A model generated the notes under the pieces. It was not told the DNA's origin, made no database searches, and saw only the letters and a list, made by a program, of their open reading frames with translations. A DNA stretch of 64,000 bases from Candidatus Symbiopectobacterium endolongispinus. GTDB taxonomy: Bacteria; Pseudomonadota; Gammaproteobacteria; Enterobacterales; Enterobacteriaceae. Both the position numbers and the translations under genes were made by a program. Where the stretch lies: positions 186,001-250,000 of the forward strand of contig NZ_JAFJYB010000005.1 of NCBI RefSeq assembly GCF_018777385.1, in the 5' to 3' direction. Below are positions 1-64,000 of this stretch, piece after piece (position 1 is the first letter of the stretch; each line of letters starts with the position of its first letter).

Positions 1-1
1 G

Positions 2-1111
<1,110 letters not shown>

Positions 1112-1133
1112 AACACGGCGGTTTACGCAGAAG

Positions 1134-1166
1134 AAAAAAGCGCAGGCAAGCCAGCGCTTTTGCATT
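1134..1166. terminator. Bidirectional terminator between envZ and pckA
   Basis: An 8-bp stem AAAAGCGC / GCGCTTTT (1136-1143 and 1154-1161) closes a 10-base loop, with A-rich sequence before and T-rich sequence after. It can therefore end transcription of convergent envZ and pckA. Confidence 0.75.
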
Positions 1167-1196
1167 TTATGGTGTGATTTCCGCCCCAATTTCGGG

Positions 1197-2804
1197 TCAG
1201 GCGCTTACCAGCGCCTGACCCGCAGGGGTGTCGGTATACTTGTCGAAGTTGGTGCAAAAACGCTGTGCCAAATCTTCGGCTTTCTCTTGCCACTTCTCCC
1301 GACTGGCATAGGTGTTGCGCGGATCCAAAATCTGAACATCGACGCCGGGCAGTGAGCTCGGAATAGCCAGATTGAAGATTGGCAACGTATGCATTTCAGC
1401 ATCATCAATGCTGCCATTGAGAATGGCATCAATGATGGCGCGGGTATCTTTAATCGAGATGCGTTTCCCTGAACCGTTCCAGCCGGTGTTCACCAGATAG
1501 GCTTATGCCCCTGCGGCTTTCATGCGTTTGACCAGAACTTCTGCATAACGAGTGGGATGGAGCGACAGGAACGTCGCACCAAAACAGGCGGAAAACGTCG
1601 GCGTAGGCTCGGTGATCCCGCGCTCTGTGCCAGCCAGTTTGGCGGTGAAGCCGGACAGGAAATGGTACTGCGTCTGGTCGGGCGTCAGGCGCGATACCGG
1701 TGGCAGAACGCCGAAAGCATCGGCCGTGAGGAAAATCACCTTACGAGCGTGTCCCGTTTTGGAAACCGGTTTGACGATGTTGTGAATATGGTAAATGGGA
1801 TAGGCGACGCGGGTGTTCTCCGTTTTGCTGCCATCGTTAAAATCCACGCTGCCATCTTCCCGTACCGTGACATTCTCCAGCAGCGCATCGCGTTTGATGG
1901 CACCGTAAATATCCGGTTCTGCTTCTTTCTACAGTTTGATGGTTTTGGCGTAGCAGCCGCCTTCAAAGTTAAACACGCCGTCATCATCCCAGCCGTGTTC
2001 GTCGTCGCTAATCAACTGGCGCTTCGGATCGGTGGACAGCGTGGTTTTTCCGGTGCCGGGCAGACCTAAGAAAATGGCCACATACCCTTTTTCTCCGACG
2101 TTGGCTGAACAGTGCATGGAAGCGATGCCCTTGAGCGGCAGCAGATAGTTCATGATCGAGAACATCCCTTTCTTCATTTCGCCGCCGTACCAGGTGCCGC
2201 CGATCAGTTGGATCCGCTCCGTCAGGTTGAGGACGACAAAATTCTCTGAGTTCAGCCCCTGCTCCTGCCATTGTGGATTGGTACATTTCGCCCCGTTCAT
2301 CACGATGAAATCGGGCTCAAACTGCGTGAGCTCATCCTCTTGCGGGCGAATAAACATGTTTTTGACGAAGTGGGCCTGCCAGGCAACCTCGGTGATAAAA
2401 CGCACTTTCAGACGGGTATCGTTGTTGGCTCCGCAGAAGGCATCGATGACAAACAGACGTTTGCCGGACAGTTGCTCGGTCACCAGTTGTTTCAGGTGGC
2501 TCCAGACTTCTTGTGTCATGGGGTGTTTATCGTTCTTGCCTTTGCCTTGATCCGACCACCACACGTGTTCACGCGAGGTGTCATCACGAACGATATATTT
2601 ATCTTTGGGCGAACGACCGGTAAAAACCCCGGTGTCGACGGCGATAGCGCCCAGCTTGGTTTCTATGCCGCGTTCATATCCCTCCAGGTCGGGAACGACC
2701 TCTTCCTGGAAAAGTACTTCATAACTCGGATTGTAGACAATCTCGCTGACATCGCGGATTCCATAAGCGGAGAGGGCTTGTGGTGCAATACCTTTGATCT
2801 GCAT
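1197..2804 (-). pseudogene. pckA: Phosphoenolpyruvate carboxykinase (ATP), broken by two nonsense codons
   Basis: PckA converts oxaloacetate to PEP in gluconeogenesis. The start ATG at 2804 follows a GGAG motif. The N-terminal two thirds, including the [12 protein letters not shown]-loop, is intact. The frame then meets TAG at 1929-1931 (after KTIKL, where E. coli has Ser) and TAA at 1503-1505 (in AAGA-x-AYLVNTGW). Beyond each stop the same frame continues with high similarity, so these are point mutations and not frameshifts. The C terminus ends three to four residues early, and the stop lies in a perfect hairpin (TCAGGCGC / GCGCCTGA, 1197-1218). Loss would block growth on organic acids that need this route. 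Read-through or sequence error is the alternative. Confidence 0.88.
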
Positions 2805-2962
2805 ATCGCTACTCCTCAATAGTTATAGTCATACTGATAATCATTGTACGAAGTAAGCCTATTTTAGCTGGGATAACAATCATAAAATTAAATAACTTAA
2901 GACATAGTTTTGTTTAATTTTCGTTAAGTGAAACGATTCTCCTCCTGTGGAGGCGAAAAATG

Positions 2963-2984
2963 AAAACGGGCACCGAAGTGCCCG
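2963..2984 (-). terminator. Rho-independent terminator of hslO
   Basis: Read on the minus strand, a CGGGCAC / GTGCCCG stem with a TTCG loop is followed by TTTTCATTTTT. It sits just downstream of the hslO stop. The rest of 2805-3019 is AT-rich and holds the divergent-side leader of pckA; nothing else was recognised. Confidence 0.75.
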
Positions 2985-3019
2985 CTTAGTCAGTAGCTTG
3001 GTATTAATGATCTCTACGA

Positions 3020-3891
3020 TTAATGCCTTGTGGCGTCTGCGCTGGCGTGACGAATGTCACTGAACTCGCTGGCGCTGAACAAGTAGTGAGTACCATAGTA
3101 ATCGCAATGCGTATCGATTTCTTGTTCTTGCTCCAACATCTCATGCAGATAGGTATCCGACAGCGTCATTAATGCATCTGCGCAACGTTCACGCGAACAA
3201 TGACAGTGAAACGATACGGTCTGCGGCTCGTAAAGCGTCACCGATTCCTGATGGTAAAGGCGATACAACACCTCGTTCGCAGGCAGGGTAAACAGCTCTT
3301 CGTTTTTGATGGTTGTTGTCAATTGCACCAGATGATCAAAATCGTCGTGGCCGACGTGCTGGGCGGGCAGCACTTGCAGCAGCATGCCTGCGGCAACCGG
3401 GCGGCCTTCATGCTCCCCGCTGCGAATAAACAACCGGGTAGGCAACTGTTCGGATTGCAGGAAATAGTTTTCCAGACAGCTGGCAACCGAATCGCCCTCC
3501 AGCCCCACCACTCCTTGATAGCGCTCACCTTCCTCGGGCGTAATGGTGATCACCAGATAGCCATTACCTACCATGTCACGCAGCGTAGCGTTAGGCGCAA
3601 TCTCGCCTTGCAAGCGGGCAACGCCGCGCATTTGCTGCTGATTATTGCCGTTGATGACGGCGAGTTTCAGCGGGCCGTCGCCTTGAAGCTGTACGGTGAT
3701 ATCGCCATTGAACTTCAACGTCGCCGTCAACAGGCTGGTGGTGGCAAGCATATCACCCAGAATCAGGCGCACCGGGGCCGGGTAGTCGTGGTTTTCCAGA
3801 ATCTGTTGTAGGTATTACTGATCGTCACCAACTCGCCGAGAATGGCATGATTTTCAAACAGATAACGGTGTAGTTGGTCATGGTTGGACAT
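3020..3891 (-). pseudogene. hslO: Redox-regulated chaperone Hsp33, frameshifted
   Basis: Hsp33 is a cytosolic holdase activated by oxidation of a four-Cys zinc centre. The expected start ATG is at 3891 ([16 protein letters not shown]...). About 25 codons in, near 3815, the frame shifts by one base: [10 protein letters not shown] is recovered only in another frame, which has a TAA immediately upstream. The remaining 250 codons match Hsp33. The zinc-binding C-terminal region keeps CHCS but the last motif, normally CDYCG, reads CDYYG, so one zinc ligand is lost (a TGC to TAC type change). Two independent lesions make this a convincing pseudogene. In E. coli it forms a unit with hslR and yrfG, as here. 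Confidence 0.88.
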
Positions 3892-3915
3892 GGTTTCTCT
3901 CTTAATGGTCAGGAA

Positions 3916-4323
3916 CTACTCTGAATCACTTTGTTTAAATTTTATCAGATCGCGCCGTTCTTTTTTATCGGGACGACGATCCGGGTGCGGCATCGTCAGG
4001 GCTTTCATCTTGCGAGCCAAGGCGACCTTTTCGCATTTTTCGACGCTTTGCTCGGTCTCTCGATACAGCAATTGCGCTTCAGGTGCCGAGCGACGTTGTG
4101 AACTGAGGGCTGAGACCAGTACAGCGCGTTCGTCGTTGCCCTGGCGCAGTTTGATTTCAGCATCCAGTTCTACCAGCTTGCTGGGCTTGGTGCGCTGCCC
4201 ATTGTAATGCACCTTGCCGCCGTCGATGGCTTCGCGCGCGACAGCCCGGGTTTTGTAAAATCGAGCAGCCCAGAGCCATTTGTCCAGGCGAATACTGTCA
4301 TCTGACTCGGTATTCTATTTCAT
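3916..4323 (-). pseudogene. hslR: Ribosome-associated heat-shock protein HslR (Hsp15), stop at codon 3
   Basis: Hsp15 is an S4-domain RNA-binding protein that rescues 50S subunits carrying stalled peptidyl-tRNA. From ATG at 4323 the frame reads M-K-stop (TAG at 4315-4317). It then continues uninterrupted with the whole S4 motif (RLDKWLWAARFYKTRAVAREAI...) to the conserved KKERRDLIKF tail. The only usable downstream ATG (4212) would remove most of the S4 domain. The rest of the gene is well preserved, so the stop is recent, unless an unrecognised non-ATG start after codon 3 is used. Confidence 0.75.
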
Positions 4324-4363
4324 ATCAACCTCTTGCTCATATACGTCTGGAGCATAAAATGCA

Positions 4364-5053
4364 TTATCCGGACGCGCGTTGCGCCATGCGTAAAGCGGGC
4401 AGGAACGCCAGATAATCATTCATAGCTGGATGGCGAGCAAAGGATTTCTCCTGCTGGCCTGAGTCAGGATTGGTGACTCCCAGGCAGTAGCGCAGGCCAA
4501 ACGCTTTGGCAGCATCCAGAATCGGTTCGCTGTCATCGATAAACAGCGTGCGTTCAGGATCAAATCCTACCTGCGCGTGCGCCTGTTGCCACAGTTGCTG
4601 ATGCTCCTTCGGATACCCATACGTATGGGTGGAAAGTAATAAATCAAGGTGTCTGTCGAGCCCGGTATGCGCCATTTTGACCGCCAGACCGTGTGGATGA
4701 GCGTTGGTAAGCAATACGCGCTGTTTACCACTAGCGGCCAATGCGGCGAGAAACGGCTCGGTATCGGCGCGCAAACAGGCGCGTGCGCCTATTTCACTGG
4801 TCATCTGATAGATATCAAGACCGAGGCGTTCGCTCCAGTAATCAAAGCAGTACCAGTTCAATGTGTTTTGGACGGCGTGATACTCCCGTTCAATCACCGC
4901 TTTGGCATCCCTCAGGGAGATATCCCTTTCCACGCTCAATCGCTGCGGCACCAGTTGCAGCCAGAAGTAGCTGTCAAAGGCCAGGTCCAGCAGGGTGCCA
5001 TCCATGTCCAGGATAACGGTATCGATATCATTCCAATTGAGATCTTGCTGCAT
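4364..5053 (-). CDS. yrfG: GMP/IMP nucleotidase YrfG (HAD family)
   Basis: HAD-superfamily 5'-nucleotidase acting on purine mononucleotides. Motif I is DMDGTLLDL near the N terminus, motif II is LLTNAHP, and motif III/IV lies in YPKE...FIDDSE. The start at 5053 (MQQDLNWNDIDTV) is preferred over the upstream ATG at 5107 because it aligns with E. coli YrfG (MHINIAWQDVDTV). Length about 229 codons is normal. No lesion is visible, in contrast to both neighbours. Confidence 0.9.
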   Translation of the reverse strand: MQQDLNWNDIDTVILDMDGTLLDLAFDSYFWLQLVPQRLSVERDISLRDAKAVIEREYHAVQNTLNWYCFDYWSERLGLDIYQMTSEIGARACLRADTEPFLAALAASGKQRVLLTNAHPHGLAVKMAHTGLDRHLDLLLSTHTYGYPKEHQQLWQQAHAQVGFDPERTLFIDDSEPILDAAKAFGLRYCLGVTNPDSGQQEKSFARHPAMNDYLAFLPALRMAQRASG

Positions 5054-5162
5054 CTCTACTCCGGTAGCGGCGGTGGGGGCATCGTGCAGAAAAGCACCGC
5101 GTCGCACGGCGTCGGTAGCATGCTCTCTGAGGTCGTCAGCAACGGGTCGTGTTTAGACGCGC

Positions 5163-6168
5163 CTAATCATTCATCCGGTAGGCGCGGCCTTCCATCAAGA
5201 TAGGTGTGGCGAGTCGGGTTGAAAAGCACGCATCGTAGTACTGTTTGATATCGCGTTCGCGCTGCTGACTTTTGCGCATTTTTACCAGCATCAGCGCCAG
5301 ATTGGCAACCAGTACTACCGAGAGCACCAGCATCAATAACCCAGTGCCGAAATAGCGCCACAGCGTGATGGCGTCAGGATCGCTGCGTAAATTGATGTGC
5401 TGCGTTCCGTTGGCATCGGTGGAGAGTTGTGTGATAACCCCTTTGGCGCTAAAGGGCGTGTGCAGCAGCATGGCGGCAGCGGCAAGCCAGGGTATCACCG
5501 CCAACGGCGTCATCAGGCTGATAAACAACAGCAGAAAAGCCAATGAAATCAAAATCGATTCCCGAATGCTCGAGGCGTGATGCACTGCGTATTCTTCTCG
5601 TGTTTCCTTGCGAACGGCAACCAGCTCGGCGCGTTCATTCCCCTCTTCTCGAATCGAGGCATTACGTTCAGGTATTACCGGCGGCGGTAAAATGCTCTGA
5701 TCGCTGTGCTCAACGCATTCACTCAAGGAATGTCCGTTGAGCGCAACGACCAGCGGAATTGAGCGGGTGTTAATCAGCTCAATATGGTTGTTCTCGGTGA
5801 TGTACTGTTCCCAGTCAGCAGGCAGGTGTATCTATTGCGTATCAATAAAATAACGCCATTTGTTCGCCGTGTTGGTAGTGAGGCCATAACGCGTAATGCT
5901 GTGAGTGAGCACATAGACGCGCGGATCTTGGCGAGTACGCTGTAACACAGGCAACGTGCTGGGTGCTGACAGTTGCAGATTGGCGAGTGTCAAATAGCGC
6001 TCGATGGCGGCACGCTCATCGTGCGTTAATGTGCGTTCTCGCGCGTGCATGACGGCGAAGGACGGTTTTGTAAAGGGTAAATGGCGACGCATACGGTATC
6101 CAGTGTAACTTCCGATGACGATAAGACAGGCAAACAATAGGGATAAAAAGAATAACTATTGTGCTCAT
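5163..6168 (-). pseudogene. igaA: IgaA (Rcs attenuator), remnant with large internal deletion
   Basis: IgaA (YrfF) is an inner-membrane protein of about 710 residues that restrains the Rcs phosphorelay. Here only about 335 codons remain. The start MSTIVILFI (ATG 6168) is separated by a frameshift near 6137 from the continuing frame. A TAG at 5832-5834 interrupts NKWRYFIDTQ-x-IHLPADWEQYI. The sequence jumps in frame from the second membrane region (...VIPWLAAAAMLL) straight to HTPFSAKGVITQLSTDANGTQH near the C terminus. That removes the third membrane segment and most of the periplasmic domain, roughly 370 codons. At least three lesions; certainly non-functional. In Salmonella, loss of igaA is tolerated only when Rcs is inactive. 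Confidence 0.92.
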
Positions 6169-6609
6169 GCCATCCTCATTCCAACGCTGATAATTCGGAT
6201 ACTAGCAAACTTATCCCGAGAGTGATAATCCGTATGTCATTGTTAATCAGCTTGAATAACTAATTAACGCAATAAATTTTTCCTATATTTCTTCAATCTT
6301 ACCAAGAGAAAATCAGAAGAAAACATGGGGAAAATCTGAATTTATTGCGATGTGTTGACTTTTATTTTTTTCGGGGAAAAGCCGTAATGTTTGTTATTTG
6401 TTGCAATTGCGTAAATTGAGTATTTTCAGAGTTGCGGTAAAATAATCTGTTAACGCACAATGTGAGCAGTATCAAAAAAGAAAATTAACGTTTTTTTTGC
6501 ATTCTGCGGCGTTCCCGTTACGGAAAAAGAGGTGCCGGTTCCTCACCTTTTTTTGACGGACATCAGTTTTTTTGTTGTCGCAGGAATGCCTCGTAGGGCG
6601 AATATATTT
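6169..6609. promoter_or_regulatory. Divergent igaA-nudE intergenic region
   Basis: About 440 bp of AT-rich, gene-free sequence between the divergently transcribed igaA remnant and nudE. I found no convincing promoter pair, operator or RNA gene. Confidence 0.4.
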
Positions 6610-7182
6610 ATGGATAACAATCTGAAAAAACCGAAAATTCTGAACGTGGAGACGGTGGCTCGCTCGCGCCTGTTTAACGTGGAATCGGTTTATCTTGAGT
6701 TCAGCAACGGCGTGCGCCGCGTGTATGAACGGATGCACCCTTCGGGGCGAGAAGCGGTGATGATTGTGCCGATTATCGACAATCAACTGGTGCTGGTGCG
6801 CGAATACGCCGTTGGTATCGAACAGTATGAATTGGGGTTCCCCAAAGGGCTCATCGATCCTGGGGAAACCGTTTTTGAAGCGGCGAATCGTGAATTGATG
6901 GAAGAAGCGGGATTCGGCGCACACCAGATGTCGCTGTTGGCGACGCTGACGTTGGCGCCTTCCTATTTCTCCAGCCGCATGAATATCGTGGTTGCGCGTG
7001 ACCTTTATCCGCAGACGCGAGAAGGGGATGAGCCTGAGCCGCTGATTCCAGTGCGCTGGCCGTTGGATAATCTGTTGAGCCTGTTGCAGGAACCGGATTT
7101 TCGCGAAGCGCGTAACGTCAGTGCGCTGTTTTTAACGCGCGAGTGGTTGGCAGGACAGACACTTTCATCGTCCCCGGCCTAG
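6610..7182 (+). CDS. nudE: ADP compounds hydrolase NudE (Nudix)
   Basis: Nudix hydrolase acting on ADP-ribose, AMP-containing dinucleotides and NADH. The Nudix box is complete: GLIDPGETVFEAANRELMEE followed by AGFGA, matching Gx5Ex7REUxEExGU. The start at 6610 (MDNNLKKPKILNVE) aligns with E. coli NudE; upstream in-frame ATGs encode unrelated sequence. The last residues (SSSPA) and the stop codon lie inside the first palindrome of a REP-like element (7171-7250), so the C-terminal tail appears to have been replaced by that element. The catalytic core is unaffected. Confidence 0.9.
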   Translation: MDNNLKKPKILNVETVARSRLFNVESVYLEFSNGVRRVYERMHPSGREAVMIVPIIDNQLVLVREYAVGIEQYELGFPKGLIDPGETVFEAANRELMEEAGFGAHQMSLLATLTLAPSYFSSRMNIVVARDLYPQTREGDEPEPLIPVRWPLDNLLSLLQEPDFREARNVSALFLTREWLAGQTLSSSPA

Positions 7183-7250
7183 GCCGGGGAACGCTTGCAG
7201 AAATAATCCGTTTGGTTTGTAAGCGATTCCCGCCTGCGCGGGAATGACGG
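7171..7250 (-). repeat. REP-like two-hairpin element, copy 1
   Basis: Palindrome TCCCCGGCCTAGGCCGGGGA (7171-7190) is followed after about 35 bp by ATTCCCGC-CTGC-GCGGGAAT (7226-7245) and GAC. This is the reverse orientation of the elements at 27436 and 39783. It sits between the convergent nudE and mrcA genes and overlaps the nudE stop codon. Confidence 0.75.
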
Positions 7251-7275
7251 GAAGGTGCTCGTCCGTGGCGAAGCG

Positions 7276-9431
7276 TTAAAACAGCTCTTCGCTCTGACCG
7301 TTTTCCATCAAGGTGGTGCCTGCCTCGTGGACTTCAAACTCCGTAGGCTGCGTGCCATCGATAAAATATTCCGCACGGCTGTTGCTACCGTCGCTGGAGA
7401 GTTTACCAGTGTAGCGATCGATGGTGACGGTAACGACGCCCGGCGGCGGCGTCAGCGCCTGCTCTGCCACTTGCAAGGCGACTTTCATATAGTCATCCAG
7501 TCATCCCAAGCGGGTTGGGCGCTCTTTGCGCCGCCCTCATAACCCGATATCTGATCTTTAATTGCACCAGAAACCGTGCTGCGGCCCAGATTGCGGCGAT
7601 GGTCATCAAAGCCAATCCACACCGAGGTGACAAGGTTGGGCCCGTAGCCGGAGAACCAGGCATCTTTGGAACTGTTGGTGGTGCCAGTTTTGCCGCCGAT
7701 GTCATGGCGCTGCAAATCTTTACCAGCACGCCAGCCTGTTCCCATCCAGCCGGGTTCGCCAAAGACGTTACTGTTGAGCGCACTCTTCATCAGAAACGAC
7801 AACGGCGTACTGATGACATGTGGTGCATACGGCAACGTACTTACCTGCGCTTCGGTTGGCGTGACGGCATCAATCTGTGGTTGAGGCACAGTGCCCTGCT
7901 GCTCTTGCGAAGTGGCGACGTTTTCCATGCTGTCCGTTGAGAGTACGGCTGAGAGCGGTGTTTCACCATAAACCAGCGGCAGATTGCAGGTGTCGCACAC
8001 GGTTTTCGGCGTTGCGTTGAAAAGCGTGTTACCAGCGTTATTCTCGATACGGGAAATGAAGTAAGAGTCAACCAGGTAACCCCCCGTTAGCCATCACGGC
8101 ATAGCCTCTGACTACCTGGAGCGGCGTGAAGGAGGCAGCACCCAGCGCCAGCGATTCGGTACGCACAATGTTTTGCTGCGGGAAACCGAAACGCTGTAGG
8201 TAATCAGCCGCATAATCAACGCCCATGGCGCGCATCGCGCGCACCATCACCACGTTTTTATACTGACCAAGCCCTTGACATAAGCGAATCGGACCGTCGT
8301 AGATTGCCGGAGAGTTCTTCGGACTCCAGTCTGAGCCAGCGTCAGCCCCTTATCCATGGCGGCGGTGTAGAAGAACGGTTTGATATTGGAACCAATCTGA
8401 CGCAGCGCCTGCGTGACGCGGTTGAACTTGCTCTGATTGAAATCAAAGCCGCCGACCAGCGCTTCAATGGCACCGTTGGTCTGGTTCATGGACACCAGCG
8501 CGGAGTTGACGTCCGGCGCTTGTCCCAGCAACCAGTCGTTGCCCACTTTACGCACCCACACCTGCTGGCCAGTTTGCACCACATCGGTGACGCGGCGCGG
8601 CATCGCCCCTTGCAGTACGTCGGATTTAAACGGACGCGCCCATTTCATACCGGCCAGTGGCAGCACAACGCTGCTGCCATCGGCCACCAGCTTCTCATTA
8701 CGCGCCTGATCGTACTGGGCCTGCGTGATGTAATTTTCATCGCGCATACGGGCCAGCACCACATTGCGGCGCGCCACGGCGCGATCGTAGGAGTAGAGCG
8801 GGTTAAAGGTGGATGGTGCTTTAGGTAAACCGGCGATGGTGGCCATTTGGCTCAGCGTCAGTTGGTCAACTGAGCGGCCAAAGTAGACGTGCGCAGCAGC
8901 ACCCACCCCGTAGGCGCGATATCCGAGATAAATCTTGTTGAGATAAAGCTCCAGGATCTCGTCTTTGGTCAGCAACTGTTCAATGCGGATCGCCGGAAAC
9001 ACTTCTTTGATCTTACGGATCAGCGTGCGTTTAGGGCTCAAAAAGAAGTTGCGTGCCAACTACTGCGTGATGGTACTCGCCCCTTGCGATGCGTGCCCGG
9101 AGGTCAACGCAATAGTGGCGGCGCGCACAATCCCTACCGGATCGACACCGTGATGCTCGTAGAAGTGGCTGTCTTCGGTAGCGATAAACGCGTGGACCAT
9201 TTCAGGCGGAATCTGACCCAACTTCAGCGGAATGCGGCGCTTATCACCGAACTGGGAAATCAGCTCACCGTCGGAGCTGAACACCTGCATTGGCGTTTGT
9301 AACCGGACATCTTTCAACGTTGCTACATCGGGCAACTGAGGCTCGATATAACGATATAGCCCATATATCGACGCGGCTCCAAGCAGAATGCAAGTCACTG
9401 CAAGGATGAATAAATACTTTACGAACTTCAC
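7276..9431 (-). pseudogene. mrcA: Penicillin-binding protein 1A, heavily degraded
   Basis: PBP1A is a bifunctional glycosyltransferase/transpeptidase of about 850 residues. The likely start is GTG at 9431 (VKFVKYLFILAV). Lesions in order: TAG at 9060-9062 in STITQ-x-LARNFF (Gln in E. coli); in-frame loss of about 120 codons between AQYDQARNEKL and VADGSSVVLP; a deletion plus frameshift after MDKGLTLAQ; the SKN motif reads YKN; a run of six C (8080-8085) with one extra base shifts the frame after YAVMANGG; and a small insertion near 7490 breaks the end. The SNIKPF and KTGTT transpeptidase motifs survive. Peptidoglycan synthesis would then depend on another class A enzyme such as PBP1B (not in this window). 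Confidence 0.95.
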
Positions 9432-9584
9432 CGGGAATTTTCCATTCAGTAGCGTGCGGACAGTTTCTAAACAATTGCCCGCTAGTATAAAGGTAAGCCT
9501 GCACTGTGGATACGTTCTTTTATTCAGCACACGTTTTCAGCAACGCGTGCCCTTCTCAACGACGAGGGAGAGGTCGCATTGAAC

Positions 9585-10436
9585 ATGGCTTATCACCATT
9601 GGCAGGTCGGATTAGATATACAAAACGGATGTCTGCGTGCCCTGGCCGTACAGCGCCGCCGCCATGGCTGGCAACTGCGTCAGTGGTGGCAAATCCCACT
9701 GCCTGCGGACACATTAAGGGAGGGGAGTTTACAGCATTCCGACGCGTTGTGCGATGTCCTGGCGCAATTGCGGCGGGTGCTACCGCGCCGAATATCGTTG
9801 CGCGTTGGCTTTCCGGCCCAGCGTGTGTTGCAGCAGCTTATGGCGGCCCCTGACAGCCGTCTGCGGGAGCCAGAGCGTGGCTGGTATATTGACCATCAGG
9901 CGGCGCGTCAGTTTCCCATTGGTCGAGAATCGTTGGTGCTCGACTATCGCAGTGAGCCCCAGTCACCGGGGGCGTTAATGATTACCGCGGCCAAACGTGA
10001 AGAGGTGGCGCAGTGGCAAGATTGCCTGCATCGTGCCGGGCTAACGCCGGATGTGTTGGATATTGTGCCCTGCGCGTTGTGCACCATGGCCCAATTGGCG
10101 GGGGTGGCTTCTGATTCCCTGCTGTTGCACCGCCTTGATACCGATCACTGGCTGTGGGTTTCGCCGTTATCTCAGCCGCTGTCGTTTGGTGTTATCTCGC
10201 AAGACGTGGTGACACAGTGTGGCGACATCGTCACCTGTGTGAGCAATCACTACCCTGGAAAGCGCGGTGAAATCACGTATTACAGTGGTGAATGCGGCGA
10301 GGACATTTCGTTCTCTGTGCACCAGCTGGCATCGTGGTCGCCGTTTGACATTTTGCATCAAGCCTATCCGCCGCTGCCGCTTAACCCGTCCCAGTTTGTG
10401 GTGGCGGGTGGTTTGGCCCTGCGGGCGGACGATTAA
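9585..10436 (+). CDS. hofM: HofM (PilM-like pilus/DNA-uptake protein)
   Basis: PilM-like cytoplasmic actin-fold protein of the hofMNOPQ operon, divergent from mrcA as in E. coli; the operon relates to uptake and use of DNA. Begins MAYHHWQVGLDIQNGCLRALAV, a typical PilM start, and runs 283 codons, slightly longer than E. coli HofM. A GAGGGAGAGG purine stretch is 12 bases before this ATG and 6 before an in-frame TTG (9579), so the true start may be the TTG. It overlaps hofN by one base (TAATG). Intact itself, but every partner gene in the operon is broken, so it probably has no function left. Confidence 0.8.
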   Translation: MAYHHWQVGLDIQNGCLRALAVQRRRHGWQLRQWWQIPLPADTLREGSLQHSDALCDVLAQLRRVLPRRISLRVGFPAQRVLQQLMAAPDSRLREPERGWYIDHQAARQFPIGRESLVLDYRSEPQSPGALMITAAKREEVAQWQDCLHRAGLTPDVLDIVPCALCTMAQLAGVASDSLLLHRLDTDHWLWVSPLSQPLSFGVISQDVVTQCGDIVTCVSNHYPGKRGEITYYSGECGEDISFSVHQLASWSPFDILHQAYPPLPLNPSQFVVAGGLALRADD

Positions 10437-11028
10437 TGCACACCTTTCGCGTCAATCTGTTGCCATGGCGTCAACGCCGATGGGTACGAGATACTCGCCG
10501 TTGGTGGCTGTGGCTGCTGTTTTTCCTGGGGAGCTTGTTGATCGCGCTGGCGGTGTGCCGTGGGGGGTTGACCAACAACGTGGCGCGATGGAGGAAACGC
10601 TGCGCACGTTGCAACAAAAGCACCTCGCCGACAGCGCACAACTGCGTGAGGTAGGACGGTTGATGGTCGCCCTGCAACAGTGGCACGCGTAGCAGCAAGC
10701 AGAAAACAACACCCGAGTGCTTAACCGGGGTTATGAACAGCTGTTAACGCAACTGGCGCAGTGGGTGCCTGATGGGCTGTGACTTACCGCCATCACCGTG
10801 CAGGATGGCAAGGTCTATCTGACGGGCAGAAGCCATGAGTATGCCGATATCGTGCACTTCAGCTCCCGACTCGCAACCGAAACAGCGCTGACGTCAGCAC
10901 GTCTGATGCAAACATGGCAGGAAATAATGGCGTCACCCAAGGGTGACGTGCCGGGATTGACGTTTCACCTTCAGGTGGATTGGCGCGTTGAGCGCCTTTC
11001 TTTGCAGGACGAGCCCCATGATGAGTAG
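10436..11028 (+). pseudogene. hofN: HofN (PilN-like), broken
   Basis: Starts MHTFRVNLLPWRQRRW followed by a membrane helix, typical of PilN/HofN. A run of six G (10562-10567) shifts the frame; the other frame continues MEETLRTLQQKHLADSAQL. That frame then meets TAG at 10690-10692 and TGA near 10780 (probably from Trp) before the C-terminal part LTAITVQDGKVYLTGRSHEYADIV. Three lesions. Confidence 0.85.
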
Positions 11029-11563
11029 TGTGCGCTCTCTGTGGCTGAGGTTTATGGCAACCTCACAATGGACGCAGTGGTTGGTGCAAGGTCTGGTGAT
11101 GGGAATGCTAGCTGCGTTGGGATATTACACGGTGCTGCAACCGGAACGTGCTGTCGTGTAGCGCTTGCGACAACATCTTGCGCACTCGAGTGAGGCGAAC
11201 GCTGCGCTGGTGCTGCGTTTGGATGATTTCCCTGCATTGGCGACGTTGCAACAACAGTGGGATACCTTGCCGGATAAACCAGTTCATCACGCGACGGTGG
11301 CGCTGACAGAGCGCCTGCTGCTGCCGCTCTCTGCATCGAATGCAGCATTAATAACATTACAACCTCCGAATACCCCACATCTACAGCCGTGGAAAATGAT
11401 AGTAAGTACTGACTTTTTTGGTGCGTTGATGCTTATTCAGCACATCACCGCATCTACGCAACCGCTGCATATACACTCGCTCTCCATTGATGTGCAACAC
11501 GACGTGTTGCATCTGGAAATGCAGATTGCTGTTCCTGGCTCTGGTGAGGAGGCGCAACGGTGA
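11018..11563 (+). pseudogene. hofO: HofO (PilO-like), nonsense mutation
   Basis: The ATG at 11018 overlaps the end of hofN. After a short N-terminal part with one membrane helix (QWLVQGLVMGMLAALGYYTVL) the frame reaches TAG at 11159-11161. The same frame continues for 133 codons to the natural end, which overlaps the hofP start. One point lesion; otherwise preserved. Confidence 0.8.
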
Positions 11564-11936
11564 AAGTGACTTATGGCTGGATACTGGTGCTGGCGCTGTA
11601 CTCACCGGTAGCACTCAGCGATCTTGCACGCACAGGGCGTGATCCCTTTCAGCCAGTCGCTAGGCACACAGTCGATGGGGATGAAATTGTGCGATGGCGG
11701 CTGGAAGGTGTGATTGGGGATAGCGCAGGGTGGTCTGGCTGGCTTTCTACGCCAGGGAGCCTTGGCTCATGGTGAACGTGGGCGATGCGCTGGCATCAAC
11801 GGGGTGGACCATTAGCGCCATCGACGAGCACGGTGTTCAGGTGGAAAAGTCGGTGGTGGATGTAACCGGACAAGCACGCCATTGGGTGCGAACGCTGCCT
11901 GTTGCACGGTCATCGCGCCATGGCGAGATACGCTGA
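11560..11936 (+). pseudogene. hofP: HofP (pilus assembly lipoprotein-like), frameshifted
   Basis: Begins MKVTYGWILVLALYSPVAL (signal-like) with the RDPFQPVAR motif of the HofP/PilP family. The frame changes near 11730-11770: the first ends at LGSW, the second continues VNVGDALASTGWTISAIDEHGVQVEKS to the natural stop at 11936. One frameshift is enough to explain it. Confidence 0.78.
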
Positions 11937-11968
11937 GTTTTGCAGCGCTGCACACGGAGGGAAACAAG

Positions 11969-13177
11969 ATGAAAAGGCCAGGGAAGCTGAGTGCTTTGGG
12001 GGTGTTACTGTGTACCTTGCTGGGATGGCATGCTGTATTTGCCAAGGCGCTGATGCCAACCATTTCATTAGCGTTTGACGATGCGCCTGTGCAGAAAATC
12101 GTGCAGGCGCTCGCTGAACACCAGCGGTTGAATGTGGTGGTTGCGCCTGAGGTTAACGGCGTGATGAGCCTGCGTTTAAACCACGTTCCCTGGCAGCAGG
12201 CGTTAGACATTGTTGCGCTTCAGGGCGCGCTGTCAATTGAGCGCAGGGGTAATGTGTTGCTGGTGTCTTCACTTGCGACAGAAACTCGTCAGACAGTGTT
12301 GGAAAATCGCCTTTTCACCCTGCAATACGCCGATGCGCAAGAGGTTGCCAACAGCGTGCTGGCACAGCGCAGTACGCTGTTATCGGAACAGGGTAGCGTG
12401 AGTGCTGATACGCGCACCAATACCCTCTTGGTGCGCGATGTTCAGGCGATAGTGCAGTCGTTACAGGCGTGGATTGACACGCTGGATAGGCCTGTTGCTC
12501 AAGTACAATTAGCCGCACACATTGTCACCATCAGCAGCGACAGTTTACGGGAATTAGGGGCTAGTTGGGGCATGGGCGAGCTGACGCAAGCGAGCCGAAC
12601 GCTGCGCTTGAATGACTTTAACGTTAACCTGCCGGTGGAATCGCCCGCGGGTAGCGTTGGATTCAATCTGGCACGCTTGAGTGGCAGATTGCTCGATTTA
12701 GAATTGTCAGCGCTTGAGCATGAGAACCAGGTTGAAATCATCGCCAGCCCGCGTCTTTTTACTGCGCATAAGCAGATGGCCAGTATCAAGCAGGGTACGG
12801 AAATTCCCCAGCGGCACCAGCGGTGCGACCGCCATCCAGTTTAAAGAAGCGGTATTGGGTATGGAAGTAACGCCTACGGTGCTGCGTGAGGGCAAAATTA
12901 TCCTTAACCTGAAAATCAGCCAAAACATGCCAGGGTTGGTGATTAAACAGAGCGACAATGTTGAAACACTCGCGATCGATAAACAAGAAATTCAAACCCA
13001 GGTTACGGTGTCTGATGGTGAGACGATTGTGTTGGGTGGGATTTTTCAACAACAAAAAATCGAGGGGAACGAAAAGTACCGCTGCTGGGTTCACTGTTTC
13101 AATATCAAAGAACTGAGCGTAGGCGACGTGAACTGGTAATTTTTATCACTCCGACATTGGTCGCCGCTTCGTCGTGA
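11969..13177 (+). pseudogene. hofQ: HofQ secretin, frameshifted
   Basis: Outer-membrane secretin (GspD/PilQ family) thought to pass DNA into the periplasm. The ATG at 11969 follows GGAGGG; a signal peptide and N-domains (FDDAPVQKIVQALAEHQ...) lead into the secretin domain. The frame breaks near 12815 in GTEIP/GTSGATAIQF and again near 13080 (KYRCWVHC against the expected PLLGSLFQ), with the final conserved LVIFITPTLV in a third frame. Two frameshifts. Confidence 0.88.
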
Positions 13178-13513
13178 TAGGTGTATAACGGTGTGCTCGG
13201 CGATCCACGTTTTACCCGTTCCCGCTTTCTCAGTTTGACGCTGCGCTGGATTTAGCATACAAGGTTAGCCCATTGAGCGCTGCGGTCTGTCGAAGCGGAA
13301 TTATCTTACCGAAAGATGCCTAATTAATACGCTTTTTGCTGTTTGGCGCGGGGCGAGACATTTTATTCGGTTGCCAAATGCCCCTGAGTATTGAGATAAT
13401 TTTCTGTCTGATTCTCGAACTATCGCTCATGAGGTTTCAGTTTAGGTCCCGCCGCTGGGTTGATTGGCGGGGCGGGTTATCATTAACGAATAGTCTTAGT
13501 AACACCAAAAAAC
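13178..13513 (+). promoter_or_regulatory. aroK leader region
   Basis: 336 bp without a gene. Near the 3' end a CCCGCCGC / GGCGGGGCGGG inverted repeat (13448-13477) precedes aroK. The stretch around ATGAGGTTTCAGTTTAGGTCCCG resembles the E. coli aroK leader as I recall it. No clear -35/-10 pair identified. Confidence 0.4.
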
Positions 13514-14035
13514 ATGGCAGAGAAACGCAATATCTTTCTGGTTGGGCCTATGGGTGCCGGCAAAAGCACTATTGGCCGTCAGTTGGCTCAGCAACTCAAT
13601 ATGGAGTTTTTCGACTCCGATCAAGAAATTGAGCGACGCACCGGGGCTGATGTGGGCTGGGTTTTTGATCTCGAAGGCGAAGAAGGTTTTCGCGAACGCG
13701 AAGAAAAAGTCATCAACGAATTGACCGGAAAACAGGGTATCGTACTGGCTACCGGAGGTGGCTCAGTAAAATCACGCGAGACGCGCAATCGCCTGTCTGC
13801 GCGCGGCGTTGTGGTCTATTTGGAAACCACCATTGAAAAACAGTCGGCGCGCACGCAGCGTGACAAAAAGCGTCCTTTGCTTCAGGTAGAGGATCCGCCG
13901 CGCGAAGTATTGGGGGCGTTAGCAAGAGAGCGTAACCCGCTGTATGAAGAAATTGCTGATGTCACCATTCGCACGGATGAGCAGAGCGCCAAGGTGGTTG
14001 CCAACCAGATTATCAGTATGTTGGATGGCAACTGA
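13514..14035 (+). CDS. aroK: Shikimate kinase I
   Basis: Phosphorylates shikimate in aromatic amino-acid synthesis. Walker [10 protein letters not shown] at residues 11-19, shikimate-binding [12 protein letters not shown], the ATGGGSV motif and the RPLLQ lid are all present. 173 residues, the usual size, with the conserved C terminus. Starts 49 bp before aroB, with which it forms the usual operon. No lesion. Confidence 0.95.
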
Positions 14036-14083
14036 GTAACAACATCGCCCTGAGCTCCGGGGCCAAGCGGGTGAACCACGCGC

Positions 14084-15169
14084 ATGGAAAGAATTACCGT
14101 AACATTAGGGGAACGCAGCTATCCCATTACGATAGCCGCTGGGTTGTTTGCTGACCCAGTTTCTTTTATGCCGCTGACCGCGGGCGAACAGGTGATGTTG
14201 GTGACCAACCAGACGCTGGCTCCGCTCTATCTTGAGGCAGTGAGCCGTGTGCTGGAACAGGCTGGTGTGAAAGTCGACCACGTCATATTGCCAGACGGCG
14301 AGCAGTATAAATCGCTAACGGTATTGAACGACGTCTTTACCGCATTGCTGCAAAAACCCCATGGTCGGGACACAACGATCGTTGCTCTGGGTGGTGGTGT
14401 GATTGGCGATCTGGCGGGCTTTGCTGCCGCCAGCTATCAACGTGGCGTGCGCTTTATTCAGGTACCTACAACGCTGCTATCACAGGTTGACTCCTCTGTC
14501 GGCGGGAAGACGGCGGTCAATCATCCGCTCGGTAAAAACATGATTGGCGCGTTCTATCAGCCCGCTTCTGTGGTTATCGATTTGGATTGTCTTCGCACCT
14601 TACCGGCCCGGGAGTTTTCCTCCGGCCTGGCCGAGGTGATCAAATACGGGATTATTCTTGATGGCGAGTTCTTCGTTTGGTTGGAGAATAATCTTGACGC
14701 TGTCCGTGCGCTGGAGCCTGCGGCGCTCTCTTACTGCATCCGCCGTTGCTGTGAACTGAAAGCCGAGGTGGTGGCTGCTGATGAACGCGAAAGCGGGGTG
14801 CGTGTGCTGCTTAACCTGGGTCATACTTATGGTCATGCAATCGAAGCTGAAATGGGGTATGGCAACTGGTTACACGGTGAAGCGGTGGCGGTGGGCATGA
14901 TGATGGCCGCGCACTCGGCGAGAAGGCTAGGCCAGTTCAGCGTGTCGGACATCGATCGTATTCGCGCATTGCTCGAGCGTGCAGGATTGCCGATTCAGGG
15001 CCCGGATGCGATGTCGCCAGAATCTTATCTTCCCCATATGATGCGTGATAAAAAGGTACAGGCGGGCGAGCTGCGCCTGGTTTTACCTACCGCAATTGGA
15101 CGCTCGGAAGTGCGTGGCGGCGTATCACACTATATTGTGTTGACGTCTATCGCTGATTGCCGGGCGTGA
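14084..15169 (+). CDS. aroB: 3-dehydroquinate synthase
   Basis: Converts DAHP to 3-dehydroquinate, second step of the shikimate pathway. NAD-binding DGEQYKS and [13 protein letters not shown], substrate/metal region [24 protein letters not shown], and zinc-ligand segments [12 protein letters not shown] and [13 protein letters not shown] are all visible. 361 residues, essentially full length. In the aroK-aroB-damX-dam-rpe-gph-trpS cluster typical of enterics. Confidence 0.95.
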
Positions 15170-15300
15170 ATGCGGTTTTTCGGGTATTTGCGGACATATT
15201 CACGCTGATGGTTTATGGTTAATAGAAGATAATGTCTTATAATTCAACAATTCGCTTACCGCGCAGCGAGTATATGTTTTTTATAGTTGGAGGGGTTTAA

Positions 15301-16302
15301 ATGGACGAATTTAAACCAGAAAATGCGTTAAAACCGGATACCAGCGATCGGCGGCCACAACGTCAGCAACGCAGCCCCCGTCTTTCTGCGCCGCAGTTAG
15401 CGCTCTCTCGTCAACATTTGATGATTGGTATCGGGATCGTGGTGCTGGTGTTGTTGATCATCGGCGTAGACTCAGCCTTGCAATCGCCGTCTAAACCGGC
15501 GGAAGGCGCGCCAACGGCAGCGTCGGGTAACGGTGAGAAGAGTATCGATTTATCCTCTTCTTCTTCGATGGCGCAGGTAACGCCCGCCCAAGGGGACGCC
15601 GCATCAGGAAACGCTACCGCGCCGGGTCAGCCGCAAACCTTGAATGCGCCGCCGGTCGCAAGTTCACCGACACAAGCACAAGTCACGCCCCCGCCTGTCG
15701 GGCAGCAGCGTGTTGAGTTGCCGGGCAACATGACGGATGCGCTTTCGACGCAGCAAGAGAAGGTTAACGCCTTCTCGCAAGGAGCGACCTCGGGCTCCTC
15801 GCCGGTAACTACTCTGCCGATTGCGCCTGCTACTGTGGTTCCTTCAGCGAAAAACCCGCCGCACGTCTCAGAGAAGACGGCGCAGGAGAAGGCTGCACAT
15901 GCTAAAAACGTTCAGGATAAGGCCGCACAGAGCAAATCAGTCCTAACGCCAGCGCAAAAAGTGCCGATGACATCAGGCAAGCCGACATCCTCTGGGAACA
16001 AGGCGACGGTTTCAGGACAGGGAGGATCGATTCAGAATGCGCCCGTCAGCCATTTCACACTGCAATTGAGCAGTGCATCACGTTCAGATACACTGAAAGC
16101 TTACGCCACACAGCACAACCTACCCAACGCCTGGGTTTATGAAACCAAGCGGGACGGTAAGCCCTGGTATGTATTGGTGAACGGTGTTTACGCTTCTTCT
16201 GCGGAAGCGAAACAGGCGGCGGCATCGCTTCCTGCGGCCGTGCAGGCACAAAAACCATGGGTTAAGCCGATCCGTCAGGTGAAGCAGGACTTGAATAAGT
16301 AA
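15301..16302 (+). CDS. damX: Cell division protein DamX (SPOR domain)
   Basis: Bitopic inner-membrane division protein. A short cytoplasmic part begins MDEFKPENALKPD as in E. coli, a membrane helix follows at about residues 40-59 (LMIGIGIVVLVLLIIGVDSA), then a long low-complexity Pro/Ala/Thr/Gln periplasmic linker. The C-terminal SPOR domain (FTLQLSSASRSDTLKAYA... WYVLVNGVYASSAEAKQA) binds denuded septal peptidoglycan. 333 residues, shorter than E. coli (428) because the acidic cytoplasmic region and the linker are reduced. SD GGAGG at 15291. Confidence 0.9.
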   Translation: MDEFKPENALKPDTSDRRPQRQQRSPRLSAPQLALSRQHLMIGIGIVVLVLLIIGVDSALQSPSKPAEGAPTAASGNGEKSIDLSSSSSMAQVTPAQGDAASGNATAPGQPQTLNAPPVASSPTQAQVTPPPVGQQRVELPGNMTDALSTQQEKVNAFSQGATSGSSPVTTLPIAPATVVPSAKNPPHVSEKTAQEKAAHAKNVQDKAAQSKSVLTPAQKVPMTSGKPTSSGNKATVSGQGGSIQNAPVSHFTLQLSSASRSDTLKAYATQHNLPNAWVYETKRDGKPWYVLVNGVYASSAEAKQAAASLPAAVQAQKPWVKPIRQVKQDLNK

Positions 16303-16382
16303 CACCAATTTTAGCCATGATGTGCTGTCTGACACAGAGTACAATCCGCGGCTCTGAAATGTAATGATTAACTAACGACGGC

Positions 16383-17213
16383 ATGAAGAAGAACCGCGCT
16401 TTTTTAAAATGGGCTGGTGGGAAGTATCCGCTGGTAGAAGAGATTCGCCGCTATCTACCTGAAGGAGACTGTTTAATTGAGCCGTTTGTCGGGGCCGGTT
16501 CGGTGTTTTTGAATACGGAATACGACCGTTACATCCTGGCGGACATTAACAGTGACCTCATCAATCTCTACGATATCGTTAAGACGCAAACCGACGATTT
16601 CATTCGTGACGCGCGCGAACTGTTCACCGATGAGTACAACGTGGCGGAAATATTTTATCTGTTGCGTGATGAGTTCAATCTTTGTACGGTGCCTTATCGT
16701 CATCGTCGTGCGGTACTGTTTTTGTATCTGAATCGCCACTGTTATAACGGATTGTGCCGCTATAACATGCGGGGCGAATTCAACGTGCCCTTTGGCCGTT
16801 ACAAAAAACCGTATTTTCCCGAAGAGGAGTTACGCTGGTTCGCCCTCAAAGCGCGCAATGCCACTTTTGTTTGTGAGCATTATCAGCAGACTTTGCTCAA
16901 AGCAACGCAAGGTGCGGTGGTCTATTGCGATCCTCCTTATGCTCCGCTTTCCGCAACGGCGAATTTTACGGCGTATCACACGAATAATTTCAACAACATC
17001 GATCAACAGAGCCTGGCGACGCTGGCGTATCGGTTGTCGGTGGAGAGTGCCATTCCCGTACTGATATCCAACCATGATACTGAGCTGACTCGAGCGTGGT
17101 ATCAGGAGGCGGCGCTGTATGTGGTAAGGGCGAGACGCACCATCAGTCGCAATATCATGGGGCGGAGCAAGGTTAATGAGCTGTTGGCGCTCTATGGTGC
17201 GCCACTGCGTTAA
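16383..17213 (+). CDS. dam: DNA adenine methylase (GATC)
   Basis: Methylates adenine in GATC for mismatch-repair strand choice and replication timing. AdoMet motif I region AFLKWAGGKY and EPFVGAGSVF, catalytic DPPYAPLS, and the DNA-binding block YNGLCRYN are present in 276 residues. Just before that block the usual NRYGYNG reads NRHCYNG, two substitutions next to residues that contact DNA in E. coli Dam (Tyr119-Arg124), which are themselves kept. Probably functional. Because mismatch repair depends on Dam, this is relevant to the many small indels in the window. Confidence 0.92.
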   Translation: MKKNRAFLKWAGGKYPLVEEIRRYLPEGDCLIEPFVGAGSVFLNTEYDRYILADINSDLINLYDIVKTQTDDFIRDARELFTDEYNVAEIFYLLRDEFNLCTVPYRHRRAVLFLYLNRHCYNGLCRYNMRGEFNVPFGRYKKPYFPEEELRWFALKARNATFVCEHYQQTLLKATQGAVVYCDPPYAPLSATANFTAYHTNNFNNIDQQSLATLAYRLSVESAIPVLISNHDTELTRAWYQEAALYVVRARRTISRNIMGRSKVNELLALYGAPLR

Positions 17214-17267
17214 TACCCGATGCGCGCGCATAGCGCTGGTTATCCTACAAACTGTTTGGAGATACGA

Positions 17268-17945
17268 ATGAAGCCTTTCTTGATCGCTCCGTCCATCTTA
17301 TCGGCCTACTTTGCCCGGTTAGGGGAAGACACCGCCAGTGTGCTGGCTGCTGGAGCCGATGTGGTTCACTTCGATGTCATGGATAACCACTATGTTCCCA
17401 ACCTGACTATCGGGCCGCTGGTGCTTAAAGCATTGCGCAACTATGGCATTAACGCCCCTATCGATGTTCATCTGATGGTGAAACCGGTAGACCGTATTAT
17501 TCCCGATTTTGCCGAAGCCGGTGCCAGCTTTATCACCTTCCATCCGGAAGCCTCCGAGCATGTCGATCGCTCGCTGCAACTGATCAAGGATCACAGCTGC
17601 AAAGCCGGGCTGGTGCTGAATCCGGCGACGCCGCTCAGTTGCCTTGATTATGTAATGGACAAGCTGGATATCATTCTGTTGATGTCGGTCAACCCTGGCT
17701 TTGGCGGGCAATCTTTTATTCCCGGCACGTTAGATAAGCTGCGTCAGGTACGCCAACGCATCGATGAGAGCGGCTATGACATTCGACTGGAAGTGGATGG
17801 CGGTGTAAAAGTCGATAACATTGCCCAGATTGCGCAAGCCGGTGCGGATATGTTCGTGGCAGGCTCTGCTATTTTCGGTCACCCCGATTATCGCGCTGTC
17901 ATTGATAACATGCGCAGTGAATTGAGTAAGGTATCTCATGGCTGA
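17268..17945 (+). CDS. rpe: Ribulose-phosphate 3-epimerase
   Basis: Interconverts ribulose-5-P and xylulose-5-P. The ATG at 17268 follows TTTGGAG and gives [12 protein letters not shown] as in E. coli; the longer upstream reading is not conserved. Metal/catalytic segments [36 protein letters not shown] and LEVDGGV are intact. The normally conserved Asp in SILSADFARLG is Tyr here ([11 protein letters not shown], a GAC to TAC change). This is unusual in a core enzyme. Overlaps gph by 8 bp. Confidence 0.92.
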
Positions 17946-18530
17946 CATCAGTATGGTTCGCGGGTTGGCTTTCGATCTGGATGGCACGCTGGTCGACAGC
18001 GCGCCGGGTTTGGCGGATGCCGTTGATATGGCGCTGCAAGCGCTGAATCTGCCTGCGGCGGGTAAAGCGCTGGTTGCTACCTGGATCGGCAACGGTGCTG
18101 ATGTGCTGGTGGAGCGGGCGTTGTGCTGGGCGGGAATGACGCCTACGGCGCAAGATACCAGCTGGCGTTAGTCACCAATAAGCCGACGCCTTTTGTCGCG
18201 CCGCTGCTGGAGACGCTGGGTATTGCCGGGTTGTTTAGCCAGATTGTCGGCGGTGATGATGTCAAAATTAAAAAGCCGCATCCTGCGCCGCTCTATCTGG
18301 TATTGGCACAGAAGGGGTTACTGGCATCCGAATTGTTGTTTGTCGGCGATTCGCGCAACGATATTCAAGCGGCACAGGCCGCAGGTTGCCCGAACGTGGG
18401 CATGACTTATGGCTATAACTACGGAGAAGCCATTGCGCTGAGTCAACCTGACGTGGTGCTTGAGCGCTCCTCACAACTTTTGCCCCTGGTGGGGCCACTT
18501 ACGTCAAAAAATCAGGAAGCGTCAACATGA
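17938..18530 (+). pseudogene. gph: Phosphoglycolate phosphatase, internal deletion
   Basis: HAD phosphatase that removes 2-phosphoglycolate. The N terminus with motif I ([19 protein letters not shown]) is in place. After VERALCWAG the frame ends at TAG (18169-18171), and the C-terminal half ([13 protein letters not shown]... [16 protein letters not shown]) is in another frame. About 55 residues of the cap domain expected between them are missing. Deletion plus frameshift. It lies in its usual place between rpe and trpS, overlapping both. Confidence 0.9.
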
Positions 18531-19531
18531 ATAAGCCCATAGTTTTTAGCGGCACACAGCCGTCCGGTGAACTTACCATTGGTAACTACATGGGTGCATT
18601 ACGTCAGTGGGTGAACATGCAGGATGATTACGATTGCATATACTGCATCGTTGATCTGCATGCCATCACCGTGCGTCAGGACCCCCAGCAGTTGCGCAAA
18701 GCAACGTTGGATACGCTGGCGCTCTATCTGGCCTGTGGTATTGATCCGCAGAAAAGCACCATCTTCGTTCAGTCTCATGTGCCAGAGCACACGCAACTGA
18801 GCTGGGTGCTAAATTGCTATTCCTACTTTGGTGAACTGAGCCGCATGACGCAGTTCAAAGACAAATCAGCGCGCTATTCCGACAATATCACTGCCGGTTT
18901 GTTTGACTATCCGGTGCTGATGGCGGCCGATATTCTGCTGTATCAAACCCATCAAGTGCCGATGGGTGAAGATCAGAAACAGCATCTGGAATTGAGCCGC
19001 GATATTGCTCAGCGCTTCAATGCGCTCTACGGTGACGTTTTCAAAGTGCCAGAGCCGTTTATTCCCAAATCTGGCGCGCGTGTGATGTCGCTGCTGGACC
19101 CCACCAAAAAAATGTCCAAGTCGGATGACAACCGCAATAACGTGATTGGACTGCTGGAAGATCCGAAAGCCGTAGTGAAAAAAATCAAACGTGCTGTGAC
19201 GGATTCCGATGAACCGCCAGTAGTGCGTTATGACATTGTCAACAAGGCGGGGGTATCCAACCTGCTGGATATTCTGTCCGGAGTTACGAGAAAACCGATT
19301 CCTGAACTGGAAAAAGCCTTTGAAGGCCAGATGTATGGCCACCTGAAGGGCGAGGTCGCACAAGCCGTTTCCGATATGCTGACCGAGTTGCAGGCGCGCT
19401 ATCATCATTTCCGCAACGATGAAGCTTTCTTGCAACAGGTGATGCGTGACGGTGCTGAAAAAGCGCGTCTCAAAGCCACTGCGACGCTGAAAAAAGTGTA
19501 CGACGCGGTAGGTTTCGTCGCTCATCCGTAA
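18527..19531 (+). CDS. trpS: Tryptophanyl-tRNA synthetase
   Basis: Class I aminoacyl-tRNA synthetase. The HIGH-equivalent is in [20 protein letters not shown] and KMSKS in [14 protein letters not shown]. 334 residues, full length, matching E. coli throughout. Starts 4 bp inside the end of gph. Last gene of the conserved block before the accessory region. Confidence 0.96.
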
Positions 19532-19814
19532 TCTGTGGGGCGGGCTGATTTATCGGCTCGGCCGCATTATATCTCTCTTTCTTCCGTCATTTCTGCGCGT
19601 GCAAAACTTCCTCTTTTGCACCTTTATTTCGTGTGGCATTATTTAACGTATCCATATCGAGTGGTTTCTGTTATTTATAAACAAAGATATAAAGTAATGT
19701 TTGTTCGTATACTCATGCGTTGAATCACAGGGTTATACGGTTAAAACTCAGTATTTTATTATTAAAACGATTTAATAATCAAAGTTCACTTAATAAATAG
19801 GTGATAAATAACAC

Positions 19815-20453
19815 ATGCCTCAACTCTACCTCTATATTTTATTATCAAGCTTGACCATTGCCAGTCCAGGCCCGGGGGTGTTGCTGACAATAACCAATAT
19901 GCTCAACTTTAACCTGAAGAATGCTGTCGCCGATATATTGGGCATAGCAGCGGGCATGGGGGCTATCTCGGTGGTTGCGGCAAGCAGTGTTGGTGTACTT
20001 ATCGTTTCATCCTCTTATTCTCTGATTGTTGTCAAAGTGGCAGGGGCTTCGTATCTCGCCTATCTGGGTGTTAAATTGTATAAATCGGCACCTAAGTTAG
20101 TAGATAAAAATCGGATGGTGAATATCAATGAAATGCCATCTACGATCGCCAGATTCCGACAGGGCTTTTTGCTTTCGCTGTTAAACCCTAAGCCGATTGT
20201 TTTCTTTATGGCCCTGTTTCCTCAATTTATTACTAATAACAACTCCTACGTTTTTCAATTTCTCGTCCTTTCATTAACCTTTTGTCTATTAGTTATAGTT
20301 ATTCATTGTATTTATGGTGTTTTTGCCAGCGCAATAAAAAGAGAAATTTCATCTCACCATCTGCTTTCTGTACTCAACAAAGTCGGCGTAGTCATTTTTA
20401 TGCTTTTCTCTGCCGGATTGTTCATTTCATCGTTGCTGCCGTTCTGGCAGTAG
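19815..20453 (+). CDS. LysE/RhtB-family amino-acid exporter
   Basis: 212-residue hydrophobic protein with the family N-terminal signature SPGPGVLLTITNML and five to six predicted membrane segments, plus the conserved LLNPKPIVFFMALFP. This family exports amino acids or related metabolites; the substrate cannot be read from sequence. AT-richer than its neighbours and no strong ribosome-binding site. The 280 bp upstream (19532-19814) are AT-rich and empty. It sits next to repeat arm 1 in a position where many enterics have other genes, so it is probably acquired. Confidence 0.8.
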   Translation: MPQLYLYILLSSLTIASPGPGVLLTITNMLNFNLKNAVADILGIAAGMGAISVVAASSVGVLIVSSSYSLIVVKVAGASYLAYLGVKLYKSAPKLVDKNRMVNINEMPSTIARFRQGFLLSLLNPKPIVFFMALFPQFITNNNSYVFQFLVLSLTFCLLVIVIHCIYGVFASAIKREISSHHLLSVLNKVGVVIFMLFSAGLFISSLLPFWQ

Positions 20454-20545
20454 TTAAACGCTGTTGCCAGCCCTGTTTCGAGTCTGGCGATGGTTGAACC
20501 TTCGTGCCTAAGGGGCGGGAAATTTGGCCCGCCCATAGGCTGACG

Positions 20546-22001
20546 TTACGCTTGAGGAATTGGCGGAACCACGCCATCGGGAATCGGGTTCTCAAACGGT
20601 GTAACGCTCAATTTCTCGGCCAGTTCCGCTTTTGCTTGTGCCACCAGCGCCGGGTTCTGTAGCAAATCCACGGTTAATGACGCCATGGCTTCGGCTGCAT
20701 AGGCGGTGCCTTTGTGCGCCGCGGGCGCTTTACCCTGCGCTACCAACTGCCAGGAGTGGGCCGGGGTGCCGATGGCGTAGGTGGCGGCACGGATTTGTAC
20801 AGTAGGAACTACCCAGCTTACCGTACCGACGTCGGTAGAACCGATAAAGCTATCGTCTGGGCTGTAAAGCGGATAGATACCTTCATGCAGCGATTCGCCT
20901 GCTTTAGGTTTTACGCCAAAACGCGCGTAGGAATTGGCAATATCTTCTGCACTCATGGCAGTTTGGAATTTGGCGGCAAAAGCGCGATCCGCATCATCGA
21001 ACTGGATGGGGTCAAGCGCCAGCAGATGTTCATGCATGCGCTGTTCCAACGGTGCGTTACCCAGTAAGTTGGCATCGCCGCTGATCACTTCCCAACTCAC
21101 TTCTGTTTCGGTCATCAGCGCTGCACCTTGTGCGATTTTCTTCACACGTTTCACTAACTGGTGAAGTTCAGGTAACTGACGCGTCCGTACCAGATAGCGT
21201 ACCGTTGCGTTGGCCTGAACGACGTTAGGTGCATGACCACCGCTGCCGGTGATGGCGTAGTGCACGCGCGCCGATGACGGCATGTGTTCGCGCATGTAGT
21301 TAACGCCAACGTTCATCAGCTCTACGGCATCCAGCGTACTGCGTCCCAGATGTGGGCTGCTGGCGGCGTGCGAAGCGCGGCCTTTGAAATAAAAGTTCAG
21401 TTCGTTGCAAGCCAGAGAATCCGGGCTGTTAACGCCGGTAAAGGTGGCTAGGTGCCAGCAGATGGCAATATCCACATCGTCAAATACGCCCTCTTTGACC
21501 ATAAAACCTTTGGAGGAGCCGCCCTCTTCCGCCGGACAACCGTAAAAGCGCACGGTGCCGGATAACTGATGCTGTTGCAGGTAATCTTTTACCGCAGTGG
21601 CGGCCTGCAATGCGGCGGTGCCAAGCAAATTGTGGCCGCAGCCGTGACCGTTACCACCCGCATCGATAGGGCAAGGCTCAGCGACGCCCGCTTGCTGGCT
21701 CAGGCCCGGCAACGCATCGTATTCACCCAGTAGGGCAATCACCGGTTTACCGGAACCAAATTAGCCCAGCAAGGCGGTTGGCATCCCGGCAATACCCGTT
21801 GTCAGGCGAAAGCCTTCCTGCTTGAGTACCGCTTCATGCAGTGCAGCAGAGCGGGTTTCTTCATAGTTGAGTTCCGGTACATCCCAGATGCTATCGCTGA
21901 GCGCGGTGAACTGCGGATTTTTCGCGGCAATCAGTTCGCGCAGGGCGCTAACGGTGTGTGTCTATGGCGGGCAAGGTGTGTTGTTCTGATGGCGAAGTCA
22001 T
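20546..22001 (-). pseudogene. M20 amidohydrolase (AbgB-like), copy in arm 1, broken
   Basis: M20-family metallo-amidohydrolase resembling p-aminobenzoyl-glutamate hydrolase subunit B (GEYDALPGLSQQAG, GNGHGCGHNLLG, CPAEEGGSSKGF, PHLGRSTLDAVELM). The start ATG at 22001 follows AGGAGCACC. A frameshift in a CA-rich stretch near 21965 ends the first frame after about 15 codons. A TAA at 21762-21764 interrupts ALLG-x-FGSGKPVIALLGEYD. The remaining 398 codons to 20546 are intact. Last gene of the transporter operon, so it likely hydrolysed the imported compound. Both lesions recur in arm 2. The 3' third (20546-21066) lies outside the repeat and exists only here. Confidence 0.85.
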
Positions 22002-22110
22002 GGATCAGGTGCTCCTGCGGTGATAACCGTGAATACGGTGGGAAATAAAGAAGACGTGGCGTCAATCAGACGCCACGTTCGTGGTTCACATTAGGTTCGC
22101 GAGAAGGCGA

Positions 22111-22977
22111 TCAGAGCGGGGTGGTATCCATGCCAAACCATTTTTCACTCAGCTTCTTGATGGTACCGTCTGCTTTAGCCTGGTCGATGGCTTTATCAAA
22201 CATGGCTTTCAGCTCAGGATCGCTTTTACGCAGGCCGATGGATGAGCCGCTGCCCAAAATGCCGCCGATAAACTGCGGGCCAGCCATCACGATTTCGCCG
22301 TTTGATTTGTCAGCGGTATTTTTCATGTAAGGCGCTGAGCCGATAACCAGATCGACGCGACCGGCTTTCAGATCCAGATCGTGCTCTTGCATGGTTTTGT
22401 ATTCGCGTACGGTCATCATGCCTTTGAAGTATTTATCCAACAGCGTGCTGGCGATCGAGGCAGACTGAACGCCAATGGTTTTGCCTTTAAGCAGCGGGCG
22501 CAATTTTTCAACTTCAGCGATGGCAGTGACTTCATCTTTCTCATTGAGGGAGAAACGGGTGCCCAGATCCGGCAGCGATGCCAGCGGGCTGGATTTCAGC
22601 ACGGCAAAGGTTTGGCCCGCCTGCGTGTAGGGCTGGCTGAAATCGATCACTTCACGGCGCTTCGGCGTGGCAGACATGCCGGAGATGATGGCATCAAACT
22701 TACCGGCGTTCAGCGCCGGAATGCTGCTGACAAACGGCTGCACCATGATCTCGCATTTTACTTTCATGTTGTCGCACAGCACTTTGTACAGCTCAATTTC
22801 CATGCCATCCAGCGTACCGTCTGGCTTGGTGAAGTTGTACGGGTGATAAGCACCTTCAGTGGCGATGCGCACGGTGCTCCAGGTTTTACCGGCTTCTGCC
22901 GCAGCATTGAATGACGTAGAGAGTGCGCCAGCCAGACAAAGCGCATAGGCGGCGGCAGCGAGTTTGGTTTTTATCAT
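22111..22977 (-). CDS. Amino-acid ABC transporter periplasmic binding protein (arm 1)
   Basis: Family 3 (HisJ/ArtJ/GlnH-like) solute-binding protein, 288 residues: signal peptide MIKTKLAAAAYALCLAGALS..., then VRIATEGAYHPYNFTKPDGTLDGMEIELYKVLCDNM and FDAIISGMSATPKRREVIDFSQPY. The family binds polar or basic amino acids or opines; the ligand is unknown here. Intact and identical in protein to the arm 2 copy, while the ATPase encoded just upstream in the operon is broken in both, so it may now serve another transporter or none. Confidence 0.9.
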   Translation of the reverse strand: MIKTKLAAAAYALCLAGALSTSFNAAAEAGKTWSTVRIATEGAYHPYNFTKPDGTLDGMEIELYKVLCDNMKVKCEIMVQPFVSSIPALNAGKFDAIISGMSATPKRREVIDFSQPYTQAGQTFAVLKSSPLASLPDLGTRFSLNEKDEVTAIAEVEKLRPLLKGKTIGVQSASIASTLLDKYFKGMMTVREYKTMQEHDLDLKAGRVDLVIGSAPYMKNTADKSNGEIVMAGPQFIGGILGSGSSIGLRKSDPELKAMFDKAIDQAKADGTIKKLSEKWFGMDTTPL

Positions 22978-23045
22978 TGAGGTATCTCCTGGTGGTTGTC
23001 TGTTGTGTTCTTAAGACTAGCATTGTGTTGATAAACGCAGTTCTG

Positions 23046-23810
23046 TTACCAACTGGCAATAAACTGGCGGAAACGAGCTGACTGGCTGGCAGTAAACATC
23101 TGTTCCGGCGTGCCTTGTTATTCGATCTCACCCTGATGCAGGAACACCACGCGGTTAGAGACTTCACGCGCAAAGTCCATTTCATGGGTTACGACCAGCA
23201 TGGTCATACCTTCATAGGCTAACTGGCGCATCACGCGCAGCACTTCTCCGACCAACTCCGGATCCAGCGCTGATGTGGGTTCATCAAACAGCATCACCTT
23301 GGGTGACATGGCCAGCGCACATGCAATCGCGGCACGCTGTTGCTGCCCACCAGAAATGTGGGAAGGGTAGTAATGACGTTTATCCGCCAGCCCGACCTTC
23401 TCAAGCAACTGCTCTGCATGCTCTTTGGCGTCCTGCGGGGCGCGTTTCAGTACGTGGATCGGCGCTTCAATCACGTTTTCCAGTACGGTTTTGTGCGACC
23501 ACAGATTGAAGTTTTGAAACACCATGCCAAGCTGGGTACGGATACGGTCGATCTGTTTCGCGCTGGCTGGACGGTTTTGACCTTGGCGATTCACTTTCAT
23601 CGCGATGGTTTCGCCGCCCACAATAATTTCGCCATGATCGGGGATTTCAAGCAGGTTGGTACAGCGCAGCAGGGTGGATTTGCCCGAGCCGGAAGAACCC
23701 AGAATCAAGACGACCTCGCCATGACTGGCTTAAAACGAGATCCCTTTCAGGACTTCCAGTGAGCCGAAACGCTTGTGAATGTTGCGCAGGCTGATAGCGG
23801 CGGTACTCAT
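23046..23810 (-). pseudogene. Amino-acid ABC transporter ATPase (arm 1), two stops
   Basis: HisP/GlnQ-like ATPase, 255 codons from ATG 23810. TAA near 23730 interrupts LKGISF-x-ASHGEVV just before Walker A ([12 protein letters not shown]). TAA at 23118-23120 interrupts HQGEIE-x-QGTPEQMF near the C terminus (Glu in relatives). Signature [14 protein letters not shown] and Walker [15 protein letters not shown] are intact. The first stop prevents any product unless translation restarts inside. Both stops are shared with arm 2, so they are older than the duplication. Confidence 0.88.
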
Positions 23811-24535
23811 GATGGGTTTCCTTTCATATTCTTAACTTCAGCCAGCGACTGCGGTGCGCGCAGATACGGCGTCATACGGTGTTCGACAAAAGCCAGCAGG
23901 CTGGTAAGCACCAAATTGATCAGCAGATAAATGGCTCCCGCTACCAGAAACACTTCCAGTGCGCGGTAGGTTTCCGCAATCAAGCGTGCCGCGATGCCGG
24001 TGATTTCCATCAGCGTGATGATGGACGCAAGCGAGGTGGATTTGATCATGGAGATCAATTCGTTGCCGTAGGCAGGCAGGACCTGGCGAATGGCGAGCGG
24101 AAACACGATGCGGGTAAATATTTTCCAGGATGGCATGCCACAGGCGCGCGCCGCTTCGATCTGCCCGGCGGGCACCGATAGCAAACCACCACGAATGATT
24201 TCGCTGGCGTAAGCGCCGGTGCAAAGCGTCAATGACAGTAGCGCACACCAATATGGTTCGCGCAGTATTGGCCACAGCACGCTTTCTCGCACCCAACTGA
24301 ATTGCCCTAAACCGTAGTAGATAAGGAACAACTGCACCAGTAGCGGTGTGCCACGAAAGAACAGCACATACAGGCGTGCGACCGATTGCAGCAGCCGGTT
24401 ACCAGAAAGTTGCATCGCGGCCAGCGTCAAGGCTAAAAAGAAGCCGAGCAGCACCGATCCCACCGCGAGTTGGAGTGTGAGCGGTATGCCGGGAATAATC
24501 TCCAGGAAGGTTTCGTAGAAAAAAGTAGCGTCCAT
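23807..24535 (-). CDS. Amino-acid ABC transporter permease, HisM type (arm 1)
   Basis: 242 residues, with membrane helices and the EAA loop SVPAGQIEAARACGMPSWKIFTRIVFPLAIRQVLPAYGNELISMIKSTS. Overlaps the ATPase start by 4 bp and the other permease stop by 1 bp, showing translational coupling. Intact. One residue differs from arm 2 (SVLWPILREP here, SVLRPILREP there). Confidence 0.9.
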   Translation of the reverse strand: MDATFFYETFLEIIPGIPLTLQLAVGSVLLGFFLALTLAAMQLSGNRLLQSVARLYVLFFRGTPLLVQLFLIYYGLGQFSWVRESVLWPILREPYWCALLSLTLCTGAYASEIIRGGLLSVPAGQIEAARACGMPSWKIFTRIVFPLAIRQVLPAYGNELISMIKSTSLASIITLMEITGIAARLIAETYRALEVFLVAGAIYLLINLVLTSLLAFVEHRMTPYLRAPQSLAEVKNMKGNPS

Positions 24536-25252
24536 TACCGTCTAACACCTCGCGAATAGTGTACCTCCGCGCGGCGCATCAGCCAGCCGGAAAAAATCGA
24601 AATCACCAGATAAATCATGGTGGCAGCCATGTAGAAATCAAATGGTTTGCCTGTGGAACCTGCGCCGATCTGGGACTGGGTCAACAGTTCTGCCACGCCG
24701 GTTACCGACACTAGCGCCGAGGCTTTCAGCACCAGTTGCCAGACGTTGCCGAACGCGGGAATGGCATGGCGCAGCAGCAGCGGAATAATAATGCGGCGCA
24801 GGCGCAGCAGGATAGGCATACCGCAGGCTTTAGCGGCTTCTATCTCGCCTTTGGCTACGGCGTAGAATGCGCCGCGAAACACTTCTGTTTGCTGTGCCCC
24901 TGAGGATATGCCGACGGCAATGACCCCGGCGATATAGCCGGGAAAACCGATAAAGCCGCTGTGGCCAAACAGGCTTGCCAGCAGCGTTAGTGCAGAGCTA
25001 CCGCCAAAGTAGAGCAGGAAAATAATCAGCAGATCGGGAATGCCGCGTGTCACGGTGGTGTAGCATTCCGCCACAAAGCGAAGTGGCCGATTACCAGCTA
25101 TTTTTGACCAGGCACCGAGGGTGCCGATGAGTGCGCCTAATAAAAAACCGCCTAATGCCAATGCCATGGTCATTCCAGTCCCCATCAGCAGCCAATCTTC
25201 CCCAGCCATTCTCACCAAAACTGATGAGTTGCCAAAATGTCATTTGTTCCAC
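24535..25252 (-). pseudogene. Amino-acid ABC transporter permease, HisQ type (arm 1), 5' frameshift
   Basis: The best start is GTG at 25252 (VEQMTFWQLISFGENGWG), six bases after GGAG. One extra A in GGCTGGGGAAGATTGG shifts the frame after about 18 codons; the remaining frame (DWLLMGTGMTMALALGG... with the EAA loop KGEIEAAKACGMPILLRLRRIIIP) is intact to TAA at 24535. Internal ATG/GTG codons could give a protein lacking only the N-terminal tail, so some function is possible. The same insertion is in arm 2. The Pro-Leu stretch here is short (PLLL). Confidence 0.7.
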
Positions 25253-25361
25253 GTATTACTCCAATTTTCTTTTTGCAGGCATAGCTCCGCGCGCGGCCTG
25301 AACGCTGCTGGTGACCCTTGACCGGACTCTCTCGCATTAAGCAGAGAACGTGGTAATCAAA

Positions 25362-25376
25362 GCAATATTCAGGCCA
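25362..25376 (-). promoter_or_regulatory. Sigma-54 promoter of the ABC transporter operon (arm 1)
   Basis: On the minus strand TGGCCTGAATATTGC carries GG and GC separated by exactly 10 bases, matching the -24/-12 consensus TGGCAC-N5-TTGCW. It lies about 110 bp upstream of the HisQ-type permease start and downstream of two NtrC-like sites. Confidence 0.65.
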
Positions 25377-25500
25377 CGTTTTTATTATTGTTGAAACGAT
25401 TAATTATGCATATAAATTGCTTATTAATCAGTATTTCATTTTATTGTTTTGGTGACTACTCACACTTTATGGGGCGGTAGCAGCTGAAAACGCCGTATTG

Positions 25501-25538
25501 GCACCAATATGGTGCATTAAAATGCACTGAATTAGTGC
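25501..25538. promoter_or_regulatory. Tandem NtrC-like enhancer sites (arm 1)
   Basis: Two palindromes, GCACCAATATGGTGC (25501-25515) and GCACTGAATTAGTGC (25524-25538), match the NtrC consensus TGCACY-N5-GGTGCA and are spaced 23 bp centre to centre. They lie about 150-170 bp upstream of the predicted sigma-54 start, a normal enhancer distance. Indicates nitrogen-limitation control. The rest of 25253-25978 holds only AT-rich leader sequence between the two divergent transcripts. Confidence 0.65.
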
Positions 25539-25978
25539 GATGTGTGATTTTGGTGCGGTGTTCGCGCCTGGCTGTTACATGGTTAGCCTCTCGCGCAGGC
25601 TTACCGTCTCGACCATGATCGTCAAACTGGAGTGGTTGGCCGTTGCGCAGCACACCAAAAGTAGCGGCATTATCCTCGCATATTGTGCGGGTAATCCGAA
25701 CCGTTGGTGATGTTGTTCACAGGCTTATGGGCACTTGCACAAATATTTGCGCCGGATTTTCTGCATTTGAAAGAAATTGCCTAATGACTCACCAGGTTGT
25801 AACACCAATAATTACAAATAATAAAACGATATTTTTATTTAATTAATACATCATTTCTTTTGTGATCGCGGTCTCAGTCGCACTGGCTGGGTAGCGATAG
25901 TACAAATCGGGTTTGTCGCTCGCCGTCGGCCTGAATGTTGTTTTCTCTATGTTATTGAATTTTAAGGTAGGTAATCGC

Positions 25979-27250
25979 GTGAAAATTGAATCCATTTATG
26001 TCACCGTTTTTACGTATCCCACTCGTCGCGTGTCCGACAGTGCGGGACATTCGCATCCAGGAGAAGAGAATCAGGCCAAGATGGCCCTCTTGACGCTGAC
26101 CACCGACGATGGACATCAGGGCTATGCATTTGCACCACCAGAAGTGGTTCGTCCCCATATTATCAACGCGTTCTTCCGCAAGGTGCTGATCGGGCAGAAC
26201 CCGTTTGACAGAGAACGTCTGTGGCAAGATCTGGTGCATTGGCAGCGCGGCAGCGCCAACCAACTGACCGATCGCGCCATCTCTATCGTGGAATCTGCGC
26301 TGTGGGATCTGCAAGGCCGCTTCCTGAATATGCCAGTACACAAACTGCTGGGCGGTTTTCGTGAAAAAGTGCCAGCTTACGGCAGCACCATGTGCGGCGA
26401 TGAGCTGGAAGGCGGCCTTTAGACGCCGGAAGAGTACGGCCAGTTTGCCGAGAAACTGGTGGCGCGCGGCTATAAGGCGATCAAGCTGCACACCTGGATG
26501 CCGCCGGTATCCTTCGCACCCAGCCCGCAGATGGACGTTAAAGCCTGTGCTGCCGTGCGTGAAGCGGTGCGCTACCTCATCGATTACGACGGTATCAACA
26601 AGACCGTGATGCCAGGCTATGGTTTCTACCACCAGCGCCCGATTCAGGCGGGAATGGACGCCACGCTGCCTAACCCCGGTTACAAGCTGGACGTGCCGAA
26701 GGCCAAGGCGCTGCTGGCGGAAGCGGGTTATCCGAACGGCTTTGAAACCACGCTGCGGGTGCTGTCCGATCAACCTTTCCTCAACCTGGCGACGTCGGTG
26801 CAATCCACTCTGGCGCAAGCCGGTATTCGAGCCAAGATCATTTCCGGCACCGGTAATCAGGTTTATGGCGCGATGCGCGATCGTAAATTCGATATGCTGG
26901 TCGGACTCGGTGGCGGCGGGGTTGATCCCCATCCGCACTCCAGCCTGCGCTCAGTGGTGTATAACCCGGATAACAGCGATGAAGCCAAACTCACCAACTT
27001 CCAGGGGTGGAGAACCTCTTTCTACGATGCGCAACTGAACGAGATGATCGATCAGGCGCTGCTGGAGAAAGATCCCGCCAGGCAGAAGCAGCGCTATGCC
27101 GAGATACAGGACCGCTATGAGGCGCTTTATCCGGCCATCATTCCTGTCTCGCAAATGGTTGATTCCGTGGTGCAACGCAAAGATGTTGTAGATTTTGTAT
27201 CACATCCGTCATCGACCACCCGCTTGTATCTGGTGCACAAGCAACGCTGA
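25979..27250 (+). pseudogene. Enolase-superfamily (mandelate racemase-like) gene fused to peptide-binding protein, arm 1
   Basis: GTG 25979 (VKIESIYVTVFTYPTRR) after AAGGTAGG begins a mandelate-racemase-type protein: N-terminal capping domain, then a TAG at 26420-26422, then ARGYKAIKLHTWM with the KxH catalytic pair. Near 26570 it joins in frame, at VREAVRYLIDYDG, to the C-terminal half of a family 5 peptide-binding protein ending DFVSHPSSTTRLYLVHKQR. So a deletion removed the racemase C terminus, the intergenic region and the binding-protein N terminus. Neither parent domain is complete and the stop precedes the junction. From 26459 a 264-codon frame remains open across the fusion. The binding protein once belonged to the dpp/opp-type operon now at 52-56 kb. 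Confidence 0.85.
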
Positions 27251-27383
27251 AGCCTGAGTAAAGCGTGGGGGGCGTTTCCCCTCACGCCTTCATCCATTGA
27301 CGCTCAGCAACCTGCGTGAGGGAAACGGCACGCTGGCAGAGGTCACCTTCCCGCCGCTGCTTTCCTGACGAGGCATCATAAAA

Positions 27384-27410
27384 AAAGCCGCGGGTTACCC
27401 CACGGCCTAC
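27384..27410 (-). terminator. Terminator downstream of fkpA
   Basis: On the minus strand GCCGTGGG-GTAA-CCCGCGGC followed by a run of seven T. The T-G wobble in the stem is stable only in this direction, supporting termination of fkpA transcripts. The gene-free stretch 27251-27554 otherwise holds only REP-like copy 2. Confidence 0.7.
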
Positions 27411-27435
27411 GTGACTGACAAACTGCCTTAACGCT

Positions 27436-27514
27436 GTCATTCCCGTGCAAGCGCGAATCTCTCTCACGCTAAACGCGCACCCTCTGTACCGGGTCCCCGG
27501 CCTACGCCGGGGAC
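27436..27514 (+). repeat. REP-like two-hairpin element, copy 2
   Basis: GTCATTCCCGTGCAAGCGCGAAT (imperfect palindrome) followed after about 33 bp by GTCCCCGG-CCTACG-CCGGGGAC (27493-27514). Same orientation as the copy at 39783, opposite to that at 7171. Confidence 0.7.
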
Positions 27515-27554
27515 GAAGAGATAAGGATGGATGTTGTCAGTTAGCCACTACGGC

Positions 27555-28364
27555 TTACTTTGCGCTTTTCTCGGCAGCAGGTTTTTCTGCTTTAGCAGCC
27601 GGTTTAGCATCAGCGTCTGCCTTGATATCCAGCAGCTCCACTTCAAACACCAGCGTAGAGTTCGCCGGAATACCCGGAACGCCATTTTCGCCGTAAGCTA
27701 ACTCTGGCGGAATAACCAGTTTGATTTTCCCGCCTTTTTTAACCTGCTTCAGCCCTTCAGTCCAGCCTGGGATAACGCCGTCAAGACGGAAGGAGAGCGG
27801 TTCGCCACGTTTGTAAGAGTTATCAAACTCGCTACCGTCAACCAGCGTACCTTTGTAGTTAACCACTACGGTATCGCTCTCTTTCGGCGCTGCGCCCGTA
27901 CCCTCTTTTTCTACCTGATACAGCAGGCCAGATTCCGTTTTCTTCACGCCTTTTTCTTTGGCAAATGCATCACGGAATTTGGTGCCTTTTTCTGCGCTTT
28001 CTTTAGCATCCTGCTTCATTTTCGCTTCTGCTGCGGTTTTCACGCGCGTTTCGAAACCTTGCAGGGTCTTCTCAATCTCTTCATCGCTCAGCTTGCTCTT
28101 GTCAGCGAACGCGTCCTGAACGCCGGCAATCAACTGGTCTTTATTCAGCTTAATGCCCAGTTTTTCTTGCTCTTTCAGGGAATTATCCATGTAACGCCCC
28201 AAGGAAGCCCCCAGCGCATAAGCGGCAGCATCCTCATCGCTCTTGAATTTTGCCGCTGTGGCCGCATCGGACGCTTTGGTCGCTTCTGCTGCCATTACCA
28301 GGTTAGCATTCAGCGTCAGTGCCATCGTCGTCGCTAACAGCGTTACTTTAAATAGTGATCTCAT
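27555..28364 (-). CDS. fkpA: Periplasmic FKBP-type peptidyl-prolyl isomerase FkpA
   Basis: Chaperone/PPIase for outer-membrane and periplasmic proteins. Signal peptide at residues 1-25 (MRSLFKVTLLATTMALTLNA...), N-terminal dimerisation helices (about 30-140) and a C-terminal FKBP domain (VVVNYKGTLVDGSEFDNSY... VIPGWTEGLKQV... IPPELAYGENGVPGIPANSTLVFEVELL). An Ala/Lys-rich tail follows. 269 residues, full length. Divergent from slyX as in E. coli. Confidence 0.95.
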   Translation of the reverse strand: MRSLFKVTLLATTMALTLNANLVMAAEATKASDAATAAKFKSDEDAAAYALGASLGRYMDNSLKEQEKLGIKLNKDQLIAGVQDAFADKSKLSDEEIEKTLQGFETRVKTAAEAKMKQDAKESAEKGTKFRDAFAKEKGVKKTESGLLYQVEKEGTGAAPKESDTVVVNYKGTLVDGSEFDNSYKRGEPLSFRLDGVIPGWTEGLKQVKKGGKIKLVIPPELAYGENGVPGIPANSTLVFEVELLDIKADADAKPAAKAEKPAAEKSAK

Positions 28365-28576
28365 CTATCATCTCCCGGTCTGGAACGACAGGCTCCAGAA
28401 ACATTAATCGTAAATGCGCGACTACTATAACTTTGGGTATCGAGACAACACAACGACACACACAACAATCCTTTGATAAAATTCCCTGAATTATTCATAG
28501 GCCCATTTTCCGACCTCGTCGATGTCCGGAGGTTCCGAATATTCGGCTAGATATGACAAAATACAGAGAAATCGTA

Positions 28577-28795
28577 ATGCCCCATACGCAACTCGAGCAA
28601 CGTATTGAAATGCTTGAAAGCAAGCTGGCTTTTCAGGAGCTCACCATTGATGAGTTGAATCAGACGGTCGTCCAACATGAATTGGAAATGGCGAAAATCC
28701 GTGAGCACCTACGCCTGTTAGTGGAAAAATTGAAAGCGACGTCCCCTTCTCTTCTCGCCCCGCAGTCCGAAGAGACGCCACCGCCACACTATTAA
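28577..28795 (+). CDS. slyX: SlyX family protein
   Basis: 72-residue coiled-coil protein of unknown function, [28 protein letters not shown]... ending in the invariant EETPPPHY. Start 28577 chosen by alignment to E. coli SlyX; eight upstream codons are not conserved. Intact. slyD would normally follow nearby but is displaced by the 29-34 kb insertion. Confidence 0.9.
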
Positions 28796-28970
28796 CCAAT
28801 AACGCTGGCGCATCCGTGCCTCTACGGTTGCGCCAGATCACATTTATCACATCATCCCAGGCGTTACACACGGTTTTCTGCACGCGAGAAAAACAAATAA
28901 CCAATTGATTTAAAACATATAAACTAAAAAACCCCTGCCGTTAGACAAAAATCCTTACAGCAAATCGCTC

Positions 28971-29019
28971 TTGACAGTCCCTTCAGAAAAACCAAAATGC
29001 AAACGTTCACGAGAACGTT
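28971..29019 (+). promoter_or_regulatory. Promoter and operator of the catabolic island, left end
   Basis: TTGACA (28971-28976), 17-bp spacer, AAAATG (28994-28999), then an 18-bp palindromic operator AACGTTCACGAGAACGTT (29002-29019) over the expected start site. The same arrangement occurs upstream of the MFS gene at 34274. This placement suits a repressor of the LacI/IclR/GntR kind; no regulator gene lies in the island. Confidence 0.6.
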
Positions 29020-29065
29020 ATTAATCGTTCTTTCATTTTTCCGATGACACTAAAAAGAGAACATA

Positions 29066-30118
29066 ATGACCAAAATTAATATCGATTTACGTGGCCCGAA
29101 CCCTGCCCCTGTCACACCGTTCAAACGTGATGGTTCCGTGGATTACGCCACGTGTAAAAAACTGGGTGCCTGGCTTGCCAGCATCGATGGCGTAAAAAGT
29201 CTGACCGTATTGGGCCACGCTGGGGAAGGCACCTTTATGTCTCAGAGCGAGCAAATGAAAGTGATTGAAGCTTTTGCGGAATCGGTGAACGGCGCCATTC
29301 CAATCATTGCGGGTATCACGCTCGAAGGCACCGAAGTGGCAGCCGAAGAAGCCAAGCGCGCCGTCAGCGCAGGGGCCTCTGCGGGCCTGCTGTATCCTTC
29401 TCACGGCTGGCTGCGTTTCGGCTATCAGAAAGGGGCACTACAGGATAAATACCGCCAGGTATATGAAGAAAGTGGCCTGCCACTGATCCTGTTCCAGTAT
29501 CCCGATGCCACTAAGTGCACCTATAGCCTAGAAACGTTGCTGGAAATTTCGGCTCAACCCGGTGTGTTTGCCATGAAGAACGGCGTGCGCAATATGCGTC
29601 GCTGGGACACTGAGATCCCGGTAATCCGCCGTGAGCGCCCAGACCTGCAAATCCTGAGCTGCCATGACGAATATCTGCTCTCAACGGCCTTTGATGTAGA
29701 CGGTTTCCTGGTGGGCTATGGCAATATTGCACCAGAACTGCTGGTAGAGATGATCAAAGCAGGCAAGGCGAAGGATTACAAAAAAGCCCGTGAGATCCAT
29801 GACCGCCTGCTGCCTGTGACCAAAAGCGTGTATCACCGTGGTTCGCACATGGAAGGTACCGTGGCACTGAAGCATGCGCTGGTGGCGCGCGGCATTCTGG
29901 ATCACGCCACAGTGCGTTCTCCGCTGCTGCCACTGGAACCCGGCGCAGAAGAGGAAATCAAAGCCGCAAAACGGGTTGGTCGCTGTGCGGCCTCTGGCTC
30001 ACAAACGGCGTTTCCAGGCAGACGGAATACTGCAATCAGCGAGGCAAGCCGCGCGACCTGCGCTTCCAATGCTAAAGCCGCAGAGGTGGAATCACTGACC
30101 ATCGCTGCATTTTCCTGA
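29066..30118 (+). pseudogene. DapA-family aldolase/lyase with replaced C terminus
   Basis: Dihydrodipicolinate synthase/N-acetylneuraminate lyase superfamily TIM barrel, native sequence from MTKINIDLRGPNPAPVTPF to about 29973. It has the Schiff-base Lys in FAMKNGVRN and the LILFQYP strand. Members make or cleave 2-keto acids; the true substrate is not known. After [11 protein letters not shown] the frame runs antisense into the 3' end of the convergent chemoreceptor gene, adding about 45 unrelated residues before a chance stop. A deletion therefore joined the two convergent genes tail to tail. The barrel is nearly complete (about 302 residues), so activity may persist. Confidence 0.65.
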
Positions 30119-31552
30119 ATGGTACGATCCATGTCCGTCACAGCATAACCAATTTGTGCAATACCTCGACTCTGCTCGTCTGACGCCACTGAAATATCGT
30201 TCATTATGCGATCGACAGCACCAATTGACGTCACAATGTCATGCATGGCGCTCCCCGCTTTTTCTACCAACACAGAACCCTCATCCACTCGCGTCACGGA
30301 CTCTGCAATCAAGGTTTCAATCTCTCTGGCCGCCTGTGAACTGCGCTGCGCCAGATTACGCACTTCGCTGGCGACTACGGCAAAACCACGCCCTTGTTCT
30401 CCGGCCCGTGCCGCTTCCACCGCCGCATTCAGCGCCAATATGTTAGTTTGAAAAGCAATGCTGTTGATGACCGATGTGATATCCGCGATTTTCCGCGAGC
30501 TGCCGGTAATATCCGACATCGTTGTCACCACCTGCTTAATGATCTCACCACCGCGGTTGGCGTTGCCCGATGCCTGACGCGCCAGTTGTCCGGCGTGCCG
30601 CGCGTTATCCGCATTGTTGGTCACCGTCGCGGTCAACTCCTCCATGCTGGCAGCGGTTTCCCGCTTGTTGATCGGTACGTGAGGACAAATTGCGGTTACC
30701 GTCGGCAATGGCGGAAGAGGCCGTAGCCACCTGATGCGCACTATCTCGAATATCCACCATCAACCCGCACAGCTTTTGCGTCATCCCCATCATGGCATGT
30801 GTCAACATCCCAAGTTCATCACGGCGAACCTGACCGACCACGACAGAGAGATCGCCTTGTGCAATGCGCTGCGCCAGTTCAAGGTTGCCGCGTATCGATC
30901 TCGCTATCAGGCGAGTCACCGATACGGCGATCAATATTCCCAGCAAAACGGCACAAATACCGATAACAACGATCTCCGCGACTGAATGATTGATAACATA
31001 CTGATTTTTCTCACCAAGCTGGCTCGCAATACGGCTAAGGGTATCGGTAACGGCAAACCCCGTTTTAATGGACTGCGTATCGGCCGCCTTGAGGCGCTGC
31101 CACTGTGCGGTATTCTGTATGTTCTCCCCGACGGAAACGACATGCTTCTGCCCACGCAACACAGTCGCTGCGAGCACGATCTTTTCCAGTTCATGTTGAT
31201 ATTGCGTCAGCTGTTCGCTCAGGCGTTGGAAATGCTGCACATCGCTTTCTTGCCAACGCAATTGGCGCGCTTTTTCCTGCTGCGCAATTATCTGGGAAAC
31301 ATATTTCATCATATTGCTGGCGTTCTCTTCATCCAACGTATAAAAGAGTTTCACTCGGGCAATTTTTGACTGATCGAGATAATGGTTTATCTCAGAGACC
31401 AATGTCGTCTTGGTATATAAATCACGAATTTCAGAAAAACGTAATGCACTGAAGAACACAGCGAAAATAATTAATGATAAGACGATAAAAAAACCGCCAT
31501 AGAGTTTCTTGGTGATACTGATTTGAAGCATTCTTTCCCATAGTGCACGCAT
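29973..31552 (-). pseudogene. Methyl-accepting chemotaxis protein, frameshifted
   Basis: Start ATG 31552 (MRALWERMLQISITKK) after AGGAGG. In order: membrane helix (GGFFIVLSLIIFAVFF), a periplasmic four-helix-type sensor of about 160 residues, second helix (VIGICAVLLGILIAVSV), HAMP, then the signalling domain. The frame breaks near 30680 in [17 protein letters not shown], and the hairpin tip [30 protein letters not shown] is in the other frame. The 3' end is fused to the aldolase gene. Likely sensed a compound handled by the neighbouring catabolic genes. Confidence 0.85.
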
Positions 31553-31690
31553 TCTTTCCTCCTGATAATAATATCTTCCGTCACCGATGATAAAGATGAA
31601 CACGAGCTAAAATAGACAAACCGGATAACAGGCATGTCACCGTATTTATCCGGATAAGAATTAATAGTGATGTTTTTTTAATTAGTGCCG

Positions 31691-32546
31691 TTACGCTGCG
31701 CTGCAAGCCCGTTTTCGGGTGGTAATGCTGTTATGTAAACAGCCAATATGTTCAATTTCAACGATATCGCCTTCATGCAAAAAGAGAGGCGGTGTACATT
31801 TTTTTCCCACACCACCGGGGGAACCAGTAATAATGACATCGCCGGGCGATAATTCGCTGAAAGTACTGATATATTCAATCAGCTCTTCAATGGGGTGGAT
31901 CATACTGGCAGTGGTATCATTCTGCACCCTGTTGCCATTAAGCCGGGTTTCTATATGCAGGTTTTGTGGTTCCGGCACGTCATCGCGCGTTACCAGCCAT
32001 GGACCAAACGCACCGGTATTCTGCCAGTTTTTTCCGGCGGTAAACCAGGTATGCTGCCAGTCGCGTACGGAGCCATCCATATAGCAACTGTATCCGGCAA
32101 TATAAGAGAAGGCATTTGATGCTGAAATTTCCTTGCCTCGTTTCCCGATGATGACAGCCAGTTCCCCTTCATAGTCAAATTCGTTTGACTGGGCGGGTTT
32201 TTCCACATCGCAATTATGCCCAACCTGAGAATCTGGAAAGCGAATAAATAAGGTAGGGGCCGAATTCATTTCACCAAACTCGGCCCGTTTCTCCGCATAG
32301 TTCATTCCGACACAGAAAATTTTCCTCGGATTATTAATCACCGGAAGAAACACCACATCCTCTTCTTGATAATCAGGCTTGGCCTGTAAAAAACGTCTGG
32401 CATCAGCAATACCCTCGTCTTCAATCAATGCTCGCAGATCGGGATAACGCGCCCCTAACCTTTTGCCTAAATCGATAATCCCCCCCTCTCTACCTTTATA
32501 AACCATAGGTTTCTTTCTGGCCGACCCTAAAACTTGCTAATTTCAT
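31691..32546 (-). pseudogene. Fumarylacetoacetate-hydrolase family protein, 5' frameshift
   Basis: FAH-family hydrolase/decarboxylase of 2-keto acids or 4-oxo-acyl compounds: metal-binding core FDYEGELAVIIG, substrate region GFV-like GYSCYMDGSVRDWQ, and the FSELSPGDVIITGSPGGVG motif. The expected start MKLASFRVGQKETYGL is at 32546, but stops intervene and the main frame (MVYKGREGGIIDLGKRLG...) begins across a run of seven G/C (32480-32486), the likely indel site. If translation starts at 32506 it would lack about 15 residues; no good ribosome-binding site supports that. The catalytic part is intact. Confidence 0.65.
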
Positions 32547-32657
32547 TTTATACCTCAACGGTGAAACACAGTGCGCACTGCCTGCCAGCCGGAATATGCG
32601 CAGCACGAGCTACGCATATTCCGAGCGCCAATTCGGAATTTATCCACCTGCATTCGG

Positions 32658-34070
32658 CTACGGTGACAACTCTTCTAGCACTTGACCTTTGGTTTCAATG
32701 GCATAACGCATTGTCACTACCGCCCATATCAGGGCAATCAGCGCAAAAGCGATAAACACGTAGCGAATACCAAAGTTGCCGACAATAAACCCAACCAGGA
32801 TCGGTCCCACAGCAGAACCGGCGCGCAGCTAGGCGCTGCCCAAACCGGTACCAATCGCACGCAACCGCGTTGGGTAAGGCTCTGAAGAATAGAGGTAAAG
32901 CGAGAAAGTGATGGTTTGCAATATGGCATAAGCCGCAGTGGCACATACCACAATTTGCAACGGATTGGTTGCACCCAGTACCGTCAGGGTAACCAGTGGC
33001 ACAATCGCCAGCAGGAAAGCAGTGGCATACCAGGCCTTGCGCCCAACCTTATCAATCGACAATGCATAAACGATCGAGGCTAACACTCCAAACGCCGATG
33101 TCGTCCAACCGTAAGCCAGTGCCGTTTGAATCGGTAATCCGAATACACTTTTGTACAGCGTAGGCAGCCAGGTCACCAGACCGTTGTTAATCATATAGCC
33201 ACACACCCACAGCGCCCAAATGGTGAAGGTCCGCTTGCGGTAGATGCCGGTAAACAGCTCACGCCACCCTTCACTGGTAACGGTTTTTTTCTCTATAGTA
33301 CGAATAACCGGTTCAGGTAACGTTCCCCCGCGACGCAGCACCTCATTTTCCAGTTTACTCACCACTTTATTAGCTTCGGCTAAACGGCCTTTCGAGGCTA
33401 ACCAACGCGGCGATTCAGGCATTAGACAACGCAGGGGAACCGTGATTATCGACGGAATAAGGCCGACGATGAACATGGCCTTACAGCCATAAACAGGGAC
33501 CAGAAAATACCCCGCAATTCCTGCAAACATCATACCGATAGGGAAAATCACCTCGTACAGCAGGAAGAAGCGCCCACGCTTTTTGGCACCAACAAATTCA
33601 TTGATATAGGAACTCGCCACGGGTACTTCCGCGCCAATCCCAACCCCTTGCAAAAAGCGAAAGGCCATCATCGACAGTCCACTCCAGGCAAACAGACAGG
33701 CCGCATCCATGATCACAAACAGGATGATAGTGATCTTCAGCACGCCCAATCGTCCAATTTTCTCGGCCAGAGAACCGAAGAAAACGGCACCAAACAGTTG
33801 CCCAACATAGCTGCCAGCAATAATCAGGCCGATATCTGCTGCGCTCAACCCACATTCCGCGGCGAGCTGTGGCATGGCGAAGGCGATAGCCAGTACGGTG
33901 TAAGCATCAAAAAAGGTAGAAAGACCGACCACCACGTGAATGGTCAGCAGTTGACGTGTGATCGGCATCCGTTCAAGACGGGCGACCAATTCGGCATTGG
34001 ATGTCCAGCTTGCGGCGACAGTACTGGCGTTTGCATTGATCACACCGGCACTCATGTCATGCGTTGACAT
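32658..34070 (-). pseudogene. MFS transporter (aromatic acid/sugar acid type), nonsense near C terminus
   Basis: 12-helix major facilitator of the metabolite:H+ symporter type, starting MSTHDMSAGVINANAS with SD GGAG. It has the loop 2-3 motif GSLAEKIGRLGVLK and the PESPRWLASKGR motif of the sugar/aromatic-acid branch. The frame is open for 413 codons, then TAG at 32829-32831 interrupts GTGLGSA-x-LRAGSAVGP (Trp in the expected sequence). The last two helices follow in the same frame to 32658. Loss of helices 11-12 should inactivate it. Probably imports the substrate of the DapA-like and FAH-like enzymes. Confidence 0.8.
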
Positions 34071-34135
34071 AGTTTGTTCTCCAAAAAGGATAGTGTGTTA
34101 GCCGCGATACGCTTGCACAGCGGCTCTGCATGCCA

Positions 34136-34225
34136 TTAGTCGACGCGCGGCAGTTCAGCATCACGATGAAGGGGCGTGAAGGATGTAGGGTTCAGGCCAC
34201 ATAACTCGATATTCATGTTGATCAT
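34136..34225 (-). pseudogene. N-terminal remnant of a second DapA-family gene
   Basis: A 29-codon frame MINMNIELCGLNPTSFTPLHRDAEL... resembles, position by position, the first residues of the DapA-like protein at 29066 (MTKINIDLRGPNPAPVTPFKRDGSVD). It lies between the operator at 34274 and the MFS start, where a first operon gene would be expected. Most likely what is left of a paralogous enzyme gene after deletion. Confidence 0.6.
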
Positions 34226-34273
34226 GGTAGAGGTTCTCTTTCCTGGATGTTCTAGGGTGTATTTTATTAATAT

Positions 34274-34326
34274 AACGTTATCGGGAACGTTTGCAGATTG
34301 TTCGCCAAAGCACCGATAAGTGTCAA
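34274..34326 (-). promoter_or_regulatory. Promoter and operator of the MFS transcript, right end of island
   Basis: On the minus strand TTGACA (34321-34326), 18-bp spacer, AACAAT (34297-34302), then AACGTTCCCGATAACGTT (34274-34291). The operator has the same AACGTT-N6-AACGTT pattern and the same place relative to the promoter as the site at 29002, which suggests one shared regulator. Confidence 0.6.
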
Positions 34327-34468
34327 TAAGCCCTCCGAGGCTTTTAACCGGTTATGTGATGAACATCCCTAGTTGGGCAGAAAAGCAGGAAAGCGCAATG
34401 CGAAAATAACACGATGAAAGATGGGCAAAATCAACACGTTCAGTGCTAATGGTGTAGGTTGTAACACG

Positions 34469-34503
34469 AAAAAAACCCGGCCGCGCCTGGCGCTCCGGGT
34501 TTG
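34469..34503 (-). terminator. slyD terminator
   Basis: On the minus strand an AACCCGG / CCGGGTT stem with a GC-rich loop is followed by a run of T. It sits about 40 bp after the slyD stop. Confidence 0.75.
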
Positions 34504-34541
34504 TAACGGTGAGGACATGCCTCACGGGCATACGCCGAAAA

Positions 34542-35120
34542 TCAATGGCAACCGCAGCCGCCATGACCGCCGCAGCCGCCTTTACCGTGTTCGTGATCGT
34601 GGTCGTGACCATGACCACCACAGCAACCTTCACCGCGCTCATGATGGTGATCGTGCTCGCCGTGTACGTGACCGTGTGCGATCTCTTCTTCCGTGGCTTC
34701 ACGGATAGCAACCACTTCGACGTTGAACTTCAGGTTTTGACCTGCCAGCATGTAGTTACCGTCAACCACTACGTGGTCATCTTCCAATTCAGTGATTTCA
34801 ACCGGTACCTGACCCTGATCGGTATCAGCCAGGAAACGCATGCCCACTTGCAGCTCATCAACGCCCATGAAGACGTCTTTCGGTACGCGCTGCACCAGGT
34901 TTTCATCGTATTCGCCGTAGGCGTCGTTAGAGCCGACAGCAACGTCAAACTTGTCGCCCACTTCGCGGCCTTCAAGCGCTTTTTCCAGGCCAGAAATCAG
35001 GGAACCGTGACCGTGCAGGTAGTCCAACGGCGCGCTCACCGGAGACTCATCAACCAATACACCATCTTCTGTACGTACCTGGTAGGCCAGGCTGACCACC
35101 AGATTTTTTGCAACTTTCAT
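34542..35120 (-). CDS. slyD: FKBP-type isomerase and metallochaperone SlyD
   Basis: Cytoplasmic PPIase with an inserted chaperone flap and a C-terminal metal-binding tail that delivers nickel to hydrogenase. The FKBP part opens MKVAKNLVVSLAYQVRTEDGVLVDESP; the His/Cys/Gly-rich tail (HGHVHGEHDHHHERGEGCCGGHGHDHDHEH...) is complete to GGCGCH. 192 residues against 196 in E. coli. No lesion. Confidence 0.95.
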   Translation of the reverse strand: MKVAKNLVVSLAYQVRTEDGVLVDESPVSAPLDYLHGHGSLISGLEKALEGREVGDKFDVAVGSNDAYGEYDENLVQRVPKDVFMGVDELQVGMRFLADTDQGQVPVEITELEDDHVVVDGNYMLAGQNLKFNVEVVAIREATEEEIAHGHVHGEHDHHHERGEGCCGGHGHDHDHEHGKGGCGGHGGCGCH

Positions 35121-35212
35121 GACATCTCTTACCGTTGGAAATCAAAACTGGCGCAAATTGTAGCTGAAAAAAATCCCCATGTACCGTTTGGGATAAAAAA
35201 ATGACCCACCAA

Positions 35213-35410
35213 TCAATCAGGATGAAAAATGCCGATGATATGCTCGCCCTGCCGCTCTGGCGCAGCAGGAGGCGGATCTGACTGGCACTGACGATAGCCG
35301 CATTTGACGCAGGTGACCACATCTACATGATCTTCCTGCCCTACGGCCAGCGTATCCTGCGCCCGACACTGAGGACACACGGCACCCGCGATAAACCGTT
35401 TACGTTGCAT
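35213..35410 (-). CDS. yheV: YheV family putative metalloprotein
   Basis: 65-residue protein of unknown function with two zinc-ribbon CxxC pairs (VCPQC and CVKC) and the conserved RKRFIAGA N terminus and IIGIFHPD C terminus of YheV. Located between slyD and kefB as in E. coli. Intact. Confidence 0.88.
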   Translation of the reverse strand: MQRKRFIAGAVCPQCRAQDTLAVGQEDHVDVVTCVKCGYRQCQSDPPPAAPERQGEHIIGIFHPD

Positions 35411-35439
35411 CTTGCCTTCCTCGCTGCATGCGACGCATG

Positions 35440-37253
35440 CTATTCGTACTCATCCCAGTCATCCAGACGACGGCGCTCGTGCTGCATTTCGCGTTGGAAA
35501 ATGTCTTCCAGCTCCCGCCGCGCTTCTTTGACGCGCGAAACCTGCGCCACATCGGCATCCCCCTGACGTATCGGCATCAATTCACGCAGCATGCGCATAT
35601 CCAAGCGCCGAAAATGCTGCTGTGCCCGATAAGCCTGATGAGGATGCATCCCCACCGACGTCAACGTTTTACGCCCCAGTTCCAGCGCACTCGAAAAGGT
35701 TTCACGCGCGAAATGTTTGACACCAGACTGCAATAATTCATGGGCCTCAACACGTCCGCACGCCCGCGCCAGAATTTCCAGATTGGGAAAATGCTTTTGG
35801 CACAGGTGCACAATGGCCATGGTGTCTTCCGGCTCATTACAGGTGATCACAATCGCGCTTGCCTGTTCAGCGCCGGCCGCCCGCAGCAGTTCCAATTCAG
35901 TGGCATCACCGTAGTACACTTTGTAACCATAGCTGCGCATCAGGCTGACGGCGCTGATATCACGTTCCAATACCGTGATGCGCATTTTGTTCGCCATCAG
36001 CAAACGCCCGATCACCTGCCCAAAACTCCCAAACCCGACAATGATCACCTGAGGCTCGTCATCTTGCACATAAGGCTTTTCGTCATGCTCCTCCGTAGCG
36101 TTATAACGATGCGCCAGAATGCGGTCTATCCCCTGCATCAGCAGCGGCGTGGTCATCATGGATAGGGTTACCGTGACCAGCGGCAACGGAAGCTGTTCAC
36201 CCTGTAACACCCTGTGCGCTGCTGCCGCAGAAAACAGCACAAACGCAAACTCCCCGCCCTGACTCAGTACCCCGGCGAACTGAAGCCGTTCAGAACGCCG
36301 CATCCGGTTCACACGAGCCAACACGTACAGCACGATGCCCTTCACCGTGACCAGAAGGAATACTCCCAGCAACACTTCGTCGATGTGGGTAAACAACACC
36401 CCCAGATCGAGCGCCATGCCAACGGAGATAAAAAACAGTCCGAGCAGCAATCCCTTAAAAGGCTTGATGGAAATTTCCAGCTCGTGGCGATACTCACTTT
36501 CCGCCAGCAACACGCCTGCGATAAAGGTGCCCAACGCCATTGAGAAGCCCAGCGCATCCATAAAGACCGCAGAGCCAAGCACCAGCAACAGCGCCGCGGC
36601 GGTAAGCACTTCACGCACGCCGGAGGCGGCTATAAACCGGAATAGCGGACGCACCAGATAGCGTCCACCGATCAACATGCCGATAAAGGCAGCGACCTTG
36701 ATGGCAACGTCTTTCCAGTCGGTCACTTCGCCCTGCACACCGGCCAGCACCGGCACCAACGTCAGAGCGGGGATGACCGCCAAGTCCTGAAACAGCAGCA
36801 CTGCGAAGCCCAACTGGCCGGATTTGCTGCGGTTCATTCCTTTCTCGCGCATCAATTGCAGCGCCATCGCGGTGGAAGACATTGCCAACCCAACGCCACC
36901 AAATCAGCGCTGATTGCCAGGAAAAGCCGGTCAGGTAGAGTAAGCCGCCAAGGACCACCGCGCTGAACCCAACCTGCGCGGCACCAATCCCGAAGATGGA
37001 TCGCCGTAATGTCCATAACTTTTGCGGATTCAGCTCCAGCCCGATGATAAACATCAGGAACACCACGCCAAGCTCAGATAAATGCAGGATAGCGTCAACG
37101 TCGCGGATAAAGCCCAGCCCCAAAGGACCAATGGCGATACCTGCAATCAAATACCCCAATACCGCACCAATGCCCAATCGGCTGGCGATAGGTACCATCA
37201 GTACAGCGACAAACAGAAACAGAATGCCCGCACTCAGCAGGGGGGATCTCCAT
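35440..37253 (-). pseudogene. kefB: Glutathione-gated K+/H+ antiporter KefB, two frameshifts
   Basis: Membrane CPA2 antiporter that protects against electrophiles. ATG 37253 overlaps the kefG stop (ATGA). A run of six G/C at 37240-37245 holds one extra base and breaks the frame after four codons. The next frame ([21 protein letters not shown]...) runs to about 36905, where an extra T shifts it again within [15 protein letters not shown]. The remaining 480 codons, including the C-terminal RCK domain ([18 protein letters not shown]), are intact. Confidence 0.9.
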
Positions 37254-37810
37254 CACTCACCCTCCATTTTGGGTAACGGGGAAGCCAGCCATTCGCTATA
37301 CGCCTCGGCATAGCTTGCCAGCACATCGGCGGGCAACCTGCGCGCCCAATAAACCATCAGCGGCGGTAGCCAATGCATACGACACATGGCCTCCGTCATT
37401 TCAAACGGACGCAGCACCTCTTCCATACTGAAGCGGTTATTACCTTCCAGGTGATAGCTCTCTTCCGGCTCACCCGTGGTGATTACCGAACGCCAATATT
37501 TGCCCGCCAATGCATTACCGCCGATACCATTGGCAAACCCGCGCGACAGCACGCGGTCAAACCACTCCTTTAGCAGCGCCGGGCAACTGTAGGTATAGAG
37601 TGGATGCTGAAACACAATCACCTGATGTTCGCGTAGCAGCTGTTGCTCGTAGTGAATATCAACAAAAAAGTCCGGATAGTGAGCGTACAGATCGTGTACG
37701 GTAACATGGGCTAACTGATGCGCCGGTTGTAGCAAAACCCGGTTGGCTATCGAGTCTTGCGATTCCGGATGGGCACACAGCAGCAAAATCTTCGGTGGCT
37801 GCGACATCAT
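37253..37810 (-). CDS. kefG: KefB ancillary quinone oxidoreductase KefG
   Basis: Flavodoxin-like protein needed for full KefB activity. Start [20 protein letters not shown] at 37810, matching E. coli KefG; the seven codons upstream are not conserved. Conserved [10 protein letters not shown] and [16 protein letters not shown] are present. Length and C terminus normal. Its partner KefB is broken, so it may be losing its role. Confidence 0.88.
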
Positions 37811-37940
37811 TCCCATCCAAAGCGTCGTCATGAGCGCGGTTTTCCGCTACCATGCTGCGCGATAACGATACGACAAACAGGACGTTCGCGGTCCCAAGAT
37901 AACCGTGATAATTTAACATACTCTGAACATGTGACGCTTT

Positions 37941-39739
37941 ATGATTGTTTTCTCCGCTTTGCAAATTCGGCGCGGCGTGCGTGTCTTGCTTGATAACGCC
38001 ACCGCCACCATCAATCCAGGCCAGAAGGTTGGATTGGTCGGTAAAAACGGCTGCGGCAAGTCTACGCTACTCTCGTTGCTAAAAGGCGAGATCGGTGCCG
38101 ATGGCGGCAGCGCCACGTTTCCGAGTAACTGGGCACTGGCCTGGGTCAATCAGGAAACGCCCGCGCTGGATGTGCCTGCCATTGACTATGTTATTGACGG
38201 CGATCGTGAATTTCGCCAGTTAGAAGCTGAACTTCAACACGCCAACGACATTAACGATGGTAACGCCATCGCCCGTGCACACGGCAAACTGGATGCGATT
38301 CAAGCCTGGAGTATTCCGGCGCGCGCCGCCAGCCTGCTCGATGGCCTTGGCTTTACTCAGGCCCAATTGCAGCAGCCGGTACGTGATTTTTCCGGCGGAT
38401 GGCGTATGCGCCTCAATCTGGCCCAGGCGCTGATTTGTCGCTCCGACCTGCTGCTGCTCGACGAACCGACCAACCACCTCGATCTGGACGCGGTGATCTG
38501 GCTGAAAAGCTATCCGGGAACACTGGTGCTGATCTCCCACGATCGCGACTTCCTCGATCCTATCGTCAACAAGATCCTGCACATCGAGCAGGAGACGCTG
38601 TTCGAATACACCGGGAACTACTCCTCGTTCGAACGCCAGCGCGCTACGCGTTTAGCGTAGCAGCAGGCGTTGTATGAGCATCAGCAAGAGCGCGTGGCGC
38701 ACTTGCAACACTATATCGATCGCTTCCGCGCACAGGCTACCAAAGCCAAGCAGGCGCAAAGCCGGATTAAAATGCTGGAGCGCATGGAGAAGGTGAGCGC
38801 AGGCTACGTTGACAAACTGATTCTGGAATCCATCAAGCTCAATCTGGTGCCTGGTTCACGCATTGGCCTGCTGGGGCACAATGGTGCTGGTAAATCGACG
38901 CTAATCAAGTTGCTAGCGGGCGAACTGGCCCCGTTGCACGGCGAAATGGGGCTGGCGAAGGGCGTTAAGCTCGGCTATTTCGCCCAGCATCAGCTTGAGT
39001 TTCTGCGTGCGGATGAATCCCCGCTGCAACATCTGGTCCGTTTGGCGGAGCGGGAAACCGAGCAGCAACTGCGCGATTATCTCGGCGGCTTCGGTTTTCA
39101 GGGCGACAAAGTGACGGAAGTGACTGAGCGTTTCTCAGGCGGTGAAAAAGCCCGTTTGGTGCTGGCATTGATCGTGTGGCAGCGCCCTAACCTGCTGCTG
39201 CTCGATGAACCGACCAACCATCTCGATCTGGACATGCGTCAGGCACTGACAGAAGCGTTGATCGATTTCGAAGGCGCGCTGGTGGTGGTCTCCCACGATC
39301 GACATCTGATCCGATCCATCACGGGCGATCTCTACCTGGTACACGATCGCAAAGTGGAGCCGTTTGATGGCGACCTGGAGGATTACCAGAAATGGTTAAC
39401 GGACGTACAGCGCCAAAACAGCGCCGCTGAATCCGTCGAGAAACCCGCCTCAACCAACAACGCACAGGCACGCAAAGATCAAAAGCGGAGCTGCGCACCC
39501 AAACCCAACCGTTGCGTAAAAAGATTACTCAGTATGAGCAGCAGATGGAGAAACTCTCCGATGCGTTGGCAAAAGTCGAAGCGCGTTTATCGGACAGCGA
39601 ACTGTACGACCAAAGTCGCAAAGCCTAACTGACGGAATGCCTGCAACAGCAGGCCAAACTCAAAAGCGAACAGGAAGAGGCAGAGATGGCCTGGCTGGAC
39701 GCGCAAGGGCAGCTAGAACAGATGCTGAATGAGGGGTAG
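37941..39739 (+). pseudogene. yheS: ABC-F ATPase YheS, multiple lesions
   Basis: Soluble duplicated ATPase (ABC-F) acting on ribosomes. First cassette: GLVGKNGCGKSTLL, SGGWRMRLNLAQAL, LLLLDEPTNHLDLD; second: GHNGAGKSTLIK, SGGEKARLVLAL. Lesions: in-frame loss of four codons after AVIWL (between TGGCTG repeats); TAG at 38658-38660 in RATRLA-x-QQALYEHQQ; in-frame loss of about 29 codons between LERM and EKVSAG (between ATGGAG repeats); a frameshift near 39485 in the C-terminal coiled coil; and TAA near 39626 in SRKA-x-LTECLQQ. Clearly dead. Confidence 0.92.
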
Positions 39740-39751
39740 TACAGCAGTTAC

Positions 39752-40471
39752 TCACGTCCCGCCAGTCATTCCCACTACCTCCGTCATTCCCGCGGAGGCG
39801 GAAATCTCTCGCAGAAGATAAGCGTTTATTCTCTCAGAGATCCTCGGCTTACGCCGAGGATGACGGGCTGGCTCCGCTAGTGCCAGAAGTAGTACACAGG
39901 CCGCGGTAAGCACGCCCATCGAGACGTTAAAAATCACCCATGCTTTGCGGCTACGCAATAAACGGCCAATCGCCGTGCCGAAACCCAGCCAGATAACGCC
40001 TGAAACCAGATTAACCAACACAATGCCAAAACTTATAAGCAGCACCGAATGGTTATAGCCGCTGCGCGCCAGACTGAAACTTGCGACCGAACCCAGCGCC
40101 ATTAGCCAGGCTTTGGGATTTAGAAACTGAAGCAGCCAGCCTTGATACAGTCGCAGCAGCGGCGGTGCACTGGCCTCCAGCCGCTCGTAGGCCGTCGTGG
40201 CAATTTTCCACGCCAGCTACAGCAGGTAGAGACTGCCGAGTACTTTAAGTATCAGGTGCAACGAGGGATGGAGCAGGATCATGCCGCCCACGCCAAATGC
40301 CACCAGCAGTAAAATGCTCTGCATGCCGAGCATGATACCCACCATCAGCCACAGCGATCGCATAAAGCCGAAGTTGGCACCGGAGGTCGTCAGCAGCATG
40401 TTATTCGGGCCAGGCGTGATCGCCGCCACCCAGAGAAAAGCCAACATCGATAAAAATAAGCCCTGTTCCAC
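39752..40471 (-). pseudogene. LysE-family translocator with internal stop
   Basis: Amino-acid exporter family (AAITPGPNNMLLTTSGANFGF, FLNPKAWLMALGSV). Likely start GTG 40471 (VEQGLFLSMLAFLW). TAG at 40217-40219 interrupts GSLYLL-x-LAWKIATT, probably Trp. After LLLALAEP the reading frame passes through REP-like copy 3 and stops only at 39752, so the natural C terminus was altered by that element. Not part of the E. coli gene order here; likely an insertion between yheS and yheT. Confidence 0.8.
39783..39866 (+). repeat. REP-like two-hairpin element, copy 3
   Basis: GTCATTCCCGCGGAGGCGGAAAT followed after about 35 bp by TCCTCGGC-TTAC-GCCGAGGA and TGACGGG. Lies between yheS and the LysE-like gene and supplies the tail of the latter's reading frame. 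Confidence 0.75.
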
Positions 40472-40585
40472 GTTTTGACCGCCCCTTGTCCCCACCGTTA
40501 CGGTATGATTTATTGACCTGACTGAACGTTAGCCTGCCTGTTACACTGCAATGCTCGCTGAGCGGCGCAAGCAGGTTAGCGCAGT

Positions 40586-41632
40586 GTGATGAATATCGCA
40601 CAATTATTTCCCGAGGTCGTTTCGATTCCCATGTTGTCCTCAACATTTCGCCCGTTACGCGGGGCTGATAACCCGCATATACAAACGCTGTTGCCGCGCT
40701 TGATTCGCCGCCGTGCCCGTTTGCAGCCGGTGTGGCAACAACTCGATCTGCCTGACGGCGATTTTGTCGATCTGGCCTGGAGCGAAGCGCCGCAAGGCGC
40801 GCGCTATAAACCCCGCGTGGTGCTATTTCACGGTCTGGAAGGCAGCTTTCACAGCCCCTATGCGCACGGTTTGTTACAAGCGTGCCGTGAGCAAGGCTGG
40901 CTGGCGGTGATTATGCATTTTCGCGGCTGTAGCGGCCGTCCCAACCGTCTGAATCGTATCTACCATTCTGGTGAAACCGATGATGGCAGCTATCTGCTGC
41001 GCTGGATGCGGGATACGCTAGGCGAAGCACCGACTGCTGCCATCGGCATTTCTCTGGGCGGCAATATGCTGTCTTGCCTGCTGGCTAAACGGGAAGAAGC
41101 CCGGTTGCTATCAGCTGCGGCGATAGTCTCCGCGCCGTTTCATCTCGACGCCTGTAGCCGCAGGATAGAAAAGGGATTTTCCCGTATTTATCAGCGCTAT
41201 CTGGTCGGACAGTTAAAGCAGAATGCCCGGCGTAAGCTGGCATGCTATCCGGGTTCGTTACCGATTATCCCGGCACAGTTGCAACGTATAAAGGGATTGC
41301 GTGAGTTTGATGATGCGATCACCGCCCGTATTCATGGTTTTCAGGATGCTGCCGACTACTACAATCAGTGCAGTGCACTGGCGTTGCTGCCCACCATTCG
41401 CACGCCGACGCTGATCATCCATGCGCAGGACGATCCTTTTATGACACCCGAGGTGATCCCGGACATCAGCCACCTGCCCGACACCATCGAATACCAACTG
41501 ACAGCGCACGGCGGGCACGTCGGGTTTGTCGGTGGTACATTACTGAAACCGGAAATGTGACTGGAACAACGCATTCCGGCCTGGTTCACGCGCTTTCTAT
41601 CTATCGGCGGACACCGCAGAGGCAACAGCATG
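40586..41632 (+). pseudogene. yheT: YheT alpha/beta hydrolase, stop near C terminus
   Basis: Putative alpha/beta-fold hydrolase: VVLFHGLEGSFHSPYAHG oxyanion region, nucleophile elbow GISLGGNML, acid DDPFM, and catalytic His in HGGHVGFVGG. TGA at 41558-41560 replaces the Trp of PEMWLE; 24 more codons follow in frame up to the yheU start. The catalytic triad lies before the stop, so a slightly short product of 324 residues could still work. Called a pseudogene with caution. Confidence 0.65.
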
Positions 41633-41857
41633 ATGATTCTCTGGCAGCAGCTTGATAGCGATACGCTGCAAAATATTATTGAATCCTTTGTATTACGTGA
41701 AGGCACAGATTACGGCGAGCAGGAGCGTTCACTGGAGGAAAAAGTCAGGGATATTCGTCGCCAGCTTGCCTCGGGCAACGTGGTGCTGGTGTGGTCAGAG
41801 CTGCATGAAACGCTGAATATCATGCCGCGCACCCAGCTAAACGAAAATACGCCGTAA
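41633..41857 (+). CDS. yheU: YheU family protein
   Basis: 74-residue protein of unknown function, [38 protein letters not shown]..., very close to E. coli YheU including [16 protein letters not shown]. The second Met of the ATGATG is taken as start by alignment. Intact, with a normal link to yheT and prkB. Confidence 0.88.
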
Positions 41858-41967
41858 CGTGATAAATCGTCGTTTCCTGACGCGCGCGGGGTCGTCTTGC
41901 GTCACCGGGTCTGTTATACAGTTAGAGCCATGTTAGTCAAACGCCTAATCCGACGGAGTGCAACCGC

Positions 41968-42836
41968 ATGTCGCAACAACACCCGATCATTGCCGTTACC
42001 GGCTCCAGTGGAGCAGGCACCACCACGACCAGCCTCGCGTTCAGGAAGATCTTCCAGCAGTTGCAGATAAAAGCCGCTTCACTGGAAGTCGATAGCTTTC
42101 ACCGTTATACCAGGCCAGAAATGGACATGGCGATTCGCAAAGCGAAAGATTTGGGCCGTCATATCAGCTATTTCGGCCCAGAGGCCAACGATTTCAGCCT
42201 GCTTGAACAGGCGTTTATCGAATATGGCCGCAACGGTACCGGAAAAACACGCAAATACCCGCACACTTACGATGAGGCGATCCCCTACAATCAAGTGCCC
42301 GGTACCTTTACTCCGTGGGAGCCGATGCAGCATCCTACCGATATGCTGTTTTATGAGGGTCTGCACGGCGCGGTGGTCACCGACCAGTACGATGTTGCCC
42401 AGCACGTTGACCTACTGGTCGGCGTGGTCCCCATCGTCAATCTGGAATGGATTCAAAAGCTGGTTCGCGATATCAACGAACGCGGTCACTCACGTGAAGC
42501 CGTGATGGATTCGGTGGTGCGTTCCATGGAGGATTGCATCACCTATATCACGCCGCAGTTTTCTCGCACCCATATCAACTTCCAGCGCGTACCGACTATC
42601 GATACCTCAAACCCACTTGCAGCCAAGGCAATCCCTTCGCTGGACGAGAGCTTTGTGGTGATCCATTTCCAGGGCGTCGAGCATATTGACTATTCCTACC
42701 TACTGGCCATGCTGCAAGGCTCGTTTATTTCACACATCAATACGCTGGTGGTGCCGTGGGGGGGATGGGACTCGCCATGGAACTGATCATGGCACCGTTG
42801 GTAAAACGGCTGGCAGAAGGGCGTAGCGCGGGCTGA
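41968..42836 (+). pseudogene. prkB: Phosphoribulokinase-like protein PrkB, frameshift at G7
   Basis: P-loop kinase homologue of unknown role (GSSGAGTTTTSLAFRK, FYEGLHGAVV). Matches E. coli PrkB for 260 codons up to SFISHINTLVVP. A run of seven G (42758-42764) then throws the frame to a stop after eight residues, while GLAMELIMAPLVKRLAEG continues in another frame to 42836. Only about 25 C-terminal residues are lost, so residual activity cannot be excluded. Confidence 0.8.
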
Positions 42837-42862
42837 GATAAAACACACAGTCCGCCAGAAAA

Positions 42863-43270
42863 CTATGCGACAGCGATGATTTCGTGGCTGTGAGTAACCT
42901 TCACCGCCTTTTCTAACATTAGCGCCACTGAACAATACTTCTCCGCCGACAGCGATACCGCCCGTTCAACCACTTTATCCGTCAACCCCACGCCCGTGAC
43001 GACAAAATGCAGATTGATATGGGTAAACAGACGCGGCGCTTCTTCACGACGCGTGGAGGATAATTTGACTTCACACCCGGTAATCGTATTGCGACCCTTT
43101 TGCAAAATGGACACCACATCAATGGCGCTACAGCCTCCTGCCGCCATCAACACCATCTCCATCGGACTGTGAGCTTTATCACCAGCATTGCCATCCATTA
43201 GGATCTGATGCCCGGATGACGACTCACCGAGAAAGGTCAGATATTCGACCCATTTTACGCGCGCTTGCAT
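42863..43270 (-). CDS. yhfA: YhfA (OsmC/Ohr-family protein)
   Basis: OsmC-like small protein of unknown physiological role. Start MQARVKWVEYLTFLG at 43270 after GAGGAG. The family Cys residues are present in AAGGCSAIDVV and SAEKYCSVALML. 135 codons, close to E. coli YhfA over its whole length. Divergent from crp as in E. coli. Confidence 0.9.
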   Translation of the reverse strand: MQARVKWVEYLTFLGESSSGHQILMDGNAGDKAHSPMEMVLMAAGGCSAIDVVSILQKGRNTITGCEVKLSSTRREEAPRLFTHINLHFVVTGVGLTDKVVERAVSLSAEKYCSVALMLEKAVKVTHSHEIIAVA

Positions 43271-43586
43271 CCACAACTCCTCAAATTTATTTGAAAATTA
43301 CTCACTGTTATATATAAAAACCGCCGATAACTAGAGCTTAATCATGCTGAAGCGAGACAACACGAGACAGGCTCGTCAAGCTGTGTTACAAACAGGAATA
43401 GAATCCGTTCCTTCAGTTTTATACTGACGGTAAGAACAGGTCGTGACGTCGCCATACAGAGGCCAGTATATTCCCTGACGTCAGTCCGCCAACACGGAAT
43501 TTTTACTACTAGCACGTTAATACGCCGTACAGGGAACTCTGAACCCTGTAATTTGCGCAGTGAATTACAACAGAGGATAACAGCGA
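43271..43586 (+). promoter_or_regulatory. crp-yhfA divergent regulatory region
   Basis: 316 bp between divergent yhfA and crp. In E. coli this interval carries autoregulatory CRP sites; I could not pick out a confident CRP site or promoter here. No other gene seen. Confidence 0.4.
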
Positions 43587-44219
43587 ATGGTTCTCGGCAA
43601 ACCGCAGACAGACCCGACTCTTGAATGGTTCCTTTCTCATTGTCATATTCACAAGTATCCATCGAAGAGCACGCTGATTCACCAAGGTGAAAAGGCAGAA
43701 ACGCTTTACTACATCGTGAAAGGCTCAGTGGCTGTGCTGATCAAGGATGAAGAAGGCAAGGAAATGATCCTCTCCTACCTCAACCAGGGGGATTTTATTG
43801 GGGAACTGGGCCTGTTCGAAGAGGGCCAGGAACGCAGTGCATGGGTGCTGGCAAAAACTGCCTGTGAAGTCGCTGAAATCTCCTATAAAAAATTCCGTCA
43901 GTTGATCCAGGTCAACCCGGATATTCTGATGCGTCTTTCCTCACAGATGGCGCGTCGCCTCCAGGTGACGTCTCAGAAAGTGGGCAACCTGGCCTTCCTG
44001 GATGTCACGGGTCTCATTGCGCAGACGCTGTTGAACCTGGCGAAGCAACCCGATGCCATGACGCACCCGGATGGGATGCAAATCAAGATCACGCGTCAGG
44101 AAATTGGTCAGATTGTTGGCTGTTCTCGCGAAACGGTAGGCCGTATTCTGAAAATGCTGGAAGATCAGAATCTGATCTCGGCACACGGCAAAACCATCGT
44201 GGTGTACGGCACACGCTGA
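43587..44219 (+). CDS. crp: cAMP receptor protein CRP with two Arg-to-Leu changes
   Basis: Global regulator; cAMP domain, hinge C-helix, and helix-turn-helix [19 protein letters not shown] are full length (210 residues). cAMP contacts GELGLF, QERSAW and VTS are kept. Against E. coli (numbering without Met) I see R87L (WVLAKTACE), A118S, E129Q and R142L ([11 protein letters not shown]). CRP is nearly invariant in enterics, so two Arg-to-Leu changes stand out. R142 is in the D-helix segment where cAMP-independent crp* alleles (G141, R142, A144) map. Expected to be expressed, with possibly altered allostery. Confidence 0.95.
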
Positions 44220-44240
44220 TATCACCAGCGCCGTTTAGAC

Positions 44241-44274
44241 AAAAGCACGTTGCGCACCGCGCAGCGTGCTTTTT
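44241..44274. terminator. Bidirectional terminator between crp and argD
   Basis: AAAAGCACG-T-TGCGC / GCGCA-GCGTGCTTTT with an ACC loop, A-run before and T-run after; between convergent crp and argD. Confidence 0.8.
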
Positions 44275-44285
44275 GACCCGGCGAG

Positions 44286-45545
<1,260 letters not shown>

Positions 45546-45633
45546 TCATCAAATATGCATAAAAAATCAATACGCAAGGTTATAAAATAGCGCGTTATGG
45601 CAGTCCGTTTTATCGCAACCGATGCTGATAACC

Positions 45634-46209
45634 TCAGGTATTAAGGAAGTTCTGCAACAATTGATGCCCTTGCTCACTCAGAATACTCTCAGGGTGAAAC
45701 TGCACCCCTTCTAACGGCAAGGTACGGTGACGTATTCCCATGATTTCATCACGCTCACCTTCACGCTCTGTCCAGGCCGTGACGTCAAACTCGACGGGCA
45801 AAGAAGCGGGATCGATCACCAGAGAGTGGTAGCGCGTCACCGTTAATGGCAGCGCCAACCCGCTAAAAACACCGCTCCAGGTGTGATGTATTACGGAGGT
45901 TTTTCCATGCATCACCTGGCGCGCCCGCACCACGCGCGCACCAAATGCCTGCCCCATCGCCTGATGGCCGAGACACACGCCCAGAATGGGCAGTTTGCCT
46001 GCAAAATGGCGAATCACCGCCAGAGAAATACCCGCGTCATCCGGTGTGCAAGGACCGGGGGAGATCACCAGATGCGTAGGGGCCAGCGCTTCAATGTCCG
46101 CCAACGTCAGGGCGTCGTTGCGTTTAACCAACACCTCTACGCCCAGTTCACAAAAGTACTGGTAGAGGTTGTAGGTGAAGGAGTCGTAGTTATCGATGAG
46201 TAGTAGCAT
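45634..46209 (-). CDS. pabA: Aminodeoxychorismate synthase glutaminase subunit
   Basis: Glutamine amidotransferase that supplies ammonia to PabB in folate synthesis. Nucleophile in GVCLGHQA and catalytic His-Glu in GVQFHPES, with [15 protein letters not shown]. 191 residues, full length. Upstream of argD in the usual order. Confidence 0.93.
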
Positions 46210-46314
46210 GGGGCAAGTTTACGCGAAAAAGAGATGCTGTAGGCTACTGTGCTTGTAGGTACTTAGGCAATGAATAACTTTTTATTATTATTTTTCAATG
46301 CATTATGCAGGTAA

Positions 46315-46346
46315 CAAAAAACCGGACACCTCAGTGCCCGGTTTGC
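46315..46346 (-). terminator. Terminator of AA10-like gene 1
   Basis: On the minus strand an imperfect stem AACCGGGCAC / GTGTCCGGTT is followed by TTTTTG, just after the stop of the AA10-like gene. Confidence 0.7.
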
Positions 46347-46370
46347 AAGTGTAGTGTGAAATGCGATGAT

Positions 46371-47467
46371 CTAAACCATCGGCCTGACATAAACCCAAAG
46401 GGTAAAAGCAACTCCTGGCGCCCAGCCGCTATTGGATGTATGAGCGCTCCGGCAGCGATAAACCCCCCGTTGTGCGAAACATAAAACGCCCACAGGATAA
46501 AACACGCTATTCGGAGACCACGACGCCGGATTTTCCGTCTCGCCGCCGCCACCACCGCCACCGACGAAGTTAACGTCGAAGGCAGAATAAAAACCAGCCC
46601 CCGTGTCTGACACCATCCATACCGAGAGAATAATATGATGGCCCGTTCTATCTGTCGGCAATTTGATGGCTTGCATCGGCATGGTATTCAGAGGCGGAGT
46701 CCGATTTATAACGCTGGCAAAAGGTGCATCTTCAAAATCTGCGCGTGTCGCTCTCCGCGTGGGATCCAAGCCATTTCTGGTAATGAAATAGCGATAACCA
46801 CGGGTGGCATGCACAACCGTATGATTCCAACTAATCTTTAAATATTGACCGGATTCAACGTTGGTTCTTAGCCACCTCACCCCGTGCCTCATCTCCAATT
46901 CAGCATCGGTGAGGTTTACGATGTCACGATTATTCGCCGTTTGGCCGCCACTAAATATCCGACCATCAGGCACTGGCGATGCCACCCCCGGAAAGATGTG
47001 GATTGAATCAGGAAATGGCCCCCTTCACCGGGGAACCAGATAAGATTCGCAGAACTGTTTCCGTTGGTGAAAAGAGGAAAGTTCTTCATCCCCTCCATTT
47101 CACTTGCCGGCCATCCATTCGGTAACCAACCTCTGCTTACCGCGAAACCAGTTCGGCTTTGTGGAGAAGCCAGCCAGCTATGGGCCGGTGTTATGACTGG
47201 CCCCTGGTAGCAAGGATCATCAGCAGGCTGACAACAATGACCTTCTGGCGGCGAGTGCAGATCGCAGGGATCGACAACAGGGCCAAGATACCCATTAGGC
47301 GACGGATAACAATCGCCGTAATCCTTTCTAGGATCGTGATATTCACCAGGCGGTGTGTGAGAACCACAGCCCTCGTTTGGAGGACAATGATGTTCATTAG
47401 GCGGTGTGTAATCGTCGCAATGTTGCTTTTCTGGACCGTGATGGTCATGCTGATTTTTCTTATCCAT
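46371..47467 (-). pseudogene. AA10-like chitin-binding protein 1 with N-terminal Pro/His/Cys repeats, frameshifted
   Basis: Start ATG 47467 after GAGGTGA. The first 95 residues are a hydrophilic Pro/His/Cys/Asp-rich region with repeats of the type PPNEHHCPPNEG, and no signal peptide. It leads to PAHSWLASPQSR, the usual N terminus of an AA10 lytic polysaccharide monooxygenase domain. Near 46985-46989 (run of five C) the frame shifts; VPDGRIFSGG, WLRTNVESGQYLKISWNHTVVHATRGYRYFITRNGLDPTR and FYSAFDVNFVGG follow, then a Gly linker and a CBM5/12-like module (WSPNSVFYPVGVLCF... YRCRSAHTSNSGWAPG). LPMO activity needs His as the first mature residue; here it is far from the start. Confidence 0.78.
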
Positions 47468-48608
47468 AACTCACCTCTCATTATTCATTCAATAACGATA
47501 TTTTCATAAATAAAATTCATTCAACGCTACAGCGAAATATAGCGATGCATGTGTTTTTATTAACGTCATCATTAAGATTTAAACAAACAGAATAGTAAGT
47601 TCGAAAATAAACCAACTTCAAAACCATAGGTATAAAATCGCTTAAGCGAAAATATAATTCGAATTCAAACCATTCAGTTGAATAGTCAACATTAAAGATA
47701 TAACAATCAATAAAACCTCCTTTTTTCATCAAAGAAAGTGATAAAAGAAAGTGTATAAGAAACTTATGAATGCAATCTGGTGGTATTAAATATGCAAAGA
47801 AGAGTCAAGAGCACAGGCAAAGCGTCATTAGCCAAACCATTAAGTACTGATGATGATTGGCTAACTAATGATTAGTATATTGAGTAAAAAATATAATTGG
47901 AAAATCACAATGATGATATTAGCCTATTTTAAAGAAAATAATATTTTTTTGGTTGCCAATATTGTAAATATTATGAAAACACACAATCCCCTCTGATAAA
48001 ACACACCATAAGCAATTGTTTTATCTGAATGGCACCAAATAAACCACCACCTGTCAGCAAAATCCTAAAGGAAGATAAGTTATTTATTAATGAGTTATCA
48101 TTTTTCTTTTTTTCAAAACAAAACAGCGAGTTAATAAAAACCAAAAAACGTCATGCAATAAATATTGCTTAGCCATAAAATTAATAACACCACTAATTAT
48201 TTATGTCAGTCAACATACAAAAAAATGTGACTTAGATTGAAATTTTAGAATTAAAATCACAGGGGCGCTGATAAAAAAATTGCGCTTAATGCCAGTTGTC
48301 CAATTAAAAAATGCCATTATCCGCACACGTGGCTCATTACCTGCAATAGAAAAAAACCCCCATGAATATAAATAATTTTTTCTTTTTCATTAAAATAGGA
48401 ACGACCTGTAAAAATAATTAAAATGCCAAGAAATCATTTCTCTCTCAATAATTACCTTTTATTTGTTTTCCTCTCATTTTTTGCTTAAATGATACCGCAA
48501 CACAATAAAATTACTTTTCATTTTTATTGAAACAAACATACACCCTACCATCGGCATAAGGATCATTATGCCGGAGCAAAACCATAACTCCCTCAGGAGA
48601 CGACAGGA
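47468..48608. other. AT-rich gene-poor region upstream of pectate lyase
   Basis: About 1.1 kb, markedly AT-richer than the flanks. A 71-codon frame on the minus strand (47517-47732) has no recognisable similarity and is not called. A stretch at 48223-48245 begins AAATGTGA and ends TTGAAATTT, resembling half of a CRP site, far from the lyase start. I could not find a convincing KdgR box. Probably the extended, H-NS-type-bound control region of the lyase; that is inference. Confidence 0.45.
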
Positions 48609-49724
48609 ATGAAACACGTCTTACTTTCACTTACCGCAGGACTGCTGACGTTAACCGTACAAAGCGCGTTCGCCGCGAATACCGGCGGCTATGCGACCAC
48701 CGATGGCGGCGATATCTCTGGTGCCGTTAAAAAAACCGCCCATTCCATGCAGGATATCATTGAAGCCGCGCGCGTGGACAGCAGCGGCAAGAAATTGAAA
48801 ACCGGTGCATATCCACTGGTGATCACCTATGACGGCAACGAAGATGCGCTGATCAATGCGGTGGCTGCCGATATTTGCAGCCAATGGAGCAAGCCCGCAC
48901 GCGGGGTTGAAATCAAGGAATTCACCAAAGGGATAACGATACTCGGCACCAACGGCTCTTCCGCCAACTTTGGTCTCTGGTTAGTGAAATCTTCCGATGT
49001 GGTGATTCGTAATATGCGTTTCGGCTATATGCCGGGCGGCGCGAGTGATGGCGATGCCATCCGCGTAGATAACACGCCGAACGTCTGGGTTGACCATAAT
49101 GAGATTTATGCCAAAAACTACGAGTGCGCCGGCACACCGGATGGCGATACCACGTTTGAATCTGCCGTCGATATCAAGAAAGCATCGACGAACGTGACGG
49201 TATCTTATAACTACATCCACGGTATTAAAAAAGTAGGATTAAGCGGCTCTAGCAGCAGCGATATGGGCCGTAACCTGACTTACCATCATAACGTTTACAG
49301 CGATGTGAACGCCCGCTTGCCGTTGCAGCGTGGGGGGCAAGTGCACGCCTATAACAACCTTTATTCCGGCATTACCAGCTCAGGGATAAACGTACGTCAG
49401 AATGGGCTCGCGCTGATCGAACGTAACTGGTTCGAAAATGCCGTCAACCCCGTGACATCACGCTATGACGGCTCCAACTTTGGCACCTGGGTTCTGCGTG
49501 ATAACAACGTCACCAGCGCTTCTCAAAACGCCACTTATAATATTACCTGGACCAGCGATTCCAAAGCTTATGTTAACGCTCAAGATTGGACGTCTACTGG
49601 CACCTTCCCATCGCTGCCATACAGCTATTCACCAGTCAGCGCCCAGTGCGTAAAAGCGAAGCTGGCACAGTTCGCCGGTCAGGGAAAAGGCCTGGCAGTA
49701 TTGACCACCACTGCGTGTAACTAA
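48609..49724 (+). CDS. Secreted pectate lyase, PL1 family (PelB/PelC type)
   Basis: Extracellular Ca-dependent pectate lyase that cleaves polygalacturonate by beta-elimination; main soft-rot/canker enzyme class. Signal peptide MKHVLLSLTAGLLTLTVQSAFA, mature start ANTGGYATTDGG. Parallel beta-helix with VWVDHNEIYAKN, Ca-binding acidic residues in GASDGDAIRVD and TTFESAVDIKK, and catalytic Arg in NARLPLQRGG. 371 residues, typical for the Dickeya PelB/PelC group, ending QCVKAKLAQ...TTACN with the paired Cys. Fully intact, including a run of six G in frame. SD CAGGAGA upstream. Presumably exported by the type II Out system, which is not in this window. Confidence 0.95.
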   Translation: MKHVLLSLTAGLLTLTVQSAFAANTGGYATTDGGDISGAVKKTAHSMQDIIEAARVDSSGKKLKTGAYPLVITYDGNEDALINAVAADICSQWSKPARGVEIKEFTKGITILGTNGSSANFGLWLVKSSDVVIRNMRFGYMPGGASDGDAIRVDNTPNVWVDHNEIYAKNYECAGTPDGDTTFESAVDIKKASTNVTVSYNYIHGIKKVGLSGSSSSDMGRNLTYHHNVYSDVNARLPLQRGGQVHAYNNLYSGITSSGINVRQNGLALIERNWFENAVNPVTSRYDGSNFGTWVLRDNNVTSASQNATYNITWTSDSKAYVNAQDWTSTGTFPSLPYSYSPVSAQCVKAKLAQFAGQGKGLAVLTTTACN

Positions 49725-49733
49725 CCGATAAAA

Positions 49734-49762
49734 ACTCAAGGCCAGACAATGTGGCCTTGAGT
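49734..49762. terminator. Terminator between pectate lyase and AA10-like gene 2
   Basis: Perfect 11-bp stem ACTCAAGGCCA / TGGCCTTGAGT with a 7-base loop between two convergent genes; A-run before, weak T-run after. Confidence 0.75.
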
Positions 49763-49779
49763 TCATTCCTGAAGCGACC

Positions 49780-50409
49780 TTAAGCGCCAAAATTCACATC
49801 CAGTACCTGATAGAAAGCGTCTGCTTTATCAGAGACTGTCCACACGCCTAATATGACCTGATAACCTGTGCGCGGTGGCACCACGCAGTCGGTGCTCATA
49901 TTTTCCAGTGGGGTTGAATCCACCGGAACATAGTTCACACAGAAGGGTTCTGGCTCGAAACTGGCGCGTGTCAGCGGTGTATTGGGGTTCCAGTTCTGTT
50001 TCGTGATAAAGAATTGCCAACTATAAGTATTGTACGGCACTTTCAACGTCCAGGTAAAAGTATTGTATCCCGGCATCATCGGTGATTTATACCATCGATT
50101 AGCACTTTGGGCACCCAACTGAGAAAATAACGGATTTCCGGCACTTGCAATTTTTCCGTCCGGAGGACCTTAGATTGGAAATCCTCTCGGCCCTTCGATA
50201 AATTGAGATTGGAACTTTGCCGGCCCACAATTTGAGTTAGTCACCCCACCGAAATCACCGGTACACAACACCACACGACTGGGCGGCGATGAAATATACC
50301 CACTGTAAGGGCTTATTGGCGGCACTGCCTGAGAATCAGTGGTTAGCTCTTCAGCAACCCCATATAAACTGGTAAACAGCGTTAGTAGCAGCAAGACGAT
50401 GTGTTTCAT
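49780..50409 (-). pseudogene. AA10-like chitin-binding protein 2, nonsense
   Basis: Signal peptide MKHIVLLLLTLFTSLYGVA, then a spacer of about 20 residues and SPYSGYISSPPSRVVLC, the AA10 N-terminal region but with no His at the position where copper-binding His1 is expected. TAA at 50170-50172 interrupts GPRGFPI-x-GPPDGKIAS. The rest (RWYKSPMMPGYNTFTWTLKV... WQFFITKQNWNPNTPLTRASF... FYQVLDVNFGA) is in the same frame and well kept. About 209 codons, single domain, no binding module. Even unbroken it would not be a standard LPMO. Confidence 0.78.
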
Positions 50410-50468
50410 TGCTTACTCCAGATTTTATATTAAGCATTTTTAGCCTATAGCATCATGACGGATAACCC

Positions 50469-51108
50469 TCAGAACTGAGCATCAATCACCTGATAGAAGG
50501 CATTTCCACGGACCATACCGCCAGCATTACCTGATATCCGGTACGCGGGGGTATGGTGCAATTCATGGAAAACGGCGTTGTCGGCCGGGGATAGGGCGGT
50601 TAAAATAGTTGCTGACAGAACGGGGTAAGATTGAAACTGGCGCGCGACAAAGGAGCATTTGGGTCCCAGTCTTGCTGAGTAATAAAGACCTGCCAGGAGC
50701 GTGTAACATGCGTTTGCGTCAGCGTCCACGTAAACACCCTATCTCCGGCTTGCATCGGAACACGTACCCAGCGGGTAGCGGTTTGCTGGTTCATCTGAGA
50801 AAATCACGAGTTTCCTCCGCAGGCAATTTGGCCATCATGGGGACCTCCATTAGGAAAACCTTGTCGTCCTTCAATCGATTGAGGTTCCCACTGAGCAGCA
50901 CCACAGCCTGTATTGTATTGTGTTGTGGTGCTGGAATAGCAGTACGGCATAGGGTCGCTCGGCTTGCCGGCGGGTTAACAAAACCATGCGCAGGCATAAT
51001 ATCGAGAGGAGGTTGAGGTGGGTTTTGATCAACAGTTATCTTTTCTGCTTCAGCCATGACTTGGACACAACTCAGCAGCATACTAAGCAGAAGTAGGTAT
51101 CGTTTCAT
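50469..51108 (-). pseudogene. AA10-like chitin-binding protein 3, multiple lesions
   Basis: Signal peptide MKRYLLLLSMLLSCVQVMA, a spacer of about 20 residues, then [16 protein letters not shown] with the AA10 His kept but not at the predicted mature N terminus. Frameshift near 50940; TGA in GGNS-x-FSQMNQQ near 50808; TAA near 50606 after FCQQLF; another frameshift near 50500 before NAFYQVIDAQF. Matching domain pieces (WVRVPMQAGDRVFTWTL, SWQVFITQQDWDPNAPLSRASF) are in between. The most degraded of the three. Confidence 0.8.
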
Positions 51109-51709
51109 TTCTTACTCCATCGTCATCGTGATAAATAGCGGAATGAAAATAAATGTGTAGCCATGTGCAAATAACAATACGTTATGGCTCGATTGACTGC
51201 TCCATAGATGAATTACATCAATAATATTTCAAACAAAAAACATCTTTATTTAAAAAACCAATGAAGCTTTATGAGTTAACCTTGGGGAGATAAAAATAAA
51301 TAGGACATCAACTTACAGATAATCCCTCTTAAAACATAAATAATGTTTCACCGAAAAAATAAGTATCAAAAACATACAAAGCAATAATATTAGCTGGCAA
51401 ATCATAAGTTTTTTGTGGCAAGAAAGACAATAACTGCATCGTGGATTAATTATAATTAATCAACCAATAATGGGCATTGATTCAGGGATCATTATCTTGA
51501 TTAAGCATAACCGATATTTTTAAATTGCACACATTATATAAAATAAGTCATAACATCATGATTGTTAATTAATAAAGCCTTCATTATGTATTTATGAGCC
51601 CTGTGCGATTTTTCCTAATCCACGCGACATAAGCATCAAAATAATTAGCCAAATAAATAATAATCAACCATAGCACCACATGACTACGATTCCATATAAC
51701 TTGCCGGAA
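51109..51709. other. AT-rich gene-free region
   Basis: About 600 bp of AT-rich sequence between AA10-like gene 3 and ppiA. No gene, repeat or recognisable site seen. Confidence 0.5.
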
Positions 51710-51742
51710 ACCATCAAGGCCACGTCATGTGGCCTTGATGGT
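51710..51742 (-). terminator. ppiA terminator
   Basis: Perfect 14-bp stem ACCATCAAGGCCAC / GTGGCCTTGATGGT with a 5-base loop, 25 bp downstream of the ppiA stop; weak T content follows. Confidence 0.65.
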
Positions 51743-51766
51743 AAATCCAGAAATTCTCGACCACGC

Positions 51767-52357
51767 TTACGGCAGTATTTTGGCCGATTTAATCACGATC
51801 GGTTTACTTGGTACATTCTGGTAAGGGCCAACGTTGCTGGTCTGCACTTGGGAGATTTTGTCGGCAACATCCATCCCTTTTACCACTTTGCCAAATACCG
51901 CATAGCCAAAATCACGCTGACCGTGATCGAGGAAAGCGTTATCCGCGACATTAATAAAGAACTGACTGGTGGCGCTGTCTTTTTCAGCGGTGCGCGCCAT
52001 GGCGATGGTGCCACGCACGTTGCGTAAACCGTTGTCCGCTTCATTTTTGATCGGTGGGTTAGTGGCTTTTTGCTTCATTTCATCCACAAAACCGCCACCC
52101 TGCACCATAAAACCTGGGATCACGCGGTGAAAGGTGGTGCCATTGTAGAAGCCACTATTAACGTACTCGACGAAGTTTTTCACTGACACAGGCGCTTTCT
52201 GGTTGTCCAGCGCTAACTCGATGTTGCCTTCAGACGTGGTTAGCAAGACGCGCGTGGTGGCGGCAGGAGCTGCGATCGCCGACGACACCATGACCGAAGA
52301 TGAAAACATTGTCAGTGAAACCAGGGCTGCCGCAGCAACCAGAGTACGTTTGAACAT
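51767..52357 (-). CDS. ppiA: Periplasmic cyclophilin PpiA
   Basis: Cyclophilin-type peptidyl-prolyl isomerase. N-terminal signal peptide ([21 protein letters not shown]...), then [44 protein letters not shown] catalytic Arg region, [26 protein letters not shown] and the [16 protein letters not shown] motif. 196 residues, intact. It is the last of the fkpA-ppiA core block. Confidence 0.95.
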
Positions 52358-52571
52358 GAGAATTCCTTTTTGATCGGGGGCTACAAGAAAGCGTAACGAT
52401 TGTAAATAACCACACTCCTTAACGCTACCCTTTTACTTTTTTTACTTAAGGGTAGGCCACAACGTTACGGCCATTAAGTATAGCATACCAGTGCGGTATC
52501 GGCGACGATCGTAAAAAAGACGGGTAAATAACCCGTCTTGTTAGCACATAATGCGGCTTTTACCCGAACTA

Positions 52572-53370
52572 TTAACCCATTCGCTCCGAACGCACGACCA
52601 AATCGCGGCTGTATTGTCGGCTGGCATCCACCAGCATTGTGGTGTAGGCCGTTTTCTCCGTCGAACGCGTCAGTTCCGCCGTCTCCAGCGTTTCCAGAAT
52701 ACGGCCGTACTGCATCACCGCCACGCGGTGGCATAAATGAGCAATCACGCCCAAATCGTGCGTCACCATCAGGTAGGTCAGGTTGTTCTGCTGTTGCAGT
52801 TCTGCCAGCAAATTGAGCATTTCTGCCTGCACCGACACGTCCAGCGCTGAAGTGGGTTCATCCAGCAACAGAACTCGTGGTTCGAGAATCAGCGCGCGCG
52901 ATAGCAACGCGTTGGCGCTGCCCGCCGGAAAGCTGGTGCGGGTAGCGGCGACGGAACTGGGGCCCCAGCCCCACTTTCTCCAGCAAGGTATCAATACGCC
53001 GATCGCGCTGCTCAATGCGATGGATCAGCAACGGCTCCTCCAATATGGTCTCAACCGTATGGCGTGGATGCAGCGATCCGTAGGGATCCTGAAACACCAT
53101 CTGCACCTGACGGCAGCGTGCTCTGTCAATACGGTGCGCCAGCGGTTGACCATCGATGCACAGCTCACCCTGCCAGTGGTTGAACAACCCTGCCAGACAT
53201 TTCAGCACCGTGGTTTTTCCCGAGCCCGATTCCCCCACCAAACCAAAGATTTCGCCACCGTGCACCGCCAGATTGACATCAAACAACACCTGGTTGTGCT
53301 GGTTCCCCTGACCAAAAGATAGGTTGAGGTTTTTCACCTCGATCATCGCCGCGGTATTTTGTGCGCCCAT
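52572..53370 (-). pseudogene. Peptide ABC transporter ATPase (DppF/OppF type), frameshifted
   Basis: Second ATPase of the peptide transporter. Start ATG 53370 after AAGGAG. Walker A GESGSGKTTVLK and signature [15 protein letters not shown] are in the first frame. A GC dinucleotide is missing in the repeat AGCGCGCGCG (52892-52901), and [26 protein letters not shown] with Walker B continues in the next frame to 52572. Classic slippage in a GC repeat. Confidence 0.88.
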
Positions 53371-53379
53371 AGTCACTCC

Positions 53380-54258
53380 TTATTCACTCAGCCAGTCTGG
53401 ATCGCGCTGCATGACCGGCAGACGCACACGAGGATGATCGATGTCCGGCAACGCATTGAGCAGTCCACGCGTGTAAGGATGCTGCGCGTTATCGAGATCG
53501 CACGCCGCGATGGACTCCACGACGCGTCCGGCGTACATCACCAGCACCCGGTCGCAGAAGCTGCGCACCAGATTGATATCGTGGCTGATAAAGATCAGCC
53601 CCAATCCGCGCTCCGACACCAAATCATCCAGCATCGAAAGCACCTGTAAACGCACCGACACATCAAGCGCCGAGGTTGGCTCGTCGGCGATGACGATTTC
53701 CGGCTCAGTGATCAACATCATGGCGATCATGATGCGCTGTCCCTGACCGCAGGAGACTTCGTGCGGATAAGGTGCATACACGCGTTCCGACTGGCGAATG
53801 CGTACCACATCCAGCATCGCCATGACTTTCTCTTTCGCCACGCGCTCTGGCACCTTGTGGTGCGCCAGATAGGCTTCAGCAATCTGATCGCCAACACATA
53901 CCACCGGATTCAGCGAATACTTAGGATCTTGCATGATCATGGAAATACGCTTACCGCGGATCTGGCGCATCTGTGCTTCAGAAATATTGAGCAAGTCAGT
54001 CTGGCCGAAGCGCAGTATGTCGGCCATTACCCGTGCGCTGCGCGGGTGCAGATGCAGCAGCGCACGCCCGACCGTTGATTTACCCGAGCCGGATTCACCG
54101 ACTATCGCTAGCTTCTCGCAGCCCAGGTTAAAGGAGACGCCGCGCACAGCATCTGTCACTGCGCCGTGGTTCATGAAGCTCACCTTGAGGTTTTCCACCT
54201 CCAGCAGCGGCGCGCCCTGAGTTGCACCCTTATTCGGTGCGAGGATCGAGGATGTCAC
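53380..54258 (-). CDS. Peptide ABC transporter ATPase (DppD/OppD type)
   Basis: First ATPase, 292 codons from GTG 54258 (SD GGAG), overlapping the permease end. Walker A GESGSGKST, Walker [16 protein letters not shown]-loop ISHDINLV and the C-terminal QHPYTRGLL oligopeptide motif are present. The ABC signature, normally LSGGMGQR, is VSCGQGQR: the first signature Gly is Cys, which should weaken ATP hydrolysis. No stop or frameshift. Confidence 0.82.
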   Translation of the reverse strand: MTSSILAPNKGATQGAPLLEVENLKVSFMNHGAVTDAVRGVSFNLGCEKLAIVGESGSGKSTVGRALLHLHPRSARVMADILRFGQTDLLNISEAQMRQIRGKRISMIMQDPKYSLNPVVCVGDQIAEAYLAHHKVPERVAKEKVMAMLDVVRIRQSERVYAPYPHEVSCGQGQRIMIAMMLITEPEIVIADEPTSALDVSVRLQVLSMLDDLVSERGLGLIFISHDINLVRSFCDRVLVMYAGRVVESIAACDLDNAQHPYTRGLLNALPDIDHPRVRLPVMQRDPDWLSE

Positions 54259-55135
54259 GTAGGCCGTCTCCAAGAAAGTTAAACGCCAGGCTGTTCATCA
54301 GAATAGCCAACCCAGGAATGGTGACTAACCACCAGCACTCCATCATGTAGTGACGACCGGCAGAGATCATGGCCCCCCATTCAGGATCGGGCGGTTGAGC
54401 ACCCAATCCCAAGAAGCCAAGCCCAGCAGCGGTCAAAATGATGCCCGCCATGTTCATGGTGATACGAATAATCACTGAAGGCAGACACAACGGCACAATG
54501 TGATACACCAGAATGCGCAGCGACGATGCGCCTTGCAGTTTTACCGCAGAAACGAAATCCGCCTGACGCAGTGACAGCGTTTCAGCACGAGCCAGACGTG
54601 CGATAGGCGGCCAGGCAGTGAGGGTAATGGCAATCACCACATGCTCTAACCCCGGCCCCAAGGCGGCTACAAACGCCAGTGCCAGCACCAGACTGGGGAA
54701 GGAGATAAAGATATCGGTGATGCGCATCAGGATGGTATCGACGATGCCGCCGTAGTAGCCCGCTACCACGGCGAGCATCAAGCCGATCGGACCAACGGTT
54801 ACCGACACCAGCGCCACAATGTACAGCGTGATGCGTGAGCCATACACCAGACGGCTATACACATCGCGCCCAAACTCATCGGTACCAAACCAATGGGTTG
54901 CCCCCGGCGCTTGCAGAGCATTTGCCAGGTCTTGTACTAATGGATCGTGCGTTGCCAGCCAGGGCGCGAAAATGGCGATGACAATCAGCGACAGCACAAT
55001 CAGCGAACCAATGGCCGTCAGTGGATTTTTCGCCAGCAGGCGCAGGAAATTGAACAGACGCGCGCCACGCACTCGAATTCGCCCATTTTTGGCTGCCGGC
55101 AAGGAGCCGATTACCGGTTCGGAAGACATACTCAT
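54230..55135 (-). CDS. Peptide ABC transporter permease (DppC/OppC type)
   Basis: 301 residues: N-terminal cytoplasmic tail, first helix (NPLTAIGSLIVLSLIVIAIFAPWLA), then four to five helices with the EAA loop RLARAETLSLRQADFVSAVKLQGASSLRILVYHIVPLCLPSVI. C-terminal FLGDGLRDILDPRTE is typical. Intact; overlaps both neighbours, as in a coupled operon. Confidence 0.9.
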   Translation of the reverse strand: MSMSSEPVIGSLPAAKNGRIRVRGARLFNFLRLLAKNPLTAIGSLIVLSLIVIAIFAPWLATHDPLVQDLANALQAPGATHWFGTDEFGRDVYSRLVYGSRITLYIVALVSVTVGPIGLMLAVVAGYYGGIVDTILMRITDIFISFPSLVLALAFVAALGPGLEHVVIAITLTAWPPIARLARAETLSLRQADFVSAVKLQGASSLRILVYHIVPLCLPSVIIRITMNMAGIILTAAGLGFLGLGAQPPDPEWGAMISAGRHYMMECWWLVTIPGLAILMNSLAFNFLGDGLRDILDPRTE

Positions 55136-56155
55136 GCGCGAGTCCTCGGATCGAAGATTTGATACAACATATCGGAGAGCAGGTTAAGGGTGACGAAAAT
55201 CAGCCCCACCAGCAGCACGCAGCCCATCACCGCATTCATATCTCCCAGCAGCAGGCTGCCCGTCAGATAGGAACCAAAGCCCGGCCAGGAGAACACGGTT
55301 TCAATCAGCACCGCCCCCTCCAGCAGTGAGCCATACGCCAGCGCGACTACCGTCAGCAGTTGCACCAAAATATTGCGAAACGCATGCGCCCAAATCACCC
55401 GAAACTCAGACAGTCCTTTGACCTGTGCGGTGATGATGTACTCTTGCGACAGTTGTGCCAGCATAAAGCTGCGCGTCATACGGCTGATATAGGCCAGCGA
55501 ATGGAAGCCAAGAATGGTGGCAGGCAACACCAGGTGGTTCAGAGCACTAAAGAAAACCGCCCACTCGCGCGCCAGTAAGGAATCCACCAGCAGTAAGCCG
55601 GTGCGGTTTTCCACCATGCCGTCCCACGCCATATCTACGCGCCCTGCGCCACCGACCCAGTTGAGCCAGGCGTAAAACACCAATAGCCCCATCATGCCGA
55701 CCCAGAAAATCGGCGTGGAGTAACCCGCCAGGCTGATAAAGCGTACGATATAGTTCGCCAGCTTGCCGCGCCGCCGCCATCACGCCGAGCGACACACCCA
55801 TCCAGGCACCGACGATAATCGCCATCGTTGCCAGTTCCACCGTTGCAGGAAATACACGGATAATGTCATACACTACCGGACGGCCGGTGAGCATCGCATT
55901 GCCCAAATCGCCGTGCAGCAATGAATTGAAGTAGATACCGAATTGAACATACGGCGGCTTATCCAGGCCTAGCTGCTGATAGGTACTTTGGTCAGCATCC
56001 TGACCGACGATCGCCAATACCGGATCGATCGGCATTACCCGACCAATAATGAAGGTCAGAATCAACAACCCAAACAGCGTGAAGGCAACCTGTAACAACC
56101 GCTTGGCTACGCGATAGGGTAACGCCACCGGTTTGAGCCAATCAGAGAAAACCAT
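55132..56155 (-). pseudogene. Peptide ABC transporter permease (DppB/OppB type), frameshifted
   Basis: Start ATG 56155 (MVFSDWLKPVALPYRVAKRLLQ), 17 bp inside the boundary of repeat arm 2. First helix LLQVAFTLFGLLILTFIIGRV and the conserved GDLGNAMLTGRPVVYDI are present. Near 55770-55782, in a GCG/CGG-rich stretch after GVSLGVMAA, the frame is lost; YIVRFISLAGYSTPIFWVGMMGLL and the EAA loop to ILFDPRTRA-type end continue in another frame. Its cognate binding protein gene is truncated at the arm junction. Confidence 0.87.
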
Positions 56156-56957
56156 GTTCTTTCTCCCAGTCCAGCACCCGCAGCGTGTTTTCAAAGCCGT
56201 TCGGATAACCCGCTTCCGCCAGCAGCGCCTTGGCCTTCGGCACGTCCAGCTTGTAACCGGGGTTAGGCAGCGTGGCGTCCATTCCCGCCTGAATCGGGCG
56301 CTGGTGGTAGAAACCATAGCCTGGCATCACGGTCTTGTTGATACCGTCGTAATCGATGAGGTAGCGCACCGCTTCACGCACGGCAGCACAGGCTTTAACG
56401 TCCATCTGCGGGCTGGGTGCGAAGGATACCGGCGGCATCCAGGTGTGCAGCTTGATCGCCTTATAGCCGCGCGCCACCAGTTTCTCGGCAAACTGGCCGT
56501 ACTCTTCCGGCGTCTAAAGGCCGCCTTCCAGCTCATCGCCGCACATGGTGCTGCCGTAAGCTGGCACTTTTTCACGAAAACCGCCCAGCAGTTTGTGTAC
56601 TGGCATATTCAGGAAGCGGCCTTGCAGATCCCACAGCGCAGATTCCACGATAGAGATGGCGCGATCGGTCAGTTGGTTGGCGCTGCCGCGCTGCCAATGC
56701 ACCAGATCTTGCCACAGACGTTCTCTGTCAAACGGGTTCTGCCCGATCAGCACCTTGCGGAAGAACGCGTTGATAATATGGGGACGAACCACTTCTGGTG
56801 GTGCAAATGCATAGCCCTGATGTCCATCGTCGGTGGTCAGCGTCAAGAGGGCCATCTTGGCCTGATTCTCTTCTCCTGGATGCGAATGTCCCGCACTGTC
56901 GGACACGCGACGAGTGGGATACGTAAAAACGGTGACATAAATGGATTCAATTTTCAC
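56156..56957 (-). pseudogene. Racemase/peptide-binding-protein fusion, arm 2 copy, truncated
   Basis: Same fusion as at 25979-27250: GTG 56957, TAG at 56516-56518, in-frame junction near 56368. Here the binding-protein part stops at the arm boundary: after GYPNGFENTLRVL only LDWEKEHGFL-type junk follows before a stop next to the permease start. The C-terminal 165 residues present in arm 1 are missing. This copy sits directly upstream of the peptide permease, where the binding-protein gene belongs. Confidence 0.85.
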
Positions 56958-57397
56958 GCGATTACCTACCTTAAAATTCAATAACATAGAGAAAACAACA
57001 TTCAGGCCGACGGCGAGCGACAAACCCGATTTGTACTATCGCTACCCAGCCAGTGCGACTGAGACCGCGATCACAAAAGAAATGATGTATTAATTAAATA
57101 AAAATATCGTTTTATTATTTGTAATTATTGGTGTTACAACCTGGTGAGTCATTAGGCAATTTCTTTCAAATGCAGAAAATCCGGCGCAAATATTTGTGCA
57201 AGTGCCCATAAGCCTGTGAACAACATCACCAACGGTTCGGATTACCCGCACAATATGCGAGGATAATGCCGCTACTTTTGGTGTGCTGCGCAACGGCCAA
57301 CCACTCCAGTTTGACGATCATGGTCGAGACGGTAAGCCTGCGCGAGAGGCTAACCATGTAACAGCCAGGCGCGAACACCGCACCAAAATCACACATC

Positions 57398-57435
57398 GCA
57401 CTAATTCAGTGCATTTTAATGCACCATATTGGTGC
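57398..57435. promoter_or_regulatory. Tandem NtrC-like enhancer sites (arm 2)
   Basis: GCACTAATTCAGTGC (57398-57412) and GCACCATATTGGTGC (57421-57435), identical to the arm 1 pair. Stretch 56958-57683 otherwise holds only AT-rich divergent leader sequence. Confidence 0.65.
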
Positions 57436-57559
57436 CAATACGGTGTTTTCAGCTGCTACCGCCCCCTAAAGTGTGAGTAGTCACCAAAACAATAAAATGA
57501 AATACTGATTAATAAGCAATTTATATGCATAATTAATCGTTTCAACAATAATAAAAACG

Positions 57560-57574
57560 TGGCCTGAATATTGC
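57560..57574 (+). promoter_or_regulatory. Sigma-54 promoter (arm 2)
   Basis: TGGCCTGAATATTGC with GG-N10-GC spacing, about 110 bp before the permease start, as in arm 1. Confidence 0.65.
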
Positions 57575-57683
57575 TTTGATTACCACGTTCTCTGCTTAAT
57601 GCGAGAGAGTCCGGTCAAGGGTCACCAGCAGCGTTCAGGCCGCGCGCGGAGCTATGCCTGCAAAAAGAAAATTGGAGTAATAC

Positions 57684-58434
57684 GTGGAACAAATGACATT
57701 TTGGCAACTCATCAGTTTTGGTGAGAATGGCTGGGGAAGATTGGCTGCTGATGGGGACTGGAATGACCATGGCATTGGCATTAGGCGGTTTTTTATTAGG
57801 CGCACTCATCGGCACCCTCGGTGCCTGGTCAAAAATAGCTGGTAATCGGCCACTTCGCTTTGTGGCGGAATGCTACACCACCGTGACACGCGGCATTCCC
57901 GATCTGCTGATTATTTTCCTGCTCTACTTTGGCGGTAGCTCTGCACTAACGCTGCTGGCAAGCCTGTTTGGCCACAGCGGCTTTATCGGTTTTCCCGGCT
58001 ATATCGCCGGGGTCATTGCCGTCGGCATATCCTCAGGGGCACAGCAAACAGAAGTGTTTCGCGGCGCATTCTACGCCGTAGCCAAAGGCGAGATAGAAGC
58101 CGCTAAAGCCTGCGGTATGCCTATCCTGCTGCGCCTGCGCCGCATTATTATTCCGCTGCCGCTGCCGCTGCCGCTGCCGCTGCCGCTGCCGCTGCTGCGC
58201 CATGCCATTCCCGCGTTCGGCAACGTCTGGCAACTGGTGCTGAAAGCCTCGGCGCTAGTGTCGGTAACCGGCGTGGCAGAACTGTTGACCCAGTCCCAGA
58301 TCGGCGCAGGTTCCACAGGCAAACCATTTGATTTCTACATGGCTGCCACCATGATTTATCTGGTGATTTCGATTTTTTCCGGCTGGCTGATGCGCCGCGC
58401 GGAGGTACACTATTCGCGAGGTGTTAGACGGTAA
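57684..58434 (+). pseudogene. Amino-acid ABC permease, HisQ type (arm 2), frameshift plus Pro-Leu expansion
   Basis: Same +1 A frameshift after GENGWG as arm 1, so a product would need an internal start such as ATG 57730. In addition the codons at 58153-58197 read (Pro-Leu)7-Leu, made of seven CCGCTG units, against Pro-Leu-Leu-Leu in arm 1: 11 extra residues directly after the EAA loop. This keeps the frame but lengthens a membrane-proximal segment. Confidence 0.75.
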
Positions 58435-59162
58435 TGGACGCTACTTTTTTCTACGAAACCTTCCTGGAGATTATTCCCGGCATACCGCTCACACTCCAAC
58501 TCGCGGTGGGATCGGTGCTGCTCGGCTTCTTTTTAGCCTTGACGCTGGCCGCGATGCAACTTTCTGGTAACCGGCTGCTGCAATCGGTCGCACGCCTGTA
58601 TGTGCTGTTCTTTCGTGGCACACCGCTACTGGTGCAGTTGTTCCTTATCTACTACGGTTTAGGGCAATTCAGTTGGGTGCGAGAAAGCGTGCTGCGGCCA
58701 ATACTGCGCGAACCATATTGGTGTGCGCTACTGTCATTGACGCTTTGCACCGGCGCTTACGCCAGCGAAATCATTCGTGGTGGTTTGCTATCGGTGCCCG
58801 CCGGGCAGATCGAAGCGGCGCGCGCCTGTGGCATGCCATCCTGGAAAATATTTACCCGCATCGTGTTTCCGCTCGCCATTCGCCAGGTCCTGCCTGCCTA
58901 CGGCAACGAATTGATCTCCATGATCAAATCCACCTCGCTTGCGTCCATCATCACGCTGATGGAAATCACCGGCATCGCGGCACGCTTGATTGCGGAAACC
59001 TACCGCGCACTGGAAGTGTTTCTGGTAGCGGGAGCCATTTATCTGCTGATCAATTTGGTGCTTACCAGCCTGCTGGCTTTTGTCGAACACCGTATGACGC
59101 CGTATCTGCGCGCACCGCAGTCGCTGGCTGAAGTTAAGAATATGAAAGGAAACCCATCATGA
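58434..59162 (+). CDS. Amino-acid ABC transporter permease, HisM type (arm 2)
   Basis: 242 residues, intact, same as the arm 1 copy except for Trp to Arg in SVLRPILREP. Overlaps its neighbours by 1 and 4 bp. Confidence 0.9.
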   Translation: MDATFFYETFLEIIPGIPLTLQLAVGSVLLGFFLALTLAAMQLSGNRLLQSVARLYVLFFRGTPLLVQLFLIYYGLGQFSWVRESVLRPILREPYWCALLSLTLCTGAYASEIIRGGLLSVPAGQIEAARACGMPSWKIFTRIVFPLAIRQVLPAYGNELISMIKSTSLASIITLMEITGIAARLIAETYRALEVFLVAGAIYLLINLVLTSLLAFVEHRMTPYLRAPQSLAEVKNMKGNPS

Positions 59163-59923
59163 GTACCGCCGCTATCAGCCTGCGCAACATTCACAAGCGT
59201 TTCGGCTCACTGGAAGTCCTGAAAGGGATCTCGTTTTAAGACAGTCATGGCGAGGTCGTCTCGATTCTGGGTTCTTCCGGCTCGGGCAAATCCACCCTGC
59301 TGCGCTGTACCAACCTGCTTGAAATCCCCGATCATGGCGAAATTATTGTGGGCGGCGAAACCATCGCGATGAAAGTGAATCGCCAAGGTCAAAACCGTCC
59401 AGCCAGCTCGAAACAGATCGACCGTATCCGTACCCAGCTTGGCATGGTGTTTCAAAACTTCAATCTGTGGTCGCACAAAACCGTACTGGAAAACGTGATT
59501 GAAGCGCCGATCCACGTACTGAAACGCGCCCCGCAGGACGCCAAAGAGCATGCAGAGCAGTTGCTTGAGAAGGTCGGGCTGGCGGATAAACGTCATTACT
59601 ACCCTTCCCACATTTCTGGTGGGCAGCAACAGCGTGCCGCGATTGCATGTGCGCTGGCCATGTCACCCAAGGTGATGCTGTTTGATGAACCCACATCAGC
59701 GCTGGATCCGGAGTTGGTCGGAGAAGTGCTGCGCGTGATGCGCCAGTTAGCCTATGAAGGTATGACCATGCTGGTCGTAACCCATGAAATGGACTTTGCG
59801 CGTGAAGTCTCTAACCGCGTGGTGTTCCTGCATCAGGGTGAGATCGAATAACAAGGCACGCCGGAACAGATGTTTACTGCCAGCCAGTCAGCTCGTTTCC
59901 GCCAGTTTATTGCCAGTTGGTAA
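59159..59923 (+). pseudogene. Amino-acid ABC transporter ATPase (arm 2), two stops
   Basis: Same two TAA codons as in arm 1 (in LKGISF-x-DSHGEVV near 59237 and HQGEIE-x-QGTPEQ at 59849-59851). Extra changes found only here, such as VVSILG for VVLILG and SSKQID for SAKQID, show slow divergence of the copies. Walker A, signature and Walker B motifs remain readable. Confidence 0.88.
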
Positions 59924-59991
59924 CAGAACTGCGTTTATCAACACAATGCTAGTCTTAAGAACACAACAGACAACCACCAGGAGATACCTCA

Positions 59992-60858
59992 ATGATAAAA
60001 ACCAAACTCGCTGCCGCCGCCTATGCGCTTTGTCTGGCTGGCGCACTCTCTACGTCATTCAATGCTGCGGCAGAAGCCGGTAAAACCTGGAGCACCGTGC
60101 GCATCGCCACTGAAGGTGCTTATCACCCGTACAACTTCACCAAGCCAGACGGTACGCTGGATGGCATGGAAATTGAGCTGTACAAAGTGCTGTGCGACAA
60201 CATGAAAGTAAAATGCGAGATCATGGTGCAGCCGTTTGTCAGCAGCATTCCGGCGCTGAACGCCGGTAAGTTTGATGCCATCATCTCCGGCATGTCTGCC
60301 ACGCCGAAGCGCCGTGAAGTGATCGATTTCAGCCAGCCCTACACGCAGGCGGGCCAAACCTTTGCCGTGCTGAAATCCAGCCCGCTGGCATCGCTGCCGG
60401 ATCTGGGCACCCGTTTCTCCCTCAATGAGAAAGATGAAGTCACTGCCATCGCTGAAGTTGAAAAATTGCGCCCGCTGCTTAAAGGCAAAACCATTGGCGT
60501 TCAGTCTGCCTCGATCGCCAGCACGCTGTTGGATAAATACTTCAAAGGCATGATGACCGTACGCGAATACAAAACCATGCAAGAGCACGATCTGGATCTG
60601 AAAGCCGGTCGCGTCGATCTGGTTATCGGCTCAGCGCCTTACATGAAAAATACCGCTGACAAATCAAACGGCGAAATCGTGATGGCTGGCCCGCAGTTTA
60701 TCGGCGGCATTTTGGGCAGCGGCTCATCCATCGGCCTGCGTAAAAGCGATCCTGAGCTGAAAGCCATGTTTGATAAAGCCATCGACCAGGCTAAAGCAGA
60801 CGGTACCATCAAGAAGCTGAGTGAAAAATGGTTTGGCATGGATACCACCCCGCTCTGA
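59992..60858 (+). CDS. Amino-acid ABC transporter periplasmic binding protein (arm 2)
   Basis: 288 residues, protein identical to the arm 1 copy; signal peptide and family 3 binding fold intact. Preceded by CAGGAGA. Confidence 0.9.
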   Translation: MIKTKLAAAAYALCLAGALSTSFNAAAEAGKTWSTVRIATEGAYHPYNFTKPDGTLDGMEIELYKVLCDNMKVKCEIMVQPFVSSIPALNAGKFDAIISGMSATPKRREVIDFSQPYTQAGQTFAVLKSSPLASLPDLGTRFSLNEKDEVTAIAEVEKLRPLLKGKTIGVQSASIASTLLDKYFKGMMTVREYKTMQEHDLDLKAGRVDLVIGSAPYMKNTADKSNGEIVMAGPQFIGGILGSGSSIGLRKSDPELKAMFDKAIDQAKADGTIKKLSEKWFGMDTTPL

Positions 60859-60967
60859 TCGCCTTCTCGCGAACCTAATGTGAACCACGAACGTGGCGTC
60901 TGATTGACGCCACGTCTTCTTTATTTCCCACCGTATTCACGGTTATCACCGCAGGAGCACCTGATCC

Positions 60968-61902
60968 ATGACTTCGCCATCAGAACAACACACCTTGCCC
61001 GCCATAGACACACACCGTTAGCGCCCTGCGCGAACTGATTGCCGCGAAAAATCCGCAGTTCACCGCGCTCAGCGATAGCATCTGGGATGTACCGGAACTC
61101 AACTATGAAGAAACCCGCTCTGCTGCACTGCATGAAGCGGTACTCAAGCAGGAAGGCTTTCGCCTGACAACGGGTATTGCCGGGATGCCAACCGCCTTGC
61201 TGGGCTAATTTGGTTCCGGTAAACCGGTGATTGCCCTACTGGGTGAATACGATGCGTTGCCGGGCCTGAGCCAGCAAGCGGGCGTCGCTGAGCCTTGCCC
61301 TATCGATGCGGGTGGTAACGGTCACGGCTGCGGCCACAATTTGCTTGGCACCGCCGCATTGCAGGCCGCCACTGCGGTAAAAGATTACCTGCAACAGCAT
61401 CAGTTATCCGGCACCGTGCGCTTTTACGGTTGTCCGGCGGAAGAGGGCGGCTCCTCCAAAGGTTTTATGGTCAAAGAGGGCGTATTTGACGATGTGGATA
61501 TTGCCATCTGCTGGCACCTAGCCACCTTTACCGGCGTTAACAGCCCGGATTCTCTGGCTTGCAACGAACTGAACTTTTATTTCAAAGGCCGCGCTTCGCA
61601 CGCCGCCAGCAGCCCACATCTGGGACGCAGTACGCTGGATGCCGTAGAGCTGATGAACGTTGGCGTTAACTACATGCGCGAACACATGCCGTCATCGGCG
61701 CGCGTGCACTACGCCATCACCGGCAGCGGTGGTCATGCACCTAACGTCGTTCAGGCCAACGCAACGGTACGCTATCTGGTACGGACGCGTCAGTTACCTG
61801 AACTTCACCAGTTAGTGAAACGTGTGAAGAAAATCGCACAAGGTGCAGCGCTGATGACCGAAACAGAAGTGAGTTGGGAAGTGATCAGCGGCGATGCCAA
61901 CT
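60968..61902 (+). pseudogene. M20 amidohydrolase (AbgB-like), arm 2 copy, truncated
   Basis: Same 5' frameshift (near 61012) and TAA (61206-61208) as arm 1. The gene is cut at the repeat end after [10 protein letters not shown]; the reading frame then enters antisense pmrB sequence and stops at 61964. It lacks the C-terminal 170 or so residues. Confidence 0.9.
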
Positions 61903-62779
61903 GCACCGTGATGCAGTTGGCATCGCGGGTGACAATACTCAACCCCAACCCGATGCCGCCGTAGCGCGTGTCCATGCGGACAAACGCCTTGCTCAATTCG
62001 CCAACTTTGCTTTCATCAATGCCTGACCCTTGGTCACGCACCTGCAAGGTGATTTCCGGGTCGGCGGTAAGTCGCACGGTAATCGTGCTCTCTGGGGGAC
62101 TGTAACGGTGGGCGTTTTCGATCAAATTACGCAGCAGCAGTTGCAGTAACGTGGCATCGCCCTGTATCGCCACATCTCCCTCGTTGATTTGCCAGTCAAT
62201 ACGCTGGTTGCGCTGACTGACCATCTCTTCCACCGCATCCTGTATGGGGACAATCACATCCTGAGTCAGCGAAACCTGTTGGTAGTGGCCGGCGGAAAAC
62301 GCCACGGCGGCGCGTGCCAACTGAAGCAGTTGTTCAACGGTTCGTGTCATGGTATCGATGCGTGCAATCAGCGGTTGGCAATCGATCCCGTGACGCTGCT
62401 GCTGGAGTTCCAGGTGCAGCCGTATTCCCGCCAGCGTGGTACGTAATTCATGCGCGACGTCAGCGGTAAATTGGCGCTCTCGTTCCAGTGTTTCATTCAG
62501 GCGCACAAAGAGTTGGTTCATGGAGCGTGTCACGGCGGCAATCTCTTCCACCTGCTGATAATCGGCGATCGATTCGCGTATTTCCTTGGCGATATGCTCG
62601 TTGCGCGCGTGTTCGCTCAGCGTTTTATCCACCAGGAACTCGATCTGCTCATTACTTTCATGCCATAGCCAGGCGACACTGATGAGCTGACACGTCAGCA
62701 AAATACATCCCAGCGCGATGATAAGCCTCCAGCGCATGCTGGCCGCAGGGGGAGACATCGAGCTGAAAATGCGTTTCAT
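61903..62779 (-). pseudogene. pmrB: Sensor kinase PmrB (BasS), C terminus replaced by repeat arm 2
   Basis: Sensor of Fe3+/cationic peptides that activates PmrA. Two membrane segments with a short periplasmic loop, a HAMP-like linker, H-box [12 protein letters not shown] (normally HELRTP, so the conserved Pro is Thr), N-box [11 protein letters not shown]1 DQGSGID and G2 [11 protein letters not shown]. Just after G2 the gene meets the arm 2 junction (61893-61924) and continues as antisense amidohydrolase sequence to a chance stop at 61805. About 60-70 C-terminal residues are lost. Start overlaps the pmrA stop (ATGA). Confidence 0.85.
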
Positions 62780-63444
62780 GATTCATCCTCGGTGGTGAAC
62801 AGGTAACCGAAGCCACGCAAGGTACGGATGCGCGCTTTGCCGATTTTTTGTCGTAAATGATGAATGTGAACTTCAAGTGAGTTTGAGGCGGGATCGTCAT
62901 TCCAACTGTAAATATCCTGATGCAGCAGTTCACGGTGAACGGGCTGCCCGGCTTTTAATACCAGCCTTGCGAGAATCGCAAACTCTTTGGGCGTCAGAAT
63001 AACCGATTTGTGCTTCAGGCTCACCTGTTGAGTCGTGAGGTCAAGACAGAGATCACCTACCACAACCAGATTGTCGCTTGCGCCTTGGTGGCGGCGGATC
63101 AGGGCTCTGACGCGTGCCGGCAGCTCCGTCAGCGCAAACGGCTTAACCAGATAGTCATCGGCTCCTGAATCCAGCCCGCTGACGCGATCGTCGACGGTAT
63201 CGCGGGCGGTCAGGATTAATACGGGCATATGCTGGTGCTGTTTGCGCCAACGAGCCAGCAGTTGCAAGCCATCGCCATCCGGTAGCCCGAGATCCAGAAC
63301 CACCAGACTGTATGGTGCGCTGTTTAACAGCGCATCCGCCTGCTTGGTTCCGCACGCGCAGTCGCAGGCGTACCCTTCCTGGCTGAGCGCCAGTAACAGT
63401 CCCTCTTGCAGTAAGGCATCATCTTCTACAATCAACAATCTCAC
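62776..63444 (-). CDS. pmrA: Response regulator PmrA (BasR)
   Basis: OmpR-type regulator of lipid A modification genes. Receiver domain with acidic pocket VEDD, phospho-Asp in [12 protein letters not shown], Thr in LTARD and Lys in LVKPFAL. C-terminal winged helix with LTPKEFAIL... [13 protein letters not shown]... [11 protein letters not shown]. 222 residues, intact. Overlaps eptA and pmrB by 4 bp each. Confidence 0.92.
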
Positions 63445-64000
63445 GCAGTTTTATCCCGACATCCCTTGAGGATATCCCATTCAGGCTGATATTCGTTGGT
63501 AGTCACATTAAGCATTCCCAGTATGGTGTGAAACAGATTGTCTTGCGAATAACTTTGCGTTTGCGCGCGTTGTCGCAAACATGTCTCCTGCACGGCAAAT
63601 TGTTGCTGGTAGTCGTGCGATAACCACATCAACATCGGAATATGCGTTTGTTGTGACGGGGCTACGGCATAGGGCATGGTGTGTAAATAAACACCGTCTT
63701 CCCCCAATGATTCTCCATGGTCGGAGAGATAAACCAATGCGGTATTGAACTTATCCTGATGGTTTTTCAGCAGCTCGATAACGTGGTTTAATGTGTTATC
63801 CAGGTAAAGCAGCGTGTTGTCATAGGTGTTGGTTAACGCCTCTCGGGAACAGTTCTGAATCTGGTTAGTGTCGCAGGTCGGTGTAAAGTGTTTGAACGCC
63901 TCGGGATAGCGTTTGTAATAGGCCGGCCCGTGGCTGCCAATCGTGTGCAGCACAATAATGGCATCGCTGTTCAGTTGATTGATATGCTCTCCCACGCCAA
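63441..64000 (-). CDS. eptA: Lipid A phosphoethanolamine transferase EptA (PmrC), C-terminal part
   Basis: Adds phosphoethanolamine to lipid A, lowering binding of polymyxin-like peptides. Only the C-terminal catalytic part is inside the window: VLHTIGSHGPAYYKRYP, TYDNTLLYLDNTL and YLSDHGESLGEDGVYLHTMPY, the sulfatase-like zinc/catalytic segments. The reading frame is open at the window edge. First gene of eptA-pmrA-pmrB. Confidence 0.92.
   Translation of the reverse strand, partial: GVGEHINQLNSDAIIVLHTIGSHGPAYYKRYPEAFKHFTPTCDTNQIQNCSREALTNTYDNTLLYLDNTLNHVIELLKNHQDKFNTALVYLSDHGESLGEDGVYLHTMPYAVAPSQQTHIPMLMWLSHDYQQQFAVQETCLRQRAQTQSYSQDNLFHTILGMLNVTTNEYQPEWDILKGCRDKTA

What the first reader, a model, noticed from the sequence alone, without database searches (positions are those of the whole stretch)
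21067..61902. Two near-identical 5.7-kb inverted arms bracket a 29.4-kb segment
Sequence 21067-26764 is repeated in inverted orientation at 56172-61902, with only a few single-base differences and one 33-bp indel. The arms are not IS elements: they carry a transporter operon, its control region and a gene fusion. Such long, near-identical inverted repeats are efficient substrates for RecA-dependent inversion, so the fkpA-ppiA block could exist in two orientations in a culture.
Basis: seen in the sequence. Interest (0 to 1): 0.88.

Follow-up and report, generated by a model that had tools for sequence, protein, structure and literature searches.

The report
Inverted duplication beside a flipped block
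In the decaying genome of what is most likely a mealybug symbiont, a 6-kb stretch of already broken genes was copied backwards about 29 kb away and the block between now sits reversed; this is a known kind of accidental rearrangement, and the two copies could in principle let the block keep flipping.

Summary
In detail: 21067-26764 recurs inverted at 56172-61902 with 7 substitutions and one 33-bp indel. The arms look like by-products, not a device. Four congeners share the order A-D-S-C (trpS side; 6.2-kb D; 29-kb ppiA-to-fkpA block S; pmrB); the window reads A-D-S'-D'-C, with S reversed and an inverted copy of D at its far end. The joints are illegitimate: two with 1 bp of overlap, one a roughly 583-bp deletion at a 10-bp repeat. 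pmrB was cut at one point with no base lost. The D/pmrB joint carries a 15-bp perfect hairpin, completed by a rewrite of the pmrB side seen in none of 4 congeners, which argues against an assembly artefact. Genes in D were broken before copying. The geometry is that of 'DNA duplication associated with inversion'. One event, or inverted insertion of D into pmrB followed by a crossover between arms, would leave the same sequence. recA, recB, recC, ruvB and ruvC have uninterrupted frames, so flipping is possible but not shown. The organism is most likely the endosymbiont Symbiopectobacterium endolongispinus.

The parts
1..21066 (+). Flank A: conserved block with aroK/aroB-like genes, dam, rpe, trpS (18527-19531) in native orientation
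   Evidence: Collinear with 4 of 4 congeners, apart from small gaps; G004 compared from 5781 only. trpS by TIGR00233; the other names are read from the translations and recalled
21067..27295 (.). D, left copy (6229 bp): M20 amidohydrolase, amino-acid ABC transporter operon (binding protein, ATPase, two permeases), remnant of an enolase-type gene fused to the C-terminal part of a peptide-binding protein
   Evidence: Collinear with 4 of 4 congeners; families; the enolase-type name is recalled
21067..26764 (+). Arm A: the part of the left D copy that is repeated
26555..26568 (+). Scar of a roughly 1.6-1.7-kb deletion at an 11-bp repeat (seen in G002), shared by both arms, so older than the duplication or homogenised since
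27295..27296 (.). Joint J1: end of D joined to the former pmrB 3' part at the fkpA end of S; 1-bp overlap
   Evidence: read by eye
27296..56171 (-). S': 28.9-kb block (fkpA 27555-28364, kefB, crp, argD, pabA, ppiA 51767-52357, peptide ABC transporter) in reversed orientation
   Evidence: Reversed against 4 of 4 congeners; of 80 loci around trpS (10 kb each side, 8 cut short by contig ends), 41 hold ppiA and 0 hold fkpA at E 1e-30 and over 50% identity; names
56172..56181 (.). Joint J2: 10-bp repeat (exact in G001) at which about 583 bp (end of the peptide-binding protein gene and the gap before the dppB-like gene) is missing
   Evidence: size worked out from the G001 and G002 coordinates
56172..61902 (-). 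Arm B = D': inverted copy of D
61891..61926 (+). 15-bp perfect hairpin (61891-61905 / 61912-61926) spanning joint J3; the pmrB side differs from all four congeners so as to match the D side
61902..61903 (.). Joint J3: M20 gene interior of D' joined to pmrB interior; 1-bp overlap
   Evidence: read by eye
61227..61964 (+). Chance fusion frame: truncated M20 amidohydrolase running into antisense pmrB
61805..62779 (-). pmrB (basS) sensor kinase, truncated at J3; its 3' end is now near fkpA from 27296
   Evidence: NF008025
62776..63444 (-). pmrA response regulator, in flank C
   Evidence: NF007928
58160..58192 (+). 33-bp in-frame repeat expansion private to arm B
   Evidence: Absent from arm A and 4 of 4 congeners

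Best explanation
A recent accidental rearrangement in a decaying endosymbiont chromosome. Shown: relative to its congeners, the 29-kb block between a broken amino-acid/peptide transporter locus and pmrB is reversed, and a 6.2-kb stretch from the transporter end has been copied in inverted orientation to the pmrB end, cutting pmrB at one point with no base lost. This is the geometry called DNA duplication associated with inversion. Inferred route: a break in pmrB was filled by copying D (21067 to 27295) from about 30 kb away, primed and sealed at almost no homology; the inverted copies then recombined and reversed the block. A single event doing both is nearly as likely. The arms have no evident evolved function, but they are a standing substrate for RecA-dependent flipping.
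For: Synteny: D-S adjacency in 4 of 4 congeners; S-C adjacency in 3 of 4 (G002, G004; G003; G001 reaches a contig end in S); pmrB sequence continuous across the break in 4 of 4. Wider polarity: of 80 trpS loci, 41 hold ppiA within 10 kb and 0 hold fkpA. Joints J1 and J3 share 1 bp and J2 is at a 10-bp repeat; against G001-G003 no base of pmrB is missing and there is no target-site duplication. J3 carries a 15-bp perfect hairpin (DNA fold -23.8 kcal/mol, 0 of 200 shuffles as good), completed by a short rewrite of the pmrB side seen in none of 4 congeners. Both arms share inactivating lesions and 76 derived substitutions, against 2 and 4 private ones. recA, recB, recC, ruvB and ruvC frames are uninterrupted.
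Against: No reads were available, so copy number and orientation rest on one assembly. A crossover between arms interconverts 'S reversed' and 'S native with D pasted inverted', so the one-step and two-step histories leave the same sequence. The 7-bp stem that J3 would have with relatives' pmrB sequence is not unusual (243, 325 and 272 of 5000 random left flanks reach it with G001, G003 and G002), so a fold-back origin for that joint is weak. The low arm divergence may reflect gene conversion rather than youth.
Confidence: 0.82

Rival explanations
1. Single-event DDAI: inversion and inverted copying happened together (staggered breaks or sister-chromosome joining), and the arms have not recombined since.
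For: Matches the published geometry (Furuta et al. 2011, recalled; passages on DDAI in PMC8963470); needs no later flip; D'-S linkage is native apart from about 583 bp.
Against: Needs breaks at both ends of D as well as in pmrB, and reuse of exactly the same pmrB point on both sides (inference); with an uninterrupted recA frame, 5.7-kb arms would be expected to recombine.
Confidence: 0.35
2. Two steps: inverted copy of D inserted in pmrB with S in native orientation, then a RecA-dependent crossover between the arms reversed S; both isomers may coexist.
For: pmrB is cut with zero loss, as for an insertion; recombination genes have uninterrupted frames; the arms are almost identical over 5.7 kb.
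Against: One step more; no isomer seen; the 7 arm differences show no clear crossover tract (a first 2494 bp without a difference has p of about 0.018 taken alone, which is not convincing for a pattern picked after the fact).
Confidence: 0.45
3. Assembly artefact: the second arm is a mis-join or a duplicated consensus.
For: Ten-contig draft; no reads seen here.
Against: Both arms carry private derived changes when polarised with congeners (2 in A, 4 in B and a 33-bp insertion; one site cannot be polarised). J3 has a change that matches across the joint. Six 16S genes are found and none lies within 33 kb of a known contig edge, which suggests that repeats of about rRNA-operon size were resolved; operon length was not measured.
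Confidence: 0.06
4. Evolved invertible switch or transposable element.
For: Long inverted repeats around a block.
Against: No target-site duplication or terminal inverted repeats seen by eye at the copy's ends; the arm frames scanned match transporter and amidohydrolase families, no recombinase or transposase (not every frame of the window was scanned); S holds housekeeping genes; the arrangement is absent from 4 of 4 congeners.
Confidence: 0.02

Closest known systems
[quoted passage not shown] Furuta et al. 2011, Helicobacter pylori, recalled; a Thermus case in PMC8963470, passages)
   Same: A segment from one end of an inversion is copied in inverted orientation to the other end; a gene at the breakpoint is broken
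   Different: Here most likely in an insect endosymbiont, copying already broken genes; one joint hairpin appears to have been perfected afterwards; insertion followed by a flip is not excluded
Tandem inversion duplication (TID, enteric bacteria; recalled)
   Same: Inverted copies joined at little or no homology, fold-back at joints
   Different: Two separated copies, not three in tandem; would need extra deletions that end on the same pmrB base
Homologous inversion between rRNA operons or IS copies (recalled)
   Same: Long inverted repeats can recombine by RecA
   Different: The repeats here came with the rearrangement; they are neither rRNA nor, on present evidence, IS

Membership tests
DNA duplication associated with inversion | Block reversed relative to relatives | tested here: met
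   4 of 4 congeners have the other orientation; 41 of 80 trpS loci hold ppiA within 10 kb and 0 of 80 hold fkpA
DNA duplication associated with inversion | Segment at one breakpoint copied, inverted, at the other | tested here: met
   D at 21067-27295, D' at 56172-61902
DNA duplication associated with inversion | Inversion and copying in one event | tested here: inconclusive
   A crossover between arms interconverts the alternatives; no reads
Tandem inversion duplication | Three copies in alternating order, or a remnant of it | tested here: not met
   Two long copies among the 22 matches (40 of 69 candidates scored there); pmrB parts abut with no loss
Insertion sequence / transposon | Target-site duplication, terminal inverted repeats, transposase | tested here: not met
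   Ends read by eye; families of the arm frames scanned
RecA-dependent invertible segment | Long inverted repeats and genes of a RecA pathway | tested here: met
   uninterrupted recA, recB, recC, ruvB, ruvC frames; recD, ruvA, recFOR and recG not searched; activity not tested
RecA-dependent invertible segment | Both orientations present in the population | not testable with these tools
   No sequencing reads held

The most novel reading that the evidence does not exclude
Duplications associated with inversion arise in two steps, a break filled by an inverted copy and then a crossover between the copies, and this symbiont still holds both orientations of the 29-kb block within single insects, so an accident has become a live, non-adaptive genome switch.
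Probability: 0.25. Interest if true: 0.5.

Novelty: new member of a known kind. Interest (0 to 1): 0.3.

Why it matters
It is a fresh, base-resolved example of how chromosomes of recently captured symbionts break down: inverted copying at a break, loss of a two-component sensor gene at the breakpoint, and a new hairpin perfected at the joint. It also shows that long inverted repeats in such genomes can be by-products of inversion, and that a reversed block next to them need not be fixed.

Tried and rejected
Invertible switch and IS element: rejected. Tandem inversion duplication followed by deletions: disfavoured, because both sides of pmrB end at the same base and one search lists only two long copies. 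Selection for extra transporter dosage: disfavoured, since the M20 and ATPase frames are interrupted in both arms while the ATPase frame is open in 4 of 4 congeners and the M20 frame in 3 of 4 (G001's is broken in its own way). Fold-back priming as the origin of J3: weak, since 243 to 325 of 5000 random flanks do as well. Gene-conversion tracts between arms: no convincing clustering of the 7 differences. A search for other large repeats was limited to contig C8 (256,538 of 4,492,448 bp), so how common such events are elsewhere in the genome is unknown. Of the ten paper searches, one search found 0 papers, and searches gave listings from which nothing was read further; only the listed starts of abstracts were used.

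Full report
OBSERVATION. The repeat is real. 21067-26764 (5698 bp) and the reverse complement of 56172-61902 (5731 bp) align end to end with 7 substitutions and one 33-bp indel, a GCGGCA-type repeat expansion. The genome (G000, 4,492,448 bp in 10 contigs, completeness 98.1, contamination 1.99; the window is contig C8:186001-250000 of 256,538 bp) shows no third long copy: the other 20 of 22 listed matches are short (417 bp at most) at 67-94% identity, most of them in the ATPase part (40 of 69 candidates scored). Megablast finds nothing else of 150 bp or more repeated in contig C8.

WHOSE GENOME. The assembly length equals, to the digits given, the 4.492 Mb of Symbiopectobacterium endolongispinus, an endosymbiont of the mealybug Pseudococcus longispinus with 2,679 pseudogenes, in Table 1 of PMC13345370 (passages seen). 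The best trpS relative is a record labelled Serratia marcescens (96%) whose contig length equals that of G004:C16; Pectobacterium and Brenneria follow at 87-89%, though Pantoea and others score as well. The M20 gene next to trpS is found in 7 of 80 trpS loci: that record, five Pectobacterium and one Brenneria, which fits the kinship given in the paper.

ANCESTRAL ORDER. BLAST of the window against stretches of four congeners (G001-G004) gives one ancestral layout: A (window 1-21066, trpS) - D (21067-27295) - S (window 56181 back to 27296: peptide ABC transporter, ppiA, pabA, argD, crp, kefB, fkpA) - C (61903 onward: pmrB, pmrA). D-S adjacency is present in 4 of 4; S-C adjacency in 3 of 4 (G002 and G004, G003; G001 reaches a contig end in S), and pmrB sequence is continuous across the break in 4 of 4. 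The window instead reads A-D-S'-D'-C. Further out, among 80 loci around trpS (10 kb each side, 8 cut short by contig ends; the best 80 of 583 relatives), ppiA is found in 41 and fkpA in 0. The reversal is therefore derived in this genome.

JOINTS. Read by eye against the relatives. J1 (27295|27296): D end to the former 3' part of pmrB, 1-bp overlap. J3 (61902|61903): M20 gene interior to pmrB interior, 1-bp overlap. Compared with G001-G003 the two pmrB parts abut with no base missing or duplicated. J2 (56172-56181, between D' and S): a 10-bp repeat, exact in G001, at which about 583 bp are missing relative to G001 and G002. I saw no terminal repeats and no target-site duplication.

THE HAIRPIN AT J3. 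61891-61905 and 61912-61926 form a perfect 15-bp stem across the joint (DNA fold -23.8 kcal/mol against a shuffle mean of -9.23, 0 of 200 as good). With the pmrB sequence of G001, G002 or G003 the stem would be 7 bp, which random flanks reach in 243, 272 and 325 of 5000 trials, so the joint itself need not have formed by fold-back. The extension to 15 bp comes from a short multi-base change on the pmrB side that none of 4 congeners has. [quoted passage not shown] Such a change most simply needs the joint to exist first, which argues strongly that J3 is real DNA.

AGE AND STATE OF THE ARMS. With G001-G003 agreeing as outgroup over 5405 ungapped columns, 76 derived substitutions are shared by both arms, 2 are private to arm A and 4 to arm B; one of the seven differences cannot be polarised, and one of arm A's two private states recurs in G004. 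The 33-bp insertion is private to B. So about 3 of 79, or 4%, of the changes in this lineage since its split from G001 postdate the copying, unless gene conversion has reset the clock. Both arms share a 1.6-1.7-kb deletion at an 11-bp repeat, an interrupted ABC ATPase (open in 4 of 4 congeners) and an interrupted M20 gene (open in 3 of 4). The copied operon was already decaying.

MECHANISM. The geometry is that of DNA duplication associated with inversion (Furuta et al. 2011, recalled; that paper is not held; a bacterial case citing it was seen in passages). One crossover between the arms turns the window's layout into A-D-S-D'-C with S in native orientation and D simply inserted, inverted, in pmrB. 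That layout would need only one break, filled by a 6.2-kb inverted copy. I therefore slightly prefer insertion followed by a flip (0.45) to a single event (0.35), but the static sequence cannot decide. recA, recB, recC, ruvB and ruvC are present as uninterrupted frames covering their models end to end or nearly so (recD, ruvA, recFOR and recG were not searched), so flipping is possible. Six 16S genes lie inside contigs, none within 33 kb of a known edge, so the assembly probably resolved repeats of this size; the sequencing method was not seen.

VERDICT. A correct observation, an understandable but incomplete reading, and an ordinary kind of event with an instructive joint. The claim of two coexisting orientations stays open.

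Noticed in passing
38446-38489 and 39190-39233: 44-bp direct repeat, 95% identical, inside an ABC-F ATPase gene that is split into two frames (37941-38660, 38670-39632).
   Followed up: no
49760-51707: About 1.95 kb present in the window but without a match at this place in G001 and G002, and matched only at its edge in G003 and G004; nature unknown.
   Followed up: no
35440-37198: kefB is split into two overlapping frames, another pseudogene in the block.
   Followed up: no
58160-58192: In-frame (Pro-Leu)n expansion of a permease in arm B only, a young repeat expansion.
   Followed up: partly
19538-20540: About 1 kb with a RhtB-like efflux gene (19815-20453) lies between trpS and the M20 gene in the window, G001 and G002 but not in G003 and G004.
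   Followed up: no
L037 (JADMXW010000024.1): Record labelled Serratia marcescens whose trpS is 96% identical to the window's and whose contig length equals G004:C16; it appears to belong to this symbiont genus.
   Followed up: partly
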